Positions 1 through 64,000 of a DNA stretch of 64,000 nucleotides are shown here, one piece after another. The position numbers and the translations under genes were made by a program. Origin of the DNA: Frigoribacterium sp. PhB160 (lineage in GTDB: Bacteria; Actinomycetota; Actinomycetes; Actinomycetales; Microbacteriaceae). Numbering within the stretch: the first letter of the stretch is position 1; each line of letters opens with the position of its first letter. The DNA lies in assembly GCF_003751785.1 (NCBI RefSeq), contig NZ_RKIE01000003.1:186001-250000 (forward strand), given 5' to 3'. The notes under the pieces are model-generated. The model did not search any database and was not told the origin of the DNA. It saw only the letters and a list, made by a program, of their open reading frames with translations.

Positions 1-842
1 CGGTGCAGGTCGCGGGTCGCGCCGACCCGGCCCGAGCGGGCCCGCAGCGCGATCGTCGCCACGAGCACGACGACCGCCGCGACCACCGCGGTGACGCCGG
101 CGGTCGTGTCGAGCAGCGTCCCCGTGAAGCGTCCGACCGCGACCCAGGCCAGGCCCCAGACGAGCGAGAGCATCGGCGCGAGGCGTCCTCGCCCGGCCGC
201 CGCGACGGCGACGCCCGACAGCCCGGCGACGCCGAGGACGATCGCCGACCACAGCCCCGTCGACAGGTCGAACCCGTCGAAGCCCGAGTCGACCAGAGCG
301 GCCGCGATGTTCGCCGCCGTGGCGACCGACACCCAGCCGAGGTAGAGGCCCATGGTGCCGTCGGTGACGACGGCGTCGACCCAGCCGCTCGTCGGCGTCC
401 GGAAGAGGATGACGAAGATCCGCGCGAGCACGAGCAGCAGGGCGACGATGACGACGACGCTGAGCCAGACGTCGCCGAGCTGCACCGCCGCGAAGAGCCA
501 GCCCGCGTTGAGCAGCATCGACGCCGCGACCCAGTAGCCGAGGCGGCGGTGCCGGTCGACGGCCCGCTGACGCGGCAGCGCCTGGAAGACCGCGTAGGCG
601 ATCAGGCCGAGGTAGATGACCGACCAGATCGAGAACGCCGTGGTGGCGGGGGCGATCGTCGTGGCGTCGGCGCTCAGCGCTCCGCCCGAGGCGTTCGACA
701 CCGACGTGCCGCCGAACGCGCCGCTGCCCACGGCGGCGAGGACGACGGCCAGCACCGCCGACACGACGACGACGATCTGGCGGACGACGTCGGACGAGGC
801 GGCGGGGCGGACGGCGGCGGAGGCGGGGGCGGAGGTGCTCAT
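1..842 (-). CDS. TspO/MBR-like tryptophan-rich membrane protein, 3' end cut by window edge
   Basis: About 280 residues are visible and the frame runs off the left edge without a stop. The N-terminus is an Ala/Ser-rich leader followed by a hydrophobic segment (about residues 21-45), then several membrane segments. FSIWSVIYLGL, NAGWLFA and GWVSVATAANI resemble the Trp-rich helices of TspO/MBR-type proteins, here in the longer actinobacterial form. Such proteins bind tetrapyrroles or act as membrane sensors; no substrate can be read here. The ATG is supported by TACCGT seven bases upstream, suggesting a leaderless transcript. The family call rests on motif resemblance only. Confidence 0.68.
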   Translation of the reverse strand, partial: MSTSAPASAAVRPAASSDVVRQIVVVVSAVLAVVLAAVGSGAFGGTSVSNASGGALSADATTIAPATTAFSIWSVIYLGLIAYAVFQALPRQRAVDRHRRLGYWVAASMLLNAGWLFAAVQLGDVWLSVVVIVALLLVLARIFVILFRTPTSGWVDAVVTDGTMGLYLGWVSVATAANIAAALVDSGFDGFDLSTGLWSAIVLGVAGLSGVAVAAAGRGRLAPMLSLVWGLAWVAVGRFTGTLLDTTAGVTAVVAAVVVLVATIALRARSGRVGATRDLH

Positions 843-849
843 GCGGGCG

Positions 850-887
850 ACGGTAGTCCGCGGATATCTCTTAGTTGCTGAATGATC
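850..887 (-). promoter_or_regulatory. Leaderless -10 and possible MarR-type operator of the TspO-like gene
   Basis: On the minus strand TACCGT (855-850) ends seven bases before the ATG at 842, the usual spacing for a leaderless actinobacterial start. Upstream, 863-887 is an unusually AT-rich imperfect palindrome (GATATCTCTTAG, then TGCTGAATGATC) resembling MarR-family operators. No MarR gene is adjacent, so the regulator is unknown. Confidence 0.4.
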
Positions 888-983
888 AGCGGACTGTCAG
901 GAGGCGCGGCCCGGCCCCCACGGACCGCCGCCGGTGCCCCGCCCCGCCGCTGCCGCTGCCCGCACCCCGCGCCCGCGCCCCGC

Positions 984-3209
984 TCAGGCCGCGGGCCGCC
1001 AGCGGCGCAGCAGCTGCGCGTTCAGCGCGACGACCACGGTCGACAGGCTCATGAGCACGGCGCCGGCCGCCGGCGAGAGCACGAACCCGACCGGTGCGAG
1101 CACCCCCGCGGCCAGCGGCACGGACAGCACGTTGTAGCCCGCGCCCCACACGAGGTTCTGGATCATCTTGCGGTAGCCGACCCGCGACAGCGAGATCACC
1201 GAGAGCACCGACCGCGGGTCGTTCGAGGCGAGGACGACGCCCGCCGACTCCACCGCGACGTCCGTGCCCGCCCCGATCGCGATGCCCACGTCGGCCCGGG
1301 CGAGCGCGGGAGCGTCGTTGACGCCGTCGCCGACCATGGCGACGCGCTGGCCTCGCTGCTGCAGCTCGGCGACGCGGGCGTCCTTCTCGCCGGGCCGCAC
1401 CTCGGCGAAGACCTCGTCGATGCCGAGCTCGCGTCCGACCGCCTCGGCCACCTGCCGCGCGTCGCCGGTCACCATCGCCACCCGCACGCCCGCGTCGTGC
1501 AGGCGCCGCACGGCCTCCGCCGACTCCGGCCGCACCTCGTCGCGCAGCGCGAACGCCGCCTCGACCGATCCGTCGCGCACGAGGTAGAGCACCGCGGCGC
1601 CCTCGGAGCGCCACGGCTCGGTCGCGCGCTCGACCTCGGTCGGCACCGTCAGGGCGCGGTCGCGGAGCAGGCCCGGACCCCCCACCGCGACCTCGACCCC
1701 GGCGACGGAGGCCTGGACGCCGCTGCCGGTGAGGGAGCGGAACTGCTCGACCTGCGCCTCCCCGGCGTCGTCGTGACCGGCCGCGGCCCGGACGATCGCG
1801 CGACCGAGCGGGTGCTCGCTGTCGCGCTCGACCGCCGCGGCGAGGCGCAGCGCCTCGGCGTCCGACCCCAGGGACGACGAGGAGGCGCGGGCCACGTCCG
1901 TCACCGCGGGCTCGCCCTTCGTCAGGGTGCCGGTCTTGTCGAAGAGCACGGTGTCGACCGTCCGCATGCGCTCGAGGGCCAGGCGGTCCTTGACGAGGAT
2001 GCCCGCGCGGGCGGCGCGCTCGGTGGAGATCGCGATGACGAGCGGGATCGCGAGGCCCAGGGCGTGCGGGCAGGCGATGACGAGCACCGTGACCGTGCGG
2101 GTGATCGCCTGGTCGAGGTCGCCGAGGAGGAGCCAGACGACGAAGGTGACGACTCCGGCGCCCGAGGCGAACCAGAAGAGGAGGGCCGCGGCGCGGTCGG
2201 CGAGGGCCTGCGCCCGCGAGGACGAGGCCTGCGCCTCGGCGACGAGCCGCTGGATGCCGGCGAGCGCCGTGTCGTCGCCGACGGCCGTGACGCGGACGCG
2301 GAGGGACCCGTCGGTCGCGACCGTGCCCGCGACGACGCGGTCGCCGGGGCCACGCGCGACGGTGCGCGACTCCCCCGTGATCATCGACTCGTCCATCTCG
2401 GCCTCGCCCGACGCGATCTCGCCGTCGGCGGGCACGCGGGCGCCGCTGCGGACCAGGACGACGTCGCCGGCGACGAGGTCGGCGACGGAGACCTGTTCGG
2501 TGGCGGCGGCGTCGTCGGTGCCGGTGGAGCCGTCGCCGGTCGGGTTGTCGCCGGCCGGGCCGTCGCCGGCCGGGCGGACGCGGTCGGCCGTGTCGGGGAG
2601 GAGGGCCGCGAGCGCGTCGAGGGCCCCGGAGGCGGCGCCGAGGGCGCGCATCTCGATCCAGTGGCCGAGCAGCATGATGACGACGAGGAGCGCGAGCTCC
2701 CACCAGAAGTCGAGGTCGAGGCCGCCGATGCCGAGCGTGGTCGCCCAGCTCGCGACGAACGCGACGGTGATCGCCATCGCGATGAGCAGCATCATGCCGG
2801 GCTGCCTGGCGCGGGCCTCGGCCACTCCCCCGCTGAGGAACGGCCAGCCGCCCCAGGCGAAGAGGAACGTGCCGAGCACCGGCGAGATCCACTCGGCACC
2901 GGGGAACGACGGCACGTCGTAGCCGAGCAGGCCCGCGAACATCGAGCTGAACGCGACGACGGGGATCGCGACCACGAGGCTCACCCAGAACTTGTCGCGG
3001 AACTGCGCGGCGTGGTCGCCGTGGCCTCCGTGACCGTGGTGGCCCGCGTGCGCGTCGTAGCCGGCATGCCCGGCGTGCGCGTCGTGGCCCGCGTGCGCGT
3101 CGCCCGCGGCCGACGCGGCCTGCCCGTGCCGCGCCGTCGCGAGCGACGAGTGGTCGGCCCCGGGGCGCTCGTCGGGGCCGGGGGCAGGGTGCTCGTGCGG
3201 GTCGGTCAT
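984..3209 (-). CDS. copB: Copper-translocating P-type ATPase, CopB-like (P1B-3)
   Basis: A 741-residue heavy-metal efflux ATPase that would export copper across the cytoplasmic membrane using ATP. It has the CPH metal site (Cys about 380) rather than CPC, the phosphorylated Asp in DKTGTLT (about 424), MITGES, an SEHP nucleotide-domain motif and GDGVNDAPAL. The last helices carry N-x6-YN-x4-P and MSLST, the signature of the P1B-3 (CopB) class. There is no ferredoxin-like HMA domain; instead residues 1-70 are His-rich (HAGHDAHAGH repeats), as expected for CopB. A metal-type palindrome overlaps its promoter. Specificity (Cu versus Ag) is inferred from the class. Confidence 0.93.
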   Translation of the reverse strand: MTDPHEHPAPGPDERPGADHSSLATARHGQAASAAGDAHAGHDAHAGHAGYDAHAGHHGHGGHGDHAAQFRDKFWVSLVVAIPVVAFSSMFAGLLGYDVPSFPGAEWISPVLGTFLFAWGGWPFLSGGVAEARARQPGMMLLIAMAITVAFVASWATTLGIGGLDLDFWWELALLVVIMLLGHWIEMRALGAASGALDALAALLPDTADRVRPAGDGPAGDNPTGDGSTGTDDAAATEQVSVADLVAGDVVLVRSGARVPADGEIASGEAEMDESMITGESRTVARGPGDRVVAGTVATDGSLRVRVTAVGDDTALAGIQRLVAEAQASSSRAQALADRAAALLFWFASGAGVVTFVVWLLLGDLDQAITRTVTVLVIACPHALGLAIPLVIAISTERAARAGILVKDRLALERMRTVDTVLFDKTGTLTKGEPAVTDVARASSSSLGSDAEALRLAAAVERDSEHPLGRAIVRAAAGHDDAGEAQVEQFRSLTGSGVQASVAGVEVAVGGPGLLRDRALTVPTEVERATEPWRSEGAAVLYLVRDGSVEAAFALRDEVRPESAEAVRRLHDAGVRVAMVTGDARQVAEAVGRELGIDEVFAEVRPGEKDARVAELQQRGQRVAMVGDGVNDAPALARADVGIAIGAGTDVAVESAGVVLASNDPRSVLSVISLSRVGYRKMIQNLVWGAGYNVLSVPLAAGVLAPVGFVLSPAAGAVLMSLSTVVVALNAQLLRRWRPAA

Positions 3210-3213
3210 GGTG

Positions 3214-3232
3214 GATACCCTAGGGGGGTATC
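3214..3232 (-). promoter_or_regulatory. CsoR-like metal operator overlapping a leaderless copB promoter
   Basis: GATACCC-n5-GGGTATC is an inverted repeat resembling CsoR-type copper operators (TACCCC...GGGGTA). It contains TAGGGT on the minus strand, whose last base is seven bases from the copB ATG. A repressor bound here would cover the -10, and the transcript would start at or next to the ATG, which fits the absence of a ribosome-binding site. No csoR gene is in view. Confidence 0.65.
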
Positions 3233-3276
3233 GACGGCGCGGTCCAGGTCGAGCCGGATCGCGCCTCCTGGGCGGT

Positions 3277-3735
3277 TCAGCCGCCGACGGGCGGACCGAT
3301 GATCAGCAGCACGACGAAGACGACCACGACGGCCGCGACCAGGAGCATCACCGCGAGGGCGAGGTGGCCGAGGATCCAGCGCAGCAGCCGGTCGGTGAGG
3401 CGCTGGTCGCGGGGGTCGTCGGTCGCGGTCAGGCGCCAGCGGCCCTCGAGCCCGCCGCGGCGGTCGATGGCCCGTTCCACCGGCAGCGACGCGAAGGGCA
3501 CGACGGCGCTCGCGAGGGCGACGACGGTCGTGCCGGCTCCCCAGCGCTGGTTGACCGCGACGACGACGCCCGCGACGAGGTACGCGAGGAAGACGAAGCC
3601 GTGGATCGGCCCCGCGATGCTCACCGGCCAGTCGCCGACGCGCACCCCGTACTTGAGGATCATGCCGACGATCAGCAGCGACCAGGTCACGATCTCGGCG
3701 AGGGCGAACGAGCGGAAGAAGGCACGAGGCGACAC
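3277..3735 (-). CDS. DUF3817-type integral membrane protein
   Basis: 152 residues with three or four hydrophobic segments (about residues 10-28, 40-60, 66-85 and a strong C-terminal helix 125-148). The core FALAEIVTWSLLIVGMILKYG and PIHGFVFLAYLV match the small DUF3817 membrane family of unknown function. I chose the GTG start because AGGAG lies five bases upstream; an in-frame ATG at 3813 would add 26 residues of unlikely sequence. Upstream lies a 25-bp tandem repeat and then the end of the flavin reductase gene, same strand. Confidence 0.8.
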   Translation of the reverse strand: MSPRAFFRSFALAEIVTWSLLIVGMILKYGVRVGDWPVSIAGPIHGFVFLAYLVAGVVVAVNQRWGAGTTVVALASAVVPFASLPVERAIDRRGGLEGRWRLTATDDPRDQRLTDRLLRWILGHLALAVMLLVAAVVVVFVVLLIIGPPVGG

Positions 3736-3815
3736 GGGTGCTCCTGGAGGGACGCGGACGGGGTCGGTCCCATCGTCGCAGGGCCGTGCTGGGCGGCGGC
3801 TCCCGACGTGCACGG

Positions 3816-3915
3816 CGTGCAGCCGGAGCGGGCGGCGCGGCGTGCAGCCGGAGCGGGCGGCGCGGCGTGCAGCCGGAGCGGGCGGCGCGGCATGCAGCCG
3901 CGGCGCGCAGCGCGG
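3816..3915. repeat. 25-bp tandem repeat, three perfect copies plus one degenerate
   Basis: The unit starts CGTGCAGCCGGAGCG and ends GGCGGCGCGG (25 bp). Copies at 3816-3840, 3841-3865 and 3866-3890 are identical; 3891-3915 is a diverged fourth copy. It fills the gap between two same-strand genes and stops one base before the flavin reductase stop codon. It has no CRISPR-like spacers and is a candidate variable-number locus. Confidence 0.9.
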
Positions 3916-3916
3916 C

Positions 3917-4828
3917 TCAGACCCCGCCGAACCGCTCCGTGCGCACCCGGGTCGGGTCGTGGCCCGCGTCGACGAGCCAGCCGGCGATCGCCTCGACGAA
4001 CGAGTTCGTGCCGCACACGTAGACGAGCGGGTGCTGCTCGGCCGGCACGACGAGCGCGTCGAGGCGAGCCCGCGTGAGCCGCCCCGCGGGCTCGACCGCG
4101 TCGGCCGGGGCCTCGCGCGTGTAGGCCCAGCGGACCGAGACGGCGTCGCCCGGCTGCGCGTCGGCGGCGTCGAGCTCGTCGACGAACCAGCGGTCGGCCG
4201 GCGTCCGGACCGAGCACAGGAGTCGCATCTCCGGCCCCGCGGGCAGCAGCCCTCGTGCCCGCACCATCGCCACGAGCGGGGCGATGCCGGACCCGCCGCC
4301 GATCAGCTGCACGGGCGACTCCGTCGGCCGCGGCGCCCCGGCCGGCTCGGGCAGGACGGCGTGGACGGCCGAGTCGGGGTCGAACTCCGTCGGCGGCCAG
4401 ACGAACCAGCCGCCGATCGGGCCGCGCACCTCGATCGGGTCGCCGGGCTCGGCGTGGTCGACGAGGTACGGCGAGACCTCGCCGTCGTCGAGTCGCTCGA
4501 CCGTGATCTCGAACCGGGGCGGAGCGGCGGGCCCCGGCACGGCCGCGGGCCCGGCCGCGGCGGCGGGCCCCGCGCCCGAGCGTGACGTCCCCCGCACGTC
4601 CGACAGCGAGTACGAGCGGGTCGCCTGGTACCCGTCGTCGGCGGTCAGGCGCAGGTCGACGTGCTGACCGGCCCGCGCCGTGCGCAGCCCGGGCACCTCG
4701 ACGACGAGCGAGCGGCCCCGGGCACCCTGCGGCGAGGCCGACACGACGGTGCCGGGCAGCCAGTCGAACGAGCCCCCGCCCGCGTCGGCCCCCGGCTCGG
4801 CTCCGGTACCGGCACCGGCACCGCTCAC
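3917..4828 (-). CDS. Ferredoxin-reductase-type FAD/NAD(P)H oxidoreductase
   Basis: A 303-residue single-component flavin reductase. An FAD-binding barrel includes RSYSLSDV, and the nucleotide-binding half carries IGGGSGIAPLVAMV and a C-terminal VYVCGTNSFVEAIAGWL. No 2Fe-2S ferredoxin domain follows. A Gly/Ala/Pro-rich insert of about 25 residues after RSYSLSDV is unusual. The GTG start overlaps the stop of the upstream molybdoenzyme gene (GTGA), so the two are translationally coupled. The likely role is to feed electrons to, or take them from, that molybdoprotein; this is inferred from context. Confidence 0.85.
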   Translation of the reverse strand: MSGAGAGTGAEPGADAGGGSFDWLPGTVVSASPQGARGRSLVVEVPGLRTARAGQHVDLRLTADDGYQATRSYSLSDVRGTSRSGAGPAAAAGPAAVPGPAAPPRFEITVERLDDGEVSPYLVDHAEPGDPIEVRGPIGGWFVWPPTEFDPDSAVHAVLPEPAGAPRPTESPVQLIGGGSGIAPLVAMVRARGLLPAGPEMRLLCSVRTPADRWFVDELDAADAQPGDAVSVRWAYTREAPADAVEPAGRLTRARLDALVVPAEQHPLVYVCGTNSFVEAIAGWLVDAGHDPTRVRTERFGGV

Positions 4829-5403
4829 GCGTACCGCTCTTCGCGCCAGGGGTCGCCGTGGCCGTGGTAGCCCATGCTCTCCCAGAAGCCGCGGCGGTCG
4901 ACCGCCATCGTCTGGATGCCCTGCAGCCACTTCGCGCTCTTCCAGAAGTAGAGGCCGGGCACGAACAGCCGCGCCGGGCCGCCGTGCTCCGAGCCGAGGG
5001 GCGCGCCCTCGTAGGTGTCGACGACCCACGCCTTGCCGCCGAGCAGCTCGCTGAGCGGCAGGTTCGTCGTGTAGCCGCCGTAGCTCGTCGCCATGGCGAA
5101 CTCGTGGTCGGTCTCGAGGCCGTCGAAGAGGGTGTCGAGCGAGACCCCCGACCAGTGCGTGCCGAGTTTCGACCAGCTCGTGACGCAGTGGATGTCGGTC
5201 TCGACCTGCTCGTGCGGCAGCGCCTGGAAGTCGGCCCAGCTCAGCGAACGCTGCCCCTGCTCGGTGCCGACCTGCAGCTCCCACCGCTTGATGTTCGGGG
5301 TCGGGCCGGCCGACAGCACCGGGAAGCCCGACTCGAGGTGCTGACCCGGCGGGAGGCGCGGGTCGACCTCGCGACGTCGGCCGAAGCCCGTGAAACCTGC
5401 CAT
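4825..5403 (-). CDS. Sulfite-oxidase-like molybdopterin oxidoreductase
   Basis: 192 residues with the oxidoreductase molybdopterin fold: SGFPVLSAGPTPNI near the start, DIHCVTSWSKLGTHWSGV with the Mo-ligand Cys at about residue 75, SYGGYTTNLPL, and GGPARLFVPGLYFWKSAKW. There is no haem or dimerisation domain and no twin-arginine signal, so it should be a small cytoplasmic enzyme. It overlaps the downstream flavin reductase by four bases. The substrate is unknown; the family includes sulfite oxidases and MsrP-like sulfoxide reductases. The ATG chosen follows a GAAGG-type site; an in-frame extension to 5460 looks non-coding. Confidence 0.87.
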   Translation of the reverse strand: MAGFTGFGRRREVDPRLPPGQHLESGFPVLSAGPTPNIKRWELQVGTEQGQRSLSWADFQALPHEQVETDIHCVTSWSKLGTHWSGVSLDTLFDGLETDHEFAMATSYGGYTTNLPLSELLGGKAWVVDTYEGAPLGSEHGGPARLFVPGLYFWKSAKWLQGIQTMAVDRRGFWESMGYHGHGDPWREERYA

Positions 5404-5484
5404 GGTGCGCCTGCCTTCTCGTCGGGGGTGGTCACGCTGGGTCGAGTCTGGCCGTCGCACGTGCCCGGCGGCCAGCGCGGACGC

Positions 5485-5979
5485 TCACTCGAGGGTCGCC
5501 GTGCCGACCTCGTCGCCGTCCGCGGAGACGATCGACACCGCGACGGGCCGGTCGGCCACGTCCTCCGGCAGGTCGACGACGGTCGTCGAGGGCACGTAGT
5601 CCATCGTGCACGGCCCGGGGTCGGCCGCGCCGAGCGTCACCACGAGGCCGTCGGTGCCGTCGGCCACGAGCGAGCCGACGGGCACCGGACAGGTCGAGCT
5701 GCCCCAGGTCGTGACGGCGACCGTGCGGCCCTCGTGGGTCCAGGCCACCGACGGCGCCCCGTCGCCCTCGACCAGGTCGCCCGAGGCGGGCGTCGGCGTC
5801 GAGCTCGGCACCGTCGTCCGCCGCGCGGCGGGGTCTCCCCCGGCGCCGGCCGACGCGTCGCCCGGCGAGGCGCAGGCCCCGAGCACGACGGCGAGGCCGA
5901 GCGCGCCGGCGGCGAGCAGCAGCACGGCGGGGGCGCGGCGGGGACGGAGGCGGGACGTGTCGGCGAGGGGACCAGGCAT
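5485..5979 (-). CDS. Putative lipoprotein of unknown function
   Basis: 164 residues. The N-terminus is basic (RLRPRR) followed by a hydrophobic helix ending in LGAC, a lipobox with Cys at about residue 35. A Thr/Pro/Ser linker follows. The C-terminal region is a small beta-rich domain with two further Cys (SSTCPVPV, DPGPCTMDY) that could form a disulfide outside the cell. No family is recognised. It would be anchored to the outer face of the membrane. The ATG at 5979 is preferred because the signal sequence starts just after it. Confidence 0.7.
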   Translation of the reverse strand: MPGPLADTSRLRPRRAPAVLLLAAGALGLAVVLGACASPGDASAGAGGDPAARRTTVPSSTPTPASGDLVEGDGAPSVAWTHEGRTVAVTTWGSSTCPVPVGSLVADGTDGLVVTLGAADPGPCTMDYVPSTTVVDLPEDVADRPVAVSIVSADGDEVGTATLE

Positions 5980-6187
5980 GGGTCCATGGTGCCGCAGGCC
6001 TCCGACGAGAGCGACCCGCGCCTCCTCGTGGGCCCTGGCCGGGGTCGGGCCGAGCCCCGGCGGAGACGAGCCGGGCCCCGGCAGGCGTCGGCGACCCCGA
6101 CGGACGCCGCCGGCCTGGGAGCGAGCCGGACCGCGGCTGGACAAGGGTCATAGGCTCGGGGGGCACGACTCCCTCGAAAGGACCGAC

Positions 6188-6808
6188 ATGGCTGAGTACA
6201 CCCTCCCGGATCTCCCGTACGACTACAGCGCCCTCGCGCCGCACATCAGCGCGCAGATCATGGAGCTGCACCACTCGAAGCACCACAACACCTACGTCAC
6301 CGGCGCGAACACCGCGAACGCGGCCCTCGCCGAGGCCCGCGAGAGCGGGAACCTGGCGAACGTGAACAAGTTCGAGAAGGACCTCGCGTTCAACCTCGGC
6401 GGCCACGTGAACCACTCGATCTTCTGGACCAACCTCACCCCCGAGACCGGCGAGCCCACCGGCGACCTGCTCGAGGCGATCGGCCGCGACTTCGGCGACC
6501 TCGAGAAGTTCAAGGCGCACTTCACCGCCACGGCGCTCGGCGTCCAGGGCTCCGGCTGGTCGGTGCTCGCGTACGACGTCATCGGTCAGCGCCTCAGCGT
6601 CTTCCAGCTCTTCGACCAGCAGGGCAACGTGCCGTTCGGCCTCGTCCCGCTGCTGATGCTCGACGTCTGGGAGCACGCCTACTACCTCGACTACCAGAAC
6701 GTGCGCGCCGACTACGTCAAGGCGTTCTGGAACATCGTCGACTGGGACAACGTCGGCCAGCGCCTCGCCGCCGCGACGACCAAGACCCAGGGCCTGCTGA
6801 CCTTCTAG
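6188..6808 (+). CDS. sodA: Superoxide dismutase, Mn/Fe family
   Basis: 206 residues, normal for Mn/Fe superoxide dismutase, which converts superoxide to hydrogen peroxide and oxygen in the cytoplasm. The metal ligands are visible: His in MELHHSKHH, His in GGHVNHSIFW, and Asp and His in LDVWEHAYYLDYQN. The start follows AAAGGA. TAGGCT at 6151-6156 is a reasonable -10, giving a short leader. The gene is monocistronic. Sequence alone does not settle Mn versus Fe. Confidence 0.97.
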   Translation: MAEYTLPDLPYDYSALAPHISAQIMELHHSKHHNTYVTGANTANAALAEARESGNLANVNKFEKDLAFNLGGHVNHSIFWTNLTPETGEPTGDLLEAIGRDFGDLEKFKAHFTATALGVQGSGWSVLAYDVIGQRLSVFQLFDQQGNVPFGLVPLLMLDVWEHAYYLDYQNVRADYVKAFWNIVDWDNVGQRLAAATTKTQGLLTF

Positions 6809-7036
6809 CAGCCGCCCCCCGACGCACCGCGTCCCGGGTCCCGCACCGCGTCTCGTCGCTGTGGGCGGCCGGGGCGCGGTGCGTCGTCGCGTGCGGGCCG
6901 CGATGCGTCCGTCGCCCCCGGGGTCGTGCCGACGGCTCTCCCCAGCCCCCGACCGACGGTCCCTCCCGCCTCGGCGGCGCCTGCGACCACGGGATGAAAA
7001 CCCCGGCCGGAGGCGCGGGTCGGCGACGCCCTCACC

Positions 7037-7049
7037 TAACCTGTCGACC
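7037..7049 (+). promoter_or_regulatory. Leaderless -10 of the histidine kinase gene
   Basis: TAACCT (7037-7042) is followed by seven bases and the ATG at 7050. No Shine-Dalgarno sequence is present, so transcription probably starts at or beside the ATG. Confidence 0.6.
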
Positions 7050-8321
7050 ATGATCGACGCACGACGGTGGGGCCGGCACGCCGTCGCGCCCGCCGTCGCG
7101 GTCGTCTACTTCGCGTTCTGGGTCGCGACCGCCTGGGGGCTCGGCGGCGTCGCCGACAACAGCGTCGTCTTCGGGCTCTTCGCCCTGGCGATCGGCCTCT
7201 CGTTCTGGATGCCCGCGACCTCGCTCGCGCTCGTGCTCGTCGTGCCCGTGCTGCAGCTGGCCGGCCTGGCCGAGGCCCCGTCGCAGCACACGTGGGCGGC
7301 GTACGTCGCGATCGCGCTGGTCATGGCCTTCGTCGCCGTGAAGCCGTCGCCGTGGCTGCGCCTCGCCGCGCTCGTCGTGGCCGCCGTCGCGGCGGGCCTC
7401 GCGGCGTGGCTGCTCGCCGTGCCGACCCTGACCCGGCCGCAGAGCTGGAGCACCTGGGTCGGGGCGGGCACGACCGGGCTCCGCATCGAGTTCTCGCTGC
7501 TGATGGCGGCCCTGTTCGGCGTGTTCGCGGGAGCGTGGGCGATCGGCGTGGCCTTCGCGAGCCTCCGGCGGGTGCTCATCATCCGCGAGGCGCTCGAGGC
7601 CACCGAGACCCGGTTCGAGGCGACCGACCTCGAGCTGCGCCTCGCGCAGGACCGGGCGCGCATCTCGCGCGACGTCCACGACGCGCTCGCGCACTCCCTC
7701 GCGGTCGTCGTCTCGCAGGCCCAGGGCGCGATGGCCCTCCGCGCGACGCGGCCGGAGGTCGCCGACGAGTCGCTCCGCACCATCGCCGAGGTCGGACGCA
7801 CCGCCCTGGTCGACGTGCGGCGCCTGGTGGAGCGCATCACGCAGGACGACGACGTGACCGCCCCTCGCGAGACCCTCGACGACGTCGACAGCCTCGTGAC
7901 GGCCATGCGCGAGGTCGGCATGGAGGTCGACGTCGTCGTGGAGGGCGCCCCGGGCGACCTCGCCCCCTCGCAGGAGCTCGCCGTCTACCGCATCGTGCAG
8001 GAGAGCCTCACGAACGCCCTCAAGCACGCCGGCAGCACGAGCCGCGTCTCGGTCGTGCTCGACTGGCGCGGGCGCGGCCTGTCGCTGCTCGTGACCTCGC
8101 GGGGCCGCGGCGCGCCGCTCGTCGCCGCGCGCACCGGGGCCGACCGCGGCGCAGGGGTGCGCGGCATGACCGAGCGCGCACGCCTGGCGGGAGGCTGGCT
8201 GACCGCCGAGCCCTCGCTCGACGGGTCGGAGTTCGCCGTCACCGCCTTCGTCCCGACCCGCGGCGTGCCCGACCACCGGCCCGCCCCCGCCGCCCTGCAC
8301 CACGAGAGAGAGACCTCATGA
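7050..8321 (+). CDS. Two-component sensor histidine kinase, NarL/DesK type
   Basis: 423 residues. About six hydrophobic segments occupy residues 8-170 and form a membrane sensor without a large extracellular loop. A short coiled coil leads to the HisKA_3 box RISRDVHDALAHSL (phospho-acceptor His about 210). The ATPase domain shows the N box IVQESLTNALKHA (Asn about 322) and GAGVRGMTERARLAGG. The gene overlaps the next by four bases (ATGA) and forms a pair with that response regulator. The signal is unknown. Confidence 0.93.
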   Translation: MIDARRWGRHAVAPAVAVVYFAFWVATAWGLGGVADNSVVFGLFALAIGLSFWMPATSLALVLVVPVLQLAGLAEAPSQHTWAAYVAIALVMAFVAVKPSPWLRLAALVVAAVAAGLAAWLLAVPTLTRPQSWSTWVGAGTTGLRIEFSLLMAALFGVFAGAWAIGVAFASLRRVLIIREALEATETRFEATDLELRLAQDRARISRDVHDALAHSLAVVVSQAQGAMALRATRPEVADESLRTIAEVGRTALVDVRRLVERITQDDDVTAPRETLDDVDSLVTAMREVGMEVDVVVEGAPGDLAPSQELAVYRIVQESLTNALKHAGSTSRVSVVLDWRGRGLSLLVTSRGRGAPLVAARTGADRGAGVRGMTERARLAGGWLTAEPSLDGSEFAVTAFVPTRGVPDHRPAPAALHHERETS

Positions 8322-8992
8322 TCCGAGTCGCCGTCGTCGACGACCAGCCCCTGTTCGCCTCGGGGCTGCAGATGCTCATCGAGGCGCAGCCCGACCTCAC
8401 GTGCGTCGGCACCGCCGTCGACGGTCGCGAGGCGCTCGCCCTCGTCGAGCGCGAGCAGCCCGACGTCGTGCTGATGGACCTGCGCATGCCGGTGATGAAC
8501 GGGCTCGAGGCGACCGCGCGCATCCTCGAGGGGGTCTCCTCCGACGACCTGCCACGCGTCGTCGCGCTGACGACGATCCAGCGCGACGAGGCCGTGTTCG
8601 GGGCGCTCAAGGCCGGCGCCTACGCCTTCCTCACGAAGGACGCGACGCCCGACGACGTCATCACGACGATCCGGGCCGCCTACGCCGGCGACCCGGTGCC
8701 CACGGCCGCCGCCGCCCTCGACGTGGTGCACGAGTTCGCCGTGCCGCCGACGGCGCCGCCGCGGGTCGACCCGCTCGAGCCGCTGTCGCCCCGCGAGCGC
8801 GAGATGTTCACGCTCGTCGCGCGCGGCCTCAGCAACACCGAGATCGCGACCGAGGCCTACCTCAGCGAGGCGACCGTGAAGAGCCACGTGCGCGCCGTGC
8901 TGCAGAAGCTCGGCATGCGCAACCGCGTGCAGATCGTCGTCTTCGCCTACGAGAACGGACTCGTCGACGGCACCGGCCGGAGGCGCGGGTGA
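8318..8992 (+). CDS. Response regulator, NarL/LuxR family
   Basis: 224 residues. The receiver domain has the acidic pair VVDDQ, phospho-acceptor Asp about 54 (LMDLRMP), a Thr in ALTT and Lys in FLTKDA. A GerE-type DNA-binding domain follows (LSPREREMFTLVARGLSNTEIA, then VKSHVRAVLQKLGMRNR). It is the partner of the overlapping kinase. Its 3' end contains GGAGGCGCGG (8979-8988) and overlaps the next gene by four bases (GTGA). Targets are unknown. Confidence 0.95.
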   Translation: MIRVAVVDDQPLFASGLQMLIEAQPDLTCVGTAVDGREALALVEREQPDVVLMDLRMPVMNGLEATARILEGVSSDDLPRVVALTTIQRDEAVFGALKAGAYAFLTKDATPDDVITTIRAAYAGDPVPTAAAALDVVHEFAVPPTAPPRVDPLEPLSPREREMFTLVARGLSNTEIATEAYLSEATVKSHVRAVLQKLGMRNRVQIVVFAYENGLVDGTGRRRG

Positions 8993-10020
8993 CGTCGCCC
9001 GAGCCCGTCACGCCCCGGCCCGGTGCCCGTCCGCCACGGGCGCCGCGTCCCCCTCGGGCGGCGCGTCCTCCCCGTGCGCCGCGTCCGCCGCGTGCGCCCG
9101 GTTCGCGGGAGCGCCTCGCGAAGCGCCTGACCCTCGGGGCCGTCGTCGCCGTGGTCGGGGCGGTCGTGGCCGTCGGCATCCCGGCCAACGCGGCCTGGAC
9201 CCTGCCGACCCTGCCCGACCGCGACCGCGAGGCGTGGACGATGCCGCTCGACCAGTACGTCTCGGTCGGCCAGATCGAGCTCGCCTACGCGCAGGAGCTG
9301 ATGCTCGAGCCCTGCATGGCCGAGACCACGGGCGCCGACGCGACGGTGCCGTGGCGCGACGTCGACGCCGCCGCCTACGCCGCCGAGCGTCAGCCGATCC
9401 GCGCGTTCGACCTCGCCGACGCGCGGGAGCGCGGCTACCACGTGCCCGAGACGACCGACCCGGGCGAGGCCGCGTGGCGGGAGTTCCAGCTGCGGCAGAC
9501 CTCGGCCGCCGAGACGACCGCCCGTGACGCGTGCCTCGACGAGCTCTACTCGCAGCACCCCGAGCTGCTCTCGGGCGCGCTCGGGTCGTTCACGGGGTCG
9601 GTGAGCGACGTGGCGATCAGGCTGAGCAACGCGGCGTTCCTCGCCGCGCGGGAGGACGACGCGGTGCTCGCGACCGTGCCCGCCTGGACCGAGTGCATGG
9701 CCGGGGCCGCCGCCGTGACCGGGTTCCCGCTGGCGGCCACGCCGGCGGGCATGCCGACGCCCGAGATGGCGGCGGCCTTCGCCTCGTCCGACCCGACGAC
9801 GCGGGTCTCCGACGAGGAGATCGCCCTCGCCGGGTCCGACGCCCTCTGCCGCGAGTCGTCCGGCTACCTCGACGCGCTCTACGACGCCGAGTGGCGGCGG
9901 CAGCTCACCGTGCCCCACGACTACGGGGAGCGTCTCGCCCAGGTCGACACCGGTGCCGTGGCCGCCGCGAAGGAGACCGTGGCCCGGGCCCTGACGCGCC
10001 TCACGCCCGAGCGCCCCTGA
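8989..10020 (+). CDS. Membrane-anchored protein with Pro/Arg-rich N-terminus, unknown function
   Basis: 343 residues. Residues 1-45 are a low-complexity Pro/Arg/Ala tract (RPPRAPRPPRA repeats), followed by one transmembrane helix (about 47-66) and a large domain predicted outside the cell. That domain has four Cys (EPCMAE, DACLDE, TECMAG, DALCRE) that could form two disulfides. No family is recognised. The GTG start overlaps the response-regulator stop, so it is the third gene of the two-component operon and may be part of the sensing or response function. Confidence 0.75.
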   Translation: MTSPEPVTPRPGARPPRAPRPPRAARPPRAPRPPRAPGSRERLAKRLTLGAVVAVVGAVVAVGIPANAAWTLPTLPDRDREAWTMPLDQYVSVGQIELAYAQELMLEPCMAETTGADATVPWRDVDAAAYAAERQPIRAFDLADARERGYHVPETTDPGEAAWREFQLRQTSAAETTARDACLDELYSQHPELLSGALGSFTGSVSDVAIRLSNAAFLAAREDDAVLATVPAWTECMAGAAAVTGFPLAATPAGMPTPEMAAAFASSDPTTRVSDEEIALAGSDALCRESSGYLDALYDAEWRRQLTVPHDYGERLAQVDTGAVAAAKETVARALTRLTPERP

Positions 10021-10078
10021 CGGCCGCCGTCCCCGGGCGGCAGGCGAGCGGCCTCGAACCGCGCCTCCGGCGCCGGGG

Positions 10079-10732
10079 TCAGGGGGCGGCGCGACGACCC
10101 GTCTCGAGCAGGAGCGCGGGCAACGACTCGACGAGCAGCTCGCGACCCGGCGCGACGAACGACGGCAGCACGTAGCGGAGCAAGTCGGCGAGGCGCTCGA
10201 CCACGTCCGCCCGGCCGGTGATCGCGCCCGAGAGGGTCTGCACGCCGACGTAGGCGCCGACGAAGAAGGTCGAGGCGCGGTCGACGTCGAGGTCGGCGCG
10301 GAAGTCTCCCTCGCCGACGGCGGTGCGGACCAGCCCGCCGATCTCGTCCAGCCACTCGACGTAGGGCTCGGCGACGACGAGCTCGGGGTCGCCGCCCTCG
10401 GTGGTGAGCCGGAGGCCGGCCGAGACCATGACGTCGGTCGTGAGCTGGACCGCGAGCGACGCGCTGAGCACCGTGAGGGCCTCGGCCGCCGACGACGCGG
10501 CCGTGGTGACCGACTCGCCGAGCTCCCGCGACGACCGGTGCTGCTCGGCGATGACCGCGTTGGCGAGGGCGGCCTTCGAGCGGAAGTGGAAGTAGAGCGC
10601 ACCCTTGGTCACGCCCGCGATCTCGGCGACGCCGTCGAGCGACGTGCCGGCGTACCCGCGCGCGACGAACGCGCCCGCCGCGGCCTGCAGGATGGCCGCT
10701 CGGGTCGCCACGGCTCGCTGTTGCTGGGCCAT
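10079..10732 (-). CDS. TetR-family regulator resembling gamma-butyrolactone receptors (ScbR-like)
   Basis: 217 residues. The N-terminal helix-turn-helix is AILQAAAGAFVARGYAGTSL then GVTKGALYFHFRSKAALANAV. The ligand domain segment TTDVMVSAGLRLTTEGGDPEL and the overall length resemble ScbR/ArpA-type autoregulator receptors, more than generic TetR proteins. No butyrolactone synthase gene is nearby. The EamA exporter gene is upstream on the same strand (95-bp gap) and may be a target. Resemblance to ScbR is by pattern, so ligand class is uncertain. Confidence 0.85.
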   Translation of the reverse strand: MAQQQRAVATRAAILQAAAGAFVARGYAGTSLDGVAEIAGVTKGALYFHFRSKAALANAVIAEQHRSSRELGESVTTAASSAAEALTVLSASLAVQLTTDVMVSAGLRLTTEGGDPELVVAEPYVEWLDEIGGLVRTAVGEGDFRADLDVDRASTFFVGAYVGVQTLSGAITGRADVVERLADLLRYVLPSFVAPGRELLVESLPALLLETGRRAAP

Positions 10733-10827
10733 CTGAGCACCCTCCGGTGGGGCTCTCGACGCGCCGTCCGGATCGGTCGGGAGTCCGGCGCAGACCGGAC
10801 CGCTCTCGGACGACGGGAGAGCTGCGC

Positions 10828-11823
10828 TCAGGCTAGCGGGGTCTCCCTGGTCCGCGTCGGGTCGTCGGCCCGGGGCCCTTCCGTCGGCACCGGCCCGTCG
10901 ACCAGCACCGGCGCCGCGACCGGCTCGCCCCCGACCGGCGGAGGCGCGGTGCGGCTCCCCCGCGGAGCCCGGCTCGCGACGAGCACGCCCGCCACCACGA
11001 CGACCCCCGCGCCGAGCTCGACCAGGTCGGGCACCTCGTCGAACGCCGCCCACGACGCGAGCACGCCGACGACCGGCACGAGCATTGAGAACGGCGCGAC
11101 CGTGCTCGAGGGGTAGGTCGCCAGCAGGCGCGTCCACAGCCCGTAACCGAGCACCGTGGCGACGAGCACGACGTAGAGCAGACCGACCACGCTCGGCAGC
11201 GCCTCGGCCGTCGCGACGGTCGCGAGGCTCTCGCCGATCCGCCCTGGACCCTCGATCGCGAGCGACAACGCGAGCATCGGCACCGGCGGCACGACCGACA
11301 TCCACAGCGTGAGGTGCAACGGGTCCGGCGCGGCCGCTCGGCGCACCGCGACGTTGCCGAGGCCCCAGCCGAGCGCCGCGCAGAGCGTCAGAACGACGGG
11401 CAGCAGCGCCGCGACCTGCGACCGGTGGGCGGCGATGACGGCGAGCGCCAGCACGGCGACGCCGATGCCGATCGCCTGGCGACGCGTGATGCGCTCGCGC
11501 AGCCAGACGGCGGCGATGACGACGGTGAACGGGGCGCTGGCCTGCAGCACGAGCGACGCGAGACCCGACGGCATGCCGGCCGCCATCCCGAGGTACAGGA
11601 AGCCGAACTGCAGGATGCCCAGCCCGAGACCCACCATCAGGAGGCGCGCGACCGGGATCGCCGGACGCGGCACGAACAGCAGGGTCGGCACCGCCAGCAA
11701 CGCGAAGCGCAGCGCCACGAGGAAGATCGGCGGGAAGTGGTCGAGCGCCAGTGCCGTCATCGGGAAGTTGACGCCCCAGCACACGACGACGACGAGGGCG
11801 AGGAGGCGGTCGCGAGGAGTCAC
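10828..11823 (-). CDS. EamA-family (drug/metabolite superfamily) transporter
   Basis: 331 residues with ten predicted membrane helices in two EamA repeats (LALVVVVCWGVNFPMTALAL and LTLCAALGWGLGNVAVRR begin them). These proteins export metabolites, often amino acids or related compounds. The C-terminal 45 residues are a Pro/Gly-rich cytoplasmic tail. The start is set at GTG 11823 because family members begin directly before the first helix; GTG 11874 is also open. It is divergent from a LysR regulator (71-bp gap), which is a likely controller. Confidence 0.88.
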   Translation of the reverse strand: MTPRDRLLALVVVVCWGVNFPMTALALDHFPPIFLVALRFALLAVPTLLFVPRPAIPVARLLMVGLGLGILQFGFLYLGMAAGMPSGLASLVLQASAPFTVVIAAVWLRERITRRQAIGIGVAVLALAVIAAHRSQVAALLPVVLTLCAALGWGLGNVAVRRAAAPDPLHLTLWMSVVPPVPMLALSLAIEGPGRIGESLATVATAEALPSVVGLLYVVLVATVLGYGLWTRLLATYPSSTVAPFSMLVPVVGVLASWAAFDEVPDLVELGAGVVVVAGVLVASRAPRGSRTAPPPVGGEPVAAPVLVDGPVPTEGPRADDPTRTRETPLA

Positions 11824-11882
11824 CCCCTCAGACTGCCGGAGGCGCGGATGCAGGACCAGCGCGACTCTCGCCACCGTCCTTG

Positions 11883-11894
11883 TAGCCTCCCTTC
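11883..11894 (+). promoter_or_regulatory. Leaderless -10 of the LysR gene
   Basis: TAGCCT (11883-11888) is followed by six bases and the ATG at 11895, with no ribosome-binding site. It lies in the 71-bp region shared with the divergent EamA transporter gene. Confidence 0.55.
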
Positions 11895-12824
11895 ATGGAC
11901 GTCCGCCACCTCGACCTGCTGCGCGAGCTCGCCGAGCGCGGCAGCGTGACCGCCGTCGCCGCTGCCACGCACCGGTCGCCGAGCGCGGTGTCGCAGCAGC
12001 TGCGGACCATGCAGCGGCAGCTCGGCCTCGAGCTCGTGCGGCGGGTGGGACGCGGGGTGCAGCTGACGGAGGCGGGGACGGCCCTGGCCCGCGCCTCCTC
12101 GGCGGTGTCGACGGCGGTCGCCGAGGCGGAGGCGACCGTCGACGCCTGGCGGGCGGGGTCGGTCGGGGTGGTGAGCCTGGCGATCTTCCCGTCGGCCGCG
12201 GAGCTGCTGCTGCCCGGGCTCGTCCACCGCATGCGCGCCCACGAGCGCATCGAGCTGCAGGTCGCCGACCGCGACGTCTCCGAGGACGAGTTCGCGCGGC
12301 TCACCGCCGACGTCGACGTCGTCGTCGGGCACCGCTCCGACGGCGCCGCCCGGCCCGACCACCGGGGGCTGCGCGTCGTCCCGTTGCTGCGGGAACCTCT
12401 CGAGGTCGCGATGCCGCTCGACCACCGGCTGGCCGGGCGCAGCCGGGTCACGATGGCCGACGTCATCGGGGAGCCGTGGATCGGCGTGCCCGACGGGTAC
12501 CCGATCGACCGGGTGCTGACCGCGATGGCGCTGCAGTCGGGCGTCGCTCCGCGGTTCGTGCACCGCACCGTCCACCTGCCGCTGATCGAGAACCTCGTGG
12601 CGGCGGGGCTCGGCGTCGCCCTCGTGCCGCGGCACACGTCGGCGCGGCGGGCCGCCGGGCGCTTCCACCTTGCGACGCTCGAGGACGTGCGGGCCGGCCG
12701 GTGGGTCGAGGCGCTCCTGCGACCGGAGCGGGCAGCACGCCCGGCCGTGCAGCGGGTGCTCGACGAGATCCGGGCCGAGGCGGCGGCGGCCGAGGCCGCG
12801 TCCGAGGAGGCGCGGCGCGGCTGA
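11895..12824 (+). CDS. LysR-family transcriptional regulator
   Basis: 309 residues. The N-terminal winged helix-turn-helix reads LDLLRELAERGSVTAVAAAT then SPSAVSQQLRTMQRQLG, followed by a periplasmic-binding-protein-like effector domain (residues 90-295). The divergent arrangement with the EamA transporter suggests it senses that transporter's substrate or an analogue. The gene contains GGAGGCGCGG in both orientations (12089-12098 and, at its 3' end, 12806-12815). It converges on the M23 peptidase gene. Confidence 0.92.
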   Translation: MDVRHLDLLRELAERGSVTAVAAATHRSPSAVSQQLRTMQRQLGLELVRRVGRGVQLTEAGTALARASSAVSTAVAEAEATVDAWRAGSVGVVSLAIFPSAAELLLPGLVHRMRAHERIELQVADRDVSEDEFARLTADVDVVVGHRSDGAARPDHRGLRVVPLLREPLEVAMPLDHRLAGRSRVTMADVIGEPWIGVPDGYPIDRVLTAMALQSGVAPRFVHRTVHLPLIENLVAAGLGVALVPRHTSARRAAGRFHLATLEDVRAGRWVEALLRPERAARPAVQRVLDEIRAEAAAAEAASEEARRG

Positions 12825-12893
12825 CGCCGACCGGGCAGGTCCGCCGGGCGGCCCGGCCGGCGACCACGGGAACCTCTGCCGCGTGACCGGGCC

Positions 12894-14261
12894 TCAGCGC
12901 ACGCCCTTGCCCGCCAGGAACACGACCGGGTCGGTCGCGACCCCGCCGAGCCGCACCTCGAGGTGCAGGTGGCAGCCGGTCGAGCCGCCGGCCGTGCCGA
13001 CGCTCGCGATGTGCGCGCCCGCACCGACCGCCTGGCCGGTCGACACGTGGATGCCCGAGCGCTCCATGTGGGCGTAGGCGCTCGTGACGCCGCCGCCGTG
13101 GTCGACGACGACGAGGTTGCCGTAGCCGCTCGACGGCCCGGCGTAGGTGACCCTGCCGGCCGACACGGCGTAGATCGGGGTGCCGCAGCTCGCGCCGAAG
13201 TCGGCGCCGGCGTGCAGCTTGTACTCGCCCGTGATCGGGTGCACCCGGTAGCCGTAGGCCTGGTACGAGCTGAACGACCGGATCGCCGCGACCCAGCCGG
13301 TGCCCGGGTCGGGCTGCGTCGTGCCCGGGCCGGGGGCGCCGGGGCCCACGCCCGGGCCGGGCGCGATCGGACCCGTGCCCGGCCGCGCGCCGGCGGGCGG
13401 CGGGGTGGCCGCAGCGGCCGCCGCGGCGGCGGCGCGGTCGGCCTCGGCCTTCGCGTACGCCTGCTCGAGGGTGAGGCGGTCGTCGTGCAGGAGGGCGACC
13501 TGCGCCGCGAGGGTCGCCTTCTCGGCCTCGGCCTGCTCGACGCCCTCCCGGGCCGCCGTGCTCGTCGCCGCCGCCGCGTCGAGGGCCGCCCGCGCCTCGT
13601 CGACGAGCCGGTCGCGCTCGGCGAGGGCGACGGCGGCCTGGTCGGCGAGCGACGTCGCCAGCCGGTCGGCGGTGGTCGCCCGGTCGCGCAGGGCGGCGAG
13701 GTTCTCGCCGAGCTTCGTCGACATGCTGAGGCCCCGCAGGACCTGCTCGGCGTCGCCGCCGGAGGCCATCAGCTCGGAGGTGAGCCCGCCCCCGCCGCCG
13801 GGACGGGCCAGCAGCGCGGCCGCGTGGCCCACGACGAGCCGGGCGTCGTCGGCGTCGGCACGGGCCGCCTGGGCCTCGGCCTGCAGCGCCTCGTGCGCCG
13901 CGGAGGCCTCGTCGACGGCGGCCTGCGCGTCGCCGAGCACCTGTCCGGCGGCCTCGGCCGCCCCCTCGGCGGCGGCCGCTCGGGCGGACGCTGCCTCGAC
14001 CGCGACGGCGATCTCGGCCAGCGCGTCCTGCTTCGCCTCCTCCGACCCGCGCGCCTCGAGCACCTGCTGCCACGTCGGGGCGGCGGCGGAGGCGCTCAGC
14101 GGTGCCCCGAGCACGGCGGTGAGGGCGATGCCGAGGGCCGTGGCGCTGCCGGCCAGCGAGCGCCGGGCGCGACCGGGGACTGAGCGGGGAGTCGGGCGGG
14201 AGGGACGCGGCGAGCGCCCCTGCGGGCGCACGGGGACGGACGGATCGACGGAGTGGTGCAT
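12894..14261 (-). CDS. Secreted M23 (LytM) peptidoglycan endopeptidase with coiled coil
   Basis: 455 residues. A basic stretch and hydrophobic core ending ASAAAP (about residue 60) form a long signal peptide. Residues 65-320 are Ala/Glu-rich coiled coil, as in NlpD/EnvC-like or RipC-like hydrolase partners. A Pro/Gly linker leads to the M23 domain with KLHAGADFG (Zn ligands His and Asp) and HLHLEV. It would cut cell-wall cross-links at the cell surface. The coiled coil suggests control by a partner, for example FtsEX, but none is nearby. The ATG at 14261 is chosen; an extension to 14378 looks non-coding. Confidence 0.9.
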   Translation of the reverse strand: MHHSVDPSVPVRPQGRSPRPSRPTPRSVPGRARRSLAGSATALGIALTAVLGAPLSASAAAPTWQQVLEARGSEEAKQDALAEIAVAVEAASARAAAAEGAAEAAGQVLGDAQAAVDEASAAHEALQAEAQAARADADDARLVVGHAAALLARPGGGGGLTSELMASGGDAEQVLRGLSMSTKLGENLAALRDRATTADRLATSLADQAAVALAERDRLVDEARAALDAAAATSTAAREGVEQAEAEKATLAAQVALLHDDRLTLEQAYAKAEADRAAAAAAAAATPPPAGARPGTGPIAPGPGVGPGAPGPGTTQPDPGTGWVAAIRSFSSYQAYGYRVHPITGEYKLHAGADFGASCGTPIYAVSAGRVTYAGPSSGYGNLVVVDHGGGVTSAYAHMERSGIHVSTGQAVGAGAHIASVGTAGGSTGCHLHLEVRLGGVATDPVVFLAGKGVR

Positions 14262-14517
14262 GGTTCTCGGTCTCTGCAGGAGGGAGTCGGACGGTGGCCG
14301 GTGATCAGGCGGCCGGGGCCCGCGTCTCGGGTGACTGCGGTGGGACGAGCGTACCGGGGGGTCGCGGCGGGACGGCACCCCCGCGGTGCGGAGGAGGACG
14401 GGCAGGGACCGGGCCGGGCTGGGGAGGGACCGGCGCCTCCTCGTCTCCGCCGTCGGGGCGCCGACGCGACCTGGGGCGCCCCGCGACGCCGGTCGGCGGG
14501 CGCGGCGGCGACGCGGG

Positions 14518-14925
14518 TCAGCGGCTGCGCAGGAGCTCGAGGAACTCGTCGGCCATGGCGAGCTGCCGCTCGAGCCGGGCCCGCCGCTCGACGGTCTGCT
14601 CGATGAACGCCGCGAGCCGCTCTCGGGTGGCGTCGGGAGCCGCCTCCGAGCCCCCGCCCGCGACCGACCCGTCGCCGGTGTCGAGCGCGTCGACGACCCG
14701 CAGCAGCTCGGCCATCTCGTCGAGGCTGAACCCCAGCGGCTTCATGCGCCGGATCACCATGAGGCGCACGAAGTCGTCGTGCGTGTAGAGGCGGAAGCCG
14801 CCCTCGGTGCGCCCGGTCGGCTTGAGCAGCCCGACCTCGTCGTAGTGGCGGATGGTGCGCAGCGACATCTCGGTGCGCTCCGCGAGCTCGCCGATGTGCA
14901 TCGTCGGCACGTCCGAGGTCGTCAC
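14518..14925 (-). CDS. MerR-family transcriptional regulator
   Basis: 135 residues from GTG 14925; ATG 14901 would give the more typical N-terminus MHIGELAERTEMSLRTIRHYDE. The MerR helix-turn-helix and wing (GLLKPTGRTEGGFRLYTHDD) are followed by RMKPLGFSLDEMAELL and a coiled-coil dimerisation helix. No metal-binding Cys cluster is present. A perfect 20-bp palindrome lies 34 bp upstream, between this gene and the divergent SulP transporter, so the pair is probably regulator and target. Confidence 0.9.
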   Translation of the reverse strand: MTTSDVPTMHIGELAERTEMSLRTIRHYDEVGLLKPTGRTEGGFRLYTHDDFVRLMVIRRMKPLGFSLDEMAELLRVVDALDTGDGSVAGGGSEAAPDATRERLAAFIEQTVERRARLERQLAMADEFLELLRSR

Positions 14926-14958
14926 GAGGCGTCGCCGGTCATCGATCGTGGCCCATCT

Positions 14959-14978
14959 CTACCCTCACGTGAGGGTAG
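14959..14978. promoter_or_regulatory. MerR-type operator, perfect 20-bp palindrome
   Basis: CTACCCTCACGTGAGGGTAG reads the same on both strands and sits midway between the divergent MerR and SulP genes. ACCCTCACGTGAGGGT is typical in form for MerR-family operators. TAGGGT (14976-14981) at its right edge may be the -10 of the transporter gene, so binding would act directly on that promoter. Confidence 0.75.
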
Positions 14979-15040
14979 GGTCGAGTGCGTCGGCAGAGTC
15001 GCCGGACTCCCTCATTCTCCCTCACCACCCCCGGAGCACC

Positions 15041-16609
15041 GTGACCCTCTCCTCCTCGACCGCTCCGCCGCGCGCCGACGACACCGTCCGCGGCGTGCTG
15101 CGCTCGCCCCGCCTGCTCACCCGCGAGGCCCTCGCCGGCATCGTGACGACCCTCGCGCTCGTGCCCGAGGTCATCTCGTTCTCGGTCATCGCGGGCGTCG
15201 ACCCCATGGTCAGCCTCGTCTCGTCGGTCGTGCTGGCCGTCGTCATGTCGCTGCTCGGCGGGCGGCCCGCGATGGTGACGGCGGCGGCCGGGTCCGTCGC
15301 CCTCGTCGTCGCGCCGCTCGTCCGGGCCCACGGCGTCGAGTACGTGCTGCCGGCGGTGCTGCTCGCGGGCGTCATCCAGATCGCCTTCGGGACGGCGGGG
15401 CTGGCCCGCCTCATGCGCTTCATCCCCCGCTCGGTGATGATCGGCTTCGTCAACGCGCTCGGCATCCTCATCTTCGTGGCGCAGGTGCCGCACGTGATCG
15501 ACGTGCCGTGGGTCGTGTACCCGCTCTTCGCGCTGACGATCGCGATCGTGCTGTTCCTGCCGCGCCTCACGAAGGCCGTGCCCGCCCCGCTGGTCGCCAT
15601 CGTCGTCGTGACGGTGATCGTCGTCGCGTCGGGCCTCGACCAGGTGCGCACCGTCGGCGACGAGGGGCCGATGGGCGGCGGCCTGCCCGGGCTGACCCCG
15701 TGGCTCGTGCCGTTCTCGATCGACACGCTGATGATCGTGCTGCCGACCGCGCTGAGCATCGCCTTCGTCGGCCTCATGGAGACCCTCCTCACCGCGAAGC
15801 TCGTCGACGACATCACCGAGACCCCCTCGCACAAGGGCAAGGAGTCGTGGGCCCTCGGCGTCGCCAACATCGCCGCGGGCGCCTACGGCGGCATCGCGGG
15901 CTGCGCGATGATCGGGCAGACCGTCGTCAACGTCAAGATCGGCCGGGCCCGCACTCGGGTGTCGACGATCGCGGCGGGACTCTTCCTCCTGCTGCTCGTG
16001 ACCGGGCTCAGCACGGTGATGGCACGCATCCCGATGGTCGCCCTCGCCGCGGTGATGATGATCGTCGCGATCAGCACCGTCGACTGGCACAGCGTCCGTC
16101 CGTCGACGCTCCGTCGCATGCCCCTGCCGGAGACACTGGTCATGGTGGTCACGGTCGTCGTCGTGGTCGCGACGGGCAACCTGGCGGTCGGGGTCGCCGT
16201 CGGCGTCGTGCTGGCGATGGTGCTCTTCGCCCGTCGCGTCGCGCACGTCCTCGTCGTGCATCGCACGATCGAGAGCGCCGGAGGCGCGGATCGCCTCCCC
16301 GGCACCGCCCCGGCCCCCGACGCCGGTCGCGTCCGCTACGACGTGGTCGGGCCGCTCTTCTTCGGCAGCAGCAACGACCTCGTCGAGCACTTCGCCTACG
16401 CCGACGACGCGGCGCGGGCGGCGGAGACCGGGGAGGCGACCGTCGTGGTCGACCTGACCCGCGCCTCCGTGTGGGACGCGTCGAGCGTGGCGGCCCTCGA
16501 CTCGGTCGGGACGAAGTTCGCGGCGCACGGTCTCGGGGTCGAGTTCGTGGGGCTCGACGAGCGGAGCGGGGCGTTCCACGGCAGGCTCACCGGCCAGTTC
16601 GGGGAGTGA
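15041..16609 (+). CDS. SulP-family anion transporter with STAS domain
   Basis: 522 residues. Residues 20-410 hold the SulP transport unit with 10-14 membrane helices (REALAGIVTTLALVPEVISFSVIAGVDP begins the sulfate-transporter domain), and the C-terminal 100 residues are a STAS domain (VRYDVVGPLFFGSSNDLV, then VVVDLTRASVWDASSVAALD). Substrates of the family include sulfate, bicarbonate and dicarboxylates; the GIAGCAMIGQT segment does not settle which. The GTG start follows GGAG. Probably controlled by the divergent MerR regulator. Confidence 0.9.
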   Translation: MTLSSSTAPPRADDTVRGVLRSPRLLTREALAGIVTTLALVPEVISFSVIAGVDPMVSLVSSVVLAVVMSLLGGRPAMVTAAAGSVALVVAPLVRAHGVEYVLPAVLLAGVIQIAFGTAGLARLMRFIPRSVMIGFVNALGILIFVAQVPHVIDVPWVVYPLFALTIAIVLFLPRLTKAVPAPLVAIVVVTVIVVASGLDQVRTVGDEGPMGGGLPGLTPWLVPFSIDTLMIVLPTALSIAFVGLMETLLTAKLVDDITETPSHKGKESWALGVANIAAGAYGGIAGCAMIGQTVVNVKIGRARTRVSTIAAGLFLLLLVTGLSTVMARIPMVALAAVMMIVAISTVDWHSVRPSTLRRMPLPETLVMVVTVVVVVATGNLAVGVAVGVVLAMVLFARRVAHVLVVHRTIESAGGADRLPGTAPAPDAGRVRYDVVGPLFFGSSNDLVEHFAYADDAARAAETGEATVVVDLTRASVWDASSVAALDSVGTKFAAHGLGVEFVGLDERSGAFHGRLTGQFGE

Positions 16610-16683
16610 CGCGACCCGCGTGCGCGCGGCGGCCGATGCGCGCGGCGGCCGGGCTCCGGGCGGGGCTCGGGCGGCCGAGGCCG

Positions 16684-16760
16684 GTGTCGCGTCACGTCCT
16701 GGTCGACGCGTCGCGGCAGAACGTGACGTGACGCCCAGGACGAGACGCGAGACGGCGCAC
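16684..16760. repeat. Intergenic repeat element, copy A
   Basis: Begins GTGTCGCGTCACGT and contains GAACGTGACG with flanking inverted arms (GTCACGT/ACGTGAC and CGTCCTGG/CCAGGACG). It shares its layout and much of its sequence with the element at 30647-30717. Both copies lie between converging genes (here SulP and NlpC/P60), so a terminator or REP-like role is likely. Confidence 0.65.
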
Positions 16761-16871
16761 GGCTTCGGGCCGCCACCGGCAGGCGCGGCGTACGGCGCAC
16801 AGCGCGCGGCACCGGCGTGCAGCACCGGCGTGCAGCACCGGCGCCCGGCACCGGCGCCGGCGCCCGGCGCG

Positions 16872-18065
16872 CTACGCGCCGATGCGGACGAAGTGGTGCG
16901 GGCTGTCCCAGATGGGGCGCACCGAGACGAAGCCGCCGGGCTTCGGTGCGTCGAGGATCATGCCGTTGCCGGCGTAGATGCCGTCGTGCGCGAGGTTGTC
17001 GAAGACGACGAGGTCGCCGGGCACGGCGTCGGCCGCGGAGACCCGGGTGCCCTCCGAGTCCTGCGTGGGCACGTAGTGCGTCAGCTTGATCCCGAACTGC
17101 GCGTAGACGAACGTGATGAGGCCCGAGCAGTCGAACTTCGTGGGGTCCTCGCCCCCGTGCACGTAGGGCGTGCCGATGTACTGCGTCGCCACGGCCAGCA
17201 CGAGGTCGCGGTCGAGGGTGTCGTAGAGGGGGTCGGCGAGGTAGCTCGCCGTGGTGCGACCGTCCCACTCGGAGTCGGCGGCGGCCGCCGTGTTGAGCAC
17301 CTTCTGCGTCTGCAGGTCGACGATCGACGTCGCCGAGTACTCGTCGCGACTGACCGAGTCGGCGACGACGGACGGGTCGACCGCGAACTGCTGGCTGCCG
17401 ACGCGGGCGTCGGGGTGCTGGCCGGAGGCGGCCGCGACCGCCTCGTCGCCCGCCGACGCGAACAGGGGCAGCGTGCCGCTGGCGGCGAAGCCGATGAGCG
17501 CCGCCACGACCGACACCTTCTTGACGACGCCGCCGAGGCGACGCGCGACCCCCAGGCGTGCGGCGGGCGTGCGGTCGGCCGCGGGCGTGCGGCCCGCGAC
17601 GGCCGGGCGAGCAGCACGTGCGAGGCGAGCAGCCGCGACGGGACGACCCGCAGGCCGGGCTGCAGCGGCCGCCGCGGCACGAGCCGCGCGACGCGTGGGC
17701 AGCCCCGAGGAGGCGCGCCCCACCAGCACCCCGGAGGTCGCCACCGCGGCGCGGCCCTGGGCCATGCGGTGGGTCAGCGTGTTCTCGGCGGCGGCCTGCG
17801 TGGACGCCGCCACGAGCGCCTCGCAGGGCACGAACGACGAACGGCTGCCGTGCGGCAGCACGGCGGCGGTGGCCCGGCGGCGACCGCGGGGCCGGAGCAT
17901 CGGAGCCTCGACCGAGACGGACGCCGGCGCCGACGGCGGCACCGAGACCGACGCCGCAGGAGAGGCGGAAGAGGCCGACGAGGAGCCCTGCGAGACGCCC
18001 GTGGACCAGCCGCCGGGAGCCGACTCACCCTGTGCCGAGCGGCGGGGAGAGGCGGGGTTCGTCAC
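16872..18065 (-). CDS. NlpC/P60-family cell-wall hydrolase
   Basis: 397 residues. The N-terminal 210 residues are a basic, Ala/Arg-rich low-complexity region, followed by a membrane segment (VSVVAALIGFAASGTLPLFASAG) that acts as signal or anchor. The C-terminal NlpC/P60 domain has the catalytic Cys in KFDCSGL and the His in NLAHDGIYAG. It would cleave the stem peptide of peptidoglycan. The long basic cytoplasmic N-terminus is unusual for the family and may bind DNA or anionic lipids (inference). GAGGA lies upstream of the chosen GTG. Confidence 0.85.
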   Translation of the reverse strand: MTNPASPRRSAQGESAPGGWSTGVSQGSSSASSASPAASVSVPPSAPASVSVEAPMLRPRGRRRATAAVLPHGSRSSFVPCEALVAASTQAAAENTLTHRMAQGRAAVATSGVLVGRASSGLPTRRAARAAAAAAARPAGRPVAAARLARAARPAVAGRTPAADRTPAARLGVARRLGGVVKKVSVVAALIGFAASGTLPLFASAGDEAVAAASGQHPDARVGSQQFAVDPSVVADSVSRDEYSATSIVDLQTQKVLNTAAAADSEWDGRTTASYLADPLYDTLDRDLVLAVATQYIGTPYVHGGEDPTKFDCSGLITFVYAQFGIKLTHYVPTQDSEGTRVSAADAVPGDLVVFDNLAHDGIYAGNGMILDAPKPGGFVSVRPIWDSPHHFVRIGA

Positions 18066-18203
18066 GCGGTTGTTCCTCACGGTCGATCGGACGGGGACGT
18101 TCGACCCTATCGCTCGAGCCGCTCCGGCACGACCCCACGTCCGGGCTCGCAGCCCGTTCATGGCTCCGGTCCACGTCCGGGCAGGGACGACGTGCCCGCC
18201 GGG

Positions 18204-18788
18204 TCAGCCCTGCTCGAGCCGCCGACGCCGCACCTCGCGCCTCAGCGCCCGGCGCTCACGCCAGGTCGGCGGAGGCGGCGGCACGGCCGCGCGGGCCGCG
18301 GCGCGGCGGGCGTCGCGGCGCTCGTGCCACCGCCGCACCTCGTCGTCGACCTCGCGCACCGGCGTGACGACGGGCGGGCCCCCGGTGAGCTGCCGGCGGG
18401 CCTCGACGATGCGTCGGTTGTAGTCGTCGACGTGGGCCCGCACGGCCGTCTCGGTGCCGAGGGCGTCGAGCGTGTCGTCGAACTCGGCGTGCTCGGTGCG
18501 GAGCGCCAGGGCGGGGGGCGCGAGCCCGGTGAGCCCCTCGCGCTCGATGAGCCCGCGGATCCACCAGTCGGGGTCGACGGTGTCGCCCGCGAGCCCGGGC
18601 AGCGGCTTGCCCGCGAGCGGAAGGTCGTCGAAGTCGCCCCGGGCCACGGCGACGTCGATCGCCGTGCGCGCCCAGGCGCGCATCTCGGCGGCGGTGCGGG
18701 TGTCACGGGGAGCGTCGTCCGCGGGCTTCGACCTCTCGGTGCGGTAGCGCGCCGCGTCGACCCGCGGGTCGCGTCTCTCGCTGGCCAT
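18204..18788 (-). CDS. DUF1992 protein (DnaJ subfamily C member 28-like conserved domain)
   Basis: 194 residues. The core RTAIDVAVARGDFDDLPLAGKPLPGL followed by DPDWWIRGLIEREGL is the DUF1992 signature. No J domain is present. The C-terminus is highly basic (RRALRREVRRRRLEQG). The function is unknown; it is soluble and probably monocistronic, preceded by the Gfo/Idh gene and its terminator on the same strand. Confidence 0.85.
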   Translation of the reverse strand: MASERRDPRVDAARYRTERSKPADDAPRDTRTAAEMRAWARTAIDVAVARGDFDDLPLAGKPLPGLAGDTVDPDWWIRGLIEREGLTGLAPPALALRTEHAEFDDTLDALGTETAVRAHVDDYNRRIVEARRQLTGGPPVVTPVREVDDEVRRWHERRDARRAAARAAVPPPPPTWRERRALRREVRRRRLEQG

Positions 18789-18848
18789 GCCGAGAGGGTA
18801 CGCCGCGCCCCCGACACCCGACCCAGCCCGCCCGGCCCCCGCCGACGA

Positions 18849-18885
18849 GGAGGCGCGGTGCAGATGATCCCTGCACCGCGCCTCC
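18849..18885 (-). terminator. Hairpin of a facing GGAGGCGCGG pair after the Gfo/Idh gene
   Basis: A 15-bp perfect stem (18849-18863 with 18871-18885, arm GGAGGCGCGGTGCAG) and a 7-base loop lie 16 bases past the oxidoreductase stop. There is no U-tract. Both arms begin with the repeated 10-mer. Confidence 0.75.
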
Positions 18886-18900
18886 CCGGACTTGCAGGGC

Positions 18901-20016
18901 CTACAGCGTCGCGGCCGCCGGGTCGAAGTCCTCGGGCAGCGCCTCGGGCTTCGTGATCGACGACGCGACGTCGACGACGGTGCCGCTCTCGGCCGCTCCG
19001 CGGATGGCGAGCAGCACGTCGAGCACGTGGGCCGCGACCGCGCCGCTGGCCCGCTCGGGCACGCCCGCGCGGATCGAGCGGGCGAGGTCGACGACGCCCG
19101 TGCCGCGGCCCCAGAACGAGCCCTTGGCGGTGAGCGTCTCGGGCTCCTCCTTGCCGAAGGTCCACAGCGTGCTGTCGCCGTCGAACAGGTTCGGGTCGGG
19201 CAGCACGATGGTGCCCTCGGTGCCGCTGATCTCGACGAAGCCGTTGCGGGGCAGCGCGTTCTGGAAGCTCAGCGTCGTCTGGGCCGACTGGCCGGCCTCG
19301 AAGCTGATCAGCGCGGCGTGGTGCGTCGGCACCTCGACCGGGAACACGGTGCCGGCGCGGGGGCCGCTGCCGATCTCGCGGGTCTGGTGCGAGGTCGACG
19401 ACACCGCGGCGACCTTCGACGCCGAGCCGAACGCGTGCACGAGGGTCGTGACGTAGTACGGGCCGATGTCGAACAGCGGGCCGGCGCCGTACGCGAAGAG
19501 GAACTCGGGGTCGGGGTGCCACGAGTTCGGGCCGGGCACGTGGAAGAGCGTCGTCGCGGTGAGCGGCGTGCCGATCTTGCCCGCGGCGATCGCGCGGAGC
19601 GCCGACTGGATGCCGCCGCCCAGCACGGTGTCGGGGGCGCAGGCGACGCGCACGCCCGCGGCGTCGGCCGCGGCGAGGAGGTCGGCGCCCTGGTCGTGCT
19701 CGAGCGCGAGGGGCTTCTCGCTCCAGACGTTCTTGCCGGCGGCGATGATCTGGCGGCCGACCTCGGCGTGCACGGCGGGCAGCGTGAGGTTGACGACGAT
19801 CTCGATGTCGTCGCGCTCGAGCAGCTGCTCGAGGGTGCCGTGGGCGGCGACGCCGTACTTGGTGGCCTGGCCCTCGGCCCGCTCGGGGATGAGGTCGGCG
19901 ATGAAGCGCAGCTCGACGTCCTTCACCTGCGACAGGGTGTCGAGGTACTGGCCGCTGATGTTGCCGGCGCCGACGAGGCCGACCCCGACGACGCCCGACC
20001 CGATGCCGCCGCTCAC
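18901..20016 (-). CDS. Gfo/Idh/MocA-family oxidoreductase
   Basis: 371 residues. A Rossmann domain (GLVGAGNISGQYL) with the family motif SEKPLALE (catalytic Lys of the EKP motif) is followed by the alpha/beta substrate domain including DIGPYYVTTLVHAFG. Such enzymes oxidise or reduce sugars, inositols and related compounds with NAD(P). It overlaps the upstream sugar isomerase gene by four bases (ATGA), so both act in one pathway, probably of sugar or polyol catabolism. The substrate is unknown. Confidence 0.92.
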   Translation of the reverse strand: MSGGIGSGVVGVGLVGAGNISGQYLDTLSQVKDVELRFIADLIPERAEGQATKYGVAAHGTLEQLLERDDIEIVVNLTLPAVHAEVGRQIIAAGKNVWSEKPLALEHDQGADLLAAADAAGVRVACAPDTVLGGGIQSALRAIAAGKIGTPLTATTLFHVPGPNSWHPDPEFLFAYGAGPLFDIGPYYVTTLVHAFGSASKVAAVSSTSHQTREIGSGPRAGTVFPVEVPTHHAALISFEAGQSAQTTLSFQNALPRNGFVEISGTEGTIVLPDPNLFDGDSTLWTFGKEEPETLTAKGSFWGRGTGVVDLARSIRAGVPERASGAVAAHVLDVLLAIRGAAESGTVVDVASSITKPEALPEDFDPAAATL

Positions 20017-20828
20017 GCGCGGGCCTCGGTGTCGTTCTCGGCGAGCCAGGCGTACGACTCGGCGATGCCCTCGAAGACGTCGCCGGCGTAGGCGTCGAAC
20101 TCGACGACGCGCAGCGCGGCGGGTGCCGCGGCGAGGATCGCCGCCACGTCGACGTCGCCCTGGCCAGCGGGGGTCTGCTGCTCGAAGGCGGCCTTCAGCG
20201 CGTCGGGCACCACGAGGGCGCTCTCGCTGCTCGGCAGGGCGGTGGCGATGTCGCCGCTGACCTTGCCGTCCTTGATGTGCAGCGCGACGACGCGGTCGCC
20301 GAGCGAGCGCAGCAACGCGGGGGCGTCAGCGCCGCCGACGGTGGCCCAGAAGGTGTCGACCTCGAGCACGGTCGCGGCCGAGAGCTGCTCGACGAAGAGG
20401 TCGTAGACGCTGCGGCCGTCGACCTTGTTCACGAACTCCCACTGGTGGTTGTGGTACCCGAAGCGGAGGCCGTAGCCGGCCGCCTGCTCGGTCAGCACGT
20501 TCACGCGCTCGGCGATGGCGGCGACGTCGTCCGCGGTCTGCCAGCGGTCGCTCGGGATGAACGGGTCGATGACCGTCTCGAGGCCGATGGTCTTGGCGGC
20601 CTCGAAGAAGCGCTCGGCGTCGTCGGCGTCGATGACGGCGGCGTGGCCCGTCGGGGCGGTGACCCCGGCGGCCGTCAGCGCGGCGGCGGTGGCGTCGGGG
20701 GCGTCGGCGAACCCGTAGGGCTCGACCTTCGTGAAGCCGATCTCGGCCAGGCGGGCGACGGTGCCCGAGAGGTCGTCGGCCACGGCGTCGCGGACGCTGT
20801 AGAGCTGTACGGAGGGGGGCGTGCTCAT
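20013..20828 (-). CDS. Sugar phosphate isomerase/epimerase (xylose-isomerase-like TIM barrel)
   Basis: 271 residues of the AP-endonuclease-2/IolE-like TIM-barrel family. Metal-ligand positions fit the family: Glu/His in FGYHNHQWEF, Asp in LEVDTFWATVGG, His in ALHIKDG and Glu near the end (VVEFDAYAG). It is the first gene of a two-gene operon with the Gfo/Idh oxidoreductase, a pairing common in bacterial sugar and inositol catabolism. The substrate is unknown. AAGGAG precedes the ATG. Confidence 0.9.
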   Translation of the reverse strand: MSTPPSVQLYSVRDAVADDLSGTVARLAEIGFTKVEPYGFADAPDATAAALTAAGVTAPTGHAAVIDADDAERFFEAAKTIGLETVIDPFIPSDRWQTADDVAAIAERVNVLTEQAAGYGLRFGYHNHQWEFVNKVDGRSVYDLFVEQLSAATVLEVDTFWATVGGADAPALLRSLGDRVVALHIKDGKVSGDIATALPSSESALVVPDALKAAFEQQTPAGQGDVDVAAILAAAPAALRVVEFDAYAGDVFEGIAESYAWLAENDTEARA

Positions 20829-20885
20829 GAGGTACTCCTTCGTTCCTGAGGTCTGCAGGCGCGTCTCGATGCGGCGGCCTGGTCC

Positions 20886-20923
20886 ATTCTGCTACTTCTG
20901 TCGACGCCCGTGCAAAAGTCGAC
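20886..20923 (-). promoter_or_regulatory. Promoter and repeated GTCGAC sites of the isomerase-oxidoreductase operon
   Basis: On the minus strand TTGCAC (20915-20910) and CAGAAT (20891-20886) are 18 bp apart. Two GTCGAC hexamers (20900-20905 and 20918-20923) bracket the -35, 18 bp apart, and may be regulator contacts. Confidence 0.4.
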
Positions 20924-21004
20924 CGACGATCGGCGTCACGAGCTGCTCGGAAATCGGGAGAACGACCTGTCCTGAGGACCCGTCGCCTCGGCCGACGCCT
21001 CCGA

Positions 21005-21532
21005 ATGGGGGACATGACGACGACAGTCAGCGCGACCCGCGAGGGCGTGACCACGGCCCCGGTCGAGCGGGCCTTCCGGATCGGCACGCCCCTCACCCCC
21101 GTGGGGTTCTACCCGAGGTCGGGTCCCCTCCCGGCGGTCGTCGCGGTGCACGACCAGACCGGTGCGTGGGACGCCCCCGGGCAGACCCGCCGGCTCGAGC
21201 TCTCCGGCGGGGGCGCCGTGGTCGAGACCCTGGTGCGCGTCGAGCCGCCCGGTCCAATCGACCACACGGGCACCTTCGTCTACGAGCTCACCGACTTCCG
21301 CGGCCCGCTGCGCCTCCTCGTCCGCGGCGGCATCGCCGAGTGGTGGTACAGCGCCGGCGGGGCGAGCGACGGCTCCACGCAGGGCCGCGGCACCCGCATC
21401 TCGTGGCGGTACACCTTCCACGCGAGGGCCGGCGCCGGGGTCGCGGTGCACGCCATCGTGGTCGTCTTCTGGGGCCCGTACATGAACCGCGTGCTGCGCG
21501 GCATCGTGGCCGAGCTCGACCGCCGCGCCTGA
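21005..21532 (+). CDS. SRPBCC-like small protein
   Basis: 175 residues (or 172 from ATG 21014). The order of an N-terminal strand region, a central RGPLRLLVRGG strand, GTRISWRYTFHARAG and a C-terminal amphipathic helix (NRVLRGIVAELDRRA) fits the helix-grip SRPBCC/polyketide-cyclase fold. Members bind hydrophobic ligands; no ligand is evident. It converges on the GH3 gene. No clear ribosome-binding site is seen at either start, so the start is uncertain. Confidence 0.6.
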   Translation: MGDMTTTVSATREGVTTAPVERAFRIGTPLTPVGFYPRSGPLPAVVAVHDQTGAWDAPGQTRRLELSGGGAVVETLVRVEPPGPIDHTGTFVYELTDFRGPLRLLVRGGIAEWWYSAGGASDGSTQGRGTRISWRYTFHARAGAGVAVHAIVVVFWGPYMNRVLRGIVAELDRRA

Positions 21533-21600
21533 CCCGGGCCACGACGGGCGGGTCGTCCGGCGACGCCCGGGCCCCGCGGCGTCGCGACGCGACCGCACGA

Positions 21601-21636
21601 GGAGGCGCGGGGCGCTGATGCGCACCCAACGCCTCC
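21601..21636. terminator. Bidirectional hairpin between SRPBCC-like and GH3 genes
   Basis: GGAGGCG (21601-21607) pairs with CGCCTCC (21630-21636) and an inner GCGC-tgat-GCGC extends the fold. The left arm is one exact 10-mer copy; the right arm is degraded. It lies between convergent genes. Confidence 0.6.
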
Positions 21637-21645
21637 CCGGGGCGG

Positions 21646-24171
21646 TCAGTCCCCGGCGCCCGCGGCCCGGCGGCGGCGCAGCAGCACCAGCCCCGTGCCG
21701 AGGAGCAGGAGCAGCACGCCAGTGCCGACGATCGGCCAGGCGGTCTCGCTGCCGGTGTAGGCCAGCGGGTCGCCCGAGGCGGCCGCCGCGGCGGTCACGA
21801 CGCGGAGGTCGTCCCAGCCGTACAGCGAGCCGTCGGCCGCCTGCACCACGACGCGGTGGGCGCCGAGCGCGGCGTCGGCCGGCACCGTGACGCGGATCGT
21901 GCCCGCGGTCGAGGCCTCGGCCGTGGTCAGCGCGACCGGGTCGGAGTGCAGCCAGACCGAGAAGGTCGAGCCGGCCGCGGCGTCGCCGAGGTCGACCGTG
22001 ATCGTCTCGGAGCGCTGGGCGCTCGAGGGCACCGTGACCGGCCCGCGGGTCGCGTCGGTGAGCAGCGCGTCGTCGATCGGCGTGACGCCGGCGGTCGGCG
22101 TCGTGCCCGGCTCGGTCGGCACCGGGGTCGGCTCGGTCGAGGGACCGGGCGACGGCTCGGGCGACGGGCCGGGGGTCGGCTCGGTCCCGGTCTCGTCGTA
22201 CGCCAGGCCGAAGCCGTAGGCGAACAGCGGGGTCGCCGTGTCGTTCGGCACGTCGGGCAGCTGCGCGGCGACCTCGTCCATCGACGACGGCAGCTCGAAG
22301 GGCAGGCGCCCCTCGGGGGCCGACTCGCCGGTCACGACGTCGAGCAGCGCCTCGTCCGAGACGCCGTACGCGCCGATGACCGCGTCGCTCTGCTCCACGA
22401 CGTTCCCGAGCACGAGCGGACGCGACAGCTGCGGCACGGCGATGGTCACCGCGCCCGCGGCGTGGGCCGCGGCGAGCGCCGAGAAGTCGGCCTCCTCGCC
22501 CGTGAAACCGAGGTCGGTGAGGTCGTCGCCGCCTCGGGGGTCGGTCAGGCGCACGATGGCGACGTCCGCCTCCTCGGGGGTGTCGACCGGCGTCATGCCC
22601 GCGGCGACCGCGGCGTCGGCCGCGACCCCGTACAGGTAGACGGTGGGCGACTCGCCCTCGACCGGCGTCAGCGGCAGCACCGCGTCGTCGTTCGAGAGCA
22701 GGGTCAGCGAGCGGGCCTGGTCGGCGAGCGCGACGGCGCGGGAGGCGTCGCTGCCGACGATCTCGGCGGCGGCGGCCGGGTCGACGTACGGGTCCTCGAA
22801 GAGACCGAGCTCGAACTTCTGCTCGAGCACGCGCTGGGCGGCCTCGACGACGCGGCCCTCGGTGAGGAAGCCCTCCTCGACGGCCTGCACGATGTACTGC
22901 GGCTGGTCGCTGCCGCCGATGATGTCGACGCCGGCGTTGATCGCGCTGGCGTAGCGCTCGGGCAGCGTGAGGTCCTCGACGCCCCAGGGCATGCCCGCGC
23001 CCCACGGGCCGACGAACGAGGCCGGGGGCTGGTTGTCGAGGCACTCCTGCGGGCAGTCGTTGGCGATGCCCCAGTCGGAGGTGATGACGCCGTCGAAGCC
23101 GTACTGGCCGCGCAGCAGGTCCTGCAGGAGGAACTCGTTGTGCCCCGCGCCGACCTGCTCGATGACGCCGTCGCCGAGGTCGAGGTCCTGCAGGATCGAG
23201 TACGTCGGCATGATGCCCGCGGCGTCGACGTCGAACGCGCCCTCGTAGGGCACGACGTGCTCGTCGAAGTTCCCGCCGGGGAAGGCCGCGTAGCGCCCGT
23301 AGTAGTAGTGGCTGTCGTAGCCGTTCACCTGGGCGCCGTAGCCGACCCAGTGCTTGACGACGGTCGCGACGCCCTCGTCGGTGATGCCGTCGGTGCCGCC
23401 CTGCAGGCCCTCGACGTAGGCGCGCACCTGCTCTTTGACGGTCTCGCCGACCGAGCCGAAGGTGCCGTTCTGGCGGGTCCAGCGCGGCTCGGTGCTGAGG
23501 TCGGCCTGGGGCGAGAGCGCCTCGGTGATGCCGACGGCGCGGTACTCGTCCGAGATGATGCGGCCCATCTCGAGGGTCGCCTCGGGGTCGCCGACGGCGC
23601 CCATGCCGATCGCGTCGGGGAAGGGCGTGAAGTCGGCGTTCGACACCGTCTGCCCCTCGGTGACGCTGAACCCGTTGCGCGGGTCGGTGCTGATCTTGAG
23701 CGGGATGCCGAAGGGCTCCGCCTCGGCGGCCTCCTGCAACTGATTGTGCTGGTCGGCCAGCACGTCGGCGCCGACGCTGAGGCGCGAGATGTACGTGCTG
23801 ATGTGGCCGTCCTGCAGCAGCGGGTCGAACGCCGCGCGGTCGTACGCACCGCGGCCCGTGAGGCTCGCGTGCATGAGCAGGCCCGCGCGCTGCTCGAGGT
23901 CGAGCCGCGACACGAGGTCGGCGGCGCGCTCGTCGGCGGTGAGCCGCCAGTCCTCGTAGGGCGTGAGGTCGCCGCTGCGGTCGAGGTCGCGGAACTGCAG
24001 CCCGTCGACGCTGATGATCTCGGTCGACCTCGACTCGAGCTCGGGCTGGTCGGCGGCGACGGCGGCCGGTGCCGGTGTCGCCGCGAGGGCGAACGAGGCG
24101 ACGAGCGCCCCTCCCGCCGTCACGCCGAGCGCCCGGCCCCTGCGGCCGGTCGCGTGCGTCAGTGATCGCAT
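21646..24171 (-). CDS. Secreted, cell-wall-anchored GH3 beta-glucosidase
   Basis: 841 residues. Signal peptide about 1-45 (ends PAAVAAD); GH3 N-terminal barrel with nucleophile Asp about 366 (GVITSDWG); GH3 C-terminal domain (SLTLLSNDDAVLPL); a Pro/Thr/Ser/Glu linker (PSPEPSPGPSTEPTP); a beta-sandwich region; then LAYTG, a hydrophobic helix and RRRR, a sortase signal. The enzyme would release glucose or another hexose from plant or microbial oligosaccharides at the cell surface. AAGGAG sits five bases before the ATG; earlier in-frame starts lack this. No sortase gene is in the window. Confidence 0.9.
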   Translation of the reverse strand: MRSLTHATGRRGRALGVTAGGALVASFALAATPAPAAVAADQPELESRSTEIISVDGLQFRDLDRSGDLTPYEDWRLTADERAADLVSRLDLEQRAGLLMHASLTGRGAYDRAAFDPLLQDGHISTYISRLSVGADVLADQHNQLQEAAEAEPFGIPLKISTDPRNGFSVTEGQTVSNADFTPFPDAIGMGAVGDPEATLEMGRIISDEYRAVGITEALSPQADLSTEPRWTRQNGTFGSVGETVKEQVRAYVEGLQGGTDGITDEGVATVVKHWVGYGAQVNGYDSHYYYGRYAAFPGGNFDEHVVPYEGAFDVDAAGIMPTYSILQDLDLGDGVIEQVGAGHNEFLLQDLLRGQYGFDGVITSDWGIANDCPQECLDNQPPASFVGPWGAGMPWGVEDLTLPERYASAINAGVDIIGGSDQPQYIVQAVEEGFLTEGRVVEAAQRVLEQKFELGLFEDPYVDPAAAAEIVGSDASRAVALADQARSLTLLSNDDAVLPLTPVEGESPTVYLYGVAADAAVAAGMTPVDTPEEADVAIVRLTDPRGGDDLTDLGFTGEEADFSALAAAHAAGAVTIAVPQLSRPLVLGNVVEQSDAVIGAYGVSDEALLDVVTGESAPEGRLPFELPSSMDEVAAQLPDVPNDTATPLFAYGFGLAYDETGTEPTPGPSPEPSPGPSTEPTPVPTEPGTTPTAGVTPIDDALLTDATRGPVTVPSSAQRSETITVDLGDAAAGSTFSVWLHSDPVALTTAEASTAGTIRVTVPADAALGAHRVVVQAADGSLYGWDDLRVVTAAAAASGDPLAYTGSETAWPIVGTGVLLLLLGTGLVLLRRRRAAGAGD

Positions 24172-24218
24172 CTCTACTCCTTCGTAGGTGTCCCGCCCCC
24201 ATCGGAGGGACACAGCAG

Positions 24219-24257
24219 AGCTAAAGGCAGCGTTCGGTGAAAGTCAAGGGGACTTCA
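24219..24257 (-). promoter_or_regulatory. Promoter and operator of the GH3 beta-glucosidase
   Basis: TTGACT (24247-24242) and TTAGCT (24224-24219) are 17 bp apart on the minus strand. An imperfect palindrome TGAAAGTC-n4-GGACTTCA (24238-24257) covers the -35. This looks like a repressible sugar-responsive promoter; the regulator is not adjacent. Confidence 0.6.
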
Positions 24258-24346
24258 GGAACTGCGCGACCGCCCGGGCGCGACCGGGCCTCCCCCGGCG
24301 ACCAGGAGGCGCGGGTCGGCTCCCCCGCCCCGCTCGCGCCACGCGA

Positions 24347-24958
24347 TCAGAGCGACCGCCGCACCGCCTCGACCACGAGGGCGAAGTCGGCGCTCATCGC
24401 CGACCGCGCCCCCGTCAGCTGCTGGAACTGCAGCCCGTCCATGACGGCCATGAGCACGCGCGCGACGCCGGCGACCTCGTCGTCGGACCACGCGCCTCCC
24501 TCGGTGCGGAGCGTGCGGAGGTGCCCGGCGAGGCTCTCGCCGATCGAGTCGTACCGCTCGGCCATGCGCTCGCGCAGCGGGTGGTCGAGGGCCACGCTCT
24601 CGCCGAGCAGCACCGAGAAGAGGCGCGACCAGGCGGGGTCGCCGGCGTTCTGCGCCACGAGGTGCTCGAGCGCGTCGAGGTGGTCGGCCCCGGGGCGCTC
24701 GTCGGCGGCGATGATCGACCGGCCGCGGTCGCGCGCGTCGGTGAGCACCGCCTCCAGCACGTCCTCCTTCGAGGCGAAGTGGTAGAGCAGGCCGGCGTGG
24801 GTGACGCCGGCGCGGCCGGCGATCGCGGCCATCGTCGCGCCGCGGAAGCCGGTCTCGGTGAACAGGGCGCGCGCCGCGTCGAGGATGTCGAGGCGCCGCT
24901 GCACGCCGCGGCTGTTGGGCACGGGGGCCGGGGCCGGGGCGGGGGCGGGGGCGCTCAT
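24347..24958 (-). CDS. TetR-family transcriptional regulator
   Basis: 203 residues. A Pro/Ala leader precedes the helix-turn-helix (ILDAARALFTETGFRGATM then GVTHAGLLYHFASKEDVLEAV). The C-terminal domain is a helical TetR ligand domain. It overlaps the upstream HxlR gene by four bases, so two regulators form one operon, divergent from the NmrA-like reductase. GTG/ATG choice is fixed by the ATGA overlap. Confidence 0.88.
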   Translation of the reverse strand: MSAPAPAPAPAPVPNSRGVQRRLDILDAARALFTETGFRGATMAAIAGRAGVTHAGLLYHFASKEDVLEAVLTDARDRGRSIIAADERPGADHLDALEHLVAQNAGDPAWSRLFSVLLGESVALDHPLRERMAERYDSIGESLAGHLRTLRTEGGAWSDDEVAGVARVLMAVMDGLQFQQLTGARSAMSADFALVVEAVRRSL

Positions 24959-25422
24959 GCGGCGTCGGGGGTCGGCTCGTGCTGCTCGTCGTAGCCGCGC
25001 TGCGCGTCGGCGACCCCGCCGAAGTGCTCGACGGCCCAGCGCTCGAGGGCGCGGAGCGGCTCCTGCAGGGTGCGGCCGGCGGGCGTCAGGTCGTACTCGA
25101 CGCGCGGCGGCACCTCGGCGTAGACCGTGCGGGTGACGAGCCCGTCGCGCTCGAGGCCCCGGAGCGTCTGGGTCAGCATCTTCTGCGAGACGCCGTCGAC
25201 CGCGCGGCGGATCTCGGAGAACCGCCGCGGCCCGCCGCCGAGGGTGCCGACGACCAGCACCGTCCAGCGGTCGCCGATGCGGTCGAGCAGGCGACGGCTC
25301 GGGCAGCCGGCGGCGTAGGGGTCGAGGTCGTCGAGGGTCCAGGTCCGGTCGGCGGGCGCGGCCTGGCCGGTCGCTGCGGCCGGGCCGGCCGGGGGCGCCT
25401 GGTCGGTCGCTGCGGCGTTCAT
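24955..25422 (-). CDS. HxlR-family transcriptional regulator
   Basis: 155 residues. The winged helix has the family motif CPSRRLLDRIGDRWTVLVVGTL, then RRFSEIRRAVDGVSQKMLTQTLRGLERDGLVTR. The CP Cys near the N-terminus of the domain is the redox or electrophile-sensing Cys in characterised members. It is divergent from an NAD(P)H-binding reductase, the standard HxlR arrangement for defence against quinones or aldehydes. The ATG at 25422 is preferred over 25449 because upstream residues are outside the usual family. Confidence 0.9.
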   Translation of the reverse strand: MNAAATDQAPPAGPAAATGQAAPADRTWTLDDLDPYAAGCPSRRLLDRIGDRWTVLVVGTLGGGPRRFSEIRRAVDGVSQKMLTQTLRGLERDGLVTRTVYAEVPPRVEYDLTPAGRTLQEPLRALERWAVEHFGGVADAQRGYDEQHEPTPDAA

Positions 25423-25439
25423 GGTTACCACGAGGTGCC

Positions 25440-25459
25440 TACTTCCCATCGGTGACTGT
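25440..25459. promoter_or_regulatory. Candidate HxlR operator
   Basis: TACTTCCCATCGGTGACTGT resembles the HxlR/DUF24 half-sites TACTTACC...GGTAAGTA with one base missing. It lies between the divergent HxlR and reductase genes. Confidence 0.45.
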
Positions 25460-25514
25460 CGCGCTTAGCGTAGCCGTGCAGCACCGTCCCCACCATCATC
25501 AGAAGGAGAACGCC

Positions 25515-26165
25515 ATGAGCACCATCACCGTCGTCGGAGGGACCGGCTACGCCGGCAGCGCCATCGTCCGGGAGGCCGCCCGCCGCGGTCACGACGTGGT
25601 CTCGTTCAGCCGCACCCTGCCCGCCGACGACGCGCGGGTCGAGGGCGTCCGCTACGAGACGGGCTCGATGCTCGAGGCCGAGGCGCGCCTCCGTGCGGTC
25701 TCCGGGTCGGACGTCGTCGTGTCGTCGCTGTCGCCCCGCGGCGAGCTCGACGGCAAGATCCTCGAGGCCGACCTCGCGCTGGCGGCCCTCGCGGCCGAGC
25801 ACGGCGTGCGCCTCGGCGTCGTCGGCGGCTTCAGCTCGCTCCGCCTCGAGGAGGGCGCGCCCCGCATCGCCGAGACCGACGCGATCCCGGCCGAGTACGC
25901 CGGCGAGGCCCGTCAGATGAACGCCGTGCTCGGCGAGCTGCTGGCGCAGCCCGAGCCGCTCGACTGGTTCTTCGTCTCGCCCGCCGAGCAGTTCGGCGCC
26001 TACGCCCCCGGGGAGGCGCGGGGCGAGTACCGCACCGGGGCCGACGTCGCCTTCTACGACGCCGACGGCACCTCGGCGGTCAGCGGCGCCGATTTCGCCC
26101 TCGCGATCGTCGACGAGGTCGAGACGCCGACCCACCGCCGCGCCCAGTTCAGCGTCGCGTACTGA
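25515..26165 (+). CDS. NAD(P)H-binding NmrA-like reductase
   Basis: 216 residues of the atypical SDR/NmrA type. The nucleotide-binding motif is TVVGGTGYAGSAIVREAARRGH, and VSPAEQFGAYAPGEARGEYRTG resembles YwnB-like proteins. AGAAGGAGA lies before the ATG. It is divergently paired with the HxlR regulator and probably reduces toxic quinone- or carbonyl-type compounds, or is a redox sensor; the exact reaction is unknown. It carries an in-gene GGAGGCGCGG (26012-26021). Confidence 0.87.
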   Translation: MSTITVVGGTGYAGSAIVREAARRGHDVVSFSRTLPADDARVEGVRYETGSMLEAEARLRAVSGSDVVVSSLSPRGELDGKILEADLALAALAAEHGVRLGVVGGFSSLRLEEGAPRIAETDAIPAEYAGEARQMNAVLGELLAQPEPLDWFFVSPAEQFGAYAPGEARGEYRTGADVAFYDADGTSAVSGADFALAIVDEVETPTHRRAQFSVAY

Positions 26166-26285
26166 CCCGAGCGGTGCCGGCCGGCGCCGTCCCCCTCCTC
26201 CACCGCACCTGGGAGCCGCCCGGCGTCCCCGGCCTACCGTCGACCTCACCGCACACCTGAGAACGACAGCAAAGAGGAGCACCCC

Positions 26286-26741
26286 ATGGCACAGGCCATC
26301 GAAGCCATCGACGTCGACGTCCCCGTCTCGACCGCGTACAACCAGTGGACCCAGTTCGAGTCCTTCCCGAAGTTCCTCGACGAGGTCGAGAGCATCACGC
26401 AGACCACCCCCACCCTGACGGTGTGGAAGGTCAAGGTCGGTCCGGTCGAGAAGACGTTCGAGGCCGAGATCACCGAGCAGCACCCCGACGAGCGCGTCGC
26501 CTGGACCAGCACCGGCGGCGAGGTCGACCACGCGGGCGTCGTGACGTTCCACAAGCTCTCCGACACGACGACGCGCGTCACCGTGCAGATCGACTGGACC
26601 CCCGAGGGCTTCCTCGAGAAGGTCGGCGGATCGCTCGGCGCCGACAACCACGCCATCAAGAAGGACCTGAAGAACTTCAAGGAGTTCATCGAGTCGCAGG
26701 GCACCGAGACCGGTGCCTGGCGCGGAGACGTGCAGGCGTAG
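26286..26741 (+). CDS. SRPBCC-family (polyketide-cyclase-like) protein
   Basis: 151 residues. The N-terminus AIEAIDVDVPVSTAYNQWTQFESFPKF is the start of the SRPBCC coenzyme-Q-binding/cyclase family, and the C-terminal helix (IKKDLKNFKEFIE) closes the helix-grip fold. The function of this small actinobacterial form is unknown; it may bind a lipid or quinone. GAGGAG precedes the ATG. A strong hairpin follows the gene. Confidence 0.88.
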   Translation: MAQAIEAIDVDVPVSTAYNQWTQFESFPKFLDEVESITQTTPTLTVWKVKVGPVEKTFEAEITEQHPDERVAWTSTGGEVDHAGVVTFHKLSDTTTRVTVQIDWTPEGFLEKVGGSLGADNHAIKKDLKNFKEFIESQGTETGAWRGDVQA

Positions 26742-26791
26742 CCAGCCGCACCTCGCAGCACCCGACGCCCCGGCGTCGGACCGCGACCCCA

Positions 26792-26834
26792 CGAGGAGGC
26801 GCGGTGCCGGTCGTCCCGGCACCGCGCCTCCTCG
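26792..26834. terminator. Bidirectional hairpin of a facing GGAGGCGCGG pair
   Basis: A 19-bp perfect stem (26792-26810 with 26816-26834; arm CGAGGAGGCGCGGTGCCGG) and 5-base loop between the convergent SRPBCC and SDR genes. No U-tract on either strand. Confidence 0.8.
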
Positions 26835-26897
26835 TCCGCGTCCGGCCGCGCACCGCGGGGCCCGGGCCCGCGCGTCGGCCCCGAGTCCGCGTCCGGC

Positions 26898-27560
26898 TCA
26901 GGCGAGCGGCTCGGCGTAGACGCGGAAGTCGCCGCGCTCGTCGTGCATCGTCCAGATGAGGTCGGCCAGGGCCTCGGGCGAGTGCGACTCCTCGCCGTCG
27001 CCGATGCCGAACGGGATGATGAGCTGGCCCACGTGGATGTCCTCGGGGGCGAGCGCGTCGTGCAGCAGCTGGCCGTAGGCGCTGAGCCCCGCGAACGCGA
27101 CCGAGGTGCCCGTCACGGTCGGCCCGGGGCGCACCGCGCTGCCGCCGTTGATGAGCAGGATCGAGCCGTGCCCGACCGAGCGCATGCCCGGGATCACCTG
27201 GTGCGCCGCGGTCACGGCGCCGTAGACCGAGAACTCGATCGGGCCGACGAGGTCGGCGGCGACGGTCTCGAGCACGGGTCGCATGTACTCCTTGGCGGGC
27301 AGCGGGCTGTACTGCAGCACCTCGACGCGGCCGAGGCGCTCGTCGGCGCGCTCGAGCGCGGTCGTCAGCGAGGCGGCGTCACGGACGTCGGCGGCGAAGC
27401 CCTCGGCCGTGACCCCGTCGGCGCGGAGCTCGTCCGCGAGCGCGTCGAGCCTCTCCTGGCTGCGGGAGATGAGCGCGACGGAGAACCCCTCGCGGCCGAA
27501 GCGGCGGGCGACGGCGGCGCCGAGGCCGGAGCCGGCTCCGATGATGGCGATGGTGGTCAT
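26898..27560 (-). CDS. Atypical short-chain dehydrogenase/reductase
   Basis: 220 residues. The NAD(P)-binding motif IIGAGSGLGAAVARRFG is normal. The expected Tyr-x3-Lys is replaced: where AYSAAK-type sequence should be, there is AFAGLSAYG, so the usual catalytic Tyr and Lys appear lost, and NNAG is replaced by YSPLP. It may bind NAD(P)H without classical catalysis or use another mechanism. GGAGGA precedes the ATG. A 46-bp perfect palindrome lies 41 bp upstream and probably controls it. Confidence 0.8.
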   Translation of the reverse strand: MTTIAIIGAGSGLGAAVARRFGREGFSVALISRSQERLDALADELRADGVTAEGFAADVRDAASLTTALERADERLGRVEVLQYSPLPAKEYMRPVLETVAADLVGPIEFSVYGAVTAAHQVIPGMRSVGHGSILLINGGSAVRPGPTVTGTSVAFAGLSAYGQLLHDALAPEDIHVGQLIIPFGIGDGEESHSPEALADLIWTMHDERGDFRVYAEPLA

Positions 27561-27590
27561 GGGTGTCCTCCTCGGTCGGGGCCCGCTCGC

Positions 27591-27646
27591 GATGAACCGT
27601 GTTCCGATCGATGAACCGCGAAGCTTCGCGGTTCATCGATCGGAAC
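27591..27646. promoter_or_regulatory. 46-bp perfect palindrome with an extra half-site upstream of the SDR
   Basis: 27601-27646 is a perfect inverted repeat centred on AAGCTT, arms GTTCCGATCGATGAACC plus CGCGAAG. GATGAACCG recurs at 27591-27599 and 27610-27618 and inverted at 27629-27637. Two 16-mers, GTTCCGATCGATGAAC and GTTCATCGATCGGAAC, lie 30 bp apart (about three helical turns). This looks like a multi-site operator for a dimeric regulator not encoded nearby. Confidence 0.7.
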
Positions 27647-27768
27647 GCGGCTCGAGGCGGGAACGGCGCCCGGGCAGTGAGGGTCAGACGGTATGCCCGG
27701 GCCCCGGGGCGCGATCCAGCCGGTGCGCGCGGCGGACGCGTGCGGGCGTGCAGCGGACACGTGCGGGC

Positions 27769-28215
27769 TCACCAGCCGAGGTGCTCGACCCCGTCGAACG
27801 GCGTGAGCGTCGACCACCCCGGGCCGGCCGGTCCGAGGTAGAGGCGCACGGGACGGTCGACGTCGAGGGGGTCGCCGTCGGCGTAGGGAGAGCTCGGGCC
27901 GCAGGTGTCCGGGGTCGAGATCACCCGGATCGTCTCGCCCGGCGTCGCGTCGCCCTGCTCGACCGTCTCGACGACGACCTCGTAGGCGTGGGCGTCGACG
28001 CCGAGCAGCACCTCGGTGCCGTCCCGCGTCACCGACTCCGACGTGATGACGATGTCGGCGGCGTCGCTCATCTCCTGCGCGCCGGTGAAGTCGACCCAGT
28101 CGGCGCACGAGGCGGCGGTGCTCGGCGAGCTGCACGAGCTCACGGCGACGACGAGCGCCGAGGCGACCACCGCGCCGAGCACGGTGCGCCTCGTCCTCCG
28201 GTCACCTGCGTCCAT
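27769..28215 (-). CDS. Putative lipoprotein of unknown function
   Basis: 148 residues. A basic N-terminus and hydrophobic helix end in VSSC, a lipobox with Cys at about residue 28. The mature part has further Cys (ASCADW, PDTCGP) and a beta-rich pattern (DIVITSESVTRDG, HAYEVVVETV). No family is recognised with confidence. Same strand as the downstream SDR but separated by the palindrome region, so probably its own unit. Confidence 0.7.
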   Translation of the reverse strand: MDAGDRRTRRTVLGAVVASALVVAVSSCSSPSTAASCADWVDFTGAQEMSDAADIVITSESVTRDGTEVLLGVDAHAYEVVVETVEQGDATPGETIRVISTPDTCGPSSPYADGDPLDVDRPVRLYLGPAGPGWSTLTPFDGVEHLGW

Positions 28216-28224
28216 CCCCGCAGC

Positions 28225-28719
28225 CTAGGAGCCGGAGGCCCGGCCGCGCCCGCGCGCCCGCAGCACGTCGACCACCACCGCGCCGACGAGCGCGGCCCCG
28301 CCGACGACGGCCAGCACCGTGCTCGAGCGCGCGAAGTCCGAGCCGAGCGGCCAGGGCCGTCCGCCCACCCGGCGCGCCGCGAGGTCGTGGACGAGCTGCA
28401 CCATCGAGCCGAGGCACGCCGTCTCGTCGCCCTCGCCGTGCAACGCCCACTCGGGGGCGACGACGCCGCCGCCGAGCACCGACACGTCGCCGTCGTGGGC
28501 GTCGAACCACACGTCGACCGCGGCGCGACGCGGCCAGCGCAGCACCAGCACCCGGGTCTGCCAGCCGGCCCGGCTGACGAGGCCGTCCTCCGACTCGTCG
28601 CCCACCCAGGAGTGGACCAGCCGCACGGCCCCGTCCTCCTCGGCCGCCGCCGCGTCGAGGCCGCGTCGCAGCCGGTCGACGAAGGGCGGGCGCGTGGGCT
28701 CGGGGATCGGGACGGTCAC
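28225..28719 (-). CDS. Small protein with C-terminal membrane anchor, unknown function
   Basis: 164 residues. A soluble N-terminal part (Asp/Trp-rich: RLVHSWVGDESEDGLV, VDVWFDAHDGDVSVLGGG) ends in one transmembrane helix (TVLAVVGGAALVGAVVVDVL) and a basic tail. I chose GTG 28719, which overlaps the MFS stop codon (GTGA); ATG 28734 is also possible. Coupled to the MFS gene, hence a possible accessory protein of that transporter. No family recognised. Confidence 0.65.
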   Translation of the reverse strand: MTVPIPEPTRPPFVDRLRRGLDAAAAEEDGAVRLVHSWVGDESEDGLVSRAGWQTRVLVLRWPRRAAVDVWFDAHDGDVSVLGGGVVAPEWALHGEGDETACLGSMVQLVHDLAARRVGGRPWPLGSDFARSSTVLAVVGGAALVGAVVVDVLRARGRGRASGS

Positions 28720-30023
28720 GGCGCCGGTGTGCATGCAGCCAGTCTGCGCCCGGCCGCCCGCCCTCCGCCCTGCGCCGCCCGCCCCCACGGCACCGCTGCC
28801 CCGGCGAGCGCGACCCCCGCGGCCACGACGAGCGCCGCGAGGTACCCCGCCGGCCCGACGATCGCGCCGACGACCACGACCCCCGCGGCCTGGCCGAGCA
28901 CGAGCACGACGAAGAGCAGCGACGTCCCGGAGGGGGCCCGCTCGGGGTCGATCGCGGTCGTGCCCGCGATGAGTGCCCCGGTCGCCGCGGTGTAGCCCCA
29001 GCCGAAGAGGGCGCAGGCGGCGAGCGCCGCGACGGTGCTGCCCGGTGCCGTCGCCAGCACCCCCGTGCCGAGGGCGACCCCGGTCGTGGTGAGCAGCCAG
29101 GCCGTCCGTGGCCCCCGTCGGCCGAGCAGCGGAGCCGTCGCGATCACCGCCGCGCCGCCGAGCCCCAGCGCGATCCACGCCCCGACCGACACCGTGTCGC
29201 CCGCGCCGGCGTCGACGAGCAGCGCGCGCCCGTAGTTCCAGACGCCCGCCGACCCCGCCCCGAGCAGGAACGCCGCGATCACGAGGCCGGCGTGCCGCCC
29301 GAGCCACGACCGCGAGGCCCCCGCCGGAGGCGCGGCGCCCGCACCCGGGACCGCCGGCACCCCGGCCCGGTCGCCTCGTGCCCCGGCCTGCACGTCGGCC
29401 GCGCGCTCGGCGACCGCAGCGGGTGCGGGGGACGGCACCGCGCCTCCGGCGCTCGCTCCCGGGTCGAGCACGAGCACGGCCGTCGCGGCGGCGATCGTCA
29501 CGACGGCGACGACGGCCCAGGCGAGTCGCCAGTCGGGCAGCAGCACGAGGGCGAGCACGCCGGCGCCGACGAGGCCCGGGCCCGTCCCGGCGTTGACGAT
29601 CGCCTGGCTTCGGGCGACGGCGGGCTCGGCGACCGTGCGGCGGACGATGCTGACCAGCGCGGGCGAGGCGAGCCCGGCCCCGGTCGACCCGACGACGGCC
29701 GCGACGGCGAAGACGGCCACCGAGGCGGACGATGCCATGCCGGCCGCTCCCCCGGCGGCGGTGAGGCCGGCCGCGACGACGAGGGTGCGCGGGCGGCCCG
29801 CCGCGAGGAAGAAGCCCGCGACCGCGCCGGCGACGTAGGCGAGCGAGGCGCCCGAGCTGACCACGCCGGCGGTCGCGGCGTCGAGGTCGAGGTCGCGCTG
29901 CACGTCGGGCAGGAACAGCCCGAACGCGAGCCGCACGAGCCCGTACGTGGCGGCGACGAGCGACGTGGCGGAGGCGAGCAGGGCCGTCGTGCGGCCCGGC
30001 CAGAACGAAAACGTGCGTTTCAT
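28716..30023 (-). CDS. MFS transporter
   Basis: 435 residues with twelve predicted helices and a long Ala/Pro-rich central cytoplasmic loop (about 210-245). The start resembles YbfB/YjiJ-type MFS proteins (YGLVRLAFGLFLPDVQRDL). The substrate is unknown; export of a drug or metabolite is plausible because a TetR regulator is divergent and the two share one promoter region. It carries the 10-mer in both orientations inside the loop-coding region (29326 and 29438). Confidence 0.9.
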   Translation of the reverse strand: MKRTFSFWPGRTTALLASATSLVAATYGLVRLAFGLFLPDVQRDLDLDAATAGVVSSGASLAYVAGAVAGFFLAAGRPRTLVVAAGLTAAGGAAGMASSASVAVFAVAAVVGSTGAGLASPALVSIVRRTVAEPAVARSQAIVNAGTGPGLVGAGVLALVLLPDWRLAWAVVAVVTIAAATAVLVLDPGASAGGAVPSPAPAAVAERAADVQAGARGDRAGVPAVPGAGAAPPAGASRSWLGRHAGLVIAAFLLGAGSAGVWNYGRALLVDAGAGDTVSVGAWIALGLGGAAVIATAPLLGRRGPRTAWLLTTTGVALGTGVLATAPGSTVAALAACALFGWGYTAATGALIAGTTAIDPERAPSGTSLLFVVLVLGQAAGVVVVGAIVGPAGYLAALVVAAGVALAGAAVPWGRAAQGGGRAAGRRLAACTPAP

Positions 30024-30046
30024 GTTCGTCAGCCTAGGCTCGTGTC
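30009..30046. promoter_or_regulatory. Overlapping divergent leaderless promoters of MFS and TetR genes
   Basis: The palindrome AGCCTAGGCT (30031-30040) contains TAGGCT on both strands. On the minus strand it lies seven bases from the MFS ATG (30023); on the plus strand six bases from the TetR ATG (30047). The two -10 elements overlap by two bases. AAACG-TG-CGTTT (30009-30020), inside MFS codons 2-5, is a candidate operator flanked by ACGAA/TTCGT. Confidence 0.7.
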
Positions 30047-30625
30047 ATGGCCATCCGCGCGTCCTCCGAGCAGAAGCTCCTCGACGCGGCCGACGAGCTG
30101 TTCTTCACGCGGGGCATCGCGGCCACCCCGGTCGACGCCGTGCTCGAGCGCGCCGGCGTCTCGTCCGCGACCCTCTACCGCGCCTACGACAGCAAGGAGG
30201 CGCTGGTCGCCGCCGCCCTCGACCGTCGCCACGCCGCCTGGCTGGGCGTGTGGGACGACGCGGTCGCGGCCGCGCGCACCCCTCGCGCGCGGCTCCTCGC
30301 CGTGTTCGACGCGCTCGACGCCTTCCGGGAGAGAGCGGACGGGGCGCGGTGGTGCGCCTTCCTCGGGTCGGCGGCGGAGTACGTCGAGCCCCCCGCGGAG
30401 CTGCGGCGGGCCGTCGACGTCGACACCGAGTCGCTGCGGTCGCGGCTGCGCGAGGCCGCGGTGCCGGTCGTCGGCGCGGGTCGCGCCGGGACGCTCGCCG
30501 ACGAGCTGCTGCTCGTCGTCACCGGCTACCTCGCGATGCGCCTGCGCGACCCGGGGCACCGGTCGGCGACGGCCCGGGCGGTCGCGGCGGCGCTCGTCGA
30601 CGCGGCGGCGGGGCCGACGACGTAG
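30047..30625 (+). CDS. TetR-family regulator of the divergent MFS gene
   Basis: 192 residues. Helix-turn-helix KLLDAADELFFTRGIAATPV then GVSSATLYRAYDSKEALVAAAL, with a helical C-terminal ligand domain. The 23-bp gap to the MFS gene and shared -10 palindrome make it very likely that it represses the transporter and itself. The inducer is unknown. Confidence 0.92.
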   Translation: MAIRASSEQKLLDAADELFFTRGIAATPVDAVLERAGVSSATLYRAYDSKEALVAAALDRRHAAWLGVWDDAVAAARTPRARLLAVFDALDAFRERADGARWCAFLGSAAEYVEPPAELRRAVDVDTESLRSRLREAAVPVVGAGRAGTLADELLLVVTGYLAMRLRDPGHRSATARAVAAALVDAAAGPTT

Positions 30626-30646
30626 TCGTCCGGGGCCCGGCGCGCC

Positions 30647-30717
30647 GTGTCGCGTCACGTTCCGCGCACCACGTCGCGGAAGAACGTGACGCGACGCGCA
30701 GACCGTGACGCGACGCC
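30647..30717. repeat. Intergenic repeat element, copy B
   Basis: Begins GTGTCGCGTCACGTTC like copy A at 16684. A 14-bp perfect inverted repeat (30649-30662 with 30682-30695) brackets 19 bases, and GTGACGCGACGC is repeated directly at 30686 and 30705. Lies between the convergent TetR and mtlA-like genes, next to a separate hairpin. Confidence 0.7.
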
Positions 30718-30763
30718 GGCACCCCCGCGACACCCGCACCACGCGGCACGACGCGACGACCGC

Positions 30764-30802
30764 GGGAGGCGCGGTGCCGGCCTCCCGCGCACCGCGCCTC
30801 CC
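30764..30802. terminator. Hairpin of a facing GGAGGCGCGG pair after the PTS operon
   Basis: 14-bp perfect stem (arm GGGAGGCGCGGTGC; 30764-30777 with 30789-30802), loop of 11. The block including flanking GACGACCGC is nearly identical over about 45 bp to that at 36403-36441, at the other end of the same gene cluster. Confidence 0.75.
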
Positions 30803-30823
30803 CCGAGCACCTCCGTCGTCTCG

Positions 30824-32752
30824 CTAGGCGTCGACCGTGGTCGCGGTGAGGATCGCGACGATCTCGTCGGGGGTCGTGGCGCGGCGCATGCGCTCCACTT
30901 GGTCTTCGTCGGAGCAGACCTGGGCGATCCGGCTGATGATGTCGAGGTGCGAGCCGTCCTTGCCGGCGATGCCGATCAGCACGTACGCGACCTCGTCGCC
31001 GAAGGCGACCCCGTCGGGCACCTGCACGACCGAGATGCCCGACCTGAGGATCTCGTCGGCCGAGCCGTCGTCCCCGTGGGGGATGGCGACGTGGTTGCCG
31101 ACGTAGACCGTCACCAGCGACTCGCGGCGGTGCATGGCGTCGACGTAGGCGGACGTCGCGTAGCCCTGCCGGACGAGGATCTCCCCGGCCGCCGTGATGG
31201 CCGCCTCCTTGTCGACGAACGAGCGTCCGAGCTCGACGTTCTCGCGCGAGAGGACGTCGGGGTCGACGGCGACGGGTGCCACCGGTGCCACCGGTGCCGC
31301 CGGCGCCGCCGAGGCCGCCGCTGCTCCGTTCGCCGTCCTGAGCACGTCGACGATCGCGTCGAACTGGGTGGCCTCGACGAAGTTCGTGATCGCCATGAAG
31401 CGCACCGTGCCGTCGTCGTGCCGCTGCTTCGTGCGGTCCATGAGGTTCGTGTGGGTGACGATGAGGTCGACCCCCTTCGGGATCTCCTCGATCTTCGAGT
31501 TCGTCACGGTCACGTCGAGCATGGCTTTCCTGACCTTCGTGGCGAGGATGGACGCCCCCATGGCGCTCGACCCCATGCCGGCGTCGCAGGCGACGACGAC
31601 GGTCCGGATCGGCTGGCCGGCGGTGCCGGCCGAGGCCAGGCCCGCGTTGATGCGGTCACGCTCGAGGGCGTCGCCCTCGGCTATCTCGTCGTCGTCGCCG
31701 CGGCGCTTGCCCGTCTTCAGCAGCAGGGCCGCCAGGAGGAAGGCGACCGCCATCCCGGCGAAGAAGCCGATCAGGTTGCCCGCCAACGCCCCCTTCGGCG
31801 TCAGGGCCAGCATGGCGAAGATGCTCCCGGGAGAGGGCGTGGCCACCGTCCCGCCGTCGAACAGCACGAACATCGACAGCGACGTGGCGATGCCGCCCAT
31901 GGTCGCGAGGACGAGCTTCGGGTTCATGAGGACGAACGGGAAGTACACCTCGCCGATGCCGCCGACGCCGGCGATGAGCGCCGCCATCGGGGCCGTGCGC
32001 TTGGCGAGCCCCCGGCCGAACACGGTGATGGCGAGCAGGGTGCCCACCGACGGTCCCGGGTTCGCGTCGACCAGGAAGAGGATCGAGCGTCCCTGCTCCG
32101 CCACCTGCTGGATGCCGAGCGGCGCCATGATGCCGTGGTTGATGGCGTTGTTGAGGAACAGCACCTGACCCGGGGCCACCGGGATGGCCAGGAGCGGCAG
32201 CAGGTCGTTCGCCAGGATGAAGTTCACGCCCGCCGACAGGACCGCGAGCACGACGGCGAAGGCAGGGCCGATGGCGAGGTATCCGGCGACGACGATGACG
32301 AGCCCGAGGATGCCCATCGAGAAGTTGCTCACGAGCATCTCGAAGCCGGCCTTGACGCGGCTGGCGAAGAAGCGGTCGACCTGCTTGAGCAGGAAGGCCG
32401 CCAGCGGGCCCATGACCATGGCTCCGGCCAGCATCGTCACATCGGAGCCGACGATGACGCCCATGGTGGCGAGCGCTCCGATGGCCCCGCCGCGGGCGCC
32501 GTGCACGATGTGTCCGCCCGTGTAGCCGATCAGCAGGGGCAGGGCGTACGTGATGATGGGCGACACGAGGTTCGCGAGGTCGGCGTTCGGGAAGTATCCC
32601 GTCGGGATGAACAGGGCGGTCAGCAGCCCCCACGCGACGAAGACGCCGAGGTTGGGCATCACCATCCCGCTCAGGAAATTGCCGAATCGTTGGACGCGCT
32701 GCAGGATGCGGCGGTCTCGTCGGGGATGAACGTGCGTCGTTGCGATGTCCAT
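30824..32752 (-). CDS. mtlA: PTS mannitol-family transporter EIICBA
   Basis: 642 residues, a full EIIC-EIIB-EIIA fusion. EIIC (1-345) includes GGHIVHGARGG and GIGEVYFPFVLMNPK. EIIB has ACDAGMGSSAMGAS with phospho-Cys about 389. An Ala/Pro/Val linker (about 470-490) leads to EIIA with NHVAIPHG (phospho-His about 559). It imports and phosphorylates a sugar alcohol. It is the last gene of an operon with a dehydrogenase, an SIS isomerase and an epimerase. Usual mannitol-1-phosphate dehydrogenase (MtlD) is absent, so the substrate may be another polyol. Confidence 0.92.
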   Translation of the reverse strand: MDIATTHVHPRRDRRILQRVQRFGNFLSGMVMPNLGVFVAWGLLTALFIPTGYFPNADLANLVSPIITYALPLLIGYTGGHIVHGARGGAIGALATMGVIVGSDVTMLAGAMVMGPLAAFLLKQVDRFFASRVKAGFEMLVSNFSMGILGLVIVVAGYLAIGPAFAVVLAVLSAGVNFILANDLLPLLAIPVAPGQVLFLNNAINHGIMAPLGIQQVAEQGRSILFLVDANPGPSVGTLLAITVFGRGLAKRTAPMAALIAGVGGIGEVYFPFVLMNPKLVLATMGGIATSLSMFVLFDGGTVATPSPGSIFAMLALTPKGALAGNLIGFFAGMAVAFLLAALLLKTGKRRGDDDEIAEGDALERDRINAGLASAGTAGQPIRTVVVACDAGMGSSAMGASILATKVRKAMLDVTVTNSKIEEIPKGVDLIVTHTNLMDRTKQRHDDGTVRFMAITNFVEATQFDAIVDVLRTANGAAAASAAPAAPVAPVAPVAVDPDVLSRENVELGRSFVDKEAAITAAGEILVRQGYATSAYVDAMHRRESLVTVYVGNHVAIPHGDDGSADEILRSGISVVQVPDGVAFGDEVAYVLIGIAGKDGSHLDIISRIAQVCSDEDQVERMRRATTPDEIVAILTATTVDA

Positions 32753-32819
32753 GAGCTGCCCTCCAAGGCGGGTGGTCTGTCGGAGTGGTGCAGGGCCCGT
32801 CGACGGCGACGGGCGGGGG

Positions 32820-33614
32820 TCAGCGGGACTTGCCGCCCGTGACGTTCAGCGTCGTGCCGGTGATGTAGCTGGCGTGGTCGGAGACCAGGTACGAGACGAG
32901 GTCGGCGATCTCGCCCAGCTCGCCGACGCGGCGCAGCGGGATCGAGGAGGCGTAGTCGTCGTCGATGAGGTCGGGGTCGAGACCGCGCGTGTAGGCCAGG
33001 GCGGCGTAGTTCGCGTCGCTGTTCATGGCGGTGCGCTTGTTGATGCCGGGCGCGACGCCGACGACGCGGATCCCGTGCTGGCCGAGCTCCTTGGCCCACG
33101 ACCGGGTGAAGCCGTTCAGCGCGGCCTTGGTGGCGGCGTAGAGGCTCTGCCCTGCCGAGCCCTCGGCCCCGGCCTCCGACGAGATGTTGACGATGACGCC
33201 CGACTGCCGTTCGACGAAGTGGCGCGTCACGGCCTGGGCGCAGAGGAAGGGGCCCTTCTGGTTGACCCCGGTGATGAAGTCGAAGTCGGCCTCGGTCGCC
33301 TCGTACTCCGGCTTCTCGCCGTAGAAGTCGACCAGGAGGCGGGGGCGGTTGACGCCGGCGTTGTTGACCAGGGCGTCCACGTGGCCGTAGGTCTCGACGA
33401 CGTCGGCGACGAGCGCCTCCACGCTGGCCTTGTCCGTCGTGTCGCAGGTGACGAACCGGTCGCTCCAGCCGGGCACGTCGTCGTTCGTCCGGAGGTCGGC
33501 GACGACCACGATCGCGCCGTTGGCGCGGAGGGTGGCCGAGATGCTCGCGCCGACGCCCGAGGCGCCGCCCGTGACGATGACGACCCTGCGGTCGAGGTCG
33601 ATCCAGTTCTTCAT
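32820..33614 (-). CDS. SDR dehydrogenase, sorbitol-6-phosphate 2-dehydrogenase-like
   Basis: 264 residues, classical SDR. Motifs: VTGGASGVGASI, NNAG, catalytic Ser (NISSEAG), Tyr-x3-Lys in SLYAATKAALNGF and a C-terminal TGTTLNVTGGKSR. The N-terminus NWIDLDRRVVIVTGG resembles SrlD/SorF-type enzymes. In this operon it most likely oxidises the polyol phosphate made by the PTS to a ketose phosphate with NAD. Substrate inferred from context. Confidence 0.85.
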   Translation of the reverse strand: MKNWIDLDRRVVIVTGGASGVGASISATLRANGAIVVVADLRTNDDVPGWSDRFVTCDTTDKASVEALVADVVETYGHVDALVNNAGVNRPRLLVDFYGEKPEYEATEADFDFITGVNQKGPFLCAQAVTRHFVERQSGVIVNISSEAGAEGSAGQSLYAATKAALNGFTRSWAKELGQHGIRVVGVAPGINKRTAMNSDANYAALAYTRGLDPDLIDDDYASSIPLRRVGELGEIADLVSYLVSDHASYITGTTLNVTGGKSR

Positions 33615-33672
33615 GCTGTGGTCCTTCGGTGCTGGTAGCCGGAGCGGGTGGGGGTGGGGATCGGTGCGGCGA

Positions 33673-34230
33673 TCACTCGAGGTTGGCGTGGTGCTGCCAC
33701 AGGCTCGCGAGGTCGATGCCCTGCGAGTCGATGAGGGCGAGCGCGACCGAGTCGCCGAGGAGCAGCAGGCACTGCTCGAACAGGCTCGTCATCGGCTGCA
33801 CCGAGCTGACCTCGGAACCCGACGAGAACTTCGTCTGGACGGGGATGCGGACGAAGACGTCGGCGTGCGCGGCCATCGAGCTCGACGGGTTCGCGCCGAT
33901 GTGCGCGACCCGCGCGCCGATCGACTTGGCCTTCGCGGCGATGGCCAGGGGGATGGCGCTCTCGCCGCTCCCGGAGCCGACGACGAGCAGGTCGGCGGGC
34001 GTGATGGCCGGCTCGGTGACCTGGCCCACGACGACGGTGTCGACGCCGAGATGCCCCAGGCGCTTGGCCACGGACTCGAGGGCGAGGAGGACGCGTCCGA
34101 CGCCGACGAAGAAGACGCGGTCGGCCTCGGCGATGCTGCGGCTGAGCGCGGCGACCTCGTCGTCGGACACGGCGTCGAGCGTCGCGGAGACCTCGGAGAC
34201 GACGAGCGACTGTGCCTCGGAGAACTTCAT
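33673..34230 (-). CDS. SIS-domain isomerase, 6-phospho-3-hexuloisomerase-like
   Basis: 185 residues, a single SIS domain of the HxlB size. RVFFVGVGRVLLALESVAKRLGHLG and VVGSGSGESAIPLAIAAKAKSIGARVAHIGANP are typical. Known HxlB converts 3-hexulose-6-phosphate to fructose-6-phosphate. No 3-hexulose-6-phosphate synthase is present, so in this operon it may handle another keto-sugar phosphate. It overlaps the upstream epimerase gene by four bases. Confidence 0.85.
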   Translation of the reverse strand: MKFSEAQSLVVSEVSATLDAVSDDEVAALSRSIAEADRVFFVGVGRVLLALESVAKRLGHLGVDTVVVGQVTEPAITPADLLVVGSGSGESAIPLAIAAKAKSIGARVAHIGANPSSSMAAHADVFVRIPVQTKFSSGSEVSSVQPMTSLFEQCLLLLGDSVALALIDSQGIDLASLWQHHANLE

Positions 34231-34961
34231 CGGGCCACCGCCCCGACGACCTCGGTGGCGCTGACGGACGTCGCCGGCTCGGCCGCGGACGCCACGACCT
34301 CGTCGAGGCGCCGCTTGTTCTCGGCCAGGGTCGCCCCCGGGATGAAGAGGCCGGTGCTTCCGAGGACCAGGTTCGAGGCGCCGGCCCGGACGAGGTCGGG
34401 GATGGTGTCGAGCGACACCCGGCCGTCGACCTGGAGGTCGACCTGGGGCGCCTCGGAGTCGATCAGAGCACGCAGGCGATGCACCTTCTCGGCGGCGTAC
34501 GGCACCTGGGTCTCGCTGCTCGAGGTGGCGTAGCCGGGGTTGATCAACATGGCGCAGACCATGTCGACCTGGGGCAGCACGTACTCGAGCACCGACAGCG
34601 ACGTCGCCGGGTTGAGGGCGATGCCCGCGCGGGCTCCGGCGCGGCGGATGAGCGTGACGAGCCGGTCGACGTGGAGGGTGGGTTCGTGGTGGAACGTCAC
34701 GCTCTCGAAGCCCATGTCGAGCACGGCGCTGACGAAGTACTCGTTGTTGGTCGACATGACGTGCGCGTCCATCGGCAACGACGTGACCTGGCGGAGCCGG
34801 GCGGCCGTGTCGAGCCCCATCGGCATGCTCGGGCTGAAGCTCCCGTCGATGATGTCGACGTGCAACGTGTCGATGCCGACGGCCTCGAGCTCCTCGACGG
34901 TCGCCTGGAGGTTGACCAGGTCGCCCGTCATGATCGACGCCGAGTAGGTGACTGGTCGCAT
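34227..34961 (-). CDS. Ribulose-phosphate 3-epimerase family protein
   Basis: 244 residues, TIM barrel. Features: SASIM, HVDIIDGSFSPSMPMG (metal ligands His/Asp), MDAHVMS, FHHE, MLINPGYATSS, LQVDGRVS and LVLGSTGLF. The usual MTV(E/N)PG is MLINPG and the barrel is slightly diverged from housekeeping Rpe, so it is probably a specialised 3-epimerase, as for allulose-6-phosphate. First gene of the PTS operon. The ATG at 34961 is followed by the family N-terminus. Confidence 0.87.
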   Translation of the reverse strand: MRPVTYSASIMTGDLVNLQATVEELEAVGIDTLHVDIIDGSFSPSMPMGLDTAARLRQVTSLPMDAHVMSTNNEYFVSAVLDMGFESVTFHHEPTLHVDRLVTLIRRAGARAGIALNPATSLSVLEYVLPQVDMVCAMLINPGYATSSSETQVPYAAEKVHRLRALIDSEAPQVDLQVDGRVSLDTIPDLVRAGASNLVLGSTGLFIPGATLAENKRRLDEVVASAAEPATSVSATEVVGAVAR

Positions 34962-35043
34962 GGCGGCCTGCCTTCCGTGTTCGTGGGGGTGCGGGAGGGA
35001 CGGCCTGGTCGCCTGGGCGGCGACGCTGGACGGCCCGTGTGTC

Positions 35044-35109
35044 ACAGTAGGAAAGAGAATTGAGCCGTTCAACGACGGATTAATGACGGATCGGGGCATT
35101 AATGACGGA
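35044..35109. promoter_or_regulatory. Promoter of the polyol operon and ROK operator repeats
   Basis: On the minus strand TTGAAC (35072-35067) and TACTGT (35049-35044) are exactly 17 bp apart. ATTAATGACGGA occurs at 35079-35090 and 35098-35109, 19 bp apart, with a partial third copy beside the -35; the second includes the ROK start codon. These AT-rich repeats are the likely ROK repressor sites. Confidence 0.7.
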
Positions 35110-36388
35110 ACACGTCGGCGCGGGGCAGGCGTTGCCGCGGCTGGTCGCCCCGGCGAGGCCGAAGAACATCTCCGTGCTCACCGAGGACGTCCTGAGCGCC
35201 GTCGCACAGGCAGTCGCCGACCTGGGGGCTCCCAGCAAGGCCGACCTGGTGAGACACACGGGGCTGCCACGGTCCACGGTCAGCTCGCACGTCGACTGGC
35301 TGCTCAACCGGAACGTGCTGGTCCGCGTCGAGGGCGAGAAACGCATCGCCCGAGGACGGCCGGCGGAGGCCGTGGCCCTGAACGGCCATGCAGGCTGGGT
35401 CCTCGCCGTCGAGATGGGCGCGCTCAAGACGACGGCGGCCGTCGTCGACCTCGCCGGCGAGGTCCTCGCTCGTCGGCAGATCGAGCTGCCGGTCTCGCAG
35501 GACCCCGACTCGTACCTCGGCTCATTGACCGACCTGCTCCACGAGCTGACCGAGGAGGCCGCCGTCACGGCCGGACGCGCCGTGCCTCCGGCCAACTGGG
35601 TCGCGGCCATGGCCCTCCCCGCTCGCATCGACACGGAGACGCGCACCCCCCTGCGTCCCACGATCATGCCGACGTGGGACGGCTACCCGGTCGGGGCCGC
35701 CGTGGAGGAGCGGCTCGGCTGCCCCGCGCTGCTCGAGAACGACTGCAGCGTGCGGGCCCTGGGCGAGGCCGGCTTCCTCGGCCCGGAATACCTGCCGCTG
35801 ATCTCGGTCCAGATCGGCACCGGCGTGGGCGCGGGGATCGTCGACAGCTCGGGCCTCATCATCCGCGGCGCGAACGGGGCGGCGGGCGACGTGGGCCACA
35901 TCCCCTACTCCCGGGGAGGCGACGCCCTGTGCAGCTGCGGCTCCCGGGGCTGCGTCGAGGCCGTCGCGTCCGTCCCCGCGATGCTCGCCAAGATCGAGGC
36001 GGCCGGAGTCACCTGCAGCGACCCGACGCTGCGCGGCTCCGACCTGCTCCTGCGCCTCCTGCTCGAGGGAGACCCGGCGGTGACGCAGGCCATCGACGAG
36101 AGCGCCGAGGCCATCGGCGAGGTCGTCGCCTCGCTCTGCAACGTCATCAACCCCCGACGCGTGGTCATCACGAGCGCGCTGGCGAGCGTCGGCCACGAGC
36201 TCCTCGCCGGGGTCAGGAGCGCGGTCTACTCGCGCGCCCGCCCCCTGGCCACGAAGGACCTCGTCATCGACTACAGCCGCCTCGGCGCCGACGTGGGCAT
36301 CGCGGGCGGCTATCTCATGGGTCGAGAGCACCTGCTGCAGCCGAGCTCGATCAAGGCCCTGCGCGTGGCCGATCCCGTCACCGGCTGA
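35102..36388 (+). CDS. ROK-family transcriptional regulator
   Basis: 428 residues. An N-terminal winged helix (SKADLVRHTGLPRSTVSSHVDWLLNRNVL) is followed by a sugar-kinase-like ROK domain with ALPARID, LENDCSVRALGEAGF, QIGTGVGAGIV and the Zn-binding segment GDVGHIPYSRGGDALCSCGSRGCVEAVAS. It should repress the divergent polyol PTS operon and be released by a sugar or sugar phosphate. The start codon lies in one of the putative operator repeats, implying autoregulation. Confidence 0.92.
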   Translation: MTEHVGAGQALPRLVAPARPKNISVLTEDVLSAVAQAVADLGAPSKADLVRHTGLPRSTVSSHVDWLLNRNVLVRVEGEKRIARGRPAEAVALNGHAGWVLAVEMGALKTTAAVVDLAGEVLARRQIELPVSQDPDSYLGSLTDLLHELTEEAAVTAGRAVPPANWVAAMALPARIDTETRTPLRPTIMPTWDGYPVGAAVEERLGCPALLENDCSVRALGEAGFLGPEYLPLISVQIGTGVGAGIVDSSGLIIRGANGAAGDVGHIPYSRGGDALCSCGSRGCVEAVASVPAMLAKIEAAGVTCSDPTLRGSDLLLRLLLEGDPAVTQAIDESAEAIGEVVASLCNVINPRRVVITSALASVGHELLAGVRSAVYSRARPLATKDLVIDYSRLGADVGIAGGYLMGREHLLQPSSIKALRVADPVTG

Positions 36389-36402
36389 GGCCGGACGACC
36401 GC

Positions 36403-36441
36403 GGGAGGCGCGGTGCCGGCCTCCCGCGCACCGCGCCTCCC
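36403..36441. terminator. Hairpin of a facing GGAGGCGCGG pair after the ROK gene
   Basis: 14-bp perfect stem (36403-36416 with 36428-36441), 11-base loop, between convergent ROK and Rieske genes. Near-identical to 30764-30802. Confidence 0.75.
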
Positions 36442-36454
36442 CCAGGTCCCGTCG

Positions 36455-37330
36455 TCAGCCCGCGTGCGGCAGCCGCGCCTCCAGCACGCCGTCGACGACG
36501 CGGGTCTCGAAGACGGGCTGCGGCGAGGTCGCCGGACCGTGCACCACCTCGCCCGTGCGGAGCGAGAAGACGCTGTCGTGCCAGGGGCAGGTGATGCAGG
36601 CCTCGCCTCCCTCGGTCGTGACCTCGCCCTGCGACAGGGGCGCCGAGAGGTGGCTGCAGACGTCGGAGAGCACGTCGACCCCGTCGCCGCGACGGAAGGC
36701 CGTGACCCGCTCGCCGTCGACCTCGTACTGCGTCAGCCGGCCCTCGGGCACGTCGTCGATCGGGGCGACCGGGTGCCAGCCGGGGCCGACGAGGTGCGGC
36801 AGCTCCTCCGCGTGGTTGGCGCCGACGGCCTGGCGGTAGGCGAGGTGGCCGCCGATGAAGCCGCCGAGACCGACGGCGCCGAGGCCCGCCCAGCCGAGCA
36901 GCTTCGCGCTGGTCTGCCTGCCGCGCAGCCGCTGCACGTACGACGCCCCGTAGAGGCCCGTCGCGACGAGGTTCGCGGCGGAGTGCACGAGGCCGACCCG
37001 CTTCTGCTGCTCGTGCGTGGCCGCCCAGTCGGCGAACCCGGCGAGCGCCGACGGCGTCACCGCGAGCAGCCCGACGGCGACGAGCCGGCGGGCGGCCACC
37101 TCCTGGCCGGGCATGGCGTCGAGGACGGCGGCGCTGATCCACGAGCCGGTGGGCACGAGCACGAGCACGGGGTGGAGCGGGTGCCCGGCGGGCACGCCGT
37201 GCAGCAGGTCGCGGAGCGCCCGCGGCTGCAGGGCGGCGTCGACGACGGCCTGCACCGTCGCGACGAGCGGGTCGAGCACCGTGGCGTTCTCGACGGCGGA
37301 CAGGGCCTTGACGATCGGCAGTTCTCGCAT
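36455..37330 (-). CDS. Rieske 2Fe-2S protein with DUF2231-type membrane domain
   Basis: 291 residues. The N-terminal 160 residues contain membrane helices of the DUF2231 type (HPLHPVLVLVPTGSWISAAVLDAM). The C-terminal Rieske domain has the cluster ligands in DVCSHLSAPL and ITCPWHDSVF. It is probably a membrane-attached electron carrier; the partner is unknown. The 3' end carries the 10-mer (36473-36482). Upstream in-frame codons to 38185 look like shadow coding of the opposite gene. Confidence 0.9.
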   Translation of the reverse strand: MRELPIVKALSAVENATVLDPLVATVQAVVDAALQPRALRDLLHGVPAGHPLHPVLVLVPTGSWISAAVLDAMPGQEVAARRLVAVGLLAVTPSALAGFADWAATHEQQKRVGLVHSAANLVATGLYGASYVQRLRGRQTSAKLLGWAGLGAVGLGGFIGGHLAYRQAVGANHAEELPHLVGPGWHPVAPIDDVPEGRLTQYEVDGERVTAFRRGDGVDVLSDVCSHLSAPLSQGEVTTEGGEACITCPWHDSVFSLRTGEVVHGPATSPQPVFETRVVDGVLEARLPHAG

Positions 37331-37463
37331 GGGACGACTCCTTCGACGTGGGCGTGCGTGACCTGACCCAACTCCCGTCGGGCGGGCGCGGTCCGACCCC
37401 CGACCTCGCCCGCCCCCGGCGAGGGACGCCCGCCCGCGCCCTCGCGCGTGCTCTGCTGGTCGC

Positions 37464-38825
37464 ATGACCCTCGACCAGCTCGTCCCGTGGATCGTCGCCG
37501 CCGCCCTCCTGGTCGTCGTGATCGTGCTCGCCCTCGTGTCCCGCCGTCGCCTGGGCGCCGCCCGGGCCGCCGCGCGGGCCGAGTCCGACGAGCAGTCGCG
37601 CCGGGCCCGCGAGCAGCAGGCCGCGCTCGAGGCCAGCCACGACCAGGCCCTCGCCCGCACCGGCGCCGAGGCCGCCCGCGAGAAGGAGGCCCTGGCCGCC
37701 GAGCGCGCCGCCGCCCTCGAGGAGGCGAAGCAGGCGCGCGCCCTCGTCGCCCACGGCCTCAAGTGGGAGGCGACGTCGCGCGAGCTCATCGCCGACGCGT
37801 GTCGTGAGGCCGGGGCGGACGTCGTCCTCCTCACCAACGTGGTGTTCGTGCCCGTGGTGAGCGGCGCCTCCGGACGGTTCGTCGCCCAGGTCGACCACGT
37901 GATCGTGGGCGAGACCGGCGCGCTCGTGGTCGAGAACAAGAACTGGCGCGGCATCGTCTTCGACGGCACGCTGCCGAGCACGGTCTTCCCGGCGTTCGGC
38001 GGCGTCGTGGACGAGGCCGAGCTGACGCCGCCGTTCGCGCTGCAGCTGGTCGACGACTCGCCGACCGTGCTGACGGTGCGGACGCACCAGGGCCGGAAGG
38101 CGCCCGCCGCGCAGGTCCGTCGCCAGGCGCAGCACCTCTCCGACAGGGTGCACGCCGAGCTCGGCGCCCGCTGCTGGTTCGACACGGCCGTGCTCTACTC
38201 GCACCCCCGTGCGACGGTCTACGCGACCGACCGCGACACCGCCGAGGGAGGCGCGTCCACCCCGATCGTCGCCACCCGCGCCCAGCTCGTGGCCCTGGTC
38301 CGCGAGCTGGCCGGACGCTCGACGAAGCGCCTCTCGCAGGCCCGCGTCGAGGACGTCACCGCGCTGCTCGCCTCGTACGGAGCCGACGTGCTGCGCTTCG
38401 GCTCCTTCGCCCAGGAGTCGCGCCCCGGCTCGTCCGTGCCGGTCGCCGCCGCCGAGCTGGTCGCCTCCGCCGAGCCCGTCGCGGCGGGCGAGCCCGAGCC
38501 CGAGCCCGACTCCGAGCCCCGGCGTGGGGACGACGAGCCCGCGGAGCCCGAGTCGGCCCCGACGGCCGCGGCCGCCCCCGGGTCAGCGTCGACCCCCGGG
38601 TCAGCGCCGGCCCCCGGTTCGGCACCGGCCCCGACGTCGACGCCCGGACCCGCGGAGGCACCCCCCGCCTCCCCCGCCCAGCCCGCGGAGGCGCGTCCCG
38701 CCCTCCCCAGGCCCCTGCCCGACCTGCGCACCGCGGCGACCCCCGGCCGCCCCCTCCTCCGCCCGGCCTCCGCCCCCGCCCCGGCCGCGCCCCCCGCCAC
38801 CCCGGACGCCCCCGCCGCCCCCTGA
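37464..38825 (+). CDS. Membrane-anchored NERD-domain (nuclease-related) protein
   Basis: 453 residues. One N-terminal transmembrane helix (about 9-25), an Ala/Glu/Arg coiled coil (30-95), then a NERD domain with the PD-(D/E)xK-like core QVDHVIVGETGALVVENKNW (Asp, Glu and Lys visible). The last 130 residues are a Pro/Ala/Ser/Glu disordered tail. NERD proteins are suspected nucleases or nucleic-acid-associated; no activity is proven for this type. It stands alone between a Rieske gene and the XRE operon. Confidence 0.85.
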   Translation: MTLDQLVPWIVAAALLVVVIVLALVSRRRLGAARAAARAESDEQSRRAREQQAALEASHDQALARTGAEAAREKEALAAERAAALEEAKQARALVAHGLKWEATSRELIADACREAGADVVLLTNVVFVPVVSGASGRFVAQVDHVIVGETGALVVENKNWRGIVFDGTLPSTVFPAFGGVVDEAELTPPFALQLVDDSPTVLTVRTHQGRKAPAAQVRRQAQHLSDRVHAELGARCWFDTAVLYSHPRATVYATDRDTAEGGASTPIVATRAQLVALVRELAGRSTKRLSQARVEDVTALLASYGADVLRFGSFAQESRPGSSVPVAAAELVASAEPVAAGEPEPEPDSEPRRGDDEPAEPESAPTAAAAPGSASTPGSAPAPGSAPAPTSTPGPAEAPPASPAQPAEARPALPRPLPDLRTAATPGRPLLRPASAPAPAAPPATPDAPAAP

Positions 38826-38830
38826 GGTGT

Positions 38831-38872
38831 CCCACCAGGGCCACCCACCAGGGCACCCCTGCGTCGTAGCGT
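38831..38872 (+). promoter_or_regulatory. Direct-repeat operator and leaderless -10 of the XRE operon
   Basis: CCCACCAGGGC is repeated at 38831-38841 and 38844-38854 (13-bp spacing). TAGCGT (38867-38872) lies six bases before the ATG at 38879. The repeats occupy the -35 region, as expected for an autoregulated XRE repressor. Confidence 0.6.
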
Positions 38873-38878
38873 GAGGGC

Positions 38879-39898
38879 ATGGCCATCCGAGACGACGTCC
38901 GCGAGTTCCTCATGTCGCGCCGTGCCCGCGTCACCCCCGAGGCCGTCGGCCTGCCCGGCGGCGGCAACCGGCGCGTGACGGGGCTGCGCCGCAGCGAGGT
39001 CGCCGCGGTCGCCGGCATGAGCGTCGAGTACTACTCGCGCATCGAGCGCGGCGCCATCGGCGGCGCCTCGGCCGCGGTGCTCGACGCGATCGCGCGGGCC
39101 CTGATGCTGACCGAGCCGGAACGCGACCACCTGATCGACCTGGCCCGCGCCTCCGACGGGTCCCCGGTCACCGGGCCGGGTCGCGCCCGCCGCGCGTCGA
39201 GGCCGGTCGAGCAGCGCCCGGCCCTGCGCTGGGCGATCGAGGCGATCACCGAGGGCGTCGCCGTCGTCCGCAACGCCCGCCAGGAGATCCTCGCCGCGAA
39301 CGCCCTCGGCCGCGCCTTCTACGCTCCGGTGTTCGAGGGCGCCGAGCGCGCGGGGACGTCGCCGAACTTCGCGCGGTTCCAGTTCCTCGACCCGGCGTCG
39401 CACGACTTCTACCCCGACTGGCAGCGCTTCGCCGAGATGTGCGTGGCGAACATGCGGGCCGAGGCCGGGCGCGACCCGTTCGACCGCGGCATGCACGACC
39501 TGGTCGGCGAGCTGTCGACGCGGTCGGACACGTTCCGCAGCCTGTGGGGCGCCCACGACGTCCGCCGCCACGGCGCCGGCACGAAGCGGTTCTGCCACCC
39601 GCTCGTCGGCGAGCTGACGCTGGCGTACGAAGACCTCGGCGTCACGGCCGAGCCCGGCGTCACCGTGCTCGTCTACACCGCCGAGCCCGGCTCGCCGAGC
39701 GCCGACCGGCTGCGGCTGCTGGCGTCGTGGGCCGCGACCGACGAGGCCGAGGCACCGGCGATCGCGGGCAGCACCACCGCCCCGGGCACCACGACCACCG
39801 TGGGCACCGCCCGCACCCCGGTCCTCCGCGACCGGACCGAGTACCACCACGAACCCGATCACGATCACGAGCGCGACCACGGACAGGAGCAGTCATGA
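38879..39898 (+). CDS. XRE-family regulator with MmyB-like ligand domain
   Basis: 339 residues. The helix-turn-helix (VTGLRRSEVAAVAGMSVEYYSRIERG) is followed by an MmyB-type PAS-like domain (ALRWAIEAITEGVAVVRNARQEILAANALGRAFYAPVF, then FDRGMHDLVGELSTRSDTFRSLW and GTKRFCHPLVGELTLAYE). These proteins bind fatty acid- or other hydrophobic ligands in the MmyB case. The C-terminus is His/Asp/Glu-rich. First gene of a coupled three-gene operon with a cupin and an MFS transporter. Confidence 0.92.
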   Translation: MAIRDDVREFLMSRRARVTPEAVGLPGGGNRRVTGLRRSEVAAVAGMSVEYYSRIERGAIGGASAAVLDAIARALMLTEPERDHLIDLARASDGSPVTGPGRARRASRPVEQRPALRWAIEAITEGVAVVRNARQEILAANALGRAFYAPVFEGAERAGTSPNFARFQFLDPASHDFYPDWQRFAEMCVANMRAEAGRDPFDRGMHDLVGELSTRSDTFRSLWGAHDVRRHGAGTKRFCHPLVGELTLAYEDLGVTAEPGVTVLVYTAEPGSPSADRLRLLASWAATDEAEAPAIAGSTTAPGTTTTVGTARTPVLRDRTEYHHEPDHDHERDHGQEQS

Positions 39899-40302
39899 AC
39901 ATCGAGCCCATCGCCCCCAGCGTGAAGAACCCGCCCGAGATGTTCGTCGGCGACGTCTGGTTCGACCCGATCGTCGCGCCGCACGACGCCGACCAGCGCA
40001 CGACCGTCGGGCTGGTGCGCTTCGCCCCCGGCGCCCGCACGGCCTGGCACTCGCACGCCCGCGGGCAGTACCTGCGCGTGACGCAGGGCACGGGCCGCTT
40101 CGGCACGCGCGACGGGCAGGTGCTCGAGGCGCACGCCGGGCAGACGGTCTACACGCCTCCCGGCCAGGAGCACTGGCACGCCGCCGGCCCCGACTCGTAC
40201 ATGGAGCACCTCGCGATCCTCGAGTCCGCCGACGACCCCGCGACGACGACCACCTGGCTCGAGCACGTCAGCGACGACGACCTGCAGGCGCCGCCCGCAT
40301 GA
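39895..40302 (+). CDS. Small cupin-domain protein
   Basis: 135 residues, one cupin barrel. Metal-ligand motifs: RTAWHSHARGQYLRVTQGTG and PPGQEHWHAAG. This resembles small cupins annotated as mandelonitrile-lyase-like or carboxymuconolactone-decarboxylase-associated proteins. It may modify or detoxify the compound sensed by the XRE regulator. ATGA overlaps at both ends. Confidence 0.88.
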   Translation: MNIEPIAPSVKNPPEMFVGDVWFDPIVAPHDADQRTTVGLVRFAPGARTAWHSHARGQYLRVTQGTGRFGTRDGQVLEAHAGQTVYTPPGQEHWHAAGPDSYMEHLAILESADDPATTTTWLEHVSDDDLQAPPA

Positions 40303-41498
40303 CGGAGGCGACAGCGCAGGAGGCGCGTCCCGCCTCCCCGGGGATGTCCCGCGGTCTCACCCTCCTCTTCGCCGTCGCCGGCGGAGCCGCGGTCGGCAAC
40401 CTCTATTGGGCGCAGCCCCTGCTCGGCGTCATCGCCGACGACTTCGGCATGTCGACGAGCTCGGCCGGGCTCGCGGTCACGCTGACGCAGGTCGGGTACG
40501 CGCTGGGGGTGTTCTTCCTCGTGCCGCTCGGGGACGTGGTGGACCGCAAGAAGGCGATCCCCGTGCTGATGGGCGGGGCCGCCGTGGCGCTGCTCGCGAC
40601 GGCCGCGGCACCGTCGTTCTCGGTGCTGCTGGCGACCCTGGCGCTGATCGGCGTGACGACGGTCGCAGGTCAGCTGATCACGCCCCTGGCCGGCGACCTG
40701 TCGACGGACGAGCAGCGCGGCCGGGTGCTCGGCACGGTCGCGTCGGGCCTCGTGCTCGGGCTGCTCGTGTCGCGGGCGATCAGCGGCATCGTGGCCGACC
40801 TGCTCGGCTGGCGCGCGGTCTACGTGGCGGCGGCGGTGATCATGGTGGTGCTGACGCTCGTCATGGCGCGGCGACTGCCGACCCTGCCCGCCCGGGGATC
40901 GGTGCCCTACGGGGCGCTGCTGCTGTCGGTGCTGAGGACCGTGCGCAGCCGCACGGTCGTCACGGTCATGCTGATCGGCTCGCTGACGATGTGCGTCTTC
41001 ACGATGTTCTGGACCGGTCTCACGTACCTGCTCTCGGCCGACCCGTTCGGGTTCTCGGCGACGCAGATCGGGCTCGTCAGCCTGATCGGGGTGGTCGGGG
41101 CGGTCGCCGGGATGCAGGTCGGCAAGCTGTTCGACCGCGGCCTCGGGGTGCCGGCGATCGGGGTCGCGCTGTCGGTGATCCTCGTCGGTCTCGTGGTGTC
41201 GGGGCTGGGCTCGCGGCTCGCGCTGGTGATCTTCGCCTCGGTGGCCCTGTTCTCGGTCGGGGCGCAGGCGGTGCAGGTGCTGGCTCAGACGCGGATGCTG
41301 TCGATCGACCCCGCGGCCCGCAGCCGCCACAACACCGTGTTCATCGTCGGCAACTTCATCGGCGGCGCCGTCGGCTCCGCCCTCGCCGGCACCCTGTGGC
41401 AGGCGGGCGGCTGGCCGTTCGTCATGGTCGTCGCGGCGTGCCTGCCGGGCGCGGCCCTGACGGTCTGGGCCGTGCAGCGGCGGCGGGCGCTGGCCTAG
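40299..41498 (+). CDS. MFS transporter
   Basis: 399 residues, twelve helices. NLYWAQPLLGVIADDFGMSTSSAGLAVTLTQVGYALG and GDVVDRKK resemble the YnfM/arabinose-efflux-type exporters of the superfamily. It is the third gene of the XRE-cupin operon (start overlaps the cupin stop). Only four bases separate its stop from that of the converging phosphatase gene, leaving no room for a terminator between them. Confidence 0.92.
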   Translation: MTEATAQEARPASPGMSRGLTLLFAVAGGAAVGNLYWAQPLLGVIADDFGMSTSSAGLAVTLTQVGYALGVFFLVPLGDVVDRKKAIPVLMGGAAVALLATAAAPSFSVLLATLALIGVTTVAGQLITPLAGDLSTDEQRGRVLGTVASGLVLGLLVSRAISGIVADLLGWRAVYVAAAVIMVVLTLVMARRLPTLPARGSVPYGALLLSVLRTVRSRTVVTVMLIGSLTMCVFTMFWTGLTYLLSADPFGFSATQIGLVSLIGVVGAVAGMQVGKLFDRGLGVPAIGVALSVILVGLVVSGLGSRLALVIFASVALFSVGAQAVQVLAQTRMLSIDPAARSRHNTVFIVGNFIGGAVGSALAGTLWQAGGWPFVMVVAACLPGAALTVWAVQRRRALA

Positions 41499-41502
41499 CC
41501 GC

Positions 41503-42207
41503 CTACGCCCCCGCGCACGACGCGTCGACGCCCAAGAACTGCGTCTCGCCGTCCGGCCCCAGCCACACGCTCGCGATCCCGCAGTTCGGGAACCCCGGCG
41601 GCAGCAGCGTCCCCGGCACGAGCAGCGGCAGCAGCGTCTGGATGTACGCGCCGTGGGTCACGACCAGAACGTCGCCCGAGGCCCGGGCCCCGGCGTCCGG
41701 GCCGGCCCCGTCGGGGACGGTGGTGATCGACGCGACGGCGCCGCGCATCCGGGTCCAGAGCTGGTCGGCGTCCTCGGCCATGTCGAGGTCGTCGGTCTCG
41801 GCGATGGCGTCGACGAGCTGCTCGAACCCCGCGGCGGCGACGGTGCCCCACGCGCCCTCGGCGCCGTAGGCGACGCCGTGCCGGGCGAAGAGCGGCTCCC
41901 ACAGCGCCGGGTTGGGCTGTCCCTCCCAGCCGCCGAACGACCACTCGCGCAGGTCGGTGAGCGGCGTCGCCGTCAGCTCGGGGTGCCCGGCGAGCGCGCC
42001 CGCGGCGGTCTCGCGCGTGCGCAGCAGGTCGCTCGTGAACGCCGCCGTCAGCGGCACCCCGCGCATCCGCTCGCCGAGGGCCGCGATCTGCCGACGCCCG
42101 CGCGGCGTCAGCGGCGAGTCGCACCAGCCCTGCAGCTGCTTGCGGACGTTGAAGAGGGTCTCGCCGTGACGGACCAGGTGGAGGCGCAGGCCGGCTCCCG
42201 AGGTCAC
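41503..42207 (-). CDS. Histidine phosphatase family protein
   Basis: 234 residues. The catalytic LVRHGETLFN and second His in VVTHGAYIQT define the phosphoglycerate-mutase-like phosphatase superfamily. The start overlaps the HPr stop by four bases, placing it as the last gene of the beta-glucoside PTS operon. It may dephosphorylate a sugar phosphate of that pathway; the substrate is not evident. Confidence 0.9.
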   Translation of the reverse strand: MTSGAGLRLHLVRHGETLFNVRKQLQGWCDSPLTPRGRRQIAALGERMRGVPLTAAFTSDLLRTRETAAGALAGHPELTATPLTDLREWSFGGWEGQPNPALWEPLFARHGVAYGAEGAWGTVAAAGFEQLVDAIAETDDLDMAEDADQLWTRMRGAVASITTVPDGAGPDAGARASGDVLVVTHGAYIQTLLPLLVPGTLLPPGFPNCGIASVWLGPDGETQFLGVDASCAGA

Positions 42208-42470
42208 GCCGCGTCGAGGTCCGACTCGAGCATCGCGGCCAGCTCGTCGGCGACGCGCTCCTCGTCGGTGCCGGTCACGTCGAGCACGAGCTCGGCGCCG
42301 CTGCCGGCGCCGAGGCTCATCACGGCGAGGAGGCTGCGGGCGTCGACGGTCTTGTCGGCGAGGGTGATCGTGACGGCGTGGCCGGTGGCGGCCGCGGCCT
42401 TGACGAAGAGGGCGGCGGGGCGGGCGTGGAGGCCGACGGACGAGCCGACGGAGACGGTGCGCTGGGTCAT
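42204..42470 (-). CDS. ptsH: PTS phosphocarrier protein HPr
   Basis: 88 residues, standard HPr length. Phospho-acceptor His15 is in GLHARPA and Ser46 in ARSLLAVMSLGA. It passes phosphate from enzyme I to PTS permeases. Finding HPr inside a beta-glucoside operon, coupled to a phosphatase gene, is unusual; no enzyme I gene is in the window. It may serve all PTSs of the cell, including the mannitol-type one at 30.8 kb. Confidence 0.95.
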   Translation of the reverse strand: MTQRTVSVGSSVGLHARPAALFVKAAAATGHAVTITLADKTVDARSLLAVMSLGAGSGAELVLDVTGTDEERVADELAAMLESDLDAA

Positions 42471-42561
42471 GGGGTGGTGCCTTTCGTGCGGTGGTGGTGG
42501 TCGGTGGGGGTGAACGGCCGGGGCGACACCGGCGAGGCAGGTGTCGCGCCGGCAGCCCGGG

Positions 42562-43392
42562 TCATGCGGGCGCGGCCCGGGCGATGTGCAGCGCGAGGTA
42601 CGCGATCTCCTCGTTGGGCAGCTCGACGTCGTGCTCGGCGCGGAGGAAGGCCCGCACGCGCTCGGCCGACGCGACGGCCCGCGGGTAGCGCGTGCTGAGG
42701 CTGGTGAAGAGGAAGTCGTCCTCGCTCGTGACGAAGCGGCCGGAGAAGAAGCGCTCGGCGAAGTACTGCAGGTGCGCGACGAAGCGGGCGGCGTGGAGGT
42801 CGCCGCCGTGCAGGCGGGCGCCGGTCGAGTGCTCGACGATCGTGGTCAGCTGGCCGATCAGCTGGACGACGCGCACCGAGTCGACGCCCTCGTGCCCGAC
42901 GTCGGCGTTGACGAGGTGGAACGCGACGTTCGCCGCCTCCTCGTCGGGCAGCTGCACGCCCAGGCGCTCGTGCGTCAGGGCGACGGCCCGTACGCCCACC
43001 GCGTACTGCGTCGGGTAGACGGTGCGCACCTCCCACACCAGCTTGTTGACGATGACGAGGCCCTGCCGGTGCCGCTCGACGGCGAAGTGCAGGTGGTCGG
43101 CGAGCGCGAGGTAGACGTGCGGGTCGAGCTGCAGCCCGCTCTCCTCGCCGGCCGCGACGATCGCGCGCGTGAGGTCGACGAACTCCCCCGGGATGCGCGC
43201 CATCAGCTCGACGAGGTCGCGCCGGTCGGCCGCGGGCAGCTCGACGAACGTCTGGTCGACGGCGTCGGCGCGCACCGGGTCGCCGGGCCGGGCGCCGTAG
43301 CCGATGCCCTTGCCCAGCACGACCCGCTCGACGTCGTGCTCGTCGACGACGAGCACGACGCTCGAGTTGAGCACCTTCTTGATCTTCTGCAT
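42562..43392 (-). CDS. licT: BglG/LicT-family transcriptional antiterminator
   Basis: 276 residues. An RNA-binding CAT domain (KIKKVLNSSVVLVVDEHDVERVVLGKGIGYG) is followed by two PRD domains. All four regulatory histidines of the family are present: DHLHFAVERHR, AFHLVNADVG, AHLQYFAERF and YLALHIARA. It should bind the RNA antiterminator at 46946-46976 when the permease is transporting, allowing readthrough, and is itself in that operon, giving positive feedback. Confidence 0.95.
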   Translation of the reverse strand: MQKIKKVLNSSVVLVVDEHDVERVVLGKGIGYGARPGDPVRADAVDQTFVELPAADRRDLVELMARIPGEFVDLTRAIVAAGEESGLQLDPHVYLALADHLHFAVERHRQGLVIVNKLVWEVRTVYPTQYAVGVRAVALTHERLGVQLPDEEAANVAFHLVNADVGHEGVDSVRVVQLIGQLTTIVEHSTGARLHGGDLHAARFVAHLQYFAERFFSGRFVTSEDDFLFTSLSTRYPRAVASAERVRAFLRAEHDVELPNEEIAYLALHIARAAPA

Positions 43393-43430
43393 GGGGTCTC
43401 CGTCGACCGGGCAGCCCGCGGGGCGAGCGC

Positions 43431-46845
<3,415 letters not shown>

Positions 46846-46909
46846 CAGGGTGGGTCCTTCCTCGGACTCGGGGACGTCGCTCCGTCGCGGGCGACCGCCG
46901 TTAAACGAG

Positions 46910-46976
46910 AAAAGGACCCGAGCGCTCGTCGTCGACGAAACGTCCGGATCCTGCCTGCACGACCAGTCACATGTCC
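46910..46976 (-). promoter_or_regulatory. LicT/BglG RNA antiterminator (RAT) overlapping an intrinsic terminator
   Basis: On the minus strand the RAT-like segment 46976-46946 contains TGTGACTG-gtcg-TGCAGGCA, matching the known TGTTACTG...GCAGGCA core. Its 3' edge AGGATCCG (46952-46945) is also the 5' arm of a terminator pairing with CGGGTCCT (46920-46913, one G-U) followed by a T run (46913-46910). Binding of LicT to the RAT would block the terminator. Confidence 0.85.
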
Positions 46977-47056
46977 TCGTCCATGAGAACACGTGTCGCG
47001 CAGATCGGCAACTCGGGTGGTGCTGTGGTGGTGGCGCGGTGGGCCTCTCGGTCTGG

Positions 47057-47359
47057 TCAGTCGCCCCAGGGGCCGAGGTCGCCGCCGCCGATGCCGTAGA
47101 GAGCGATGCCGATGACGGCGGCGATGGCCAGGATGCCGACGGCCAGCGGCGCCCAGTCCATGAGGAGCTCGGAGCGGGAGCGCGGGGGCTTGGCCGAGGA
47201 AGCTGTGGTGGTGCTTGCGCGCCGCGGCTTCTGGGCGGGTGCGGCAGGCGCGGCGGCGCCGGTGGTCTCGTCGCGCTCGGCTTCTTCGAGGGCCTTCCGC
47301 AGGTCCGCGCGGAAGCGCCGGTCCACCTCGGAACCGCCGGCGTCGACGGGATCGGTCAT
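47057..47359 (-). CDS. Small tail-anchored membrane protein, unknown function
   Basis: 100 residues. An acidic/basic N-terminal helix (DRRFRADLRKALEEAERDE), a Thr/Ala/Pro linker and one C-terminal transmembrane helix (LAVGILAIAAVIGIALYGIGGG). No family recognised. GGAGGAGC lies before the ATG. It stands alone downstream of dnaB. Confidence 0.7.
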   Translation of the reverse strand: MTDPVDAGGSEVDRRFRADLRKALEEAERDETTGAAAPAAPAQKPRRASTTTASSAKPPRSRSELLMDWAPLAVGILAIAAVIGIALYGIGGGDLGPWGD

Positions 47360-47586
47360 GCTGCTCCTCCTGCGGTCCCGCGCACAACGCGGTGGTCGGA
47401 CGACGAGCCGAGCCACGCGGCCCCATCGCTCGATCAGGCTAGGCCATCCCCGTCGCCGACCCGTCGGACTGACCCGAGGTCGGGTGGAGGTCTGAGCCCG
47501 CGTCTCGGCGGACGACCGCCAGGTGAGAGTGAACGTTGTCCCCAGTGGGTCCAGCAGACCTCTCAGTGCGAAGGGCTCATTGCAGC

Positions 47587-47757
47587 TCAGCCGTTGCTTT
47601 CGTCGTACGCCTCATACGGAAGTGCGCGGAGATACCAGAAGAGCTTCATCAGGATGAAAACGGCGAACCCACCGGTGAGTGTTCCGATCCAGAAGAACCA
47701 CAGACCTGTGAAGAGCGCCACGAAGGTCCCCAACCCCGTCGCCATGCCGCTGGACAT
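47587..47757 (-). CDS. Small 56-residue membrane protein downstream of dnaB
   Basis: ATG 47757 to TGA 47587: two aromatic-rich membrane segments (TFVALFTGLWFFWIGTLTG and FAVFILMKLFWYL) and a polar tail ending AYDESNG. The 30-bp gap after dnaB and same strand suggest co-transcription. The region is less GC-rich than neighbours with unusual codons (ATA-free but TAT, TTG, ACA used), so it may be acquired or a remnant of a longer gene. No family recognised. Confidence 0.5.
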   Translation of the reverse strand: MSSGMATGLGTFVALFTGLWFFWIGTLTGGFAVFILMKLFWYLRALPYEAYDESNG

Positions 47758-47790
47758 CGCTCCGTAGTAGGCGATCTCCCGGGGACAGGC

Positions 47791-49191
47791 TCAGCTCCCC
47801 ATCGGCATGTCGACGAAGCGGGAGAACATGCCGTGGAACGCCACGGTGATCGTGTCTGTCGGGCCGTTGCGGTGCTTGGCGACGATGAAGTCGGCCTCGC
47901 CCTGGCGCGGGTTGTCCTTCTCGTAGGCCGACTCGCGGTGCAGCAGGATGACCATGTCGGCGTCCTGCTCGAGCGAGCCCGACTCACGCAGGTCGCTGAT
48001 CGCGGGCTTCTTGTCGGCACGCTGCTCAGGGCCACGGTTCAGCTGCGACAGCGCGATGACCGGCACCTGCAGCTCCTTCGCCATGAGCTTCAGCGCACGC
48101 GAGAACTCCGAGACCTCCTGCTGACGGCTCTCGACGCGCTTACCCGACGTCATCAGCTGCAGGTAGTCGATGACCACGAGCTTGAGGTTGTGCTGCTGCT
48201 TCAGCCGGCGGCACTTCGCCCGGATCTCGACGAGCGTCATGTTGGGGGAGTCGTCGATGAACAACGGAGCGTCGTTGATGCGCCCGCGCACCTGCGCGAT
48301 GTTCGTCCAGTCACGCGCATCCACCGTTCCCTTGCGCATGTTCTGCAGCGGCACGCTCGACTCGGCCGACATCAGGCGCATCGCGATCTCGCTGCGCCCC
48401 ATCTCGAGCGAGAAGAACACCGACGCCTGGCCGTGCTTGATCGACGCGGCGCGCGCCAGGTCGAGCGCGAGCGTCGACTTTCCGAGCGCGGGTCGCGCCG
48501 CGACGATGATCAGCTGACCGGGGTGGAACCCGTTCGTCAGCGCGTCGAGCTGTGCGAAGCCGGTCGGCACGCCGGTCATCTGACCGTCACGGCCCTTGGC
48601 CGCCTCGATCTCGTCGATCGCGACCGTCACCGCCTCGTTCAGCGGGACGTAGTCCTCCGTCTGCACGCCGCCGGCCACGTTGTAGACCTCGGCCTGCGCG
48701 TTGTTGACGAGGTCGACGACCTCGCCCTCGCTCGCGTAGCCCATCTGCACGATGCGGGTGCCCGCCTCCACGAGACGGCGCAGCACCGCCTTCTCGGCGA
48801 CGATCGACGCGTAGTACCCCGCGTTGGCCGCGGTGGGGACGACGCCGGTGAGGGTGTGGAGGTACTCCGCGCCTCCGGCCCTCGACAGGTCGCCCGACTT
48901 CATCAGCTCGTCGCTGACCGTGATGACGTCGGTGGGCTCACCGTGCGAGTACAGGCCGAGGATCGCGTCGTAGATGACCTCGTGCTTCGGCACGTAGAAG
49001 TCCATGCCGCGCACCGTCTCGATGACGTCGGCGACGGCGTCCTTGCTCAGCAGCATGCCGCCGATGGTGCTCTGCTCGGCGAGCAGGTCGTGCGGGGGGA
49101 CGCGGTCCATGCCCATGCCGCCGCCGCTGCGCCGGTCGCCGTCACGGTCGTTCGACGTGTCGCTGGCGAGACCGAGGTGGGCGATCGACAT
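47791..49191 (-). CDS. dnaB: Replicative DNA helicase DnaB
   Basis: 466 residues. N-terminal primase-interaction domain (PPHDLLAEQSTIGGMLLSKDAV) and RecA-like C-terminal domain with Walker A ARPALGKST, Walker B LVVIDYLQLM, and SQLNRGPEQRADKKPAISDLRESGSLEQDAD. No intein is present, unlike many actinobacterial DnaB proteins. It unwinds DNA at the replication fork. Upstream is a 600-bp region with DnaA boxes, so its expression may respond to DnaA. Confidence 0.98.
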   Translation of the reverse strand: MSIAHLGLASDTSNDRDGDRRSGGGMGMDRVPPHDLLAEQSTIGGMLLSKDAVADVIETVRGMDFYVPKHEVIYDAILGLYSHGEPTDVITVSDELMKSGDLSRAGGAEYLHTLTGVVPTAANAGYYASIVAEKAVLRRLVEAGTRIVQMGYASEGEVVDLVNNAQAEVYNVAGGVQTEDYVPLNEAVTVAIDEIEAAKGRDGQMTGVPTGFAQLDALTNGFHPGQLIIVAARPALGKSTLALDLARAASIKHGQASVFFSLEMGRSEIAMRLMSAESSVPLQNMRKGTVDARDWTNIAQVRGRINDAPLFIDDSPNMTLVEIRAKCRRLKQQHNLKLVVIDYLQLMTSGKRVESRQQEVSEFSRALKLMAKELQVPVIALSQLNRGPEQRADKKPAISDLRESGSLEQDADMVILLHRESAYEKDNPRQGEADFIVAKHRNGPTDTITVAFHGMFSRFVDMPMGS

Positions 49192-49796
49192 GCAGGCCTC
49201 CGGGACGGTGGTGGGGAGCGGGTGGGGTGCCGACGAGCAGCACGCGCGACGTCCAGGACCGTTCTACGTCGGACCCCCGACATCCCCGTGTCGACCCGCC
49301 GTGACCCACCCCTGACGAGCGCTGGTACACCTTATGGACACCTAGTTGTCCACAGCAAACAACCCTGTGGATAACTCTGGGGAGAACCGGTGAGCAACGC
49401 CGGGGTCTGTTGGGGAGAACTGTGGATCAACCTGTGGAGAAAAAGTTACTTCACCGGTTTTCGATGCATCTGACCTGGCCTTTTGTTTTCCCCATCCTGT
49501 GTGGGAAAACTTGTCTAAACCCGCGGTTGAGACTCCCGATTTGACATCCGGCTGTGGACGGAGAACTTGACACAGCGACATCCCAACCGGTACGTATCGG
49601 CTCACGCTCAGGTCGGTGTTCAGCCGCCCGTAACCGCCTGTCCGGCGTACGCGGGGCCGTCGTCGCACGGCTGAGAACCCCGTTCCGTTCGAAGAACCAC
49701 CCCACCCCACCCCCGAGACACGAAGAACCCCGCCCCACCCACGCACCCCCGAAGAACGGGGGCGGCAGGCAGGACGGGGTCCCGAGCCGGTGAGGA
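49192..49796. other. AT-richer intergenic region with a DnaA-box cluster
   Basis: No gene seen. DnaA-like boxes: TTGTCCACA 49346-49354 (plus), TGTGGATAA 49366-49374, TGTGGATCA 49421-49429, TGTGGAGAA 49433-49441 and the weaker TGTGGACGG 49553-49561 (all minus). GTTTTCCC (49485-49492) and GGGAAAAC (49503-49510) form a hairpin. CGAAGAACC is repeated three times in 49688-49756. The dnaB promoter must lie in the left part. Confidence 0.75.
49746..49762 (-). terminator. Hairpin after rplI
   Basis: CCCCCG-aagaa-CGGGGG, 6-bp stem and 5-base loop, 35-51 bases past the rplI stop. No U-tract; probable terminator of the rpsF-rplI operon. Confidence 0.6.
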
Positions 49797-50249
49797 CTAC
49801 TTCGCGGAGACCACCGTGAGGGTGATCGTGGCGATGACGTCCTCGCGCAGGCGCAGCGTGGCCTCGTGCTCGCCGGTCACCTTGATGGCGGCGGGGATCT
49901 CGACCTTGCGCTTGTCGATCGTCGCGACGCCCTGGGCGTTCACGGCGTCGGCCACGTCGCCGGGACGGACGGAGCCGAACAGGCGGCCGTCGGCACCGGT
50001 CTTGACGGTGAGGCGGATCTTCTGGGCCTCGAGGCGCTGCTTGAGGTCGTGGGCCTCTTCGATCGTCTTGAGCTCGCGGGTCTCGCGGGCCGTGCGGATC
50101 TGCGCGACCTGCTTCTCGCCACCGCGGCTCCACGCCACGGCGAAGCCCTGGGGGACGAGGTAGTTGCGCGCGTAGCCGTTCTTGACGTCGACGACGTCAC
50201 CGGCCGAGCCGAGGCCGGAGACCTCGTGCGTGAGGATTACTTTCGACAT
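49797..50249 (-). CDS. rplI: 50S ribosomal protein L9
   Basis: 150 residues, full length. N-terminal signature [25 protein letters not shown], central helix, and C-terminal RNA-binding domain. Last gene of the rpsF-ssb-rpsR-rplI operon. Confidence 0.99.
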
Positions 50250-50275
50250 GGTGCTTCTCCTTCAGTCGGCGCTGA

Positions 50276-50536
50276 TCAGCGGCCGGAGCCGGCGTAGGGG
50301 AGGAGCGCCATCTCGCGGGCGTTCTTCACGGCACGGGCGATGAGGCGCTGCTCCTGGACGGAGACGCCGGTGATGCGGCGGGCGCGGATCTTTCCACGCT
50401 CCGAGATGAACTTGCGGAGGGTGGCGACGTCCTTGTAGTCGATGACGCCGACGCGGATCGACTTCGCGGGAGCGGCGTTCTTGCCGCCCTTGCCGCGGAG
50501 GGGCTTGCGGCGGTCGCCGCTGCTCTTTCCAGCCAT
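50276..50536 (-). CDS. rpsR: 30S ribosomal protein S18
   Basis: 86 residues. [50 protein letters not shown] is the S18 core. No Zn-binding Cys set is present, so it is the C-minus form. It pairs with S6 in the ribosome; both are encoded in this operon. Confidence 0.99.
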
Positions 50537-50589
50537 GGGATTTCTACTTTCGAGTCAGATGAAGAAGTGAGGGACGACGAGCTCGAGGC

Positions 50590-51153
50590 CTAGAAAGGCG
50601 TCTCGTCGTTGTAGGTGCCGCCGCCGCCGGGGGTGTTCCAGACGTCGCCGCCCTGGGCGTTGCCGCCCTGGGCCGGCGCGGGCTGACCCCACGGCTCGGA
50701 CTGCTGACCGCCGCCGACCTGGCCCTGCTGGCCGCCGCCGCGGTTGCCCCCGAAAGAGCCACCGCCGCCGCCACCACCTTCGCGGGACGAGGAGGCGCGG
50801 GTCACCTGAGCGGTCGCGTAGCGCAGCGAGGGGCCGATCTCATCGACGTCGAGCTCGAAGCTGGTGCGCTTCTCGCCCTCCTTCGTCTCGTACGAGCGCT
50901 GCTTGAGCCGCCCCTGCACGATGACCCGGCTGCCCTTGGTGAGGCTGCTGGCCACGTGCTCGGCGAACTCGCGCCACACGCTGGCACGGAGGAAGAGCGC
51001 CTCGCCGTCCTTCCACTCGTTGGACGCGCGGTCCAACGTGCGGGGGGTCGACGCGATGGTGAAGTTCGCGACCGCGAGCCCGTTCTGCGTGTAACGCAGC
51101 TCGGGGTCGCCGGTCAGGTTGCCCACCACGGTGATGACGGTCTCGCCGGCCAT
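50590..51153 (-). CDS. ssb: Single-stranded DNA-binding protein
   Basis: 187 residues. OB-fold ([28 protein letters not shown], then [19 protein letters not shown]), a Gly/Gln-rich disordered linker (120-180) and the acidic interaction tip DETPF. It covers single-stranded DNA and recruits partners. Three bases after rpsF. Confidence 0.98.
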
Positions 51154-51156
51154 CGG

Positions 51157-51579
51157 CTACTCGGCAGCCTTGGGCGCAGCGGGAGCCGCAGCGGGCGCGG
51201 CCGGGGCCGCAGCAGGAGCCGCGGCGGCGTTGGCGGCCTTGCGGGCGGCCTTCTCGTCGGAGAGCTTCTTCGCGGCGGCGACCATCGCGATGGCCTCCTC
51301 GGCGCGGAGGACCTTCGTGCGCAGCACGGCCTCGGAGAGACCCAGCTGGCGGTCGAGCTCGACCGTGGCCGAGGCGTTCGCCGTGAGGTTGACGACGGCG
51401 TAGATGCCCTCGGTCTTCTTGTTGATCTCGTAGGCGAGGCGACGACGGCCCCAGATGTCGACGTTGTCGACGGTGCCGCCATCGGTGCGGATGACGTTGA
51501 GGAACTTGTCCAAGCTCGGGGCGACTGTGCGCTCATCGATCTCGGGGTCCAGGATGACCATCAGTTCGTACTGGTGCAT
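51157..51579 (-). CDS. rpsF: 30S ribosomal protein S6
   Basis: 140 residues from ATG 51579. [19 protein letters not shown] is the normal start, and [24 protein letters not shown] the conserved core. The C-terminal 35 residues are an Ala/Pro-rich extension common in actinobacteria. A GGAGG site lies in the leader, which also has a small palindromic hairpin. Confidence 0.98.
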
Positions 51580-51609
51580 GACTAACCCACCTCCTTCGGA
51601 CTTGACGGC

Positions 51610-51624
51610 CACAGACGGTCTGTG
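51610..51624 (-). promoter_or_regulatory. Candidate S6:S18 autoregulatory hairpin in the rpsF leader
   Basis: In the transcript CACAGA-CCG-UCUGUG forms a 6-bp stem with a CCG loop, 30 bases before the rpsF start. Known S6:S18 leader motifs present an exposed CCG to the protein complex, so this may be the operon's feedback site. Confidence 0.45.
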
Positions 51625-51696
51625 ACAGGAGGGTGTTCATGTCGTGCGCCCGCCGAGAAGCAGACGCAACCTTCCCAGCGTACCGGGTCGCGCCTC

Positions 51697-53121
51697 CTAC
51701 TTCAATGCCGGGTCGTCGGTGGCCTGGCCGGTCGGGCCGCCGCGCGCCTCGGCCACCGCGGCCTCGCCCGCCGCGTCGGCGGCCGCGAGCGCGTCGTCGA
51801 CCGACAGCGCCCCGGCGAACATCTGGTCGAGCAGGGGAGTGATGGCGTCCTGCGCCTCGCCGTAGATCGCGGTCGGCGCCGGCACCGTGTCGCCCGACGC
51901 GATGACGTCGAAGAAGGGCGAGACGTCGACCCCGCGCTTCGCCCAGTACGAGTAGTAGGGCTGCTGCGCGCTGGTCACGGCGGGCACGGCGGCGCCGTCG
52001 CGGCCGATGTACTCGGCGCCGTCCGACGAGCCGAGCCACGCCATCACCTTGGCGGTGTCGTCGAGGTGGCCGGTGTGCGCGTTGCCCGCGGCGACCACGC
52101 CGTTCGTCACGCTGACCCGGCCGGCGGGCCCGGCGGGCATCATCGCGACGCCCCAGTCGAACCCGGCCGCCGCGTCGACCTTCGACAGGCTGTAGAGCCC
52201 CGACTGGAAGAGCGCCATGCGGCCCGACGTGAAGGCGTCGAGGCTGAGGTCGGGGTCGGCGCTGGTCTCCGCGGCCGGGGGAGCGACGCGGTGCACGGCG
52301 ACGAGGTCGACCAGGTACTGGAAGGCGTCGCGCGCCTCCGGCGTGTCGAGGGTGAAGGAGGCGCCCGTCGCGTCTTCGAGGCCGCCCCCGGCCGACCCCA
52401 GGTAGTCGAGCCAGATCGCCTGCAGGTCCTGCCCGGCGTTGTAGCCGTACTGCGTGACCTGGCCGTCGAAGGCCGGGTCGGCGGCGGTGCGGCCCTGGTC
52501 GTCGAGGGTCAGCTGCTCGAGCGCCGGCAGGAGCGTGTCGCCCTCGCCGCCGCCCGGCGCCCAGGTGAGGTCGTCGAGCGCCGCGGGGTCGATGCCGGCC
52601 GCCTGCAGCATCGTCGCGTTGTAGTAGAGCGCGATGCCGCCGTCGCTGAGCTGGGGCACGCCCCACAGCTCGCCGTCGCTCGTGAACTGGTCGACGACCG
52701 CGGGCGACCAGGCGCGGCGGGCGGTGTCGCCGAGCACCTCGTCGACGTCGACGAGGTCGCCGCCGTCGACGTACTGCCGGTAGTTCGCGCTGTTGAGCCA
52801 GTAGACGTCGGGGGCGTCGTCCGCCGCGACGTCCTCCTCCAGGTCGTCGAAGTAGTCGACGTAGGGGACGACCTCGACCTCGACGTGGATGTCGGGGTTG
52901 TCGCGCTCGAACGCCGCGAACGACTTCTCGTAACCGGCTGCGACGGTGTCGTCCCAGAGCCTCACGGTGACGGTAGTCTCCCCGTGCTCGGACGGGGTCA
53001 GGCGGCTGCCCGCGACCGGGGCCGTCGAGGCGCCGAAGGCGGTGATGCCGACGGCGGAGGCCACGACGATGAGGGCGCAGACGGTCGTCGCGCCCACGGC
53101 TGCGGAGGGTCGGGTGAACAC
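51697..53121 (-). CDS. Orphan extracellular sugar-type solute-binding protein
   Basis: 474 residues. N-terminal hydrophobic segment (about 10-30) without a lipobox Cys, then a family-1 solute-binding fold: VTVRLWDDTVAAGYEKSFAAFERDNPDIHVEVE, APDVYWLNS, DGELWGVPQ and FDWGVAMMPAGPAGR. No ABC permease or ATPase gene is nearby. It may serve a remote sugar transporter or act as a sensor. The missing lipid Cys is unusual in a Gram-positive. Confidence 0.88.
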   Translation of the reverse strand: MFTRPSAAVGATTVCALIVVASAVGITAFGASTAPVAGSRLTPSEHGETTVTVRLWDDTVAAGYEKSFAAFERDNPDIHVEVEVVPYVDYFDDLEEDVAADDAPDVYWLNSANYRQYVDGGDLVDVDEVLGDTARRAWSPAVVDQFTSDGELWGVPQLSDGGIALYYNATMLQAAGIDPAALDDLTWAPGGGEGDTLLPALEQLTLDDQGRTAADPAFDGQVTQYGYNAGQDLQAIWLDYLGSAGGGLEDATGASFTLDTPEARDAFQYLVDLVAVHRVAPPAAETSADPDLSLDAFTSGRMALFQSGLYSLSKVDAAAGFDWGVAMMPAGPAGRVSVTNGVVAAGNAHTGHLDDTAKVMAWLGSSDGAEYIGRDGAAVPAVTSAQQPYYSYWAKRGVDVSPFFDVIASGDTVPAPTAIYGEAQDAITPLLDQMFAGALSVDDALAAADAAGEAAVAEARGGPTGQATDDPALK

Positions 53122-53263
53122 GGAGGCAGGCTACCCGGAGGGAGCGCGGGCGACGGCCTCGTGACCGACGGTCGTGCGCCCAGCGGCCTGGCGCCTCCTA
53201 CGCTCGTGCCTCCCGAGTCTCGGCCGTGAAACCGGTCGAGCAGGTGTCGGCTCAGGCGCCCGG

Positions 53264-54697
53264 TCAGCCCTCGGCCCGGTCGGCCCACCAGGCGAGCAGC
53301 CGCTGCTCGGCGACCTCGGCGCCCAGCGGCCCCTCCTCGGTGCGCAGCTCGAGCAGGAAGCGGTACGCCTCGCCCACCTCGCGCCCCGGCGCGATGCCGA
53401 GCACGCGCTGGATGTCGTCGCCGTTCAGGTCGGGCCGCAGCGAGTCGATCTCCTCCCGCTCGCGCAGCTCGGCGATGCGGGTCTCGAGGTCGTCGTAGGC
53501 GAAGCCGAGCCGGTCGGCCTTGCGGCGGTTGCGGGTCGTGACGTCGGCACGGGTCAGCATGTGCAGCCGCTCGAGCTGGTCGCCGGCGTCGCGGACGTAG
53601 CGCCGCACGGCCGAGTCCGTCCAGGCGCCGTCGGTGTAGCCGAAGAACCGCAGGTGCAGCTCGATCAGCCGCGACACGGCCGAGATCGTGTCGTTGTCGA
53701 GCCGCAGCGCCTTGAGCCGCTTCTTCGCGAGCTTCGACCCGACGACGTCGTGGTGGTGGAAGGTGACGACGCCGCCCGGCTCGAGCCGCCGCGTGGCCGG
53801 CTTGCCGCAGTCGTGCAGCAGCGCCGCGAGCCGCAGGGTCAGGTCGGGCGCCTCGCCCGGGTGCCGCTCTCTCTCGTAGCCGATGGCCTGGTCGAGCACG
53901 GTGAGGCTGTGCTCGTAGACGTCCTTGTGGTGGTGGTGCTCGTCGACCTCGAGGCGCATGGCCGCGAGCTCGGGCAGCACGTGGTCGGCGAGGCCCGTGT
54001 CGACCATGAGGCGGATGCCCTCGCGCGGGGCGTCGGTGCGCAGCAGCTTGCCGAGCTCGTCGGCGACGCGCTCGACCGACACGATCGACAACGTGGAGGC
54101 GCGGGTCGCCATCGCGTCGCGCACCTCGGCCGCGACCTCGAAGCCGAGCTGGGCCGTGAACCGTGCCGCCCGCATCATGCGCAGCGGGTCGTCACGGAAC
54201 GAGTCGACCGCCGTGCCGGGCGTGGCGAGCCGCCGGGCGAGGAGGTCGTCGACGCCGCCGGACGGGTCGACGAGCACCTTCTGCGGCAGGCGGAGCGCCA
54301 TCGCGTTGACCGTGAAGTCGCGGCGGACCAGGTCGCCCTCGAGGGTGTCGCCGAACTCGACGACGGGCTTGCGGGTCTCGCCGTCGTAGACGTCGCTGCG
54401 GTAGGTCGTGATCTCGACCACCTCGCCGTCGACGCGGGCGGCGATCGTGCCGAACTGGCGGCCGACGTCCCAGTGCGCCTCGGCGATCGGCACGACGATC
54501 GCGAGGATCTGGTCGGGGTCGGCGTCGGTCGTGAAGTCGAAGTCGTTGACCGGGCGGCCGAGGAAGGCGTCGCGGACGGGGCCGCCGACGAGCGCGAGCT
54601 CGTGGCCGGCCGCGGCGAACGCCTCGGCGAGGGCCGCGACGCGGGGCGTGGCGGCCAGCTCGTCCAGGCGCTGGACGGCGGAGGCGACGGTCTGCAT
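53264..54697 (-). CDS. cca: CCA tRNA nucleotidyltransferase
   Basis: 477 residues. Class II nucleotidyltransferase head GHELALVGGPVRDAFLGR and DFDFTTDADPDQ, then RRDFTVNAMAL, the RNA-binding neck and an HD domain (LAALLHDCGKP). It adds or repairs the 3' CCA of tRNA. The same strand frame stays open far upstream, but family similarity starts at ATG 54697 (MQTVASAVQRLDELAATP). An internal GGAGGCGCGG lies at 54095. Confidence 0.97.
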   Translation of the reverse strand: MQTVASAVQRLDELAATPRVAALAEAFAAAGHELALVGGPVRDAFLGRPVNDFDFTTDADPDQILAIVVPIAEAHWDVGRQFGTIAARVDGEVVEITTYRSDVYDGETRKPVVEFGDTLEGDLVRRDFTVNAMALRLPQKVLVDPSGGVDDLLARRLATPGTAVDSFRDDPLRMMRAARFTAQLGFEVAAEVRDAMATRASTLSIVSVERVADELGKLLRTDAPREGIRLMVDTGLADHVLPELAAMRLEVDEHHHHKDVYEHSLTVLDQAIGYERERHPGEAPDLTLRLAALLHDCGKPATRRLEPGGVVTFHHHDVVGSKLAKKRLKALRLDNDTISAVSRLIELHLRFFGYTDGAWTDSAVRRYVRDAGDQLERLHMLTRADVTTRNRRKADRLGFAYDDLETRIAELREREEIDSLRPDLNGDDIQRVLGIAPGREVGEAYRFLLELRTEEGPLGAEVAEQRLLAWWADRAEG

Positions 54698-54732
54698 GAC
54701 GGACCACTTTGCCACAGTGCGTTCCCCGAGAG

Positions 54733-54781
54733 CCCGGCCCGCGCCTCCTCCCCAGGGCTGAGAGAGGAGGCGCGGGCCGGG
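54733..54781. repeat. Large hairpin of a facing GGAGGCGCGG pair between divergent genes
   Basis: An 18-bp stem (54733-54750 with 54764-54781; arms CCGGCCCGCGCCTCCTC and GAGGAGGCGCGGGCCGG plus one pair) with a 13-base loop. The flanking genes cca and DUF6049 point away from it, so it is not at a transcript end. Confidence 0.85.
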
Positions 54782-54822
54782 GACAGAGGAGCGTCCCGCC
54801 CCGCCTCCGAGACGAGGTTGCC

Positions 54823-54828
54823 TAGACT
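54823..54828 (+). promoter_or_regulatory. -10 of the DUF6049-murJ operon
   Basis: TAGACT lies 44 bases before the ATG at 54872, giving a leader of about 37 nt with GAGGGGG as ribosome-binding site. No clear -35. Confidence 0.45.
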
Positions 54829-54871
54829 CGGCATGCCCCGACGACCCCGTGGTCGAGGGGGCACCACGCCT

Positions 54872-57298
54872 ATGAGACTCCTCCACGCCCTGATCGCCGT
54901 CCTCACGGCGGTGTTCGTCGTGGTCGTCGGGCTCCCCCTCGCCGGGCCCGTCGCGCCCGCGTCGGCGGCGTCGGGCGGGTCGGCCTCCTCCACCGCCGCG
55001 GGCGACGTGACGCTCGCCGTCTCCCCCGCCGACGACGGCGTCCTCGTCCCCGGCCGCGACCTCGTGCTCGACCTCACCGTGACCAACACGACCGAGACCG
55101 ACGTGGCGGAGGGCGTGGGGCGCGTCTACCTCGACCGCGCCGCGTTCACGACGCGGGCGAAGCTCGCGAGCTGGCTCTCGCCCGACGCGACGAGCGTCAG
55201 CGACTACCTCGGCTCGTACCTGGCCCGCGTCGACGTGCCCGCGGTGGCGGCGGGGTCGACCCAGGTCGTCACCCTCACCGTCCCCGCCGCGCAGGTGGCC
55301 CTCGACGGCTACGCCTGGGGCGCCCGGGCCCTCGGCGCGCGCGTGGTCGACGCCGACGGCGCCGAGGTCGCGCAAGACCGCACGAGCGTCGTCTGGCACC
55401 CCGGCGACAGCGTGCCGCCGACCCGGCTGGCCGTGGCGGTGCCGATCACGACGCCCGAGACCGAGACGGGCGTGCTCGACGCCGGCGCCCTCGCCGCCTA
55501 CACGTCGTCGGACGGCACCCTCACCCGCCAGCTGCGCGCGGTGCAGGGCACGCAGGCCGCCGTGGGCGTCGACCCGATGATCATCGCGTCGATCCGCCTG
55601 CTCGGCACGGCCGCGCCGGCGTCCGCCCTCGACTGGCTCTCGCAGCTGCAGGCCTCCGGGCTCGAGACGTTCCCCCTCGCGTACGCCGACGCCGACGTCG
55701 CGGCCCTCAGCCAGGCCGGAGCCGGCACGATCCCCGCACCCACCTCGTTCGACCCGCTCGTCGACGAGTCGCTCTTCGCCGAGCCCGACGAGACCGAGCC
55801 GACGCCGAGCGACGACGCGACGCCGACCGACGAGGCCACGCCCTCGGGCGGGGCCACGACGTCCGGCTCCGACGCGCAGGCACCCGGCTCGGACGGCACC
55901 GGAGGCGCGGACCCCGTCGACCCCTCCGCCACCGACCCGGCCGGGCAGGCCCCCGGTCCCGGCTCCGAGCCCGGCGACGACCCCGCCGCGCCGCCCCTCC
56001 CCACCACGGAGTCGCTGCTCGACTGGCCGTACGACGTGACCGGCGTCGCCTGGCCGACCCGCGCCTCCGTCGTCTCGTCCGACCTCGACGCGTTCACGGC
56101 CGGCGGGTACACGACGACCGTCCTGTCGAGCTCGAACGTCGACGGCTCGACCGACGCCACCGAGAACGCGGCCGTCGACCTCGGCGACGCCGCCGGGGTC
56201 GTCAGCGACGACACCCTCTCGACCCTGGTGCGCCGGGCCGCAGGCGCCCAGGACGACGCCGCGTGGGCCGCGGCCATGGCCGAGCTGTCGGCGAGCGTGG
56301 CGACCGCGACGCGCGAGCGGCCGAGCGACGCCCGCACCCTGCTGACGACGCTCGACCGCGGCTGGTCGGCCGAGGGCGGCTACCTGCACGAGACGCTCGT
56401 CGCCCTCGCGGCCCTGCCCTGGGCGACGACCGCGAGCCTCGCCGACGCCGTCGACAGCACCCCCACCGCGGCGACGGTCGTCGACCAGCCCGAGGACGAC
56501 GAGCGGGTCGCGCAGGTGCGCAGCCTCGTCGAGGCCGACCGCCGCGTGCTCGACCTGGCCTCGGCGCTCGAGCAGCCGCAGGTCGTCACGGCGGCGGCCC
56601 GCCTGCGCACCCTCGCGCTCGCCTCCCACGCCTGGCGCGACAACGCCGAGGGCTTCGCCAGCGAGGTGGCGGCCGCGACCGCCGAGTCGACCGCGACGGC
56701 CGGCCTCGTGTCGGTGGTGCGCGGCAGCGACCAGCTCATCCTCGGCGACCGGTCGTCGCTGCCGCTCTACGTGCAGAACGCGACCGACTCGACGGCGACC
56801 GTCTACCTGACCGTGCAGCCGTCGAACCCGATCCTCGCCGTCGAGGAGAACCGCATCGAGGTGACGGTGCAGGGCCAGTCGCAGTCGCGCGTCCGCGTGC
56901 CGGTGCAGTCGGTCGCCAACGGCACGGTGCTCGTCTCGATGACCCTGACCAGCCCGACCGGCGTCGCCATCGGCAGCCCGAGCAGCGTCTCCATCAACGT
57001 GCAGGCCGGCTGGGAGACCGCGATCACGTGGGTCTTCGCCGTCGGCTTCGTGCTGCTGTTCGGCGGCGGCATCTACCGCACCTTCCGCAAGCGCCGCCGT
57101 GCGCCAGACGGCGGCGACGGTGACGACGATCCCCGAGACCACACCCCCGGCGACGGCGACGGGCCCACCAGCACGACGACCGATCGCAGCAGCAGCAGCC
57201 CGGAGGCTCCCATCCACCCGAGACACCCGTCGACCTCGACGACCCCCTCCACCTCGACGCCCTCGACCTCGACGCCCGGCCCGGGCGAGACCGCGTGA
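54872..57298 (+). CDS. DUF6049-type secreted/membrane protein
   Basis: 808 residues. Signal peptide 1-33 (ends ASAAS), a large extracellular part with a Ser/Asp/Pro-rich linker around 310-370, a C-terminal beta-sandwich, one transmembrane helix (AITWVFAVGFVLLFGGGIY) and a cytoplasmic tail rich in Thr/Ser/Pro. This protein is regularly found before murJ in actinobacteria and is presumed to act in cell-wall assembly; its function is unproven. murJ starts in its stop codon (GTGA). Confidence 0.85.
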   Translation: MRLLHALIAVLTAVFVVVVGLPLAGPVAPASAASGGSASSTAAGDVTLAVSPADDGVLVPGRDLVLDLTVTNTTETDVAEGVGRVYLDRAAFTTRAKLASWLSPDATSVSDYLGSYLARVDVPAVAAGSTQVVTLTVPAAQVALDGYAWGARALGARVVDADGAEVAQDRTSVVWHPGDSVPPTRLAVAVPITTPETETGVLDAGALAAYTSSDGTLTRQLRAVQGTQAAVGVDPMIIASIRLLGTAAPASALDWLSQLQASGLETFPLAYADADVAALSQAGAGTIPAPTSFDPLVDESLFAEPDETEPTPSDDATPTDEATPSGGATTSGSDAQAPGSDGTGGADPVDPSATDPAGQAPGPGSEPGDDPAAPPLPTTESLLDWPYDVTGVAWPTRASVVSSDLDAFTAGGYTTTVLSSSNVDGSTDATENAAVDLGDAAGVVSDDTLSTLVRRAAGAQDDAAWAAAMAELSASVATATRERPSDARTLLTTLDRGWSAEGGYLHETLVALAALPWATTASLADAVDSTPTAATVVDQPEDDERVAQVRSLVEADRRVLDLASALEQPQVVTAAARLRTLALASHAWRDNAEGFASEVAAATAESTATAGLVSVVRGSDQLILGDRSSLPLYVQNATDSTATVYLTVQPSNPILAVEENRIEVTVQGQSQSRVRVPVQSVANGTVLVSMTLTSPTGVAIGSPSSVSINVQAGWETAITWVFAVGFVLLFGGGIYRTFRKRRRAPDGGDGDDDPRDHTPGDGDGPTSTTTDRSSSSPEAPIHPRHPSTSTTPSTSTPSTSTPGPGETA

Positions 57299-58968
57299 GC
57301 GCCTCCCCCGCCGGGCTCGGCCGGGCGAGCGTCCTGCTCGCCTCGGGCTCGATGGTCTCCCGCGTCCTCGGCTTCGTGAAGACCGCGGTGCTCGCGGCCG
57401 CCATTGGGCAGAGCGCCAGCCGGGCCGCCGACTCGTTCGCCCTCGCGAACCAGCTGCCGAACAACATCTACGCGCTGATCGCGGGCGGCCTGCTCAGCGC
57501 CGTGCTCGTGCCCCAGATCGTCCGTGCGGCCACGAACGACGACGACGGCGGCCAGCGCTTCATCAACAAGATCGTCACGCTCGGCACGATCGTCTTCGCG
57601 GCGGTCGGGCTGATCGGCACCCTGCTCGCGCCGATGCTCGTGCGCCTCTACGCGCAGCAGGCGAACAGCACCGGGCAGGGTGGTTACACCTCTGACTCCA
57701 TCGCCCTGGCGACGGCCTTCGCCTACTGGTGCCTGCCGCAGATCTTCTTCTACGCCATGTACTCCCTGCTCAGCGAGGTGCTCAACGCACGGCAGGTCTT
57801 CGGCCCGTTCACGTGGGCGCCGGTCATCAACAACGTCGTCGCCATCGCCGGGCTCGTCGTCTTCATGGTGCTGTTCGGCGGCTCGGCGTCGAACTCGGTC
57901 GTCGACGTCTGGACGCCGGGGCGCATCACCGTCCTCGCCGGCACGGCGTCGCTCGGCGTGCTCGCCCAGGCCGGCTTCCTGCTCTTCTTCTGGCGTCGGG
58001 CCGGCCTCCGTTTCCGCCCCGACTTCCGCTGGCGCGGCGTCGGCCTCGGCGCCACGGGCAAGGCGGCCGGCTGGCTCTTCGGCATGGTGCTCGTCACCCA
58101 GCTCGCCGGCCTCGTGCAGAGCCGCGTGGCCTCCGAGGGCAGCGGCGCGGGCGCCTCGAACGCCGTGCTGGCCAACAGCTGGCTGCTCTTCATGCTGCCG
58201 CACGGCATCGTCGCGGTCTCGATCGCGACGGCGTACTTCACGCGCATGAGCGGGCACGCCTCGCGCGGCGACCTGCGCGCCGTCCGCACCGACCTGTCGC
58301 AGTCGCTCCGCACGATCGGCATGTTCATGGTCTTCGCGGCCGTCGCCATGATCGTCGTCGCGCTGCCCTTCGCGAGCTTCTTCGAGAGCACCTTCCGGGG
58401 CGCCACCCAGATGTCGCAGGTCATCGTCGGCTTCATGCCGGGGCTCGTGCTCTTCAGCGTGCTGTTCGTCGTGCAGCGCGTCTTCTACGCCCTGCACGAC
58501 CAGCGCACGCCGTTCCTCATGCAGCTCATCCAGTCGAGCGTCTTCGTCGTCGGGACGCTGCTCTGCTCGGCGGTCGTCCCCGACGACCGCATCGCCGCCG
58601 CCATCGCCTGGACCACCTCGATCGCGGGCTCGGCCCAGACCGTCGTCGCCCTGGTGCTCGTCAAGCGTCGCCTCGGCGGCATCGACGGCCGCTGGGTGCT
58701 GCGCCGCTACGTGCAGTACTCGGTCGTCGCGGCCGTCGCCGGCGTGGTCGGCCTCGTCGTCGTGTTCGGCCTCGGCAGCTTCGACCCGAACGGCTTCGCG
58801 CACTCCAGCCGCATCGCCGGCCTCTTCTCCGTCCTCGTCGCGGTGGCGTTCATGGCCGTCGTCTACTTCGGCCTGCTGCGCCTCGTGCGCCTGCCCGAGC
58901 TCGTCGAGCTGCTCGACCCCGTGCTGCGCCGCGCGCGCCCGCTGGTGAGCCGGCTGCTGCGTCGCTGA
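57295..58968 (+). CDS. murJ: Lipid II flippase MurJ
   Basis: 557 residues with about fourteen helices, MVF/MviN superfamily. N-terminal SGSMVSRVLGFVKTAVLAAAIG, SFALANQLPNNIYALIAGGLLSAVLVPQ and later LFMLPHGIVAVSIATAYFTRMS are typical. It moves lipid II across the membrane for peptidoglycan synthesis. No C-terminal kinase-like domain (as in mycobacterial MviN) is fused. Coupled to DUF6049. Confidence 0.95.
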   Translation: MSASPAGLGRASVLLASGSMVSRVLGFVKTAVLAAAIGQSASRAADSFALANQLPNNIYALIAGGLLSAVLVPQIVRAATNDDDGGQRFINKIVTLGTIVFAAVGLIGTLLAPMLVRLYAQQANSTGQGGYTSDSIALATAFAYWCLPQIFFYAMYSLLSEVLNARQVFGPFTWAPVINNVVAIAGLVVFMVLFGGSASNSVVDVWTPGRITVLAGTASLGVLAQAGFLLFFWRRAGLRFRPDFRWRGVGLGATGKAAGWLFGMVLVTQLAGLVQSRVASEGSGAGASNAVLANSWLLFMLPHGIVAVSIATAYFTRMSGHASRGDLRAVRTDLSQSLRTIGMFMVFAAVAMIVVALPFASFFESTFRGATQMSQVIVGFMPGLVLFSVLFVVQRVFYALHDQRTPFLMQLIQSSVFVVGTLLCSAVVPDDRIAAAIAWTTSIAGSAQTVVALVLVKRRLGGIDGRWVLRRYVQYSVVAAVAGVVGLVVVFGLGSFDPNGFAHSSRIAGLFSVLVAVAFMAVVYFGLLRLVRLPELVELLDPVLRRARPLVSRLLRR

Positions 58969-58974
58969 GCCGCT

Positions 58975-59008
58975 CCGCGCCTCCTCGACGTCCCTCTGGG
59001 AGGCGCGG
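58975..59008 (+). terminator. Hairpin of a facing GGAGGCGCGG pair after murJ
   Basis: CCGCGCCTCC (58975-58984) and GGAGGCGCGG (58999-59008), loop of 14, seven bases past the murJ stop. TAGGAT at 59022-59027 just downstream is a likely -10 for trxB. Confidence 0.75.
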
Positions 59009-59119
59009 AATAGCCCGCCGCTAGGATCTGTTCGATCAGGCGGTGCGGGAGACCGCAGGGCCCGACGAGGGCCCGCCCGGTCCCCTGCCCGTCCACACAC
59101 GTCCCTGAGGAAGGTGCTC

Positions 59120-60127
59120 ATGCGCCAGATCATCATCATCGGCTCCGGCCCCGCCGGCTACACCGCGGGCATCTACGCGGCCCGCGCCGGTCTCGAGCCG
59201 CTCATCGTCGCCAGCTCCGTCGAGGCGGGCGGTGAGCTCATGAAGACCACCGAGGTCGAGAACTTCCCCGGGTTCCCCGACGGCATCCAGGGCCCCGAGC
59301 TGATGTTCAAGCTGCAGGAGCAGGCCGAGAAGTTCGGCGCCGAGGTGCTGCTCGACGACGTCACCAGCGTCGACCTGACCGGCGACGTCAAGACCGTCAC
59401 GCTCGGCAGCGGCGCCGTCGAGGAGGCGCTGACGGTGATCTTCGCGACGGGCAGCGCCTACCGCAAGCTCGGCCTGGCCGACGAGGAGCGCCTCAGCGGC
59501 CGCGGCGTCAGCTGGTGCGCCACGTGCGACGGCTTCTTCTTCAAGCAGAAGGAGATCGCGGTCGTCGGCGGCGGCGACTCGGCCATGGAGGAGGCGACCT
59601 TCCTCACGCGCTTCGCGAGCAAGGTCTACGTCATCCACCGCTCCGAGAGCCTCCGCGCCTCGAAGATCATGCAGGAGCGAGCGTTCTCGAACGACAAGAT
59701 CGAGTTCCTCTACAACAAGCAGGTCTCGGCCATCCTCGGCGGCGAGAAGGCGACGGGCGTGCAGCTCACCGACACGGCCGACGGCAGCGTCAGCGAGCTC
59801 GAGCTCGACGGCCTCTTCATCGCGATCGGCAACGACCCGCGCGTGCACCTCGTCCACGGCCAGCTCGACCTCACCACGGACGGCACGATCGCGGTCGAGG
59901 GCCGCAGCTCCAAGACCAACCTCCGCGGCGTGTTCGCGGCGGGCGACGTCATCGACCCGACCTACCGCCAGGCGGCCACCGCGGCCGGATCCGGCGTGGT
60001 CGCGGCGCTCGACGCCGAGCACTTCCTCGCCAGCCTCGACCAGACGTTTCTAGCCGAGCACACCCCCGGCGCCGCCGAGGGCATCGACACCGCCGAGTCG
60101 GTCGCCCCCGAGACCGTCTCCGCGTAG
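59120..60127 (+). CDS. trxB: Thioredoxin reductase
   Basis: 335 residues. FAD site IIGSGPAGYTAGIYAARAGL, redox pair in SWCATCDGFFF, NADPH site VVGGGDSAMEEATFL and C-terminal GVFAAGDVIDPTYRQAATAAGSG. It reduces thioredoxin with NADPH. GAGGAAGG before the ATG fixes the start; a GTG six bases earlier is also in frame. The C-terminal 25 residues extend beyond the core enzyme. Confidence 0.98.
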   Translation: MRQIIIIGSGPAGYTAGIYAARAGLEPLIVASSVEAGGELMKTTEVENFPGFPDGIQGPELMFKLQEQAEKFGAEVLLDDVTSVDLTGDVKTVTLGSGAVEEALTVIFATGSAYRKLGLADEERLSGRGVSWCATCDGFFFKQKEIAVVGGGDSAMEEATFLTRFASKVYVIHRSESLRASKIMQERAFSNDKIEFLYNKQVSAILGGEKATGVQLTDTADGSVSELELDGLFIAIGNDPRVHLVHGQLDLTTDGTIAVEGRSSKTNLRGVFAAGDVIDPTYRQAATAAGSGVVAALDAEHFLASLDQTFLAEHTPGAAEGIDTAESVAPETVSA

Positions 60128-60171
60128 CGGTCCCCCGAGCCACACCAGCCACCACGACGAAAGGAACCACC

Positions 60172-60498
60172 ATGAGCAGCGCCAAGGCAGTCACCGACGC
60201 CTCCTTCGAGGCCGACGTCCTCACCTCCGACAAGACGATCCTCGTCGACTTCTGGGCCGAGTGGTGCGGTCCGTGCCGCGCGGTCTCGCCGATCCTCGAC
60301 CAGATCGCCGCCGAGCACAGCGACAAGATCGAGATCGTCAAGCTCAACGTCGACGACAACCCCCAGACCGCCATGCAGTACCAGATCACGTCGATCCCGG
60401 CGATGAAGGTCTACAAGGGCGGCCAGGTCGTCAAGACCGTCATCGGCGCCAAGCCGAAGCAGGCCCTCGAGGCCGACCTGGCGGAGTTCCTGGCGTAG
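60172..60498 (+). CDS. trxA: Thioredoxin
   Basis: 108 residues, with active site WAEWCGPCR, cis-Pro in SIPAMKVYKGG. Partner of the upstream trxB (44-bp gap, with AAAGGA ribosome-binding site), probably co-transcribed and ended by a strong hairpin. Confidence 0.99.
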   Translation: MSSAKAVTDASFEADVLTSDKTILVDFWAEWCGPCRAVSPILDQIAAEHSDKIEIVKLNVDDNPQTAMQYQITSIPAMKVYKGGQVVKTVIGAKPKQALEADLAEFLA

Positions 60499-60515
60499 TC
60501 GACACCGACGCACCG

Positions 60516-60549
60516 AGAGCCCGCCCAGCGCACCTGCTGGGCGGGCTCT
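60516..60549 (+). terminator. Terminator of trxB-trxA
   Basis: A 14-bp perfect stem (AGAGCCCGCCCAGC, loop GCACCT) 18 bases past the trxA stop, followed by TTCCCGTCT. It does not use the GGAGGCGCGG 10-mer; one copy lies just after it (60560-60569). Confidence 0.85.
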
Positions 60550-60607
60550 TCCCGTCTCACCGCGCCTCCGGGCATATCCTGAACCGCATCACCCTCGACC
60601 GACAGGC

Positions 60608-61921
60608 ATGCAGATGACGAACAAGGGCACCAACCTCGACCCGTGGTACGACTCCTACGCCGACCGCACCGCCGGCCTGAGCGCCTCCGAGGTCCGAGCC
60701 CTGTTCGCCGTCGCCAGCCGCCCCGAGGTGGCGTCCCTGGCAGGCGGCATGCCCTTCGTGTCCGCCCTGCCGCGTGAGCTCGTCACGGGCGCGATCGACC
60801 GCGTCATGTCGGCCGGCGGCGGCGCCATGGCGCTGCAGTACGGCTCGGGCCAGGGCACGCCCGCGATCCGCGAGCACATCATGCAGATCATGGCGATGGA
60901 GGGCATCCGCGGCAGCGCCGACGACGTCGTCGTCACCACGGGCTCGCAGCAGGCCCTCGACCTCGTCACGCGGCTCTTCGTCAACCCCGGCGACGTCGTG
61001 CTCGCCGAGTCGCCGAGCTACGTCGGCGCCCTCGGCGTCTTCAAGGCCTACCAGGCCGACGTCGCGCACGTGGCGATGGACGACGAAGGCCTCGTCCCGG
61101 AGGCGCTGCGACAGACGATCGCCCGCCTCGCCTCCGAGGGCCGCACGATCAAGTTCCTGTACACGATCCCCAACTTCCACAACCCCGCGGGCGTCACGCT
61201 CACCTGGGCACGCCGCCTCGAGATCCTCGAGATCTGCCGCTCGGCGGGCATCCTCGTGCTCGAGGACAACCCCTACGGCCTGCTGTACTTCGACCAGCCG
61301 GCCCCCCAGGCGATGCGGTCGGTCGACGACGAGGGCGTCATCTACCTCGGCTCGTTCTCCAAGACGCTCGCTCCCGGCTTCCGCGTGGGCTGGGCCCTCG
61401 CCCCCCACGCCATCCGCGAGAAGCTCATCCTCGCCAACGAGTCGGCGACGCTGTCACCCAACTCGTTCGGGCAGTTCGTCATCACCGAGTACCTCGACCA
61501 GGCCGACTGGCGTGGGCAGATCGACACCTTCCGCGGGCTCTACCGCGAACGTCGCGACGCCATGCTCGGGGCCCTCGGCGAGTACCTGCCCTCGCTGTCG
61601 TGGACCGTGCCCGACGGCGGCTTCTTCGTGTGGGTCACGCTGCCCGACGAGCTCGACTCGAAGGCCATGCTGCCCCGGGCCGTCAAGGAGCTCGTCGCCT
61701 ACACGCCCGGCACCGCGTTCTTCTCGGACGGCGGCGGTCGCCAGAACATCCGGCTCTCGTTCTGCTACCCGACGCCCGAGTTCATCCGCACCGGAGTGGC
61801 CCGCCTGGCCTCGGTCGTCAACGGCGAGCTCGACCTGCTGCGCACCTTCTCGTCCGCGCGTCTCGGAGCACCCACCATCCTCCGCGAGGGCGTCACCATG
61901 CCCCCGCCGAACATGTCCTGA
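60608..61921 (+). CDS. PLP-dependent class I/II aminotransferase
   Basis: 437 residues, fold type I. LQYGSGQGTPAIREHI, TTGSQQALDLVTRLFVNPGD, PNFHNPAGVTLT, EDNPYG and the PLP Lys in GSFSKTLAPGFRVGW are seen. This matches the MocR-domain/LysN-like aminotransferases (2-aminoadipate or aromatic-type) without an N-terminal regulator domain. Substrate unknown. ATG 60608 or 60614 may be used. TATCCT at 60575-60580 is a plausible -10. Confidence 0.92.
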   Translation: MQMTNKGTNLDPWYDSYADRTAGLSASEVRALFAVASRPEVASLAGGMPFVSALPRELVTGAIDRVMSAGGGAMALQYGSGQGTPAIREHIMQIMAMEGIRGSADDVVVTTGSQQALDLVTRLFVNPGDVVLAESPSYVGALGVFKAYQADVAHVAMDDEGLVPEALRQTIARLASEGRTIKFLYTIPNFHNPAGVTLTWARRLEILEICRSAGILVLEDNPYGLLYFDQPAPQAMRSVDDEGVIYLGSFSKTLAPGFRVGWALAPHAIREKLILANESATLSPNSFGQFVITEYLDQADWRGQIDTFRGLYRERRDAMLGALGEYLPSLSWTVPDGGFFVWVTLPDELDSKAMLPRAVKELVAYTPGTAFFSDGGGRQNIRLSFCYPTPEFIRTGVARLASVVNGELDLLRTFSSARLGAPTILREGVTMPPPNMS

Positions 61922-62003
61922 CCAGCAAATACCGGCTCGTCTGCCCGATCGGACGAGCCTCGGCCGACCACGCACCTCCCGACCGGAAAGCGATCCCGAT
62001 CCC

Positions 62004-62963
62004 ATGAACGCCAGCGCCCTCACGTCGGTCACCGTCCTCGCCGGAGGCATCTCGCACGAGCGCGACGTCTCCCTCCGATCGGGGAGGCGCGTGGCCGACA
62101 GCCTGCACGCCAACGGCATCGCCGTGCAGCTCCGCGACCCCGACGCGACGTTGCTCGCACACCTCGCCGCCGAACGCCCCGACGTCGTGTGGCCCGTGCT
62201 GCACGGAGCGAGCGGCGAGGACGGCGCGCTCCGGGGACTGCTCGAGGCGCTGGACATCCCGTTCGTCGGCAGCACGTCCGCCGCGGCTCGCCTCGCGTGG
62301 GACAAGCCGACCGCCAAGGAGCTCGTGAGCCGGGCCGGCGTCCACACGCCCCGCGGCATCACCCTCTCGCACGACGCGTTCCGCGAACTTGGCGCCGTCG
62401 GCGTGCTCCAGGCGATCACGGAGGAACACCCGGTCCCGGTCGTGGTCAAGCCCGCTCGGGGCGGCTCGGCGCAGGGCGTGACAGTCGTGGATGACGCCTC
62501 GCAGCTCCCCCGCGCGATGGTGGACGCATACACGTACTGCGACGACGTCATCGTCGAGCAGAAGATCACCGGGACGGAGATCGCCGTCGGCGTCATCGAC
62601 ACGGGCGACGGCCCCACCGCCCTGCCCGCCGTCGAGATCGTGCCTCGCGGTGGTGTCTACGGTTTCGAGGCACGGTACAACGCAGGCGAGACGACGTTCT
62701 TCACGCCGGCCCGCCTCGAGGCCGACGCCAGCTCTGCTGCGGCAGTCGCCGCCGTCGCCGCGCACGAGGCCCTCGGCCTGCGGCACCTGTCCCGCGTCGA
62801 TCTCATCGTCGACGCGGCGGGGACCCCGTGGTTCCTCGAGGTGAACGTCCTGCCCGGGCTGACCGAGACCTCGCTGGTGCCCATGGCCCTGGAGTCGGCC
62901 GGCTACGAGCTCGGCCTGTTCTACGCGGCTCTGGCAGAGAAGGCCGTTCGCGACCACGTGTGA
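62004..62963 (+). CDS. ddl: D-alanine--D-alanine ligase family protein
   Basis: 319 residues, ATP-grasp. TVLAGGISHERDVSLRSGRRVADSL, VWPVLHGASGEDGALRGLLE, DKPTAKEL, VKPARGGSAQGV, and EVNVLPGLTETSLVP are the ligase motifs. It would join two D-Ala for peptidoglycan. It is shorter than housekeeping Ddl (about 360 residues) and lies next to parB, so it may be a second ligase-like enzyme. The ATG has no strong ribosome-binding site. Confidence 0.9.
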   Translation: MNASALTSVTVLAGGISHERDVSLRSGRRVADSLHANGIAVQLRDPDATLLAHLAAERPDVVWPVLHGASGEDGALRGLLEALDIPFVGSTSAAARLAWDKPTAKELVSRAGVHTPRGITLSHDAFRELGAVGVLQAITEEHPVPVVVKPARGGSAQGVTVVDDASQLPRAMVDAYTYCDDVIVEQKITGTEIAVGVIDTGDGPTALPAVEIVPRGGVYGFEARYNAGETTFFTPARLEADASSAAAVAAVAAHEALGLRHLSRVDLIVDAAGTPWFLEVNVLPGLTETSLVPMALESAGYELGLFYAALAEKAVRDHV

Positions 62964-62973
62964 ACGAACGCTG

Positions 62974-62987
62974 TTTCACGTGAAACG
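62974..62987. promoter_or_regulatory. parS: parS site 1
   Basis: GTTTCACGTGAAAC, a perfect 14-bp palindrome identical to the core of bacterial parS, 10 bases past the ddl stop. ParB binds and spreads from such sites. Confidence 0.95.
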
Positions 62988-63513
62988 GCGATACTTCGCG
63001 GAGGAGGTCGATCGGGATGCCCGTCCAGCAACATGCGCGAAACAAGATCTTCCTGCCCAGGGCCAGCTGCTCGAAGGACCCTCGCAGGACAGCCTCACGT
63101 CGACATCCCTATGCCTGGTCCGAACGGCGAGGTAGCAGGCCCGTGGTGACGCTGCCTCTGTGAACGCCTCTCGGCATCCGCCGTCAGTCGATGAGCAACG
63201 TGCATCGACCACCGACGGTTCAGCATGCGTCCAATCAGCCGCGTACTGATTGCAACTCTTCCGACACGGATCGTTCCGCACTTAGCCCCAGCGAAGCGAC
63301 TCGGCTGCAGGCGTGTAACCGCCTTGTGATCAGGAGGCGGGGGCTCAACAGTGCTCGGTGATCCTCAGCGAACGATGTCATCACCGAAGTTCGGGTGCTT
63401 CCGAGCCCACAGGAAGCGATCTGAGCGGTCTGTCGCGGCACTCCCCAGTGCTGAGACTGCTGAACGGGCTCTCCTAGGCCCTGAAACGACCCCATTCGGA
63501 TCGTCGACGGCGC

Positions 63514-63548
63514 GAAACGCCCCTTCGAGATGACCCAAGGGGCGTTTC
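63514..63548 (-). terminator. parB terminator hairpin fused to parS site 2
   Basis: GAAACGCCCCTT (63514-63525) pairs with AAGGGGCGTTTC (63537-63548), 12 bp, loop of 11, about 25 bases past the parB stop. Its right arm shares GTTTC with the parS site starting at 63544. Confidence 0.7.
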
Positions 63549-63557
63549 ACGTGAAAC
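63544..63557. promoter_or_regulatory. parS: parS site 2
   Basis: GTTTCACGTGAAAC, identical to site 1, 15 bases past the parB stop codon and 556 bp from site 1. It overlaps the parB hairpin. Confidence 0.95.
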
Positions 63558-63572
63558 ACGGTGCAGTCGAGT

Positions 63573-64000
63573 TCAGCTGTCTGCAGACTCTTCCTGCCCG
63601 AGGGCAGACAGGATGCGGTTGAGATCCTCCATGGAGGCGAAGTCGATGGAGATGGACCCCTTCCGCGCACCGAGGCGGACCTTGACTCGCGTCTCGAGTC
63701 GATCCCCGAGGTGTTCGGCAACTTCGTCCAGGTGAGCCTGGTGACGACCCACCGATGCTCGGGTCGACTTCGGCGCCGATGGGGTCGACCCCGCTGCGAT
63801 GGCCTCCGCTGCCCGCACAGAGAGGTCCTCGTTGACGATCTTCTCGGCCAGGCGTTCCATCAGCACCGAGTCACCGGTGGAGAGGATGGCCCGAGCGTGG
63901 CCAGCCGACAACACACCCGACGCCACACGGCGCTGCACCGACGCCGGCAGGCGGAGCAGGCGCATGGTGTTCGAGATCTGCGGACGGCTTCGACCGATCC
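63573..64000 (-). CDS. parB: Chromosome-partitioning protein ParB, 5' part outside window
   Basis: The C-terminal 142 codons are visible. IGRSRPQISNTMRLLRLP belongs to the helix-turn-helix region that reads parS, followed by SVQRRVASGVLSAGHARAIL, a linker and the dimerisation domain (GDRLETRVKVRLGARKGSISIDFASMEDLNRIL). The frame continues past position 64000. ParB with parA positions the origin during segregation. Confidence 0.97.
   Translation of the reverse strand, partial: IGRSRPQISNTMRLLRLPASVQRRVASGVLSAGHARAILSTGDSVLMERLAEKIVNEDLSVRAAEAIAAGSTPSAPKSTRASVGRHQAHLDEVAEHLGDRLETRVKVRLGARKGSISIDFASMEDLNRILSALGQEESADS

Follow-up and report, generated by a model that had tools for sequence, protein, structure and literature searches.

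A total of forty exact copies of the 10-mer GGAGGCGCGG were found in the window, the whole 64-kb stretch of Frigoribacterium DNA analyzed here, with 24 on the plus strand and 16 on the minus strand between positions 900 and 60569. This is the top-ranking 10-mer by frequency in the window, which has a GC content of 73.3%, and 100 dinucleotide shuffles gave a mean of 1.95 copies with a maximum of seven. Both figures agree with the original prediction of about forty copies on both strands where chance would give about two. According to our own gene calls, 23 of the 40 copies lie within genes and 17 between them.

The copies were located by exact match, and the fourteen called genes that hold them were named by Pfam scans. 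Single copies were found in the genes for an E1-E2 ATPase (984-3209 -; copy at 1881..1890 +), a molybdopterin oxidoreductase (4825-5403 -; 5352..5361 +), an NAD(P)-binding protein (25515-26165 +; 26012..26021 +) and an MmyB-like regulator (38879-39898 +; 39145..39154 -), as well as in ssb (50590-51153 -; 50791..50800 +) and dnaB (47791-49191 -; 48867..48876 -), where the copy is intact in seven of fifteen congeners. Two copies each occur in the EamA transporter gene (10828-11874 -; 10940..10949 + and 11838..11847 +), the SulP gene (14852-16609 +; 16280..16289 + and 16459..16468 -), the MFS gene (28716-30023 -; 29326..29335 + and 29438..29447 -) and the PTS EII gene (44869-46845 -; 45780..45789 + and 46565..46574 +). 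The DUF6049 gene (53750-57298 +) contains three separate copies (54095..54104 +, 55901..55910 + and 56059..56068 -) together with a back-to-back pair at 54739..54775 (54739-54748 - and 54766-54775 +). Copies at gene 3' ends, which had also been predicted, were observed in the response-regulator gene (8318-8992 +; 8979..8988 +), the Rieske/DUF2231 gene (36455-37330 -; 36473..36482 -) and the LysR gene (11895-12824 +; 12806..12815 +), the last of which holds another copy at 12089..12098 (-). The Pfam scans support the predicted host genes copB (the E1-E2 ATPase), LysR, SulP, dnaB, ssb and DUF6049; the name cca is unconfirmed, since the called gene at 51697-53097, the putative cca, contains no copy.

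Between genes, single copies were found at 900..909 (+), 7009..7018 (+), 24305..24314 (+) and 60560..60569 (-), between divergent genes at 6016..6025 (-) and between convergent genes at 10059..10068 (-) and 21601..21610 (+), and a back-to-back pair (58975..59008; 58975-58984 - and 58999-59008 +) directly follows murJ (57295-58968 +). The facing pairs expected between genes number four in the window, each with 27 bases from start to start, and all of them fold as hairpins with z-scores of -5 to -8. The first (18849..18885; 18849-18858 + and 18876-18885 -) has a folding energy of -43.5 kcal/mol (z -6.0), and the other three lie between convergent genes at 26795..26831 (second copy starting at 26822; -47.2 kcal/mol, z -8.0), 30765..30801 (30792; -40.9 kcal/mol, z -5.0) and 36404..36440 (36431; -44.8 kcal/mol, z -6.8). 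Such strong hairpins at gene ends would suit an ordinary repeat, either a terminator hairpin family or a REP-like mobile palindrome. REP/BIME repeats are confined to intergenic regions and have a palindromic unit, whereas in a larger set of 235 copies, again by our own gene calls, 142 lie in genes and 93 between them, and most are single, with only fourteen facing intergenic pairs. An origin as a REP/BIME or terminator family only was rejected on account of these single gene-internal copies, and an ordinary repeat of either kind is very improbable. The density of the word is 1.66 per kb between genes and 0.33 per kb within them, a difference of about fivefold.

The whole genome (3.34 Mb) contains 1,378 copies of GGAGGCGCGG, 674 forward and 704 reverse, compared to 148 (63 and 85) for the reversed word used as a control. 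In 430 kb of this genome, made up of the window and stretches L031-L049, 211 copies were observed where an order-4 Markov model expects 9.8, and the resulting z-score of 64 is the highest of all 10-mers in the sample, the next-ranked words being shifts of GGAGGCGCGG itself. Within genes, 142 copies compare with 15.7 expected from forty synonymous shuffles (highest 30), and between genes 91 were observed against 2.9 expected. A GC-rich word in a genome of 73% GC could be an artefact of base composition or of codon choice. The synonymous shuffles, the Markov models and the reversed-word control all fail to yield the excess, and copy density is alike in 10-kb pieces of low and high GC content (4.7 copies per piece at 62-66% GC in seven pieces, 6.1 at 74-80% GC in 17 pieces), so that composition and codon usage are ruled out as the cause and the artefact has a practically negligible probability. 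A Shine-Dalgarno-like GGAGG was also considered as the cause and appears unlikely, given that other dialects of the word (described below) lack GGAGG and gene-internal copies occur in both orientations.

With regard to orientation, 122 of 211 copies lie on the local majority strand over 19 stretches, the window included, where 129 are expected at a 50:50 ratio; a 75:25 bias would give 159, with 135 as the lowest simulated value. GGAGGCGCGG, the one word covered by this strand test, therefore occurs in both orientations without replication-strand bias. Chi and KOPS are likewise short over-represented chromosomal words, and both are strand-biased, with KOPS showing polarity along each replichore. 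The Chi-like motif offered as an alternative in the original prediction is disfavoured because no strand bias exists over the 19 stretches, and a strong intergenic excess and facing pairs are not expected of Chi either. A KOPS-type segregation motif was disfavoured on the same balance, as strand polarity is absent. The lack of bias also weighs against the main rival to the reading that we prefer below, namely that an intracellular protein binds GGAGGCGCGG on the chromosome (in nucleoid architecture, segregation or a Chi-like recombination hotspot) and that selection acts at each site, which on all the evidence we regard as unlikely. The same holds for the absence of copies from two low-GC, accessory-looking 20-kb stretches (L035 and L254). 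An uptake sequence would be depleted from newly acquired DNA, of which these stretches, the only two of their kind in the analysis, may be examples.

Comparisons between species show that GGAGGCGCGG sites are maintained by evolution independently of coding function. Conservation of sites in distant species was little above the control, and closer species pairs were therefore used. Intact sites numbered 21 of 24 and 21 of 26 against 28-30% of control words, the former fraction (against 28%) being that of a species pair of 90.5% identity, and the intact fraction exceeds the control in all 21 of the directed pairs. Between G002 and G003, substitutions affect 1.7% of positions in the word and 12.8% in the flanks. 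In the trio formed by G002, G003 and G005, two of 46 and none of 45 third codon positions were changed inside the word compared to 20% and 18.5% elsewhere. Codon-independent conservation, a check proposed with the original prediction, is hence clear in the trio and weaker in the third positions of clade B (3 of 56 in the word, 11.9% elsewhere; p 0.15, not significant) and in the faeni clade (2 of 34, 19.4% elsewhere; p 0.049, marginal); intact sites in these two clades, 6 of 10 and 3 of 4, are not significant. All of these conservation figures come from small samples. Between clades, four of nine sites are intact and eight of 22 third positions are changed compared to 22.6% elsewhere. Among 139 aligned site comparisons in nine directed pairs, 24 sites were not intact and only three of these 24 were gapped (81 further sites outside the alignments were uninformative for this count), so the sites differ mainly by substitutions, which again argues against an ordinary repeat.

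These patterns bear on two of the alternatives. Individual sites are conserved although divergence in their flanks is not lowered, as would be the case if selection acted directly on a binding site, but the turnover of sites between clades speaks against this. Turnover of positions at a maintained density would also follow from biased gene conversion, that is, from an in-cell recombination or mutation bias that keeps a self-spreading motif without uptake or any function in the cell. Such a bias would have to explain both the near-frozen third codon positions inside the word in the trio and a favoured word that changes between genera yet stays at 9-10 bases, and we consider it quite improbable.

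The word is present in all sixteen Frigoribacterium genomes examined, with 842 to 1,725 copies in each, in agreement with the expected enrichment in relatives, whereas 1 to 120 copies were found in 21 other Microbacteriaceae genera and 23 genomes of the order. A looser word, comprising AGGAGGCGCGG together with AGGAGGCGGT forms, was observed in the faeni clade (G001, G007, G011 and G012). Related genera carry different words in place of GGAGGCGCGG, each of 9-10 bases. CGGATGCCG occurs in many Microbacteriaceae with up to 2,375 copies compared to 96 for the reversed word, and in Cryobacterium it is conserved (15 of 22 sites intact, 40% in the control; p 0.009). CAGGATCCG has 816 copies in one Frondihabitans genome and at most 256 in 98 others; the single locus examined in a second Frondihabitans strain (21 kb) contains none, so this dialect is established for one genome only. 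GGTATGCCG has 1,049 and 466 copies in two genera of another family and at most 49 in 147 other genomes. In a tree of PilM, Frigoribacterium and Frondihabitans are nested among the genera with the GGATGCC word. Words that are specific to a genus would fit a fast-evolving DNA-binding protein as well.

When the intergenic portions of named loci were searched for motifs, GGAGGCGC was recovered in the case of Frigoribacterium, while for Curtobacterium and Cryobacterium the search was swamped by homologous intergenic sequence common to the loci. In unsupervised k-mer counts the GGATGCC word fell outside the top three 8-mers in twelve of twenty genome groups. Of five genomes with other dialects, none contains facing intergenic pairs, a further point against an ordinary repeat, and an intergenic excess is clear only in G023.

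A search for competence (com) genes, which had also been proposed, identified ComEA and ComEC in the genome that contains the window, along with a Tad/Flp-type cluster and a type IVa pilus operon, and judging by gene content these are predicted to form a complete uptake machinery in the host. ComEC was found in 58 of 60 genomes searched, the host included, and is non-discriminating because it is nearly universal in the order. One TadA-like gene lies above the cut-off in the host genome. The type IVa pilus operon is absent from three of the sixteen congeners (G002, G003 and G005), which form one clade; the entire operon, located between rpoC and rpsL, has been cleanly lost in all three. GGAGGCGCGG is still kept and preserved in these three species, and the type IVa pilus is therefore not required for keeping the word. 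This preservation also fits a pilus-free function such as a chromosomal binding site. The type IVa pilus had been suggested as an obligatory machine by a correlation with PilB, in which CGGATGCCG is higher in PilB-bearing genera (median 6.2x compared to 2.75x; p 0.004, uncorrected for phylogeny) although this falls to p 0.07 without small genomes (also uncorrected), and the suggestion is weakened by the loss of the operon. PilB was not found in either GGTATGCCG genome.

In Neisseria, receptors for such uptake sequences are carried by type IVa minor pilins. The type IVa operon contributes three candidate receptors in Frigoribacterium, all minor-pilin-like genes, and the Tad pilin-like genes and ComEA are further candidates.

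Several features of GGAGGCGCGG are shared with known uptake systems. The DUS dialects of the Neisseriaceae (PMC3630211) are also words of about ten bases that are present in many copies, both gene-internal and intergenic; their inverted pairs can fold into terminator-like hairpins, and the family has several dialects. The Frigoribacterium system differs in that its host is monoderm, the words are different, no ComP-type receptor was found, hairpin pairs were observed only in the Frigoribacterium dialect among the actinobacterial ones, and its part in uptake is putative. The Hin and Apl types of the Pasteurellaceae USS (PMC7811141, PMC12616744) similarly have a core of 9-10 bases, genome enrichment and dialects by clade. 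The Pasteurellaceae are however Gram-negative, and their predicted receptor is a type IV minor pilin (PMC12616744), whereas the Frigoribacterium word is kept without a type IVa pilus. Micrococcus luteus, also an actinobacterium with Tad/Flp, ComEA and ComEC genes, is naturally transformed by means of a Flp/Tad pilus and needs two tad clusters (PMC4322843), compared to the one TadA-like gene above the cut-off in Frigoribacterium. Neither PMC4322843 nor PMC8467076 contains the uptake-sequence and sequence-specificity terms looked for. No actinobacterial uptake sequence was described among the matches listed in our literature search, which covered titles and the starts of abstracts and had most subscription journals and all preprints outside its range.

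Taken together, GGAGGCGCGG is probably an actinobacterial sequence of the DNA-uptake type, in the dialect of Frigoribacterium. The resemblance to such sequences noted in the original prediction is borne out in part, by the enrichment, the presence on both strands, the placement in genes and intergenic regions, the hairpins, the dialects, the conservation and the competence genes; the absence of hairpin pairs from the other dialects and a dispensable type IVa pilus do not support it. In the proposed mechanism, a pilus on the cell surface, equipped with a receptor specific for the word, would bind extracellular DNA that bears the word and pass it on to ComEA and ComEC, and recombination of the word-bearing fragments would spread and repair the word, while an altered receptor would give rise to a new dialect. 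The carrier of the receptor may more plausibly be the Tad/Flp pilus than the type IVa pilus, because three species keep the word without the type IVa operon and two GGTATGCCG genomes are without PilB. We see about an even chance for the broader proposal of uptake-guided transformation in monoderm actinobacteria, with at least four dialects (GGAGGCGCGG, CAGGATCCG, CGGATGCCG and GGTATGCCG) in two families and a Tad/Flp-type or other non-ComP receptor, where switching between sister genera would fence off gene exchange.

The pattern resembles the DNA-uptake tags of two Gram-negative families, here in a Gram-positive bacterium. Should GGAGGCGCGG prove to be an uptake sequence, transformation with self-recognition would also have arisen in cells that lack an outer membrane, and several dialects could be compared on one tree in a single lineage. 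It would then become possible to test, beyond the two known families, how dialects originate and switch and how they act as a barrier to gene exchange. If it is not, the word would point to an undiscovered factor with genus-specific sites of 9-10 bases, at more than 1,000 per chromosome.

A total of 40 copies of GGAGGCGCGG were found in the window, 24 on the forward and 16 on the reverse strand, against 1.95 expected from dinucleotide shuffles, which agrees with the original count of about 40 copies over about two expected. This word is the top-ranking 10-mer by count in the 64 kb. In the complete Frigoribacterium sp. PhB160 genome (G000; 3,338,185 bases in four contigs) it occurs 674 and 704 times on the two strands, whereas the reversed word, the same letters read backwards as a composition control, occurs 63 and 85 times. 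Within 430 kb of this genome (the window and the sampled stretches L031-L049), 211 copies were observed against 9.8 predicted by an order-4 Markov model, and the 10-mers ranked directly behind GGAGGCGCGG in the Markov list are shifts of it; models of order 5 and order 6, into which a large part of the word is already built, predict 25 and 60. The 467 genes called in 430 kb contain 142 copies, compared with a mean of 15.7 and a maximum of 30 in 40 shuffles of synonymous codons within each gene, while 91 intergenic copies compare with 2.9 by an order-3 model. The enrichment thus persists against both codon usage and a higher-order model, the two explanations envisaged at the outset.

The density of copies is nearly independent of local GC content, with 4.7 per 10 kb in the seven pieces at 62-66% GC and 6.1 in the 17 pieces at 74-80%; the two pieces below 62% contain none. 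Copies are also absent from L254, a stretch of the congener G004 at 60% GC, and from L035 (20 kb of G000, C1:300001-320000, GC 66.6%). By eye, L035 carries CrcB-like pairs, an enolase-like gene and a Na+/H+ antiporter-like gene, and it looks like an acquired fluoride-resistance region. A phage-type integrase gene was seen at L034:8176-9150, in a stretch of G000 with lower GC and four copies.

The placement noted at the outset, within genes and as facing pairs between them, was recovered in 486 kb of G000, where 93 of 235 copies are intergenic (56 kb, 1.66 per kb) and 142 genic (430 kb, 0.33 per kb), a contrast that hinges on our own simple gene caller. Genic copies lie in both orientations and often use five of the six frames; the sixth, which would demand an AGG codon, holds two copies. 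Fourteen facing pairs of intergenic neighbours were identified, 11 of them spaced 26-27 bases, and their complementarity usually reaches past the word itself. Folding energies of the four pairs in the window range from -41 to -47 kcal/mol, with z between -5 and -8. The majority of copies are nevertheless unpaired. No strand bias was detected over 19 stretches, as the local majority strand carries 122 of 211 copies, where 129 are expected at 50:50 and a 75:25 bias would give 159 (lowest simulated value, 135).

Conservation was assessed by matching each site to its aligned counterpart in syntenic stretches of congeners, with other 10-mers of nine G/C and one A/T as controls. The intact fraction exceeds control in all 21 directed pairs examined, these pairs being few and partly related. 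The excess is small in the closest pairs (e.g. G004-G008, 0.83 vs 0.72) and in G012-G007 (1/3 vs 0.31). It is clearest in G002, G003 and G005, which group together as a single clade in a dnaB-region tree. Between G002 and G003 (90.5% identity over 56 kb), 21 of 24 sites are intact in one direction and 21 of 26 in the other, compared with 28-30% of controls, and substitutions affect 1.7% of word positions vs 12.8% of flanking positions. Third codon positions inside the word are changed in 2 of 46 cases vs 20.4% elsewhere (p 0.005), and in G005-G002 in 0 of 45 vs 18.5% (p 0.0002), so the codon-independent conservation sought from the start is present in this clade. In the latter pair, genic sites are intact in 11 of 13 cases (28% control) and intergenic sites in 3 of 5 (25% control, p 0.13). 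Three pairs of a second clade retain 12 of 15 genic sites vs 53% of controls (p 0.06) and 15 of 16 intergenic sites vs 42% (p 0.0001); 3 of 56 third positions are changed vs 11.9% outside the word (p 0.15). Intact fractions in the faeni clade (G001, G007, G011, G012), 6/10 and 3/4 vs 32% and 31%, do not reach significance; its third positions are changed in 2 of 34 cases vs 19.4% (p 0.049).

Between clades, the sites turn over. Of the sites in the window, each congener has 0-4 of 6-7 genic ones intact (0.12-0.24 for controls) and 0-1 of at most 3 intergenic ones. When the G002-G003-G005 clade is compared with the second one, 4 of 9 sites are intact and third positions show no excess conservation (8/22 changed vs 22.6% elsewhere). 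This turnover, together with conservation within clades, indicates that positions are transient in the long term, that density stays constant and that existing sites resist change. Over nine directed pairs, 24 of 139 aligned comparisons were not intact, 3 of them gapped, so that differences are mainly substitutions; 81 further sites fell outside the alignments. The flanks are no less diverged than the remainder of the sequence, which is compatible with an uptake sequence and with a binding site for an intracellular protein; we consider the latter unlikely.

The expectation of enrichment in relatives held within the genus and failed beyond it. All 16 Frigoribacterium genomes analysed contain 842-1,725 copies of GGAGGCGCGG and 41-148 of the reversed word. 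In the 60-genome search, which included G000, the counts are 1-89 in 21 other Microbacteriaceae genera and 8-120 in 23 further genomes of the order, near or below those of the reversed word (largest excess 77 vs 59, in G055). The faeni clade shows a looser dialect, with AGGAGGCGCGG alongside AGGAGGCGGT forms and exact copies at about 60% of the count in other congeners. The palindromic GTTTCACGTG gave 17 counts in 390 kb and 11 in 189 kb (faeni-clade and G002-G003-G005 clade stretches; 0.1 expected each); such words resemble the parS site of ParB.

Other words take the place of GGAGGCGCGG in related genera. When k-mers were counted without supervision in 20-kb stretches of 20 genome groups, eight groups had a GGATGCC-containing word among their three top-ranked 8-mers, and the leading words are AGGATCC words in G019 (Frondihabitans sp. 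Leaf304) and GTATGCCG in G053, from another family. Dialect words were picked from stretches of the same genomes in which they were then counted. CGGATGCCG reaches 2,375 copies in G067 (reversed word, 96), 2,320 in G063 (106), 1,692 in G016 (55), 1,382 in G077 (91) and 1,276 in G023 (47). Its ratio to the reversed word, with one added to both counts, reaches 3 in 29 and 10 in 10 of 44 other Microbacteriaceae genera. In other families the median is 1.4 and the maximum 2.6 for the first 21 of 39 genomes, with a maximum of about 2.8 by eye in the remaining 18 (G095, 81/29); the 16 Frigoribacterium genomes have 110-184 copies vs 101-147 reversed. CAGGATCCG occurs 816 times in G019 vs 0-256 times in the other 98 genomes and is absent from the one locus (21 kb) examined in another Frondihabitans strain, so this dialect is established for one genome. 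Also in G019 (L100, L101), a 20-base repeat around CTACTGGAGTCTCGCCG has 11 copies in 40 kb. Among congeners, CAGGATCCG, which contains GGATCC, has 0-7 copies in the clade G004, G008-G010 and G013-G015 and 9-40 in the others, as if GGATCC were shunned there like a restriction site. GGTATGCCG (e.g. L114:7108) occurs 1,049 times in G053 (reversed word, 4) and 466 times in G092 (36), two genera of one other family of the order; none of the remaining 147 genomes exceeds 49 copies, among them a third genus of that family with 20. It is likely a dialect outside the Microbacteriaceae, private to these two. Forward and reverse counts are similar for GGAGGCGCGG, CGGATGCCG, CAGGATCCG and GGTATGCCG, an equality that alone says nothing on replication strand.

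A PilM tree places Frigoribacterium and Frondihabitans as sister genera (support 0.995) inside a set of genera that carry GGATGCC words, and their words are therefore most simply regarded as derived. Conservation was also examined for the GGATGCC words. Across eight Cryobacterium locus pairs, 15 of 22 CGGATGCCG sites are unchanged vs 40% of controls (p 0.009); GGATGCC is intact in 43 of 68 in Cryobacterium (49%, p 0.02), 6 of 10 in Leifsonia (28%, p 0.03) and 34 of 65 in Curtobacterium (41%, p 0.08), and reversed and scrambled 7-mers gave no excess in the same test. In five other-dialect genomes, no facing intergenic pairs were found and the intergenic excess is clear in G023 only.

The competence genes to be searched for were found, with ComEA (SLBB and helix-hairpin-helix domains) adjoining ComEC in G000 and ComEC present in 58 of 60 genomes, G000 included. 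A type IVa pilus (T4aP) operon between rpoC and rpsL encodes PilB, PilT, PilC, a major pilin-like protein, three minor-pilin-like proteins, PilD, PilM, a PilN-like protein and PilO. No Pfam match was obtained for the PilN-like protein or for one of the pilin-like proteins, and the scan covered part of the largest minor pilin. Across the 44 other Microbacteriaceae genera, the median CGGATGCCG ratio is 6.2 with PilB (23 genera) vs 2.75 without (21 genera), with p 0.004, or 0.07 once genomes below 2 Mb are dropped, in statistics that ignore phylogeny. The whole operon is absent from G002, G003 and G005 (L138-L143 vs L118/L119 of G000), in which 1,415-1,562 copies of GGAGGCGCGG are preserved, and neither GGTATGCCG genome has a PilB-level match. 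Tad-type genes are kept in both members of this trio inspected. In G000, a Tad/Flp-type cluster comprises a TadA-like ATPase, a T2SSF protein and a DUF4244 small protein. The passages on Micrococcus luteus in PMC4322843 state that transformation requires tad genes and that tad with ComEA/ComEC is frequent in actinobacteria. Micrococcus luteus needs two tad clusters, whereas G000 shows one TadA-like gene above the cut-off. The congener G015 has additional T2SSE-family genes (L137, C1:2393161-2394925), with eight matches vs three to five in other congeners.

Among the matches listed from open-licence literature, no title names an actinobacterial uptake sequence, and the relevant passage of a 2020 paper names two families with strong motif preference, both Gram-negative (PMC7811141). 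The sections concerned of PMC3630211 report both dialects and inverted, terminator-like pairs for the DNA uptake sequences (DUS) of Neisseriaceae. GGAGGCGCGG resembles these DUS in its genome-wide enrichment on both strands, in genic and intergenic positions, in its hairpin pairs, in clade-specific dialects, in site maintenance and in the presence of competence genes. Judged by this match of features, GGAGGCGCGG is quite probably a DNA uptake sequence and may be regarded as a putative one in Frigoribacterium.
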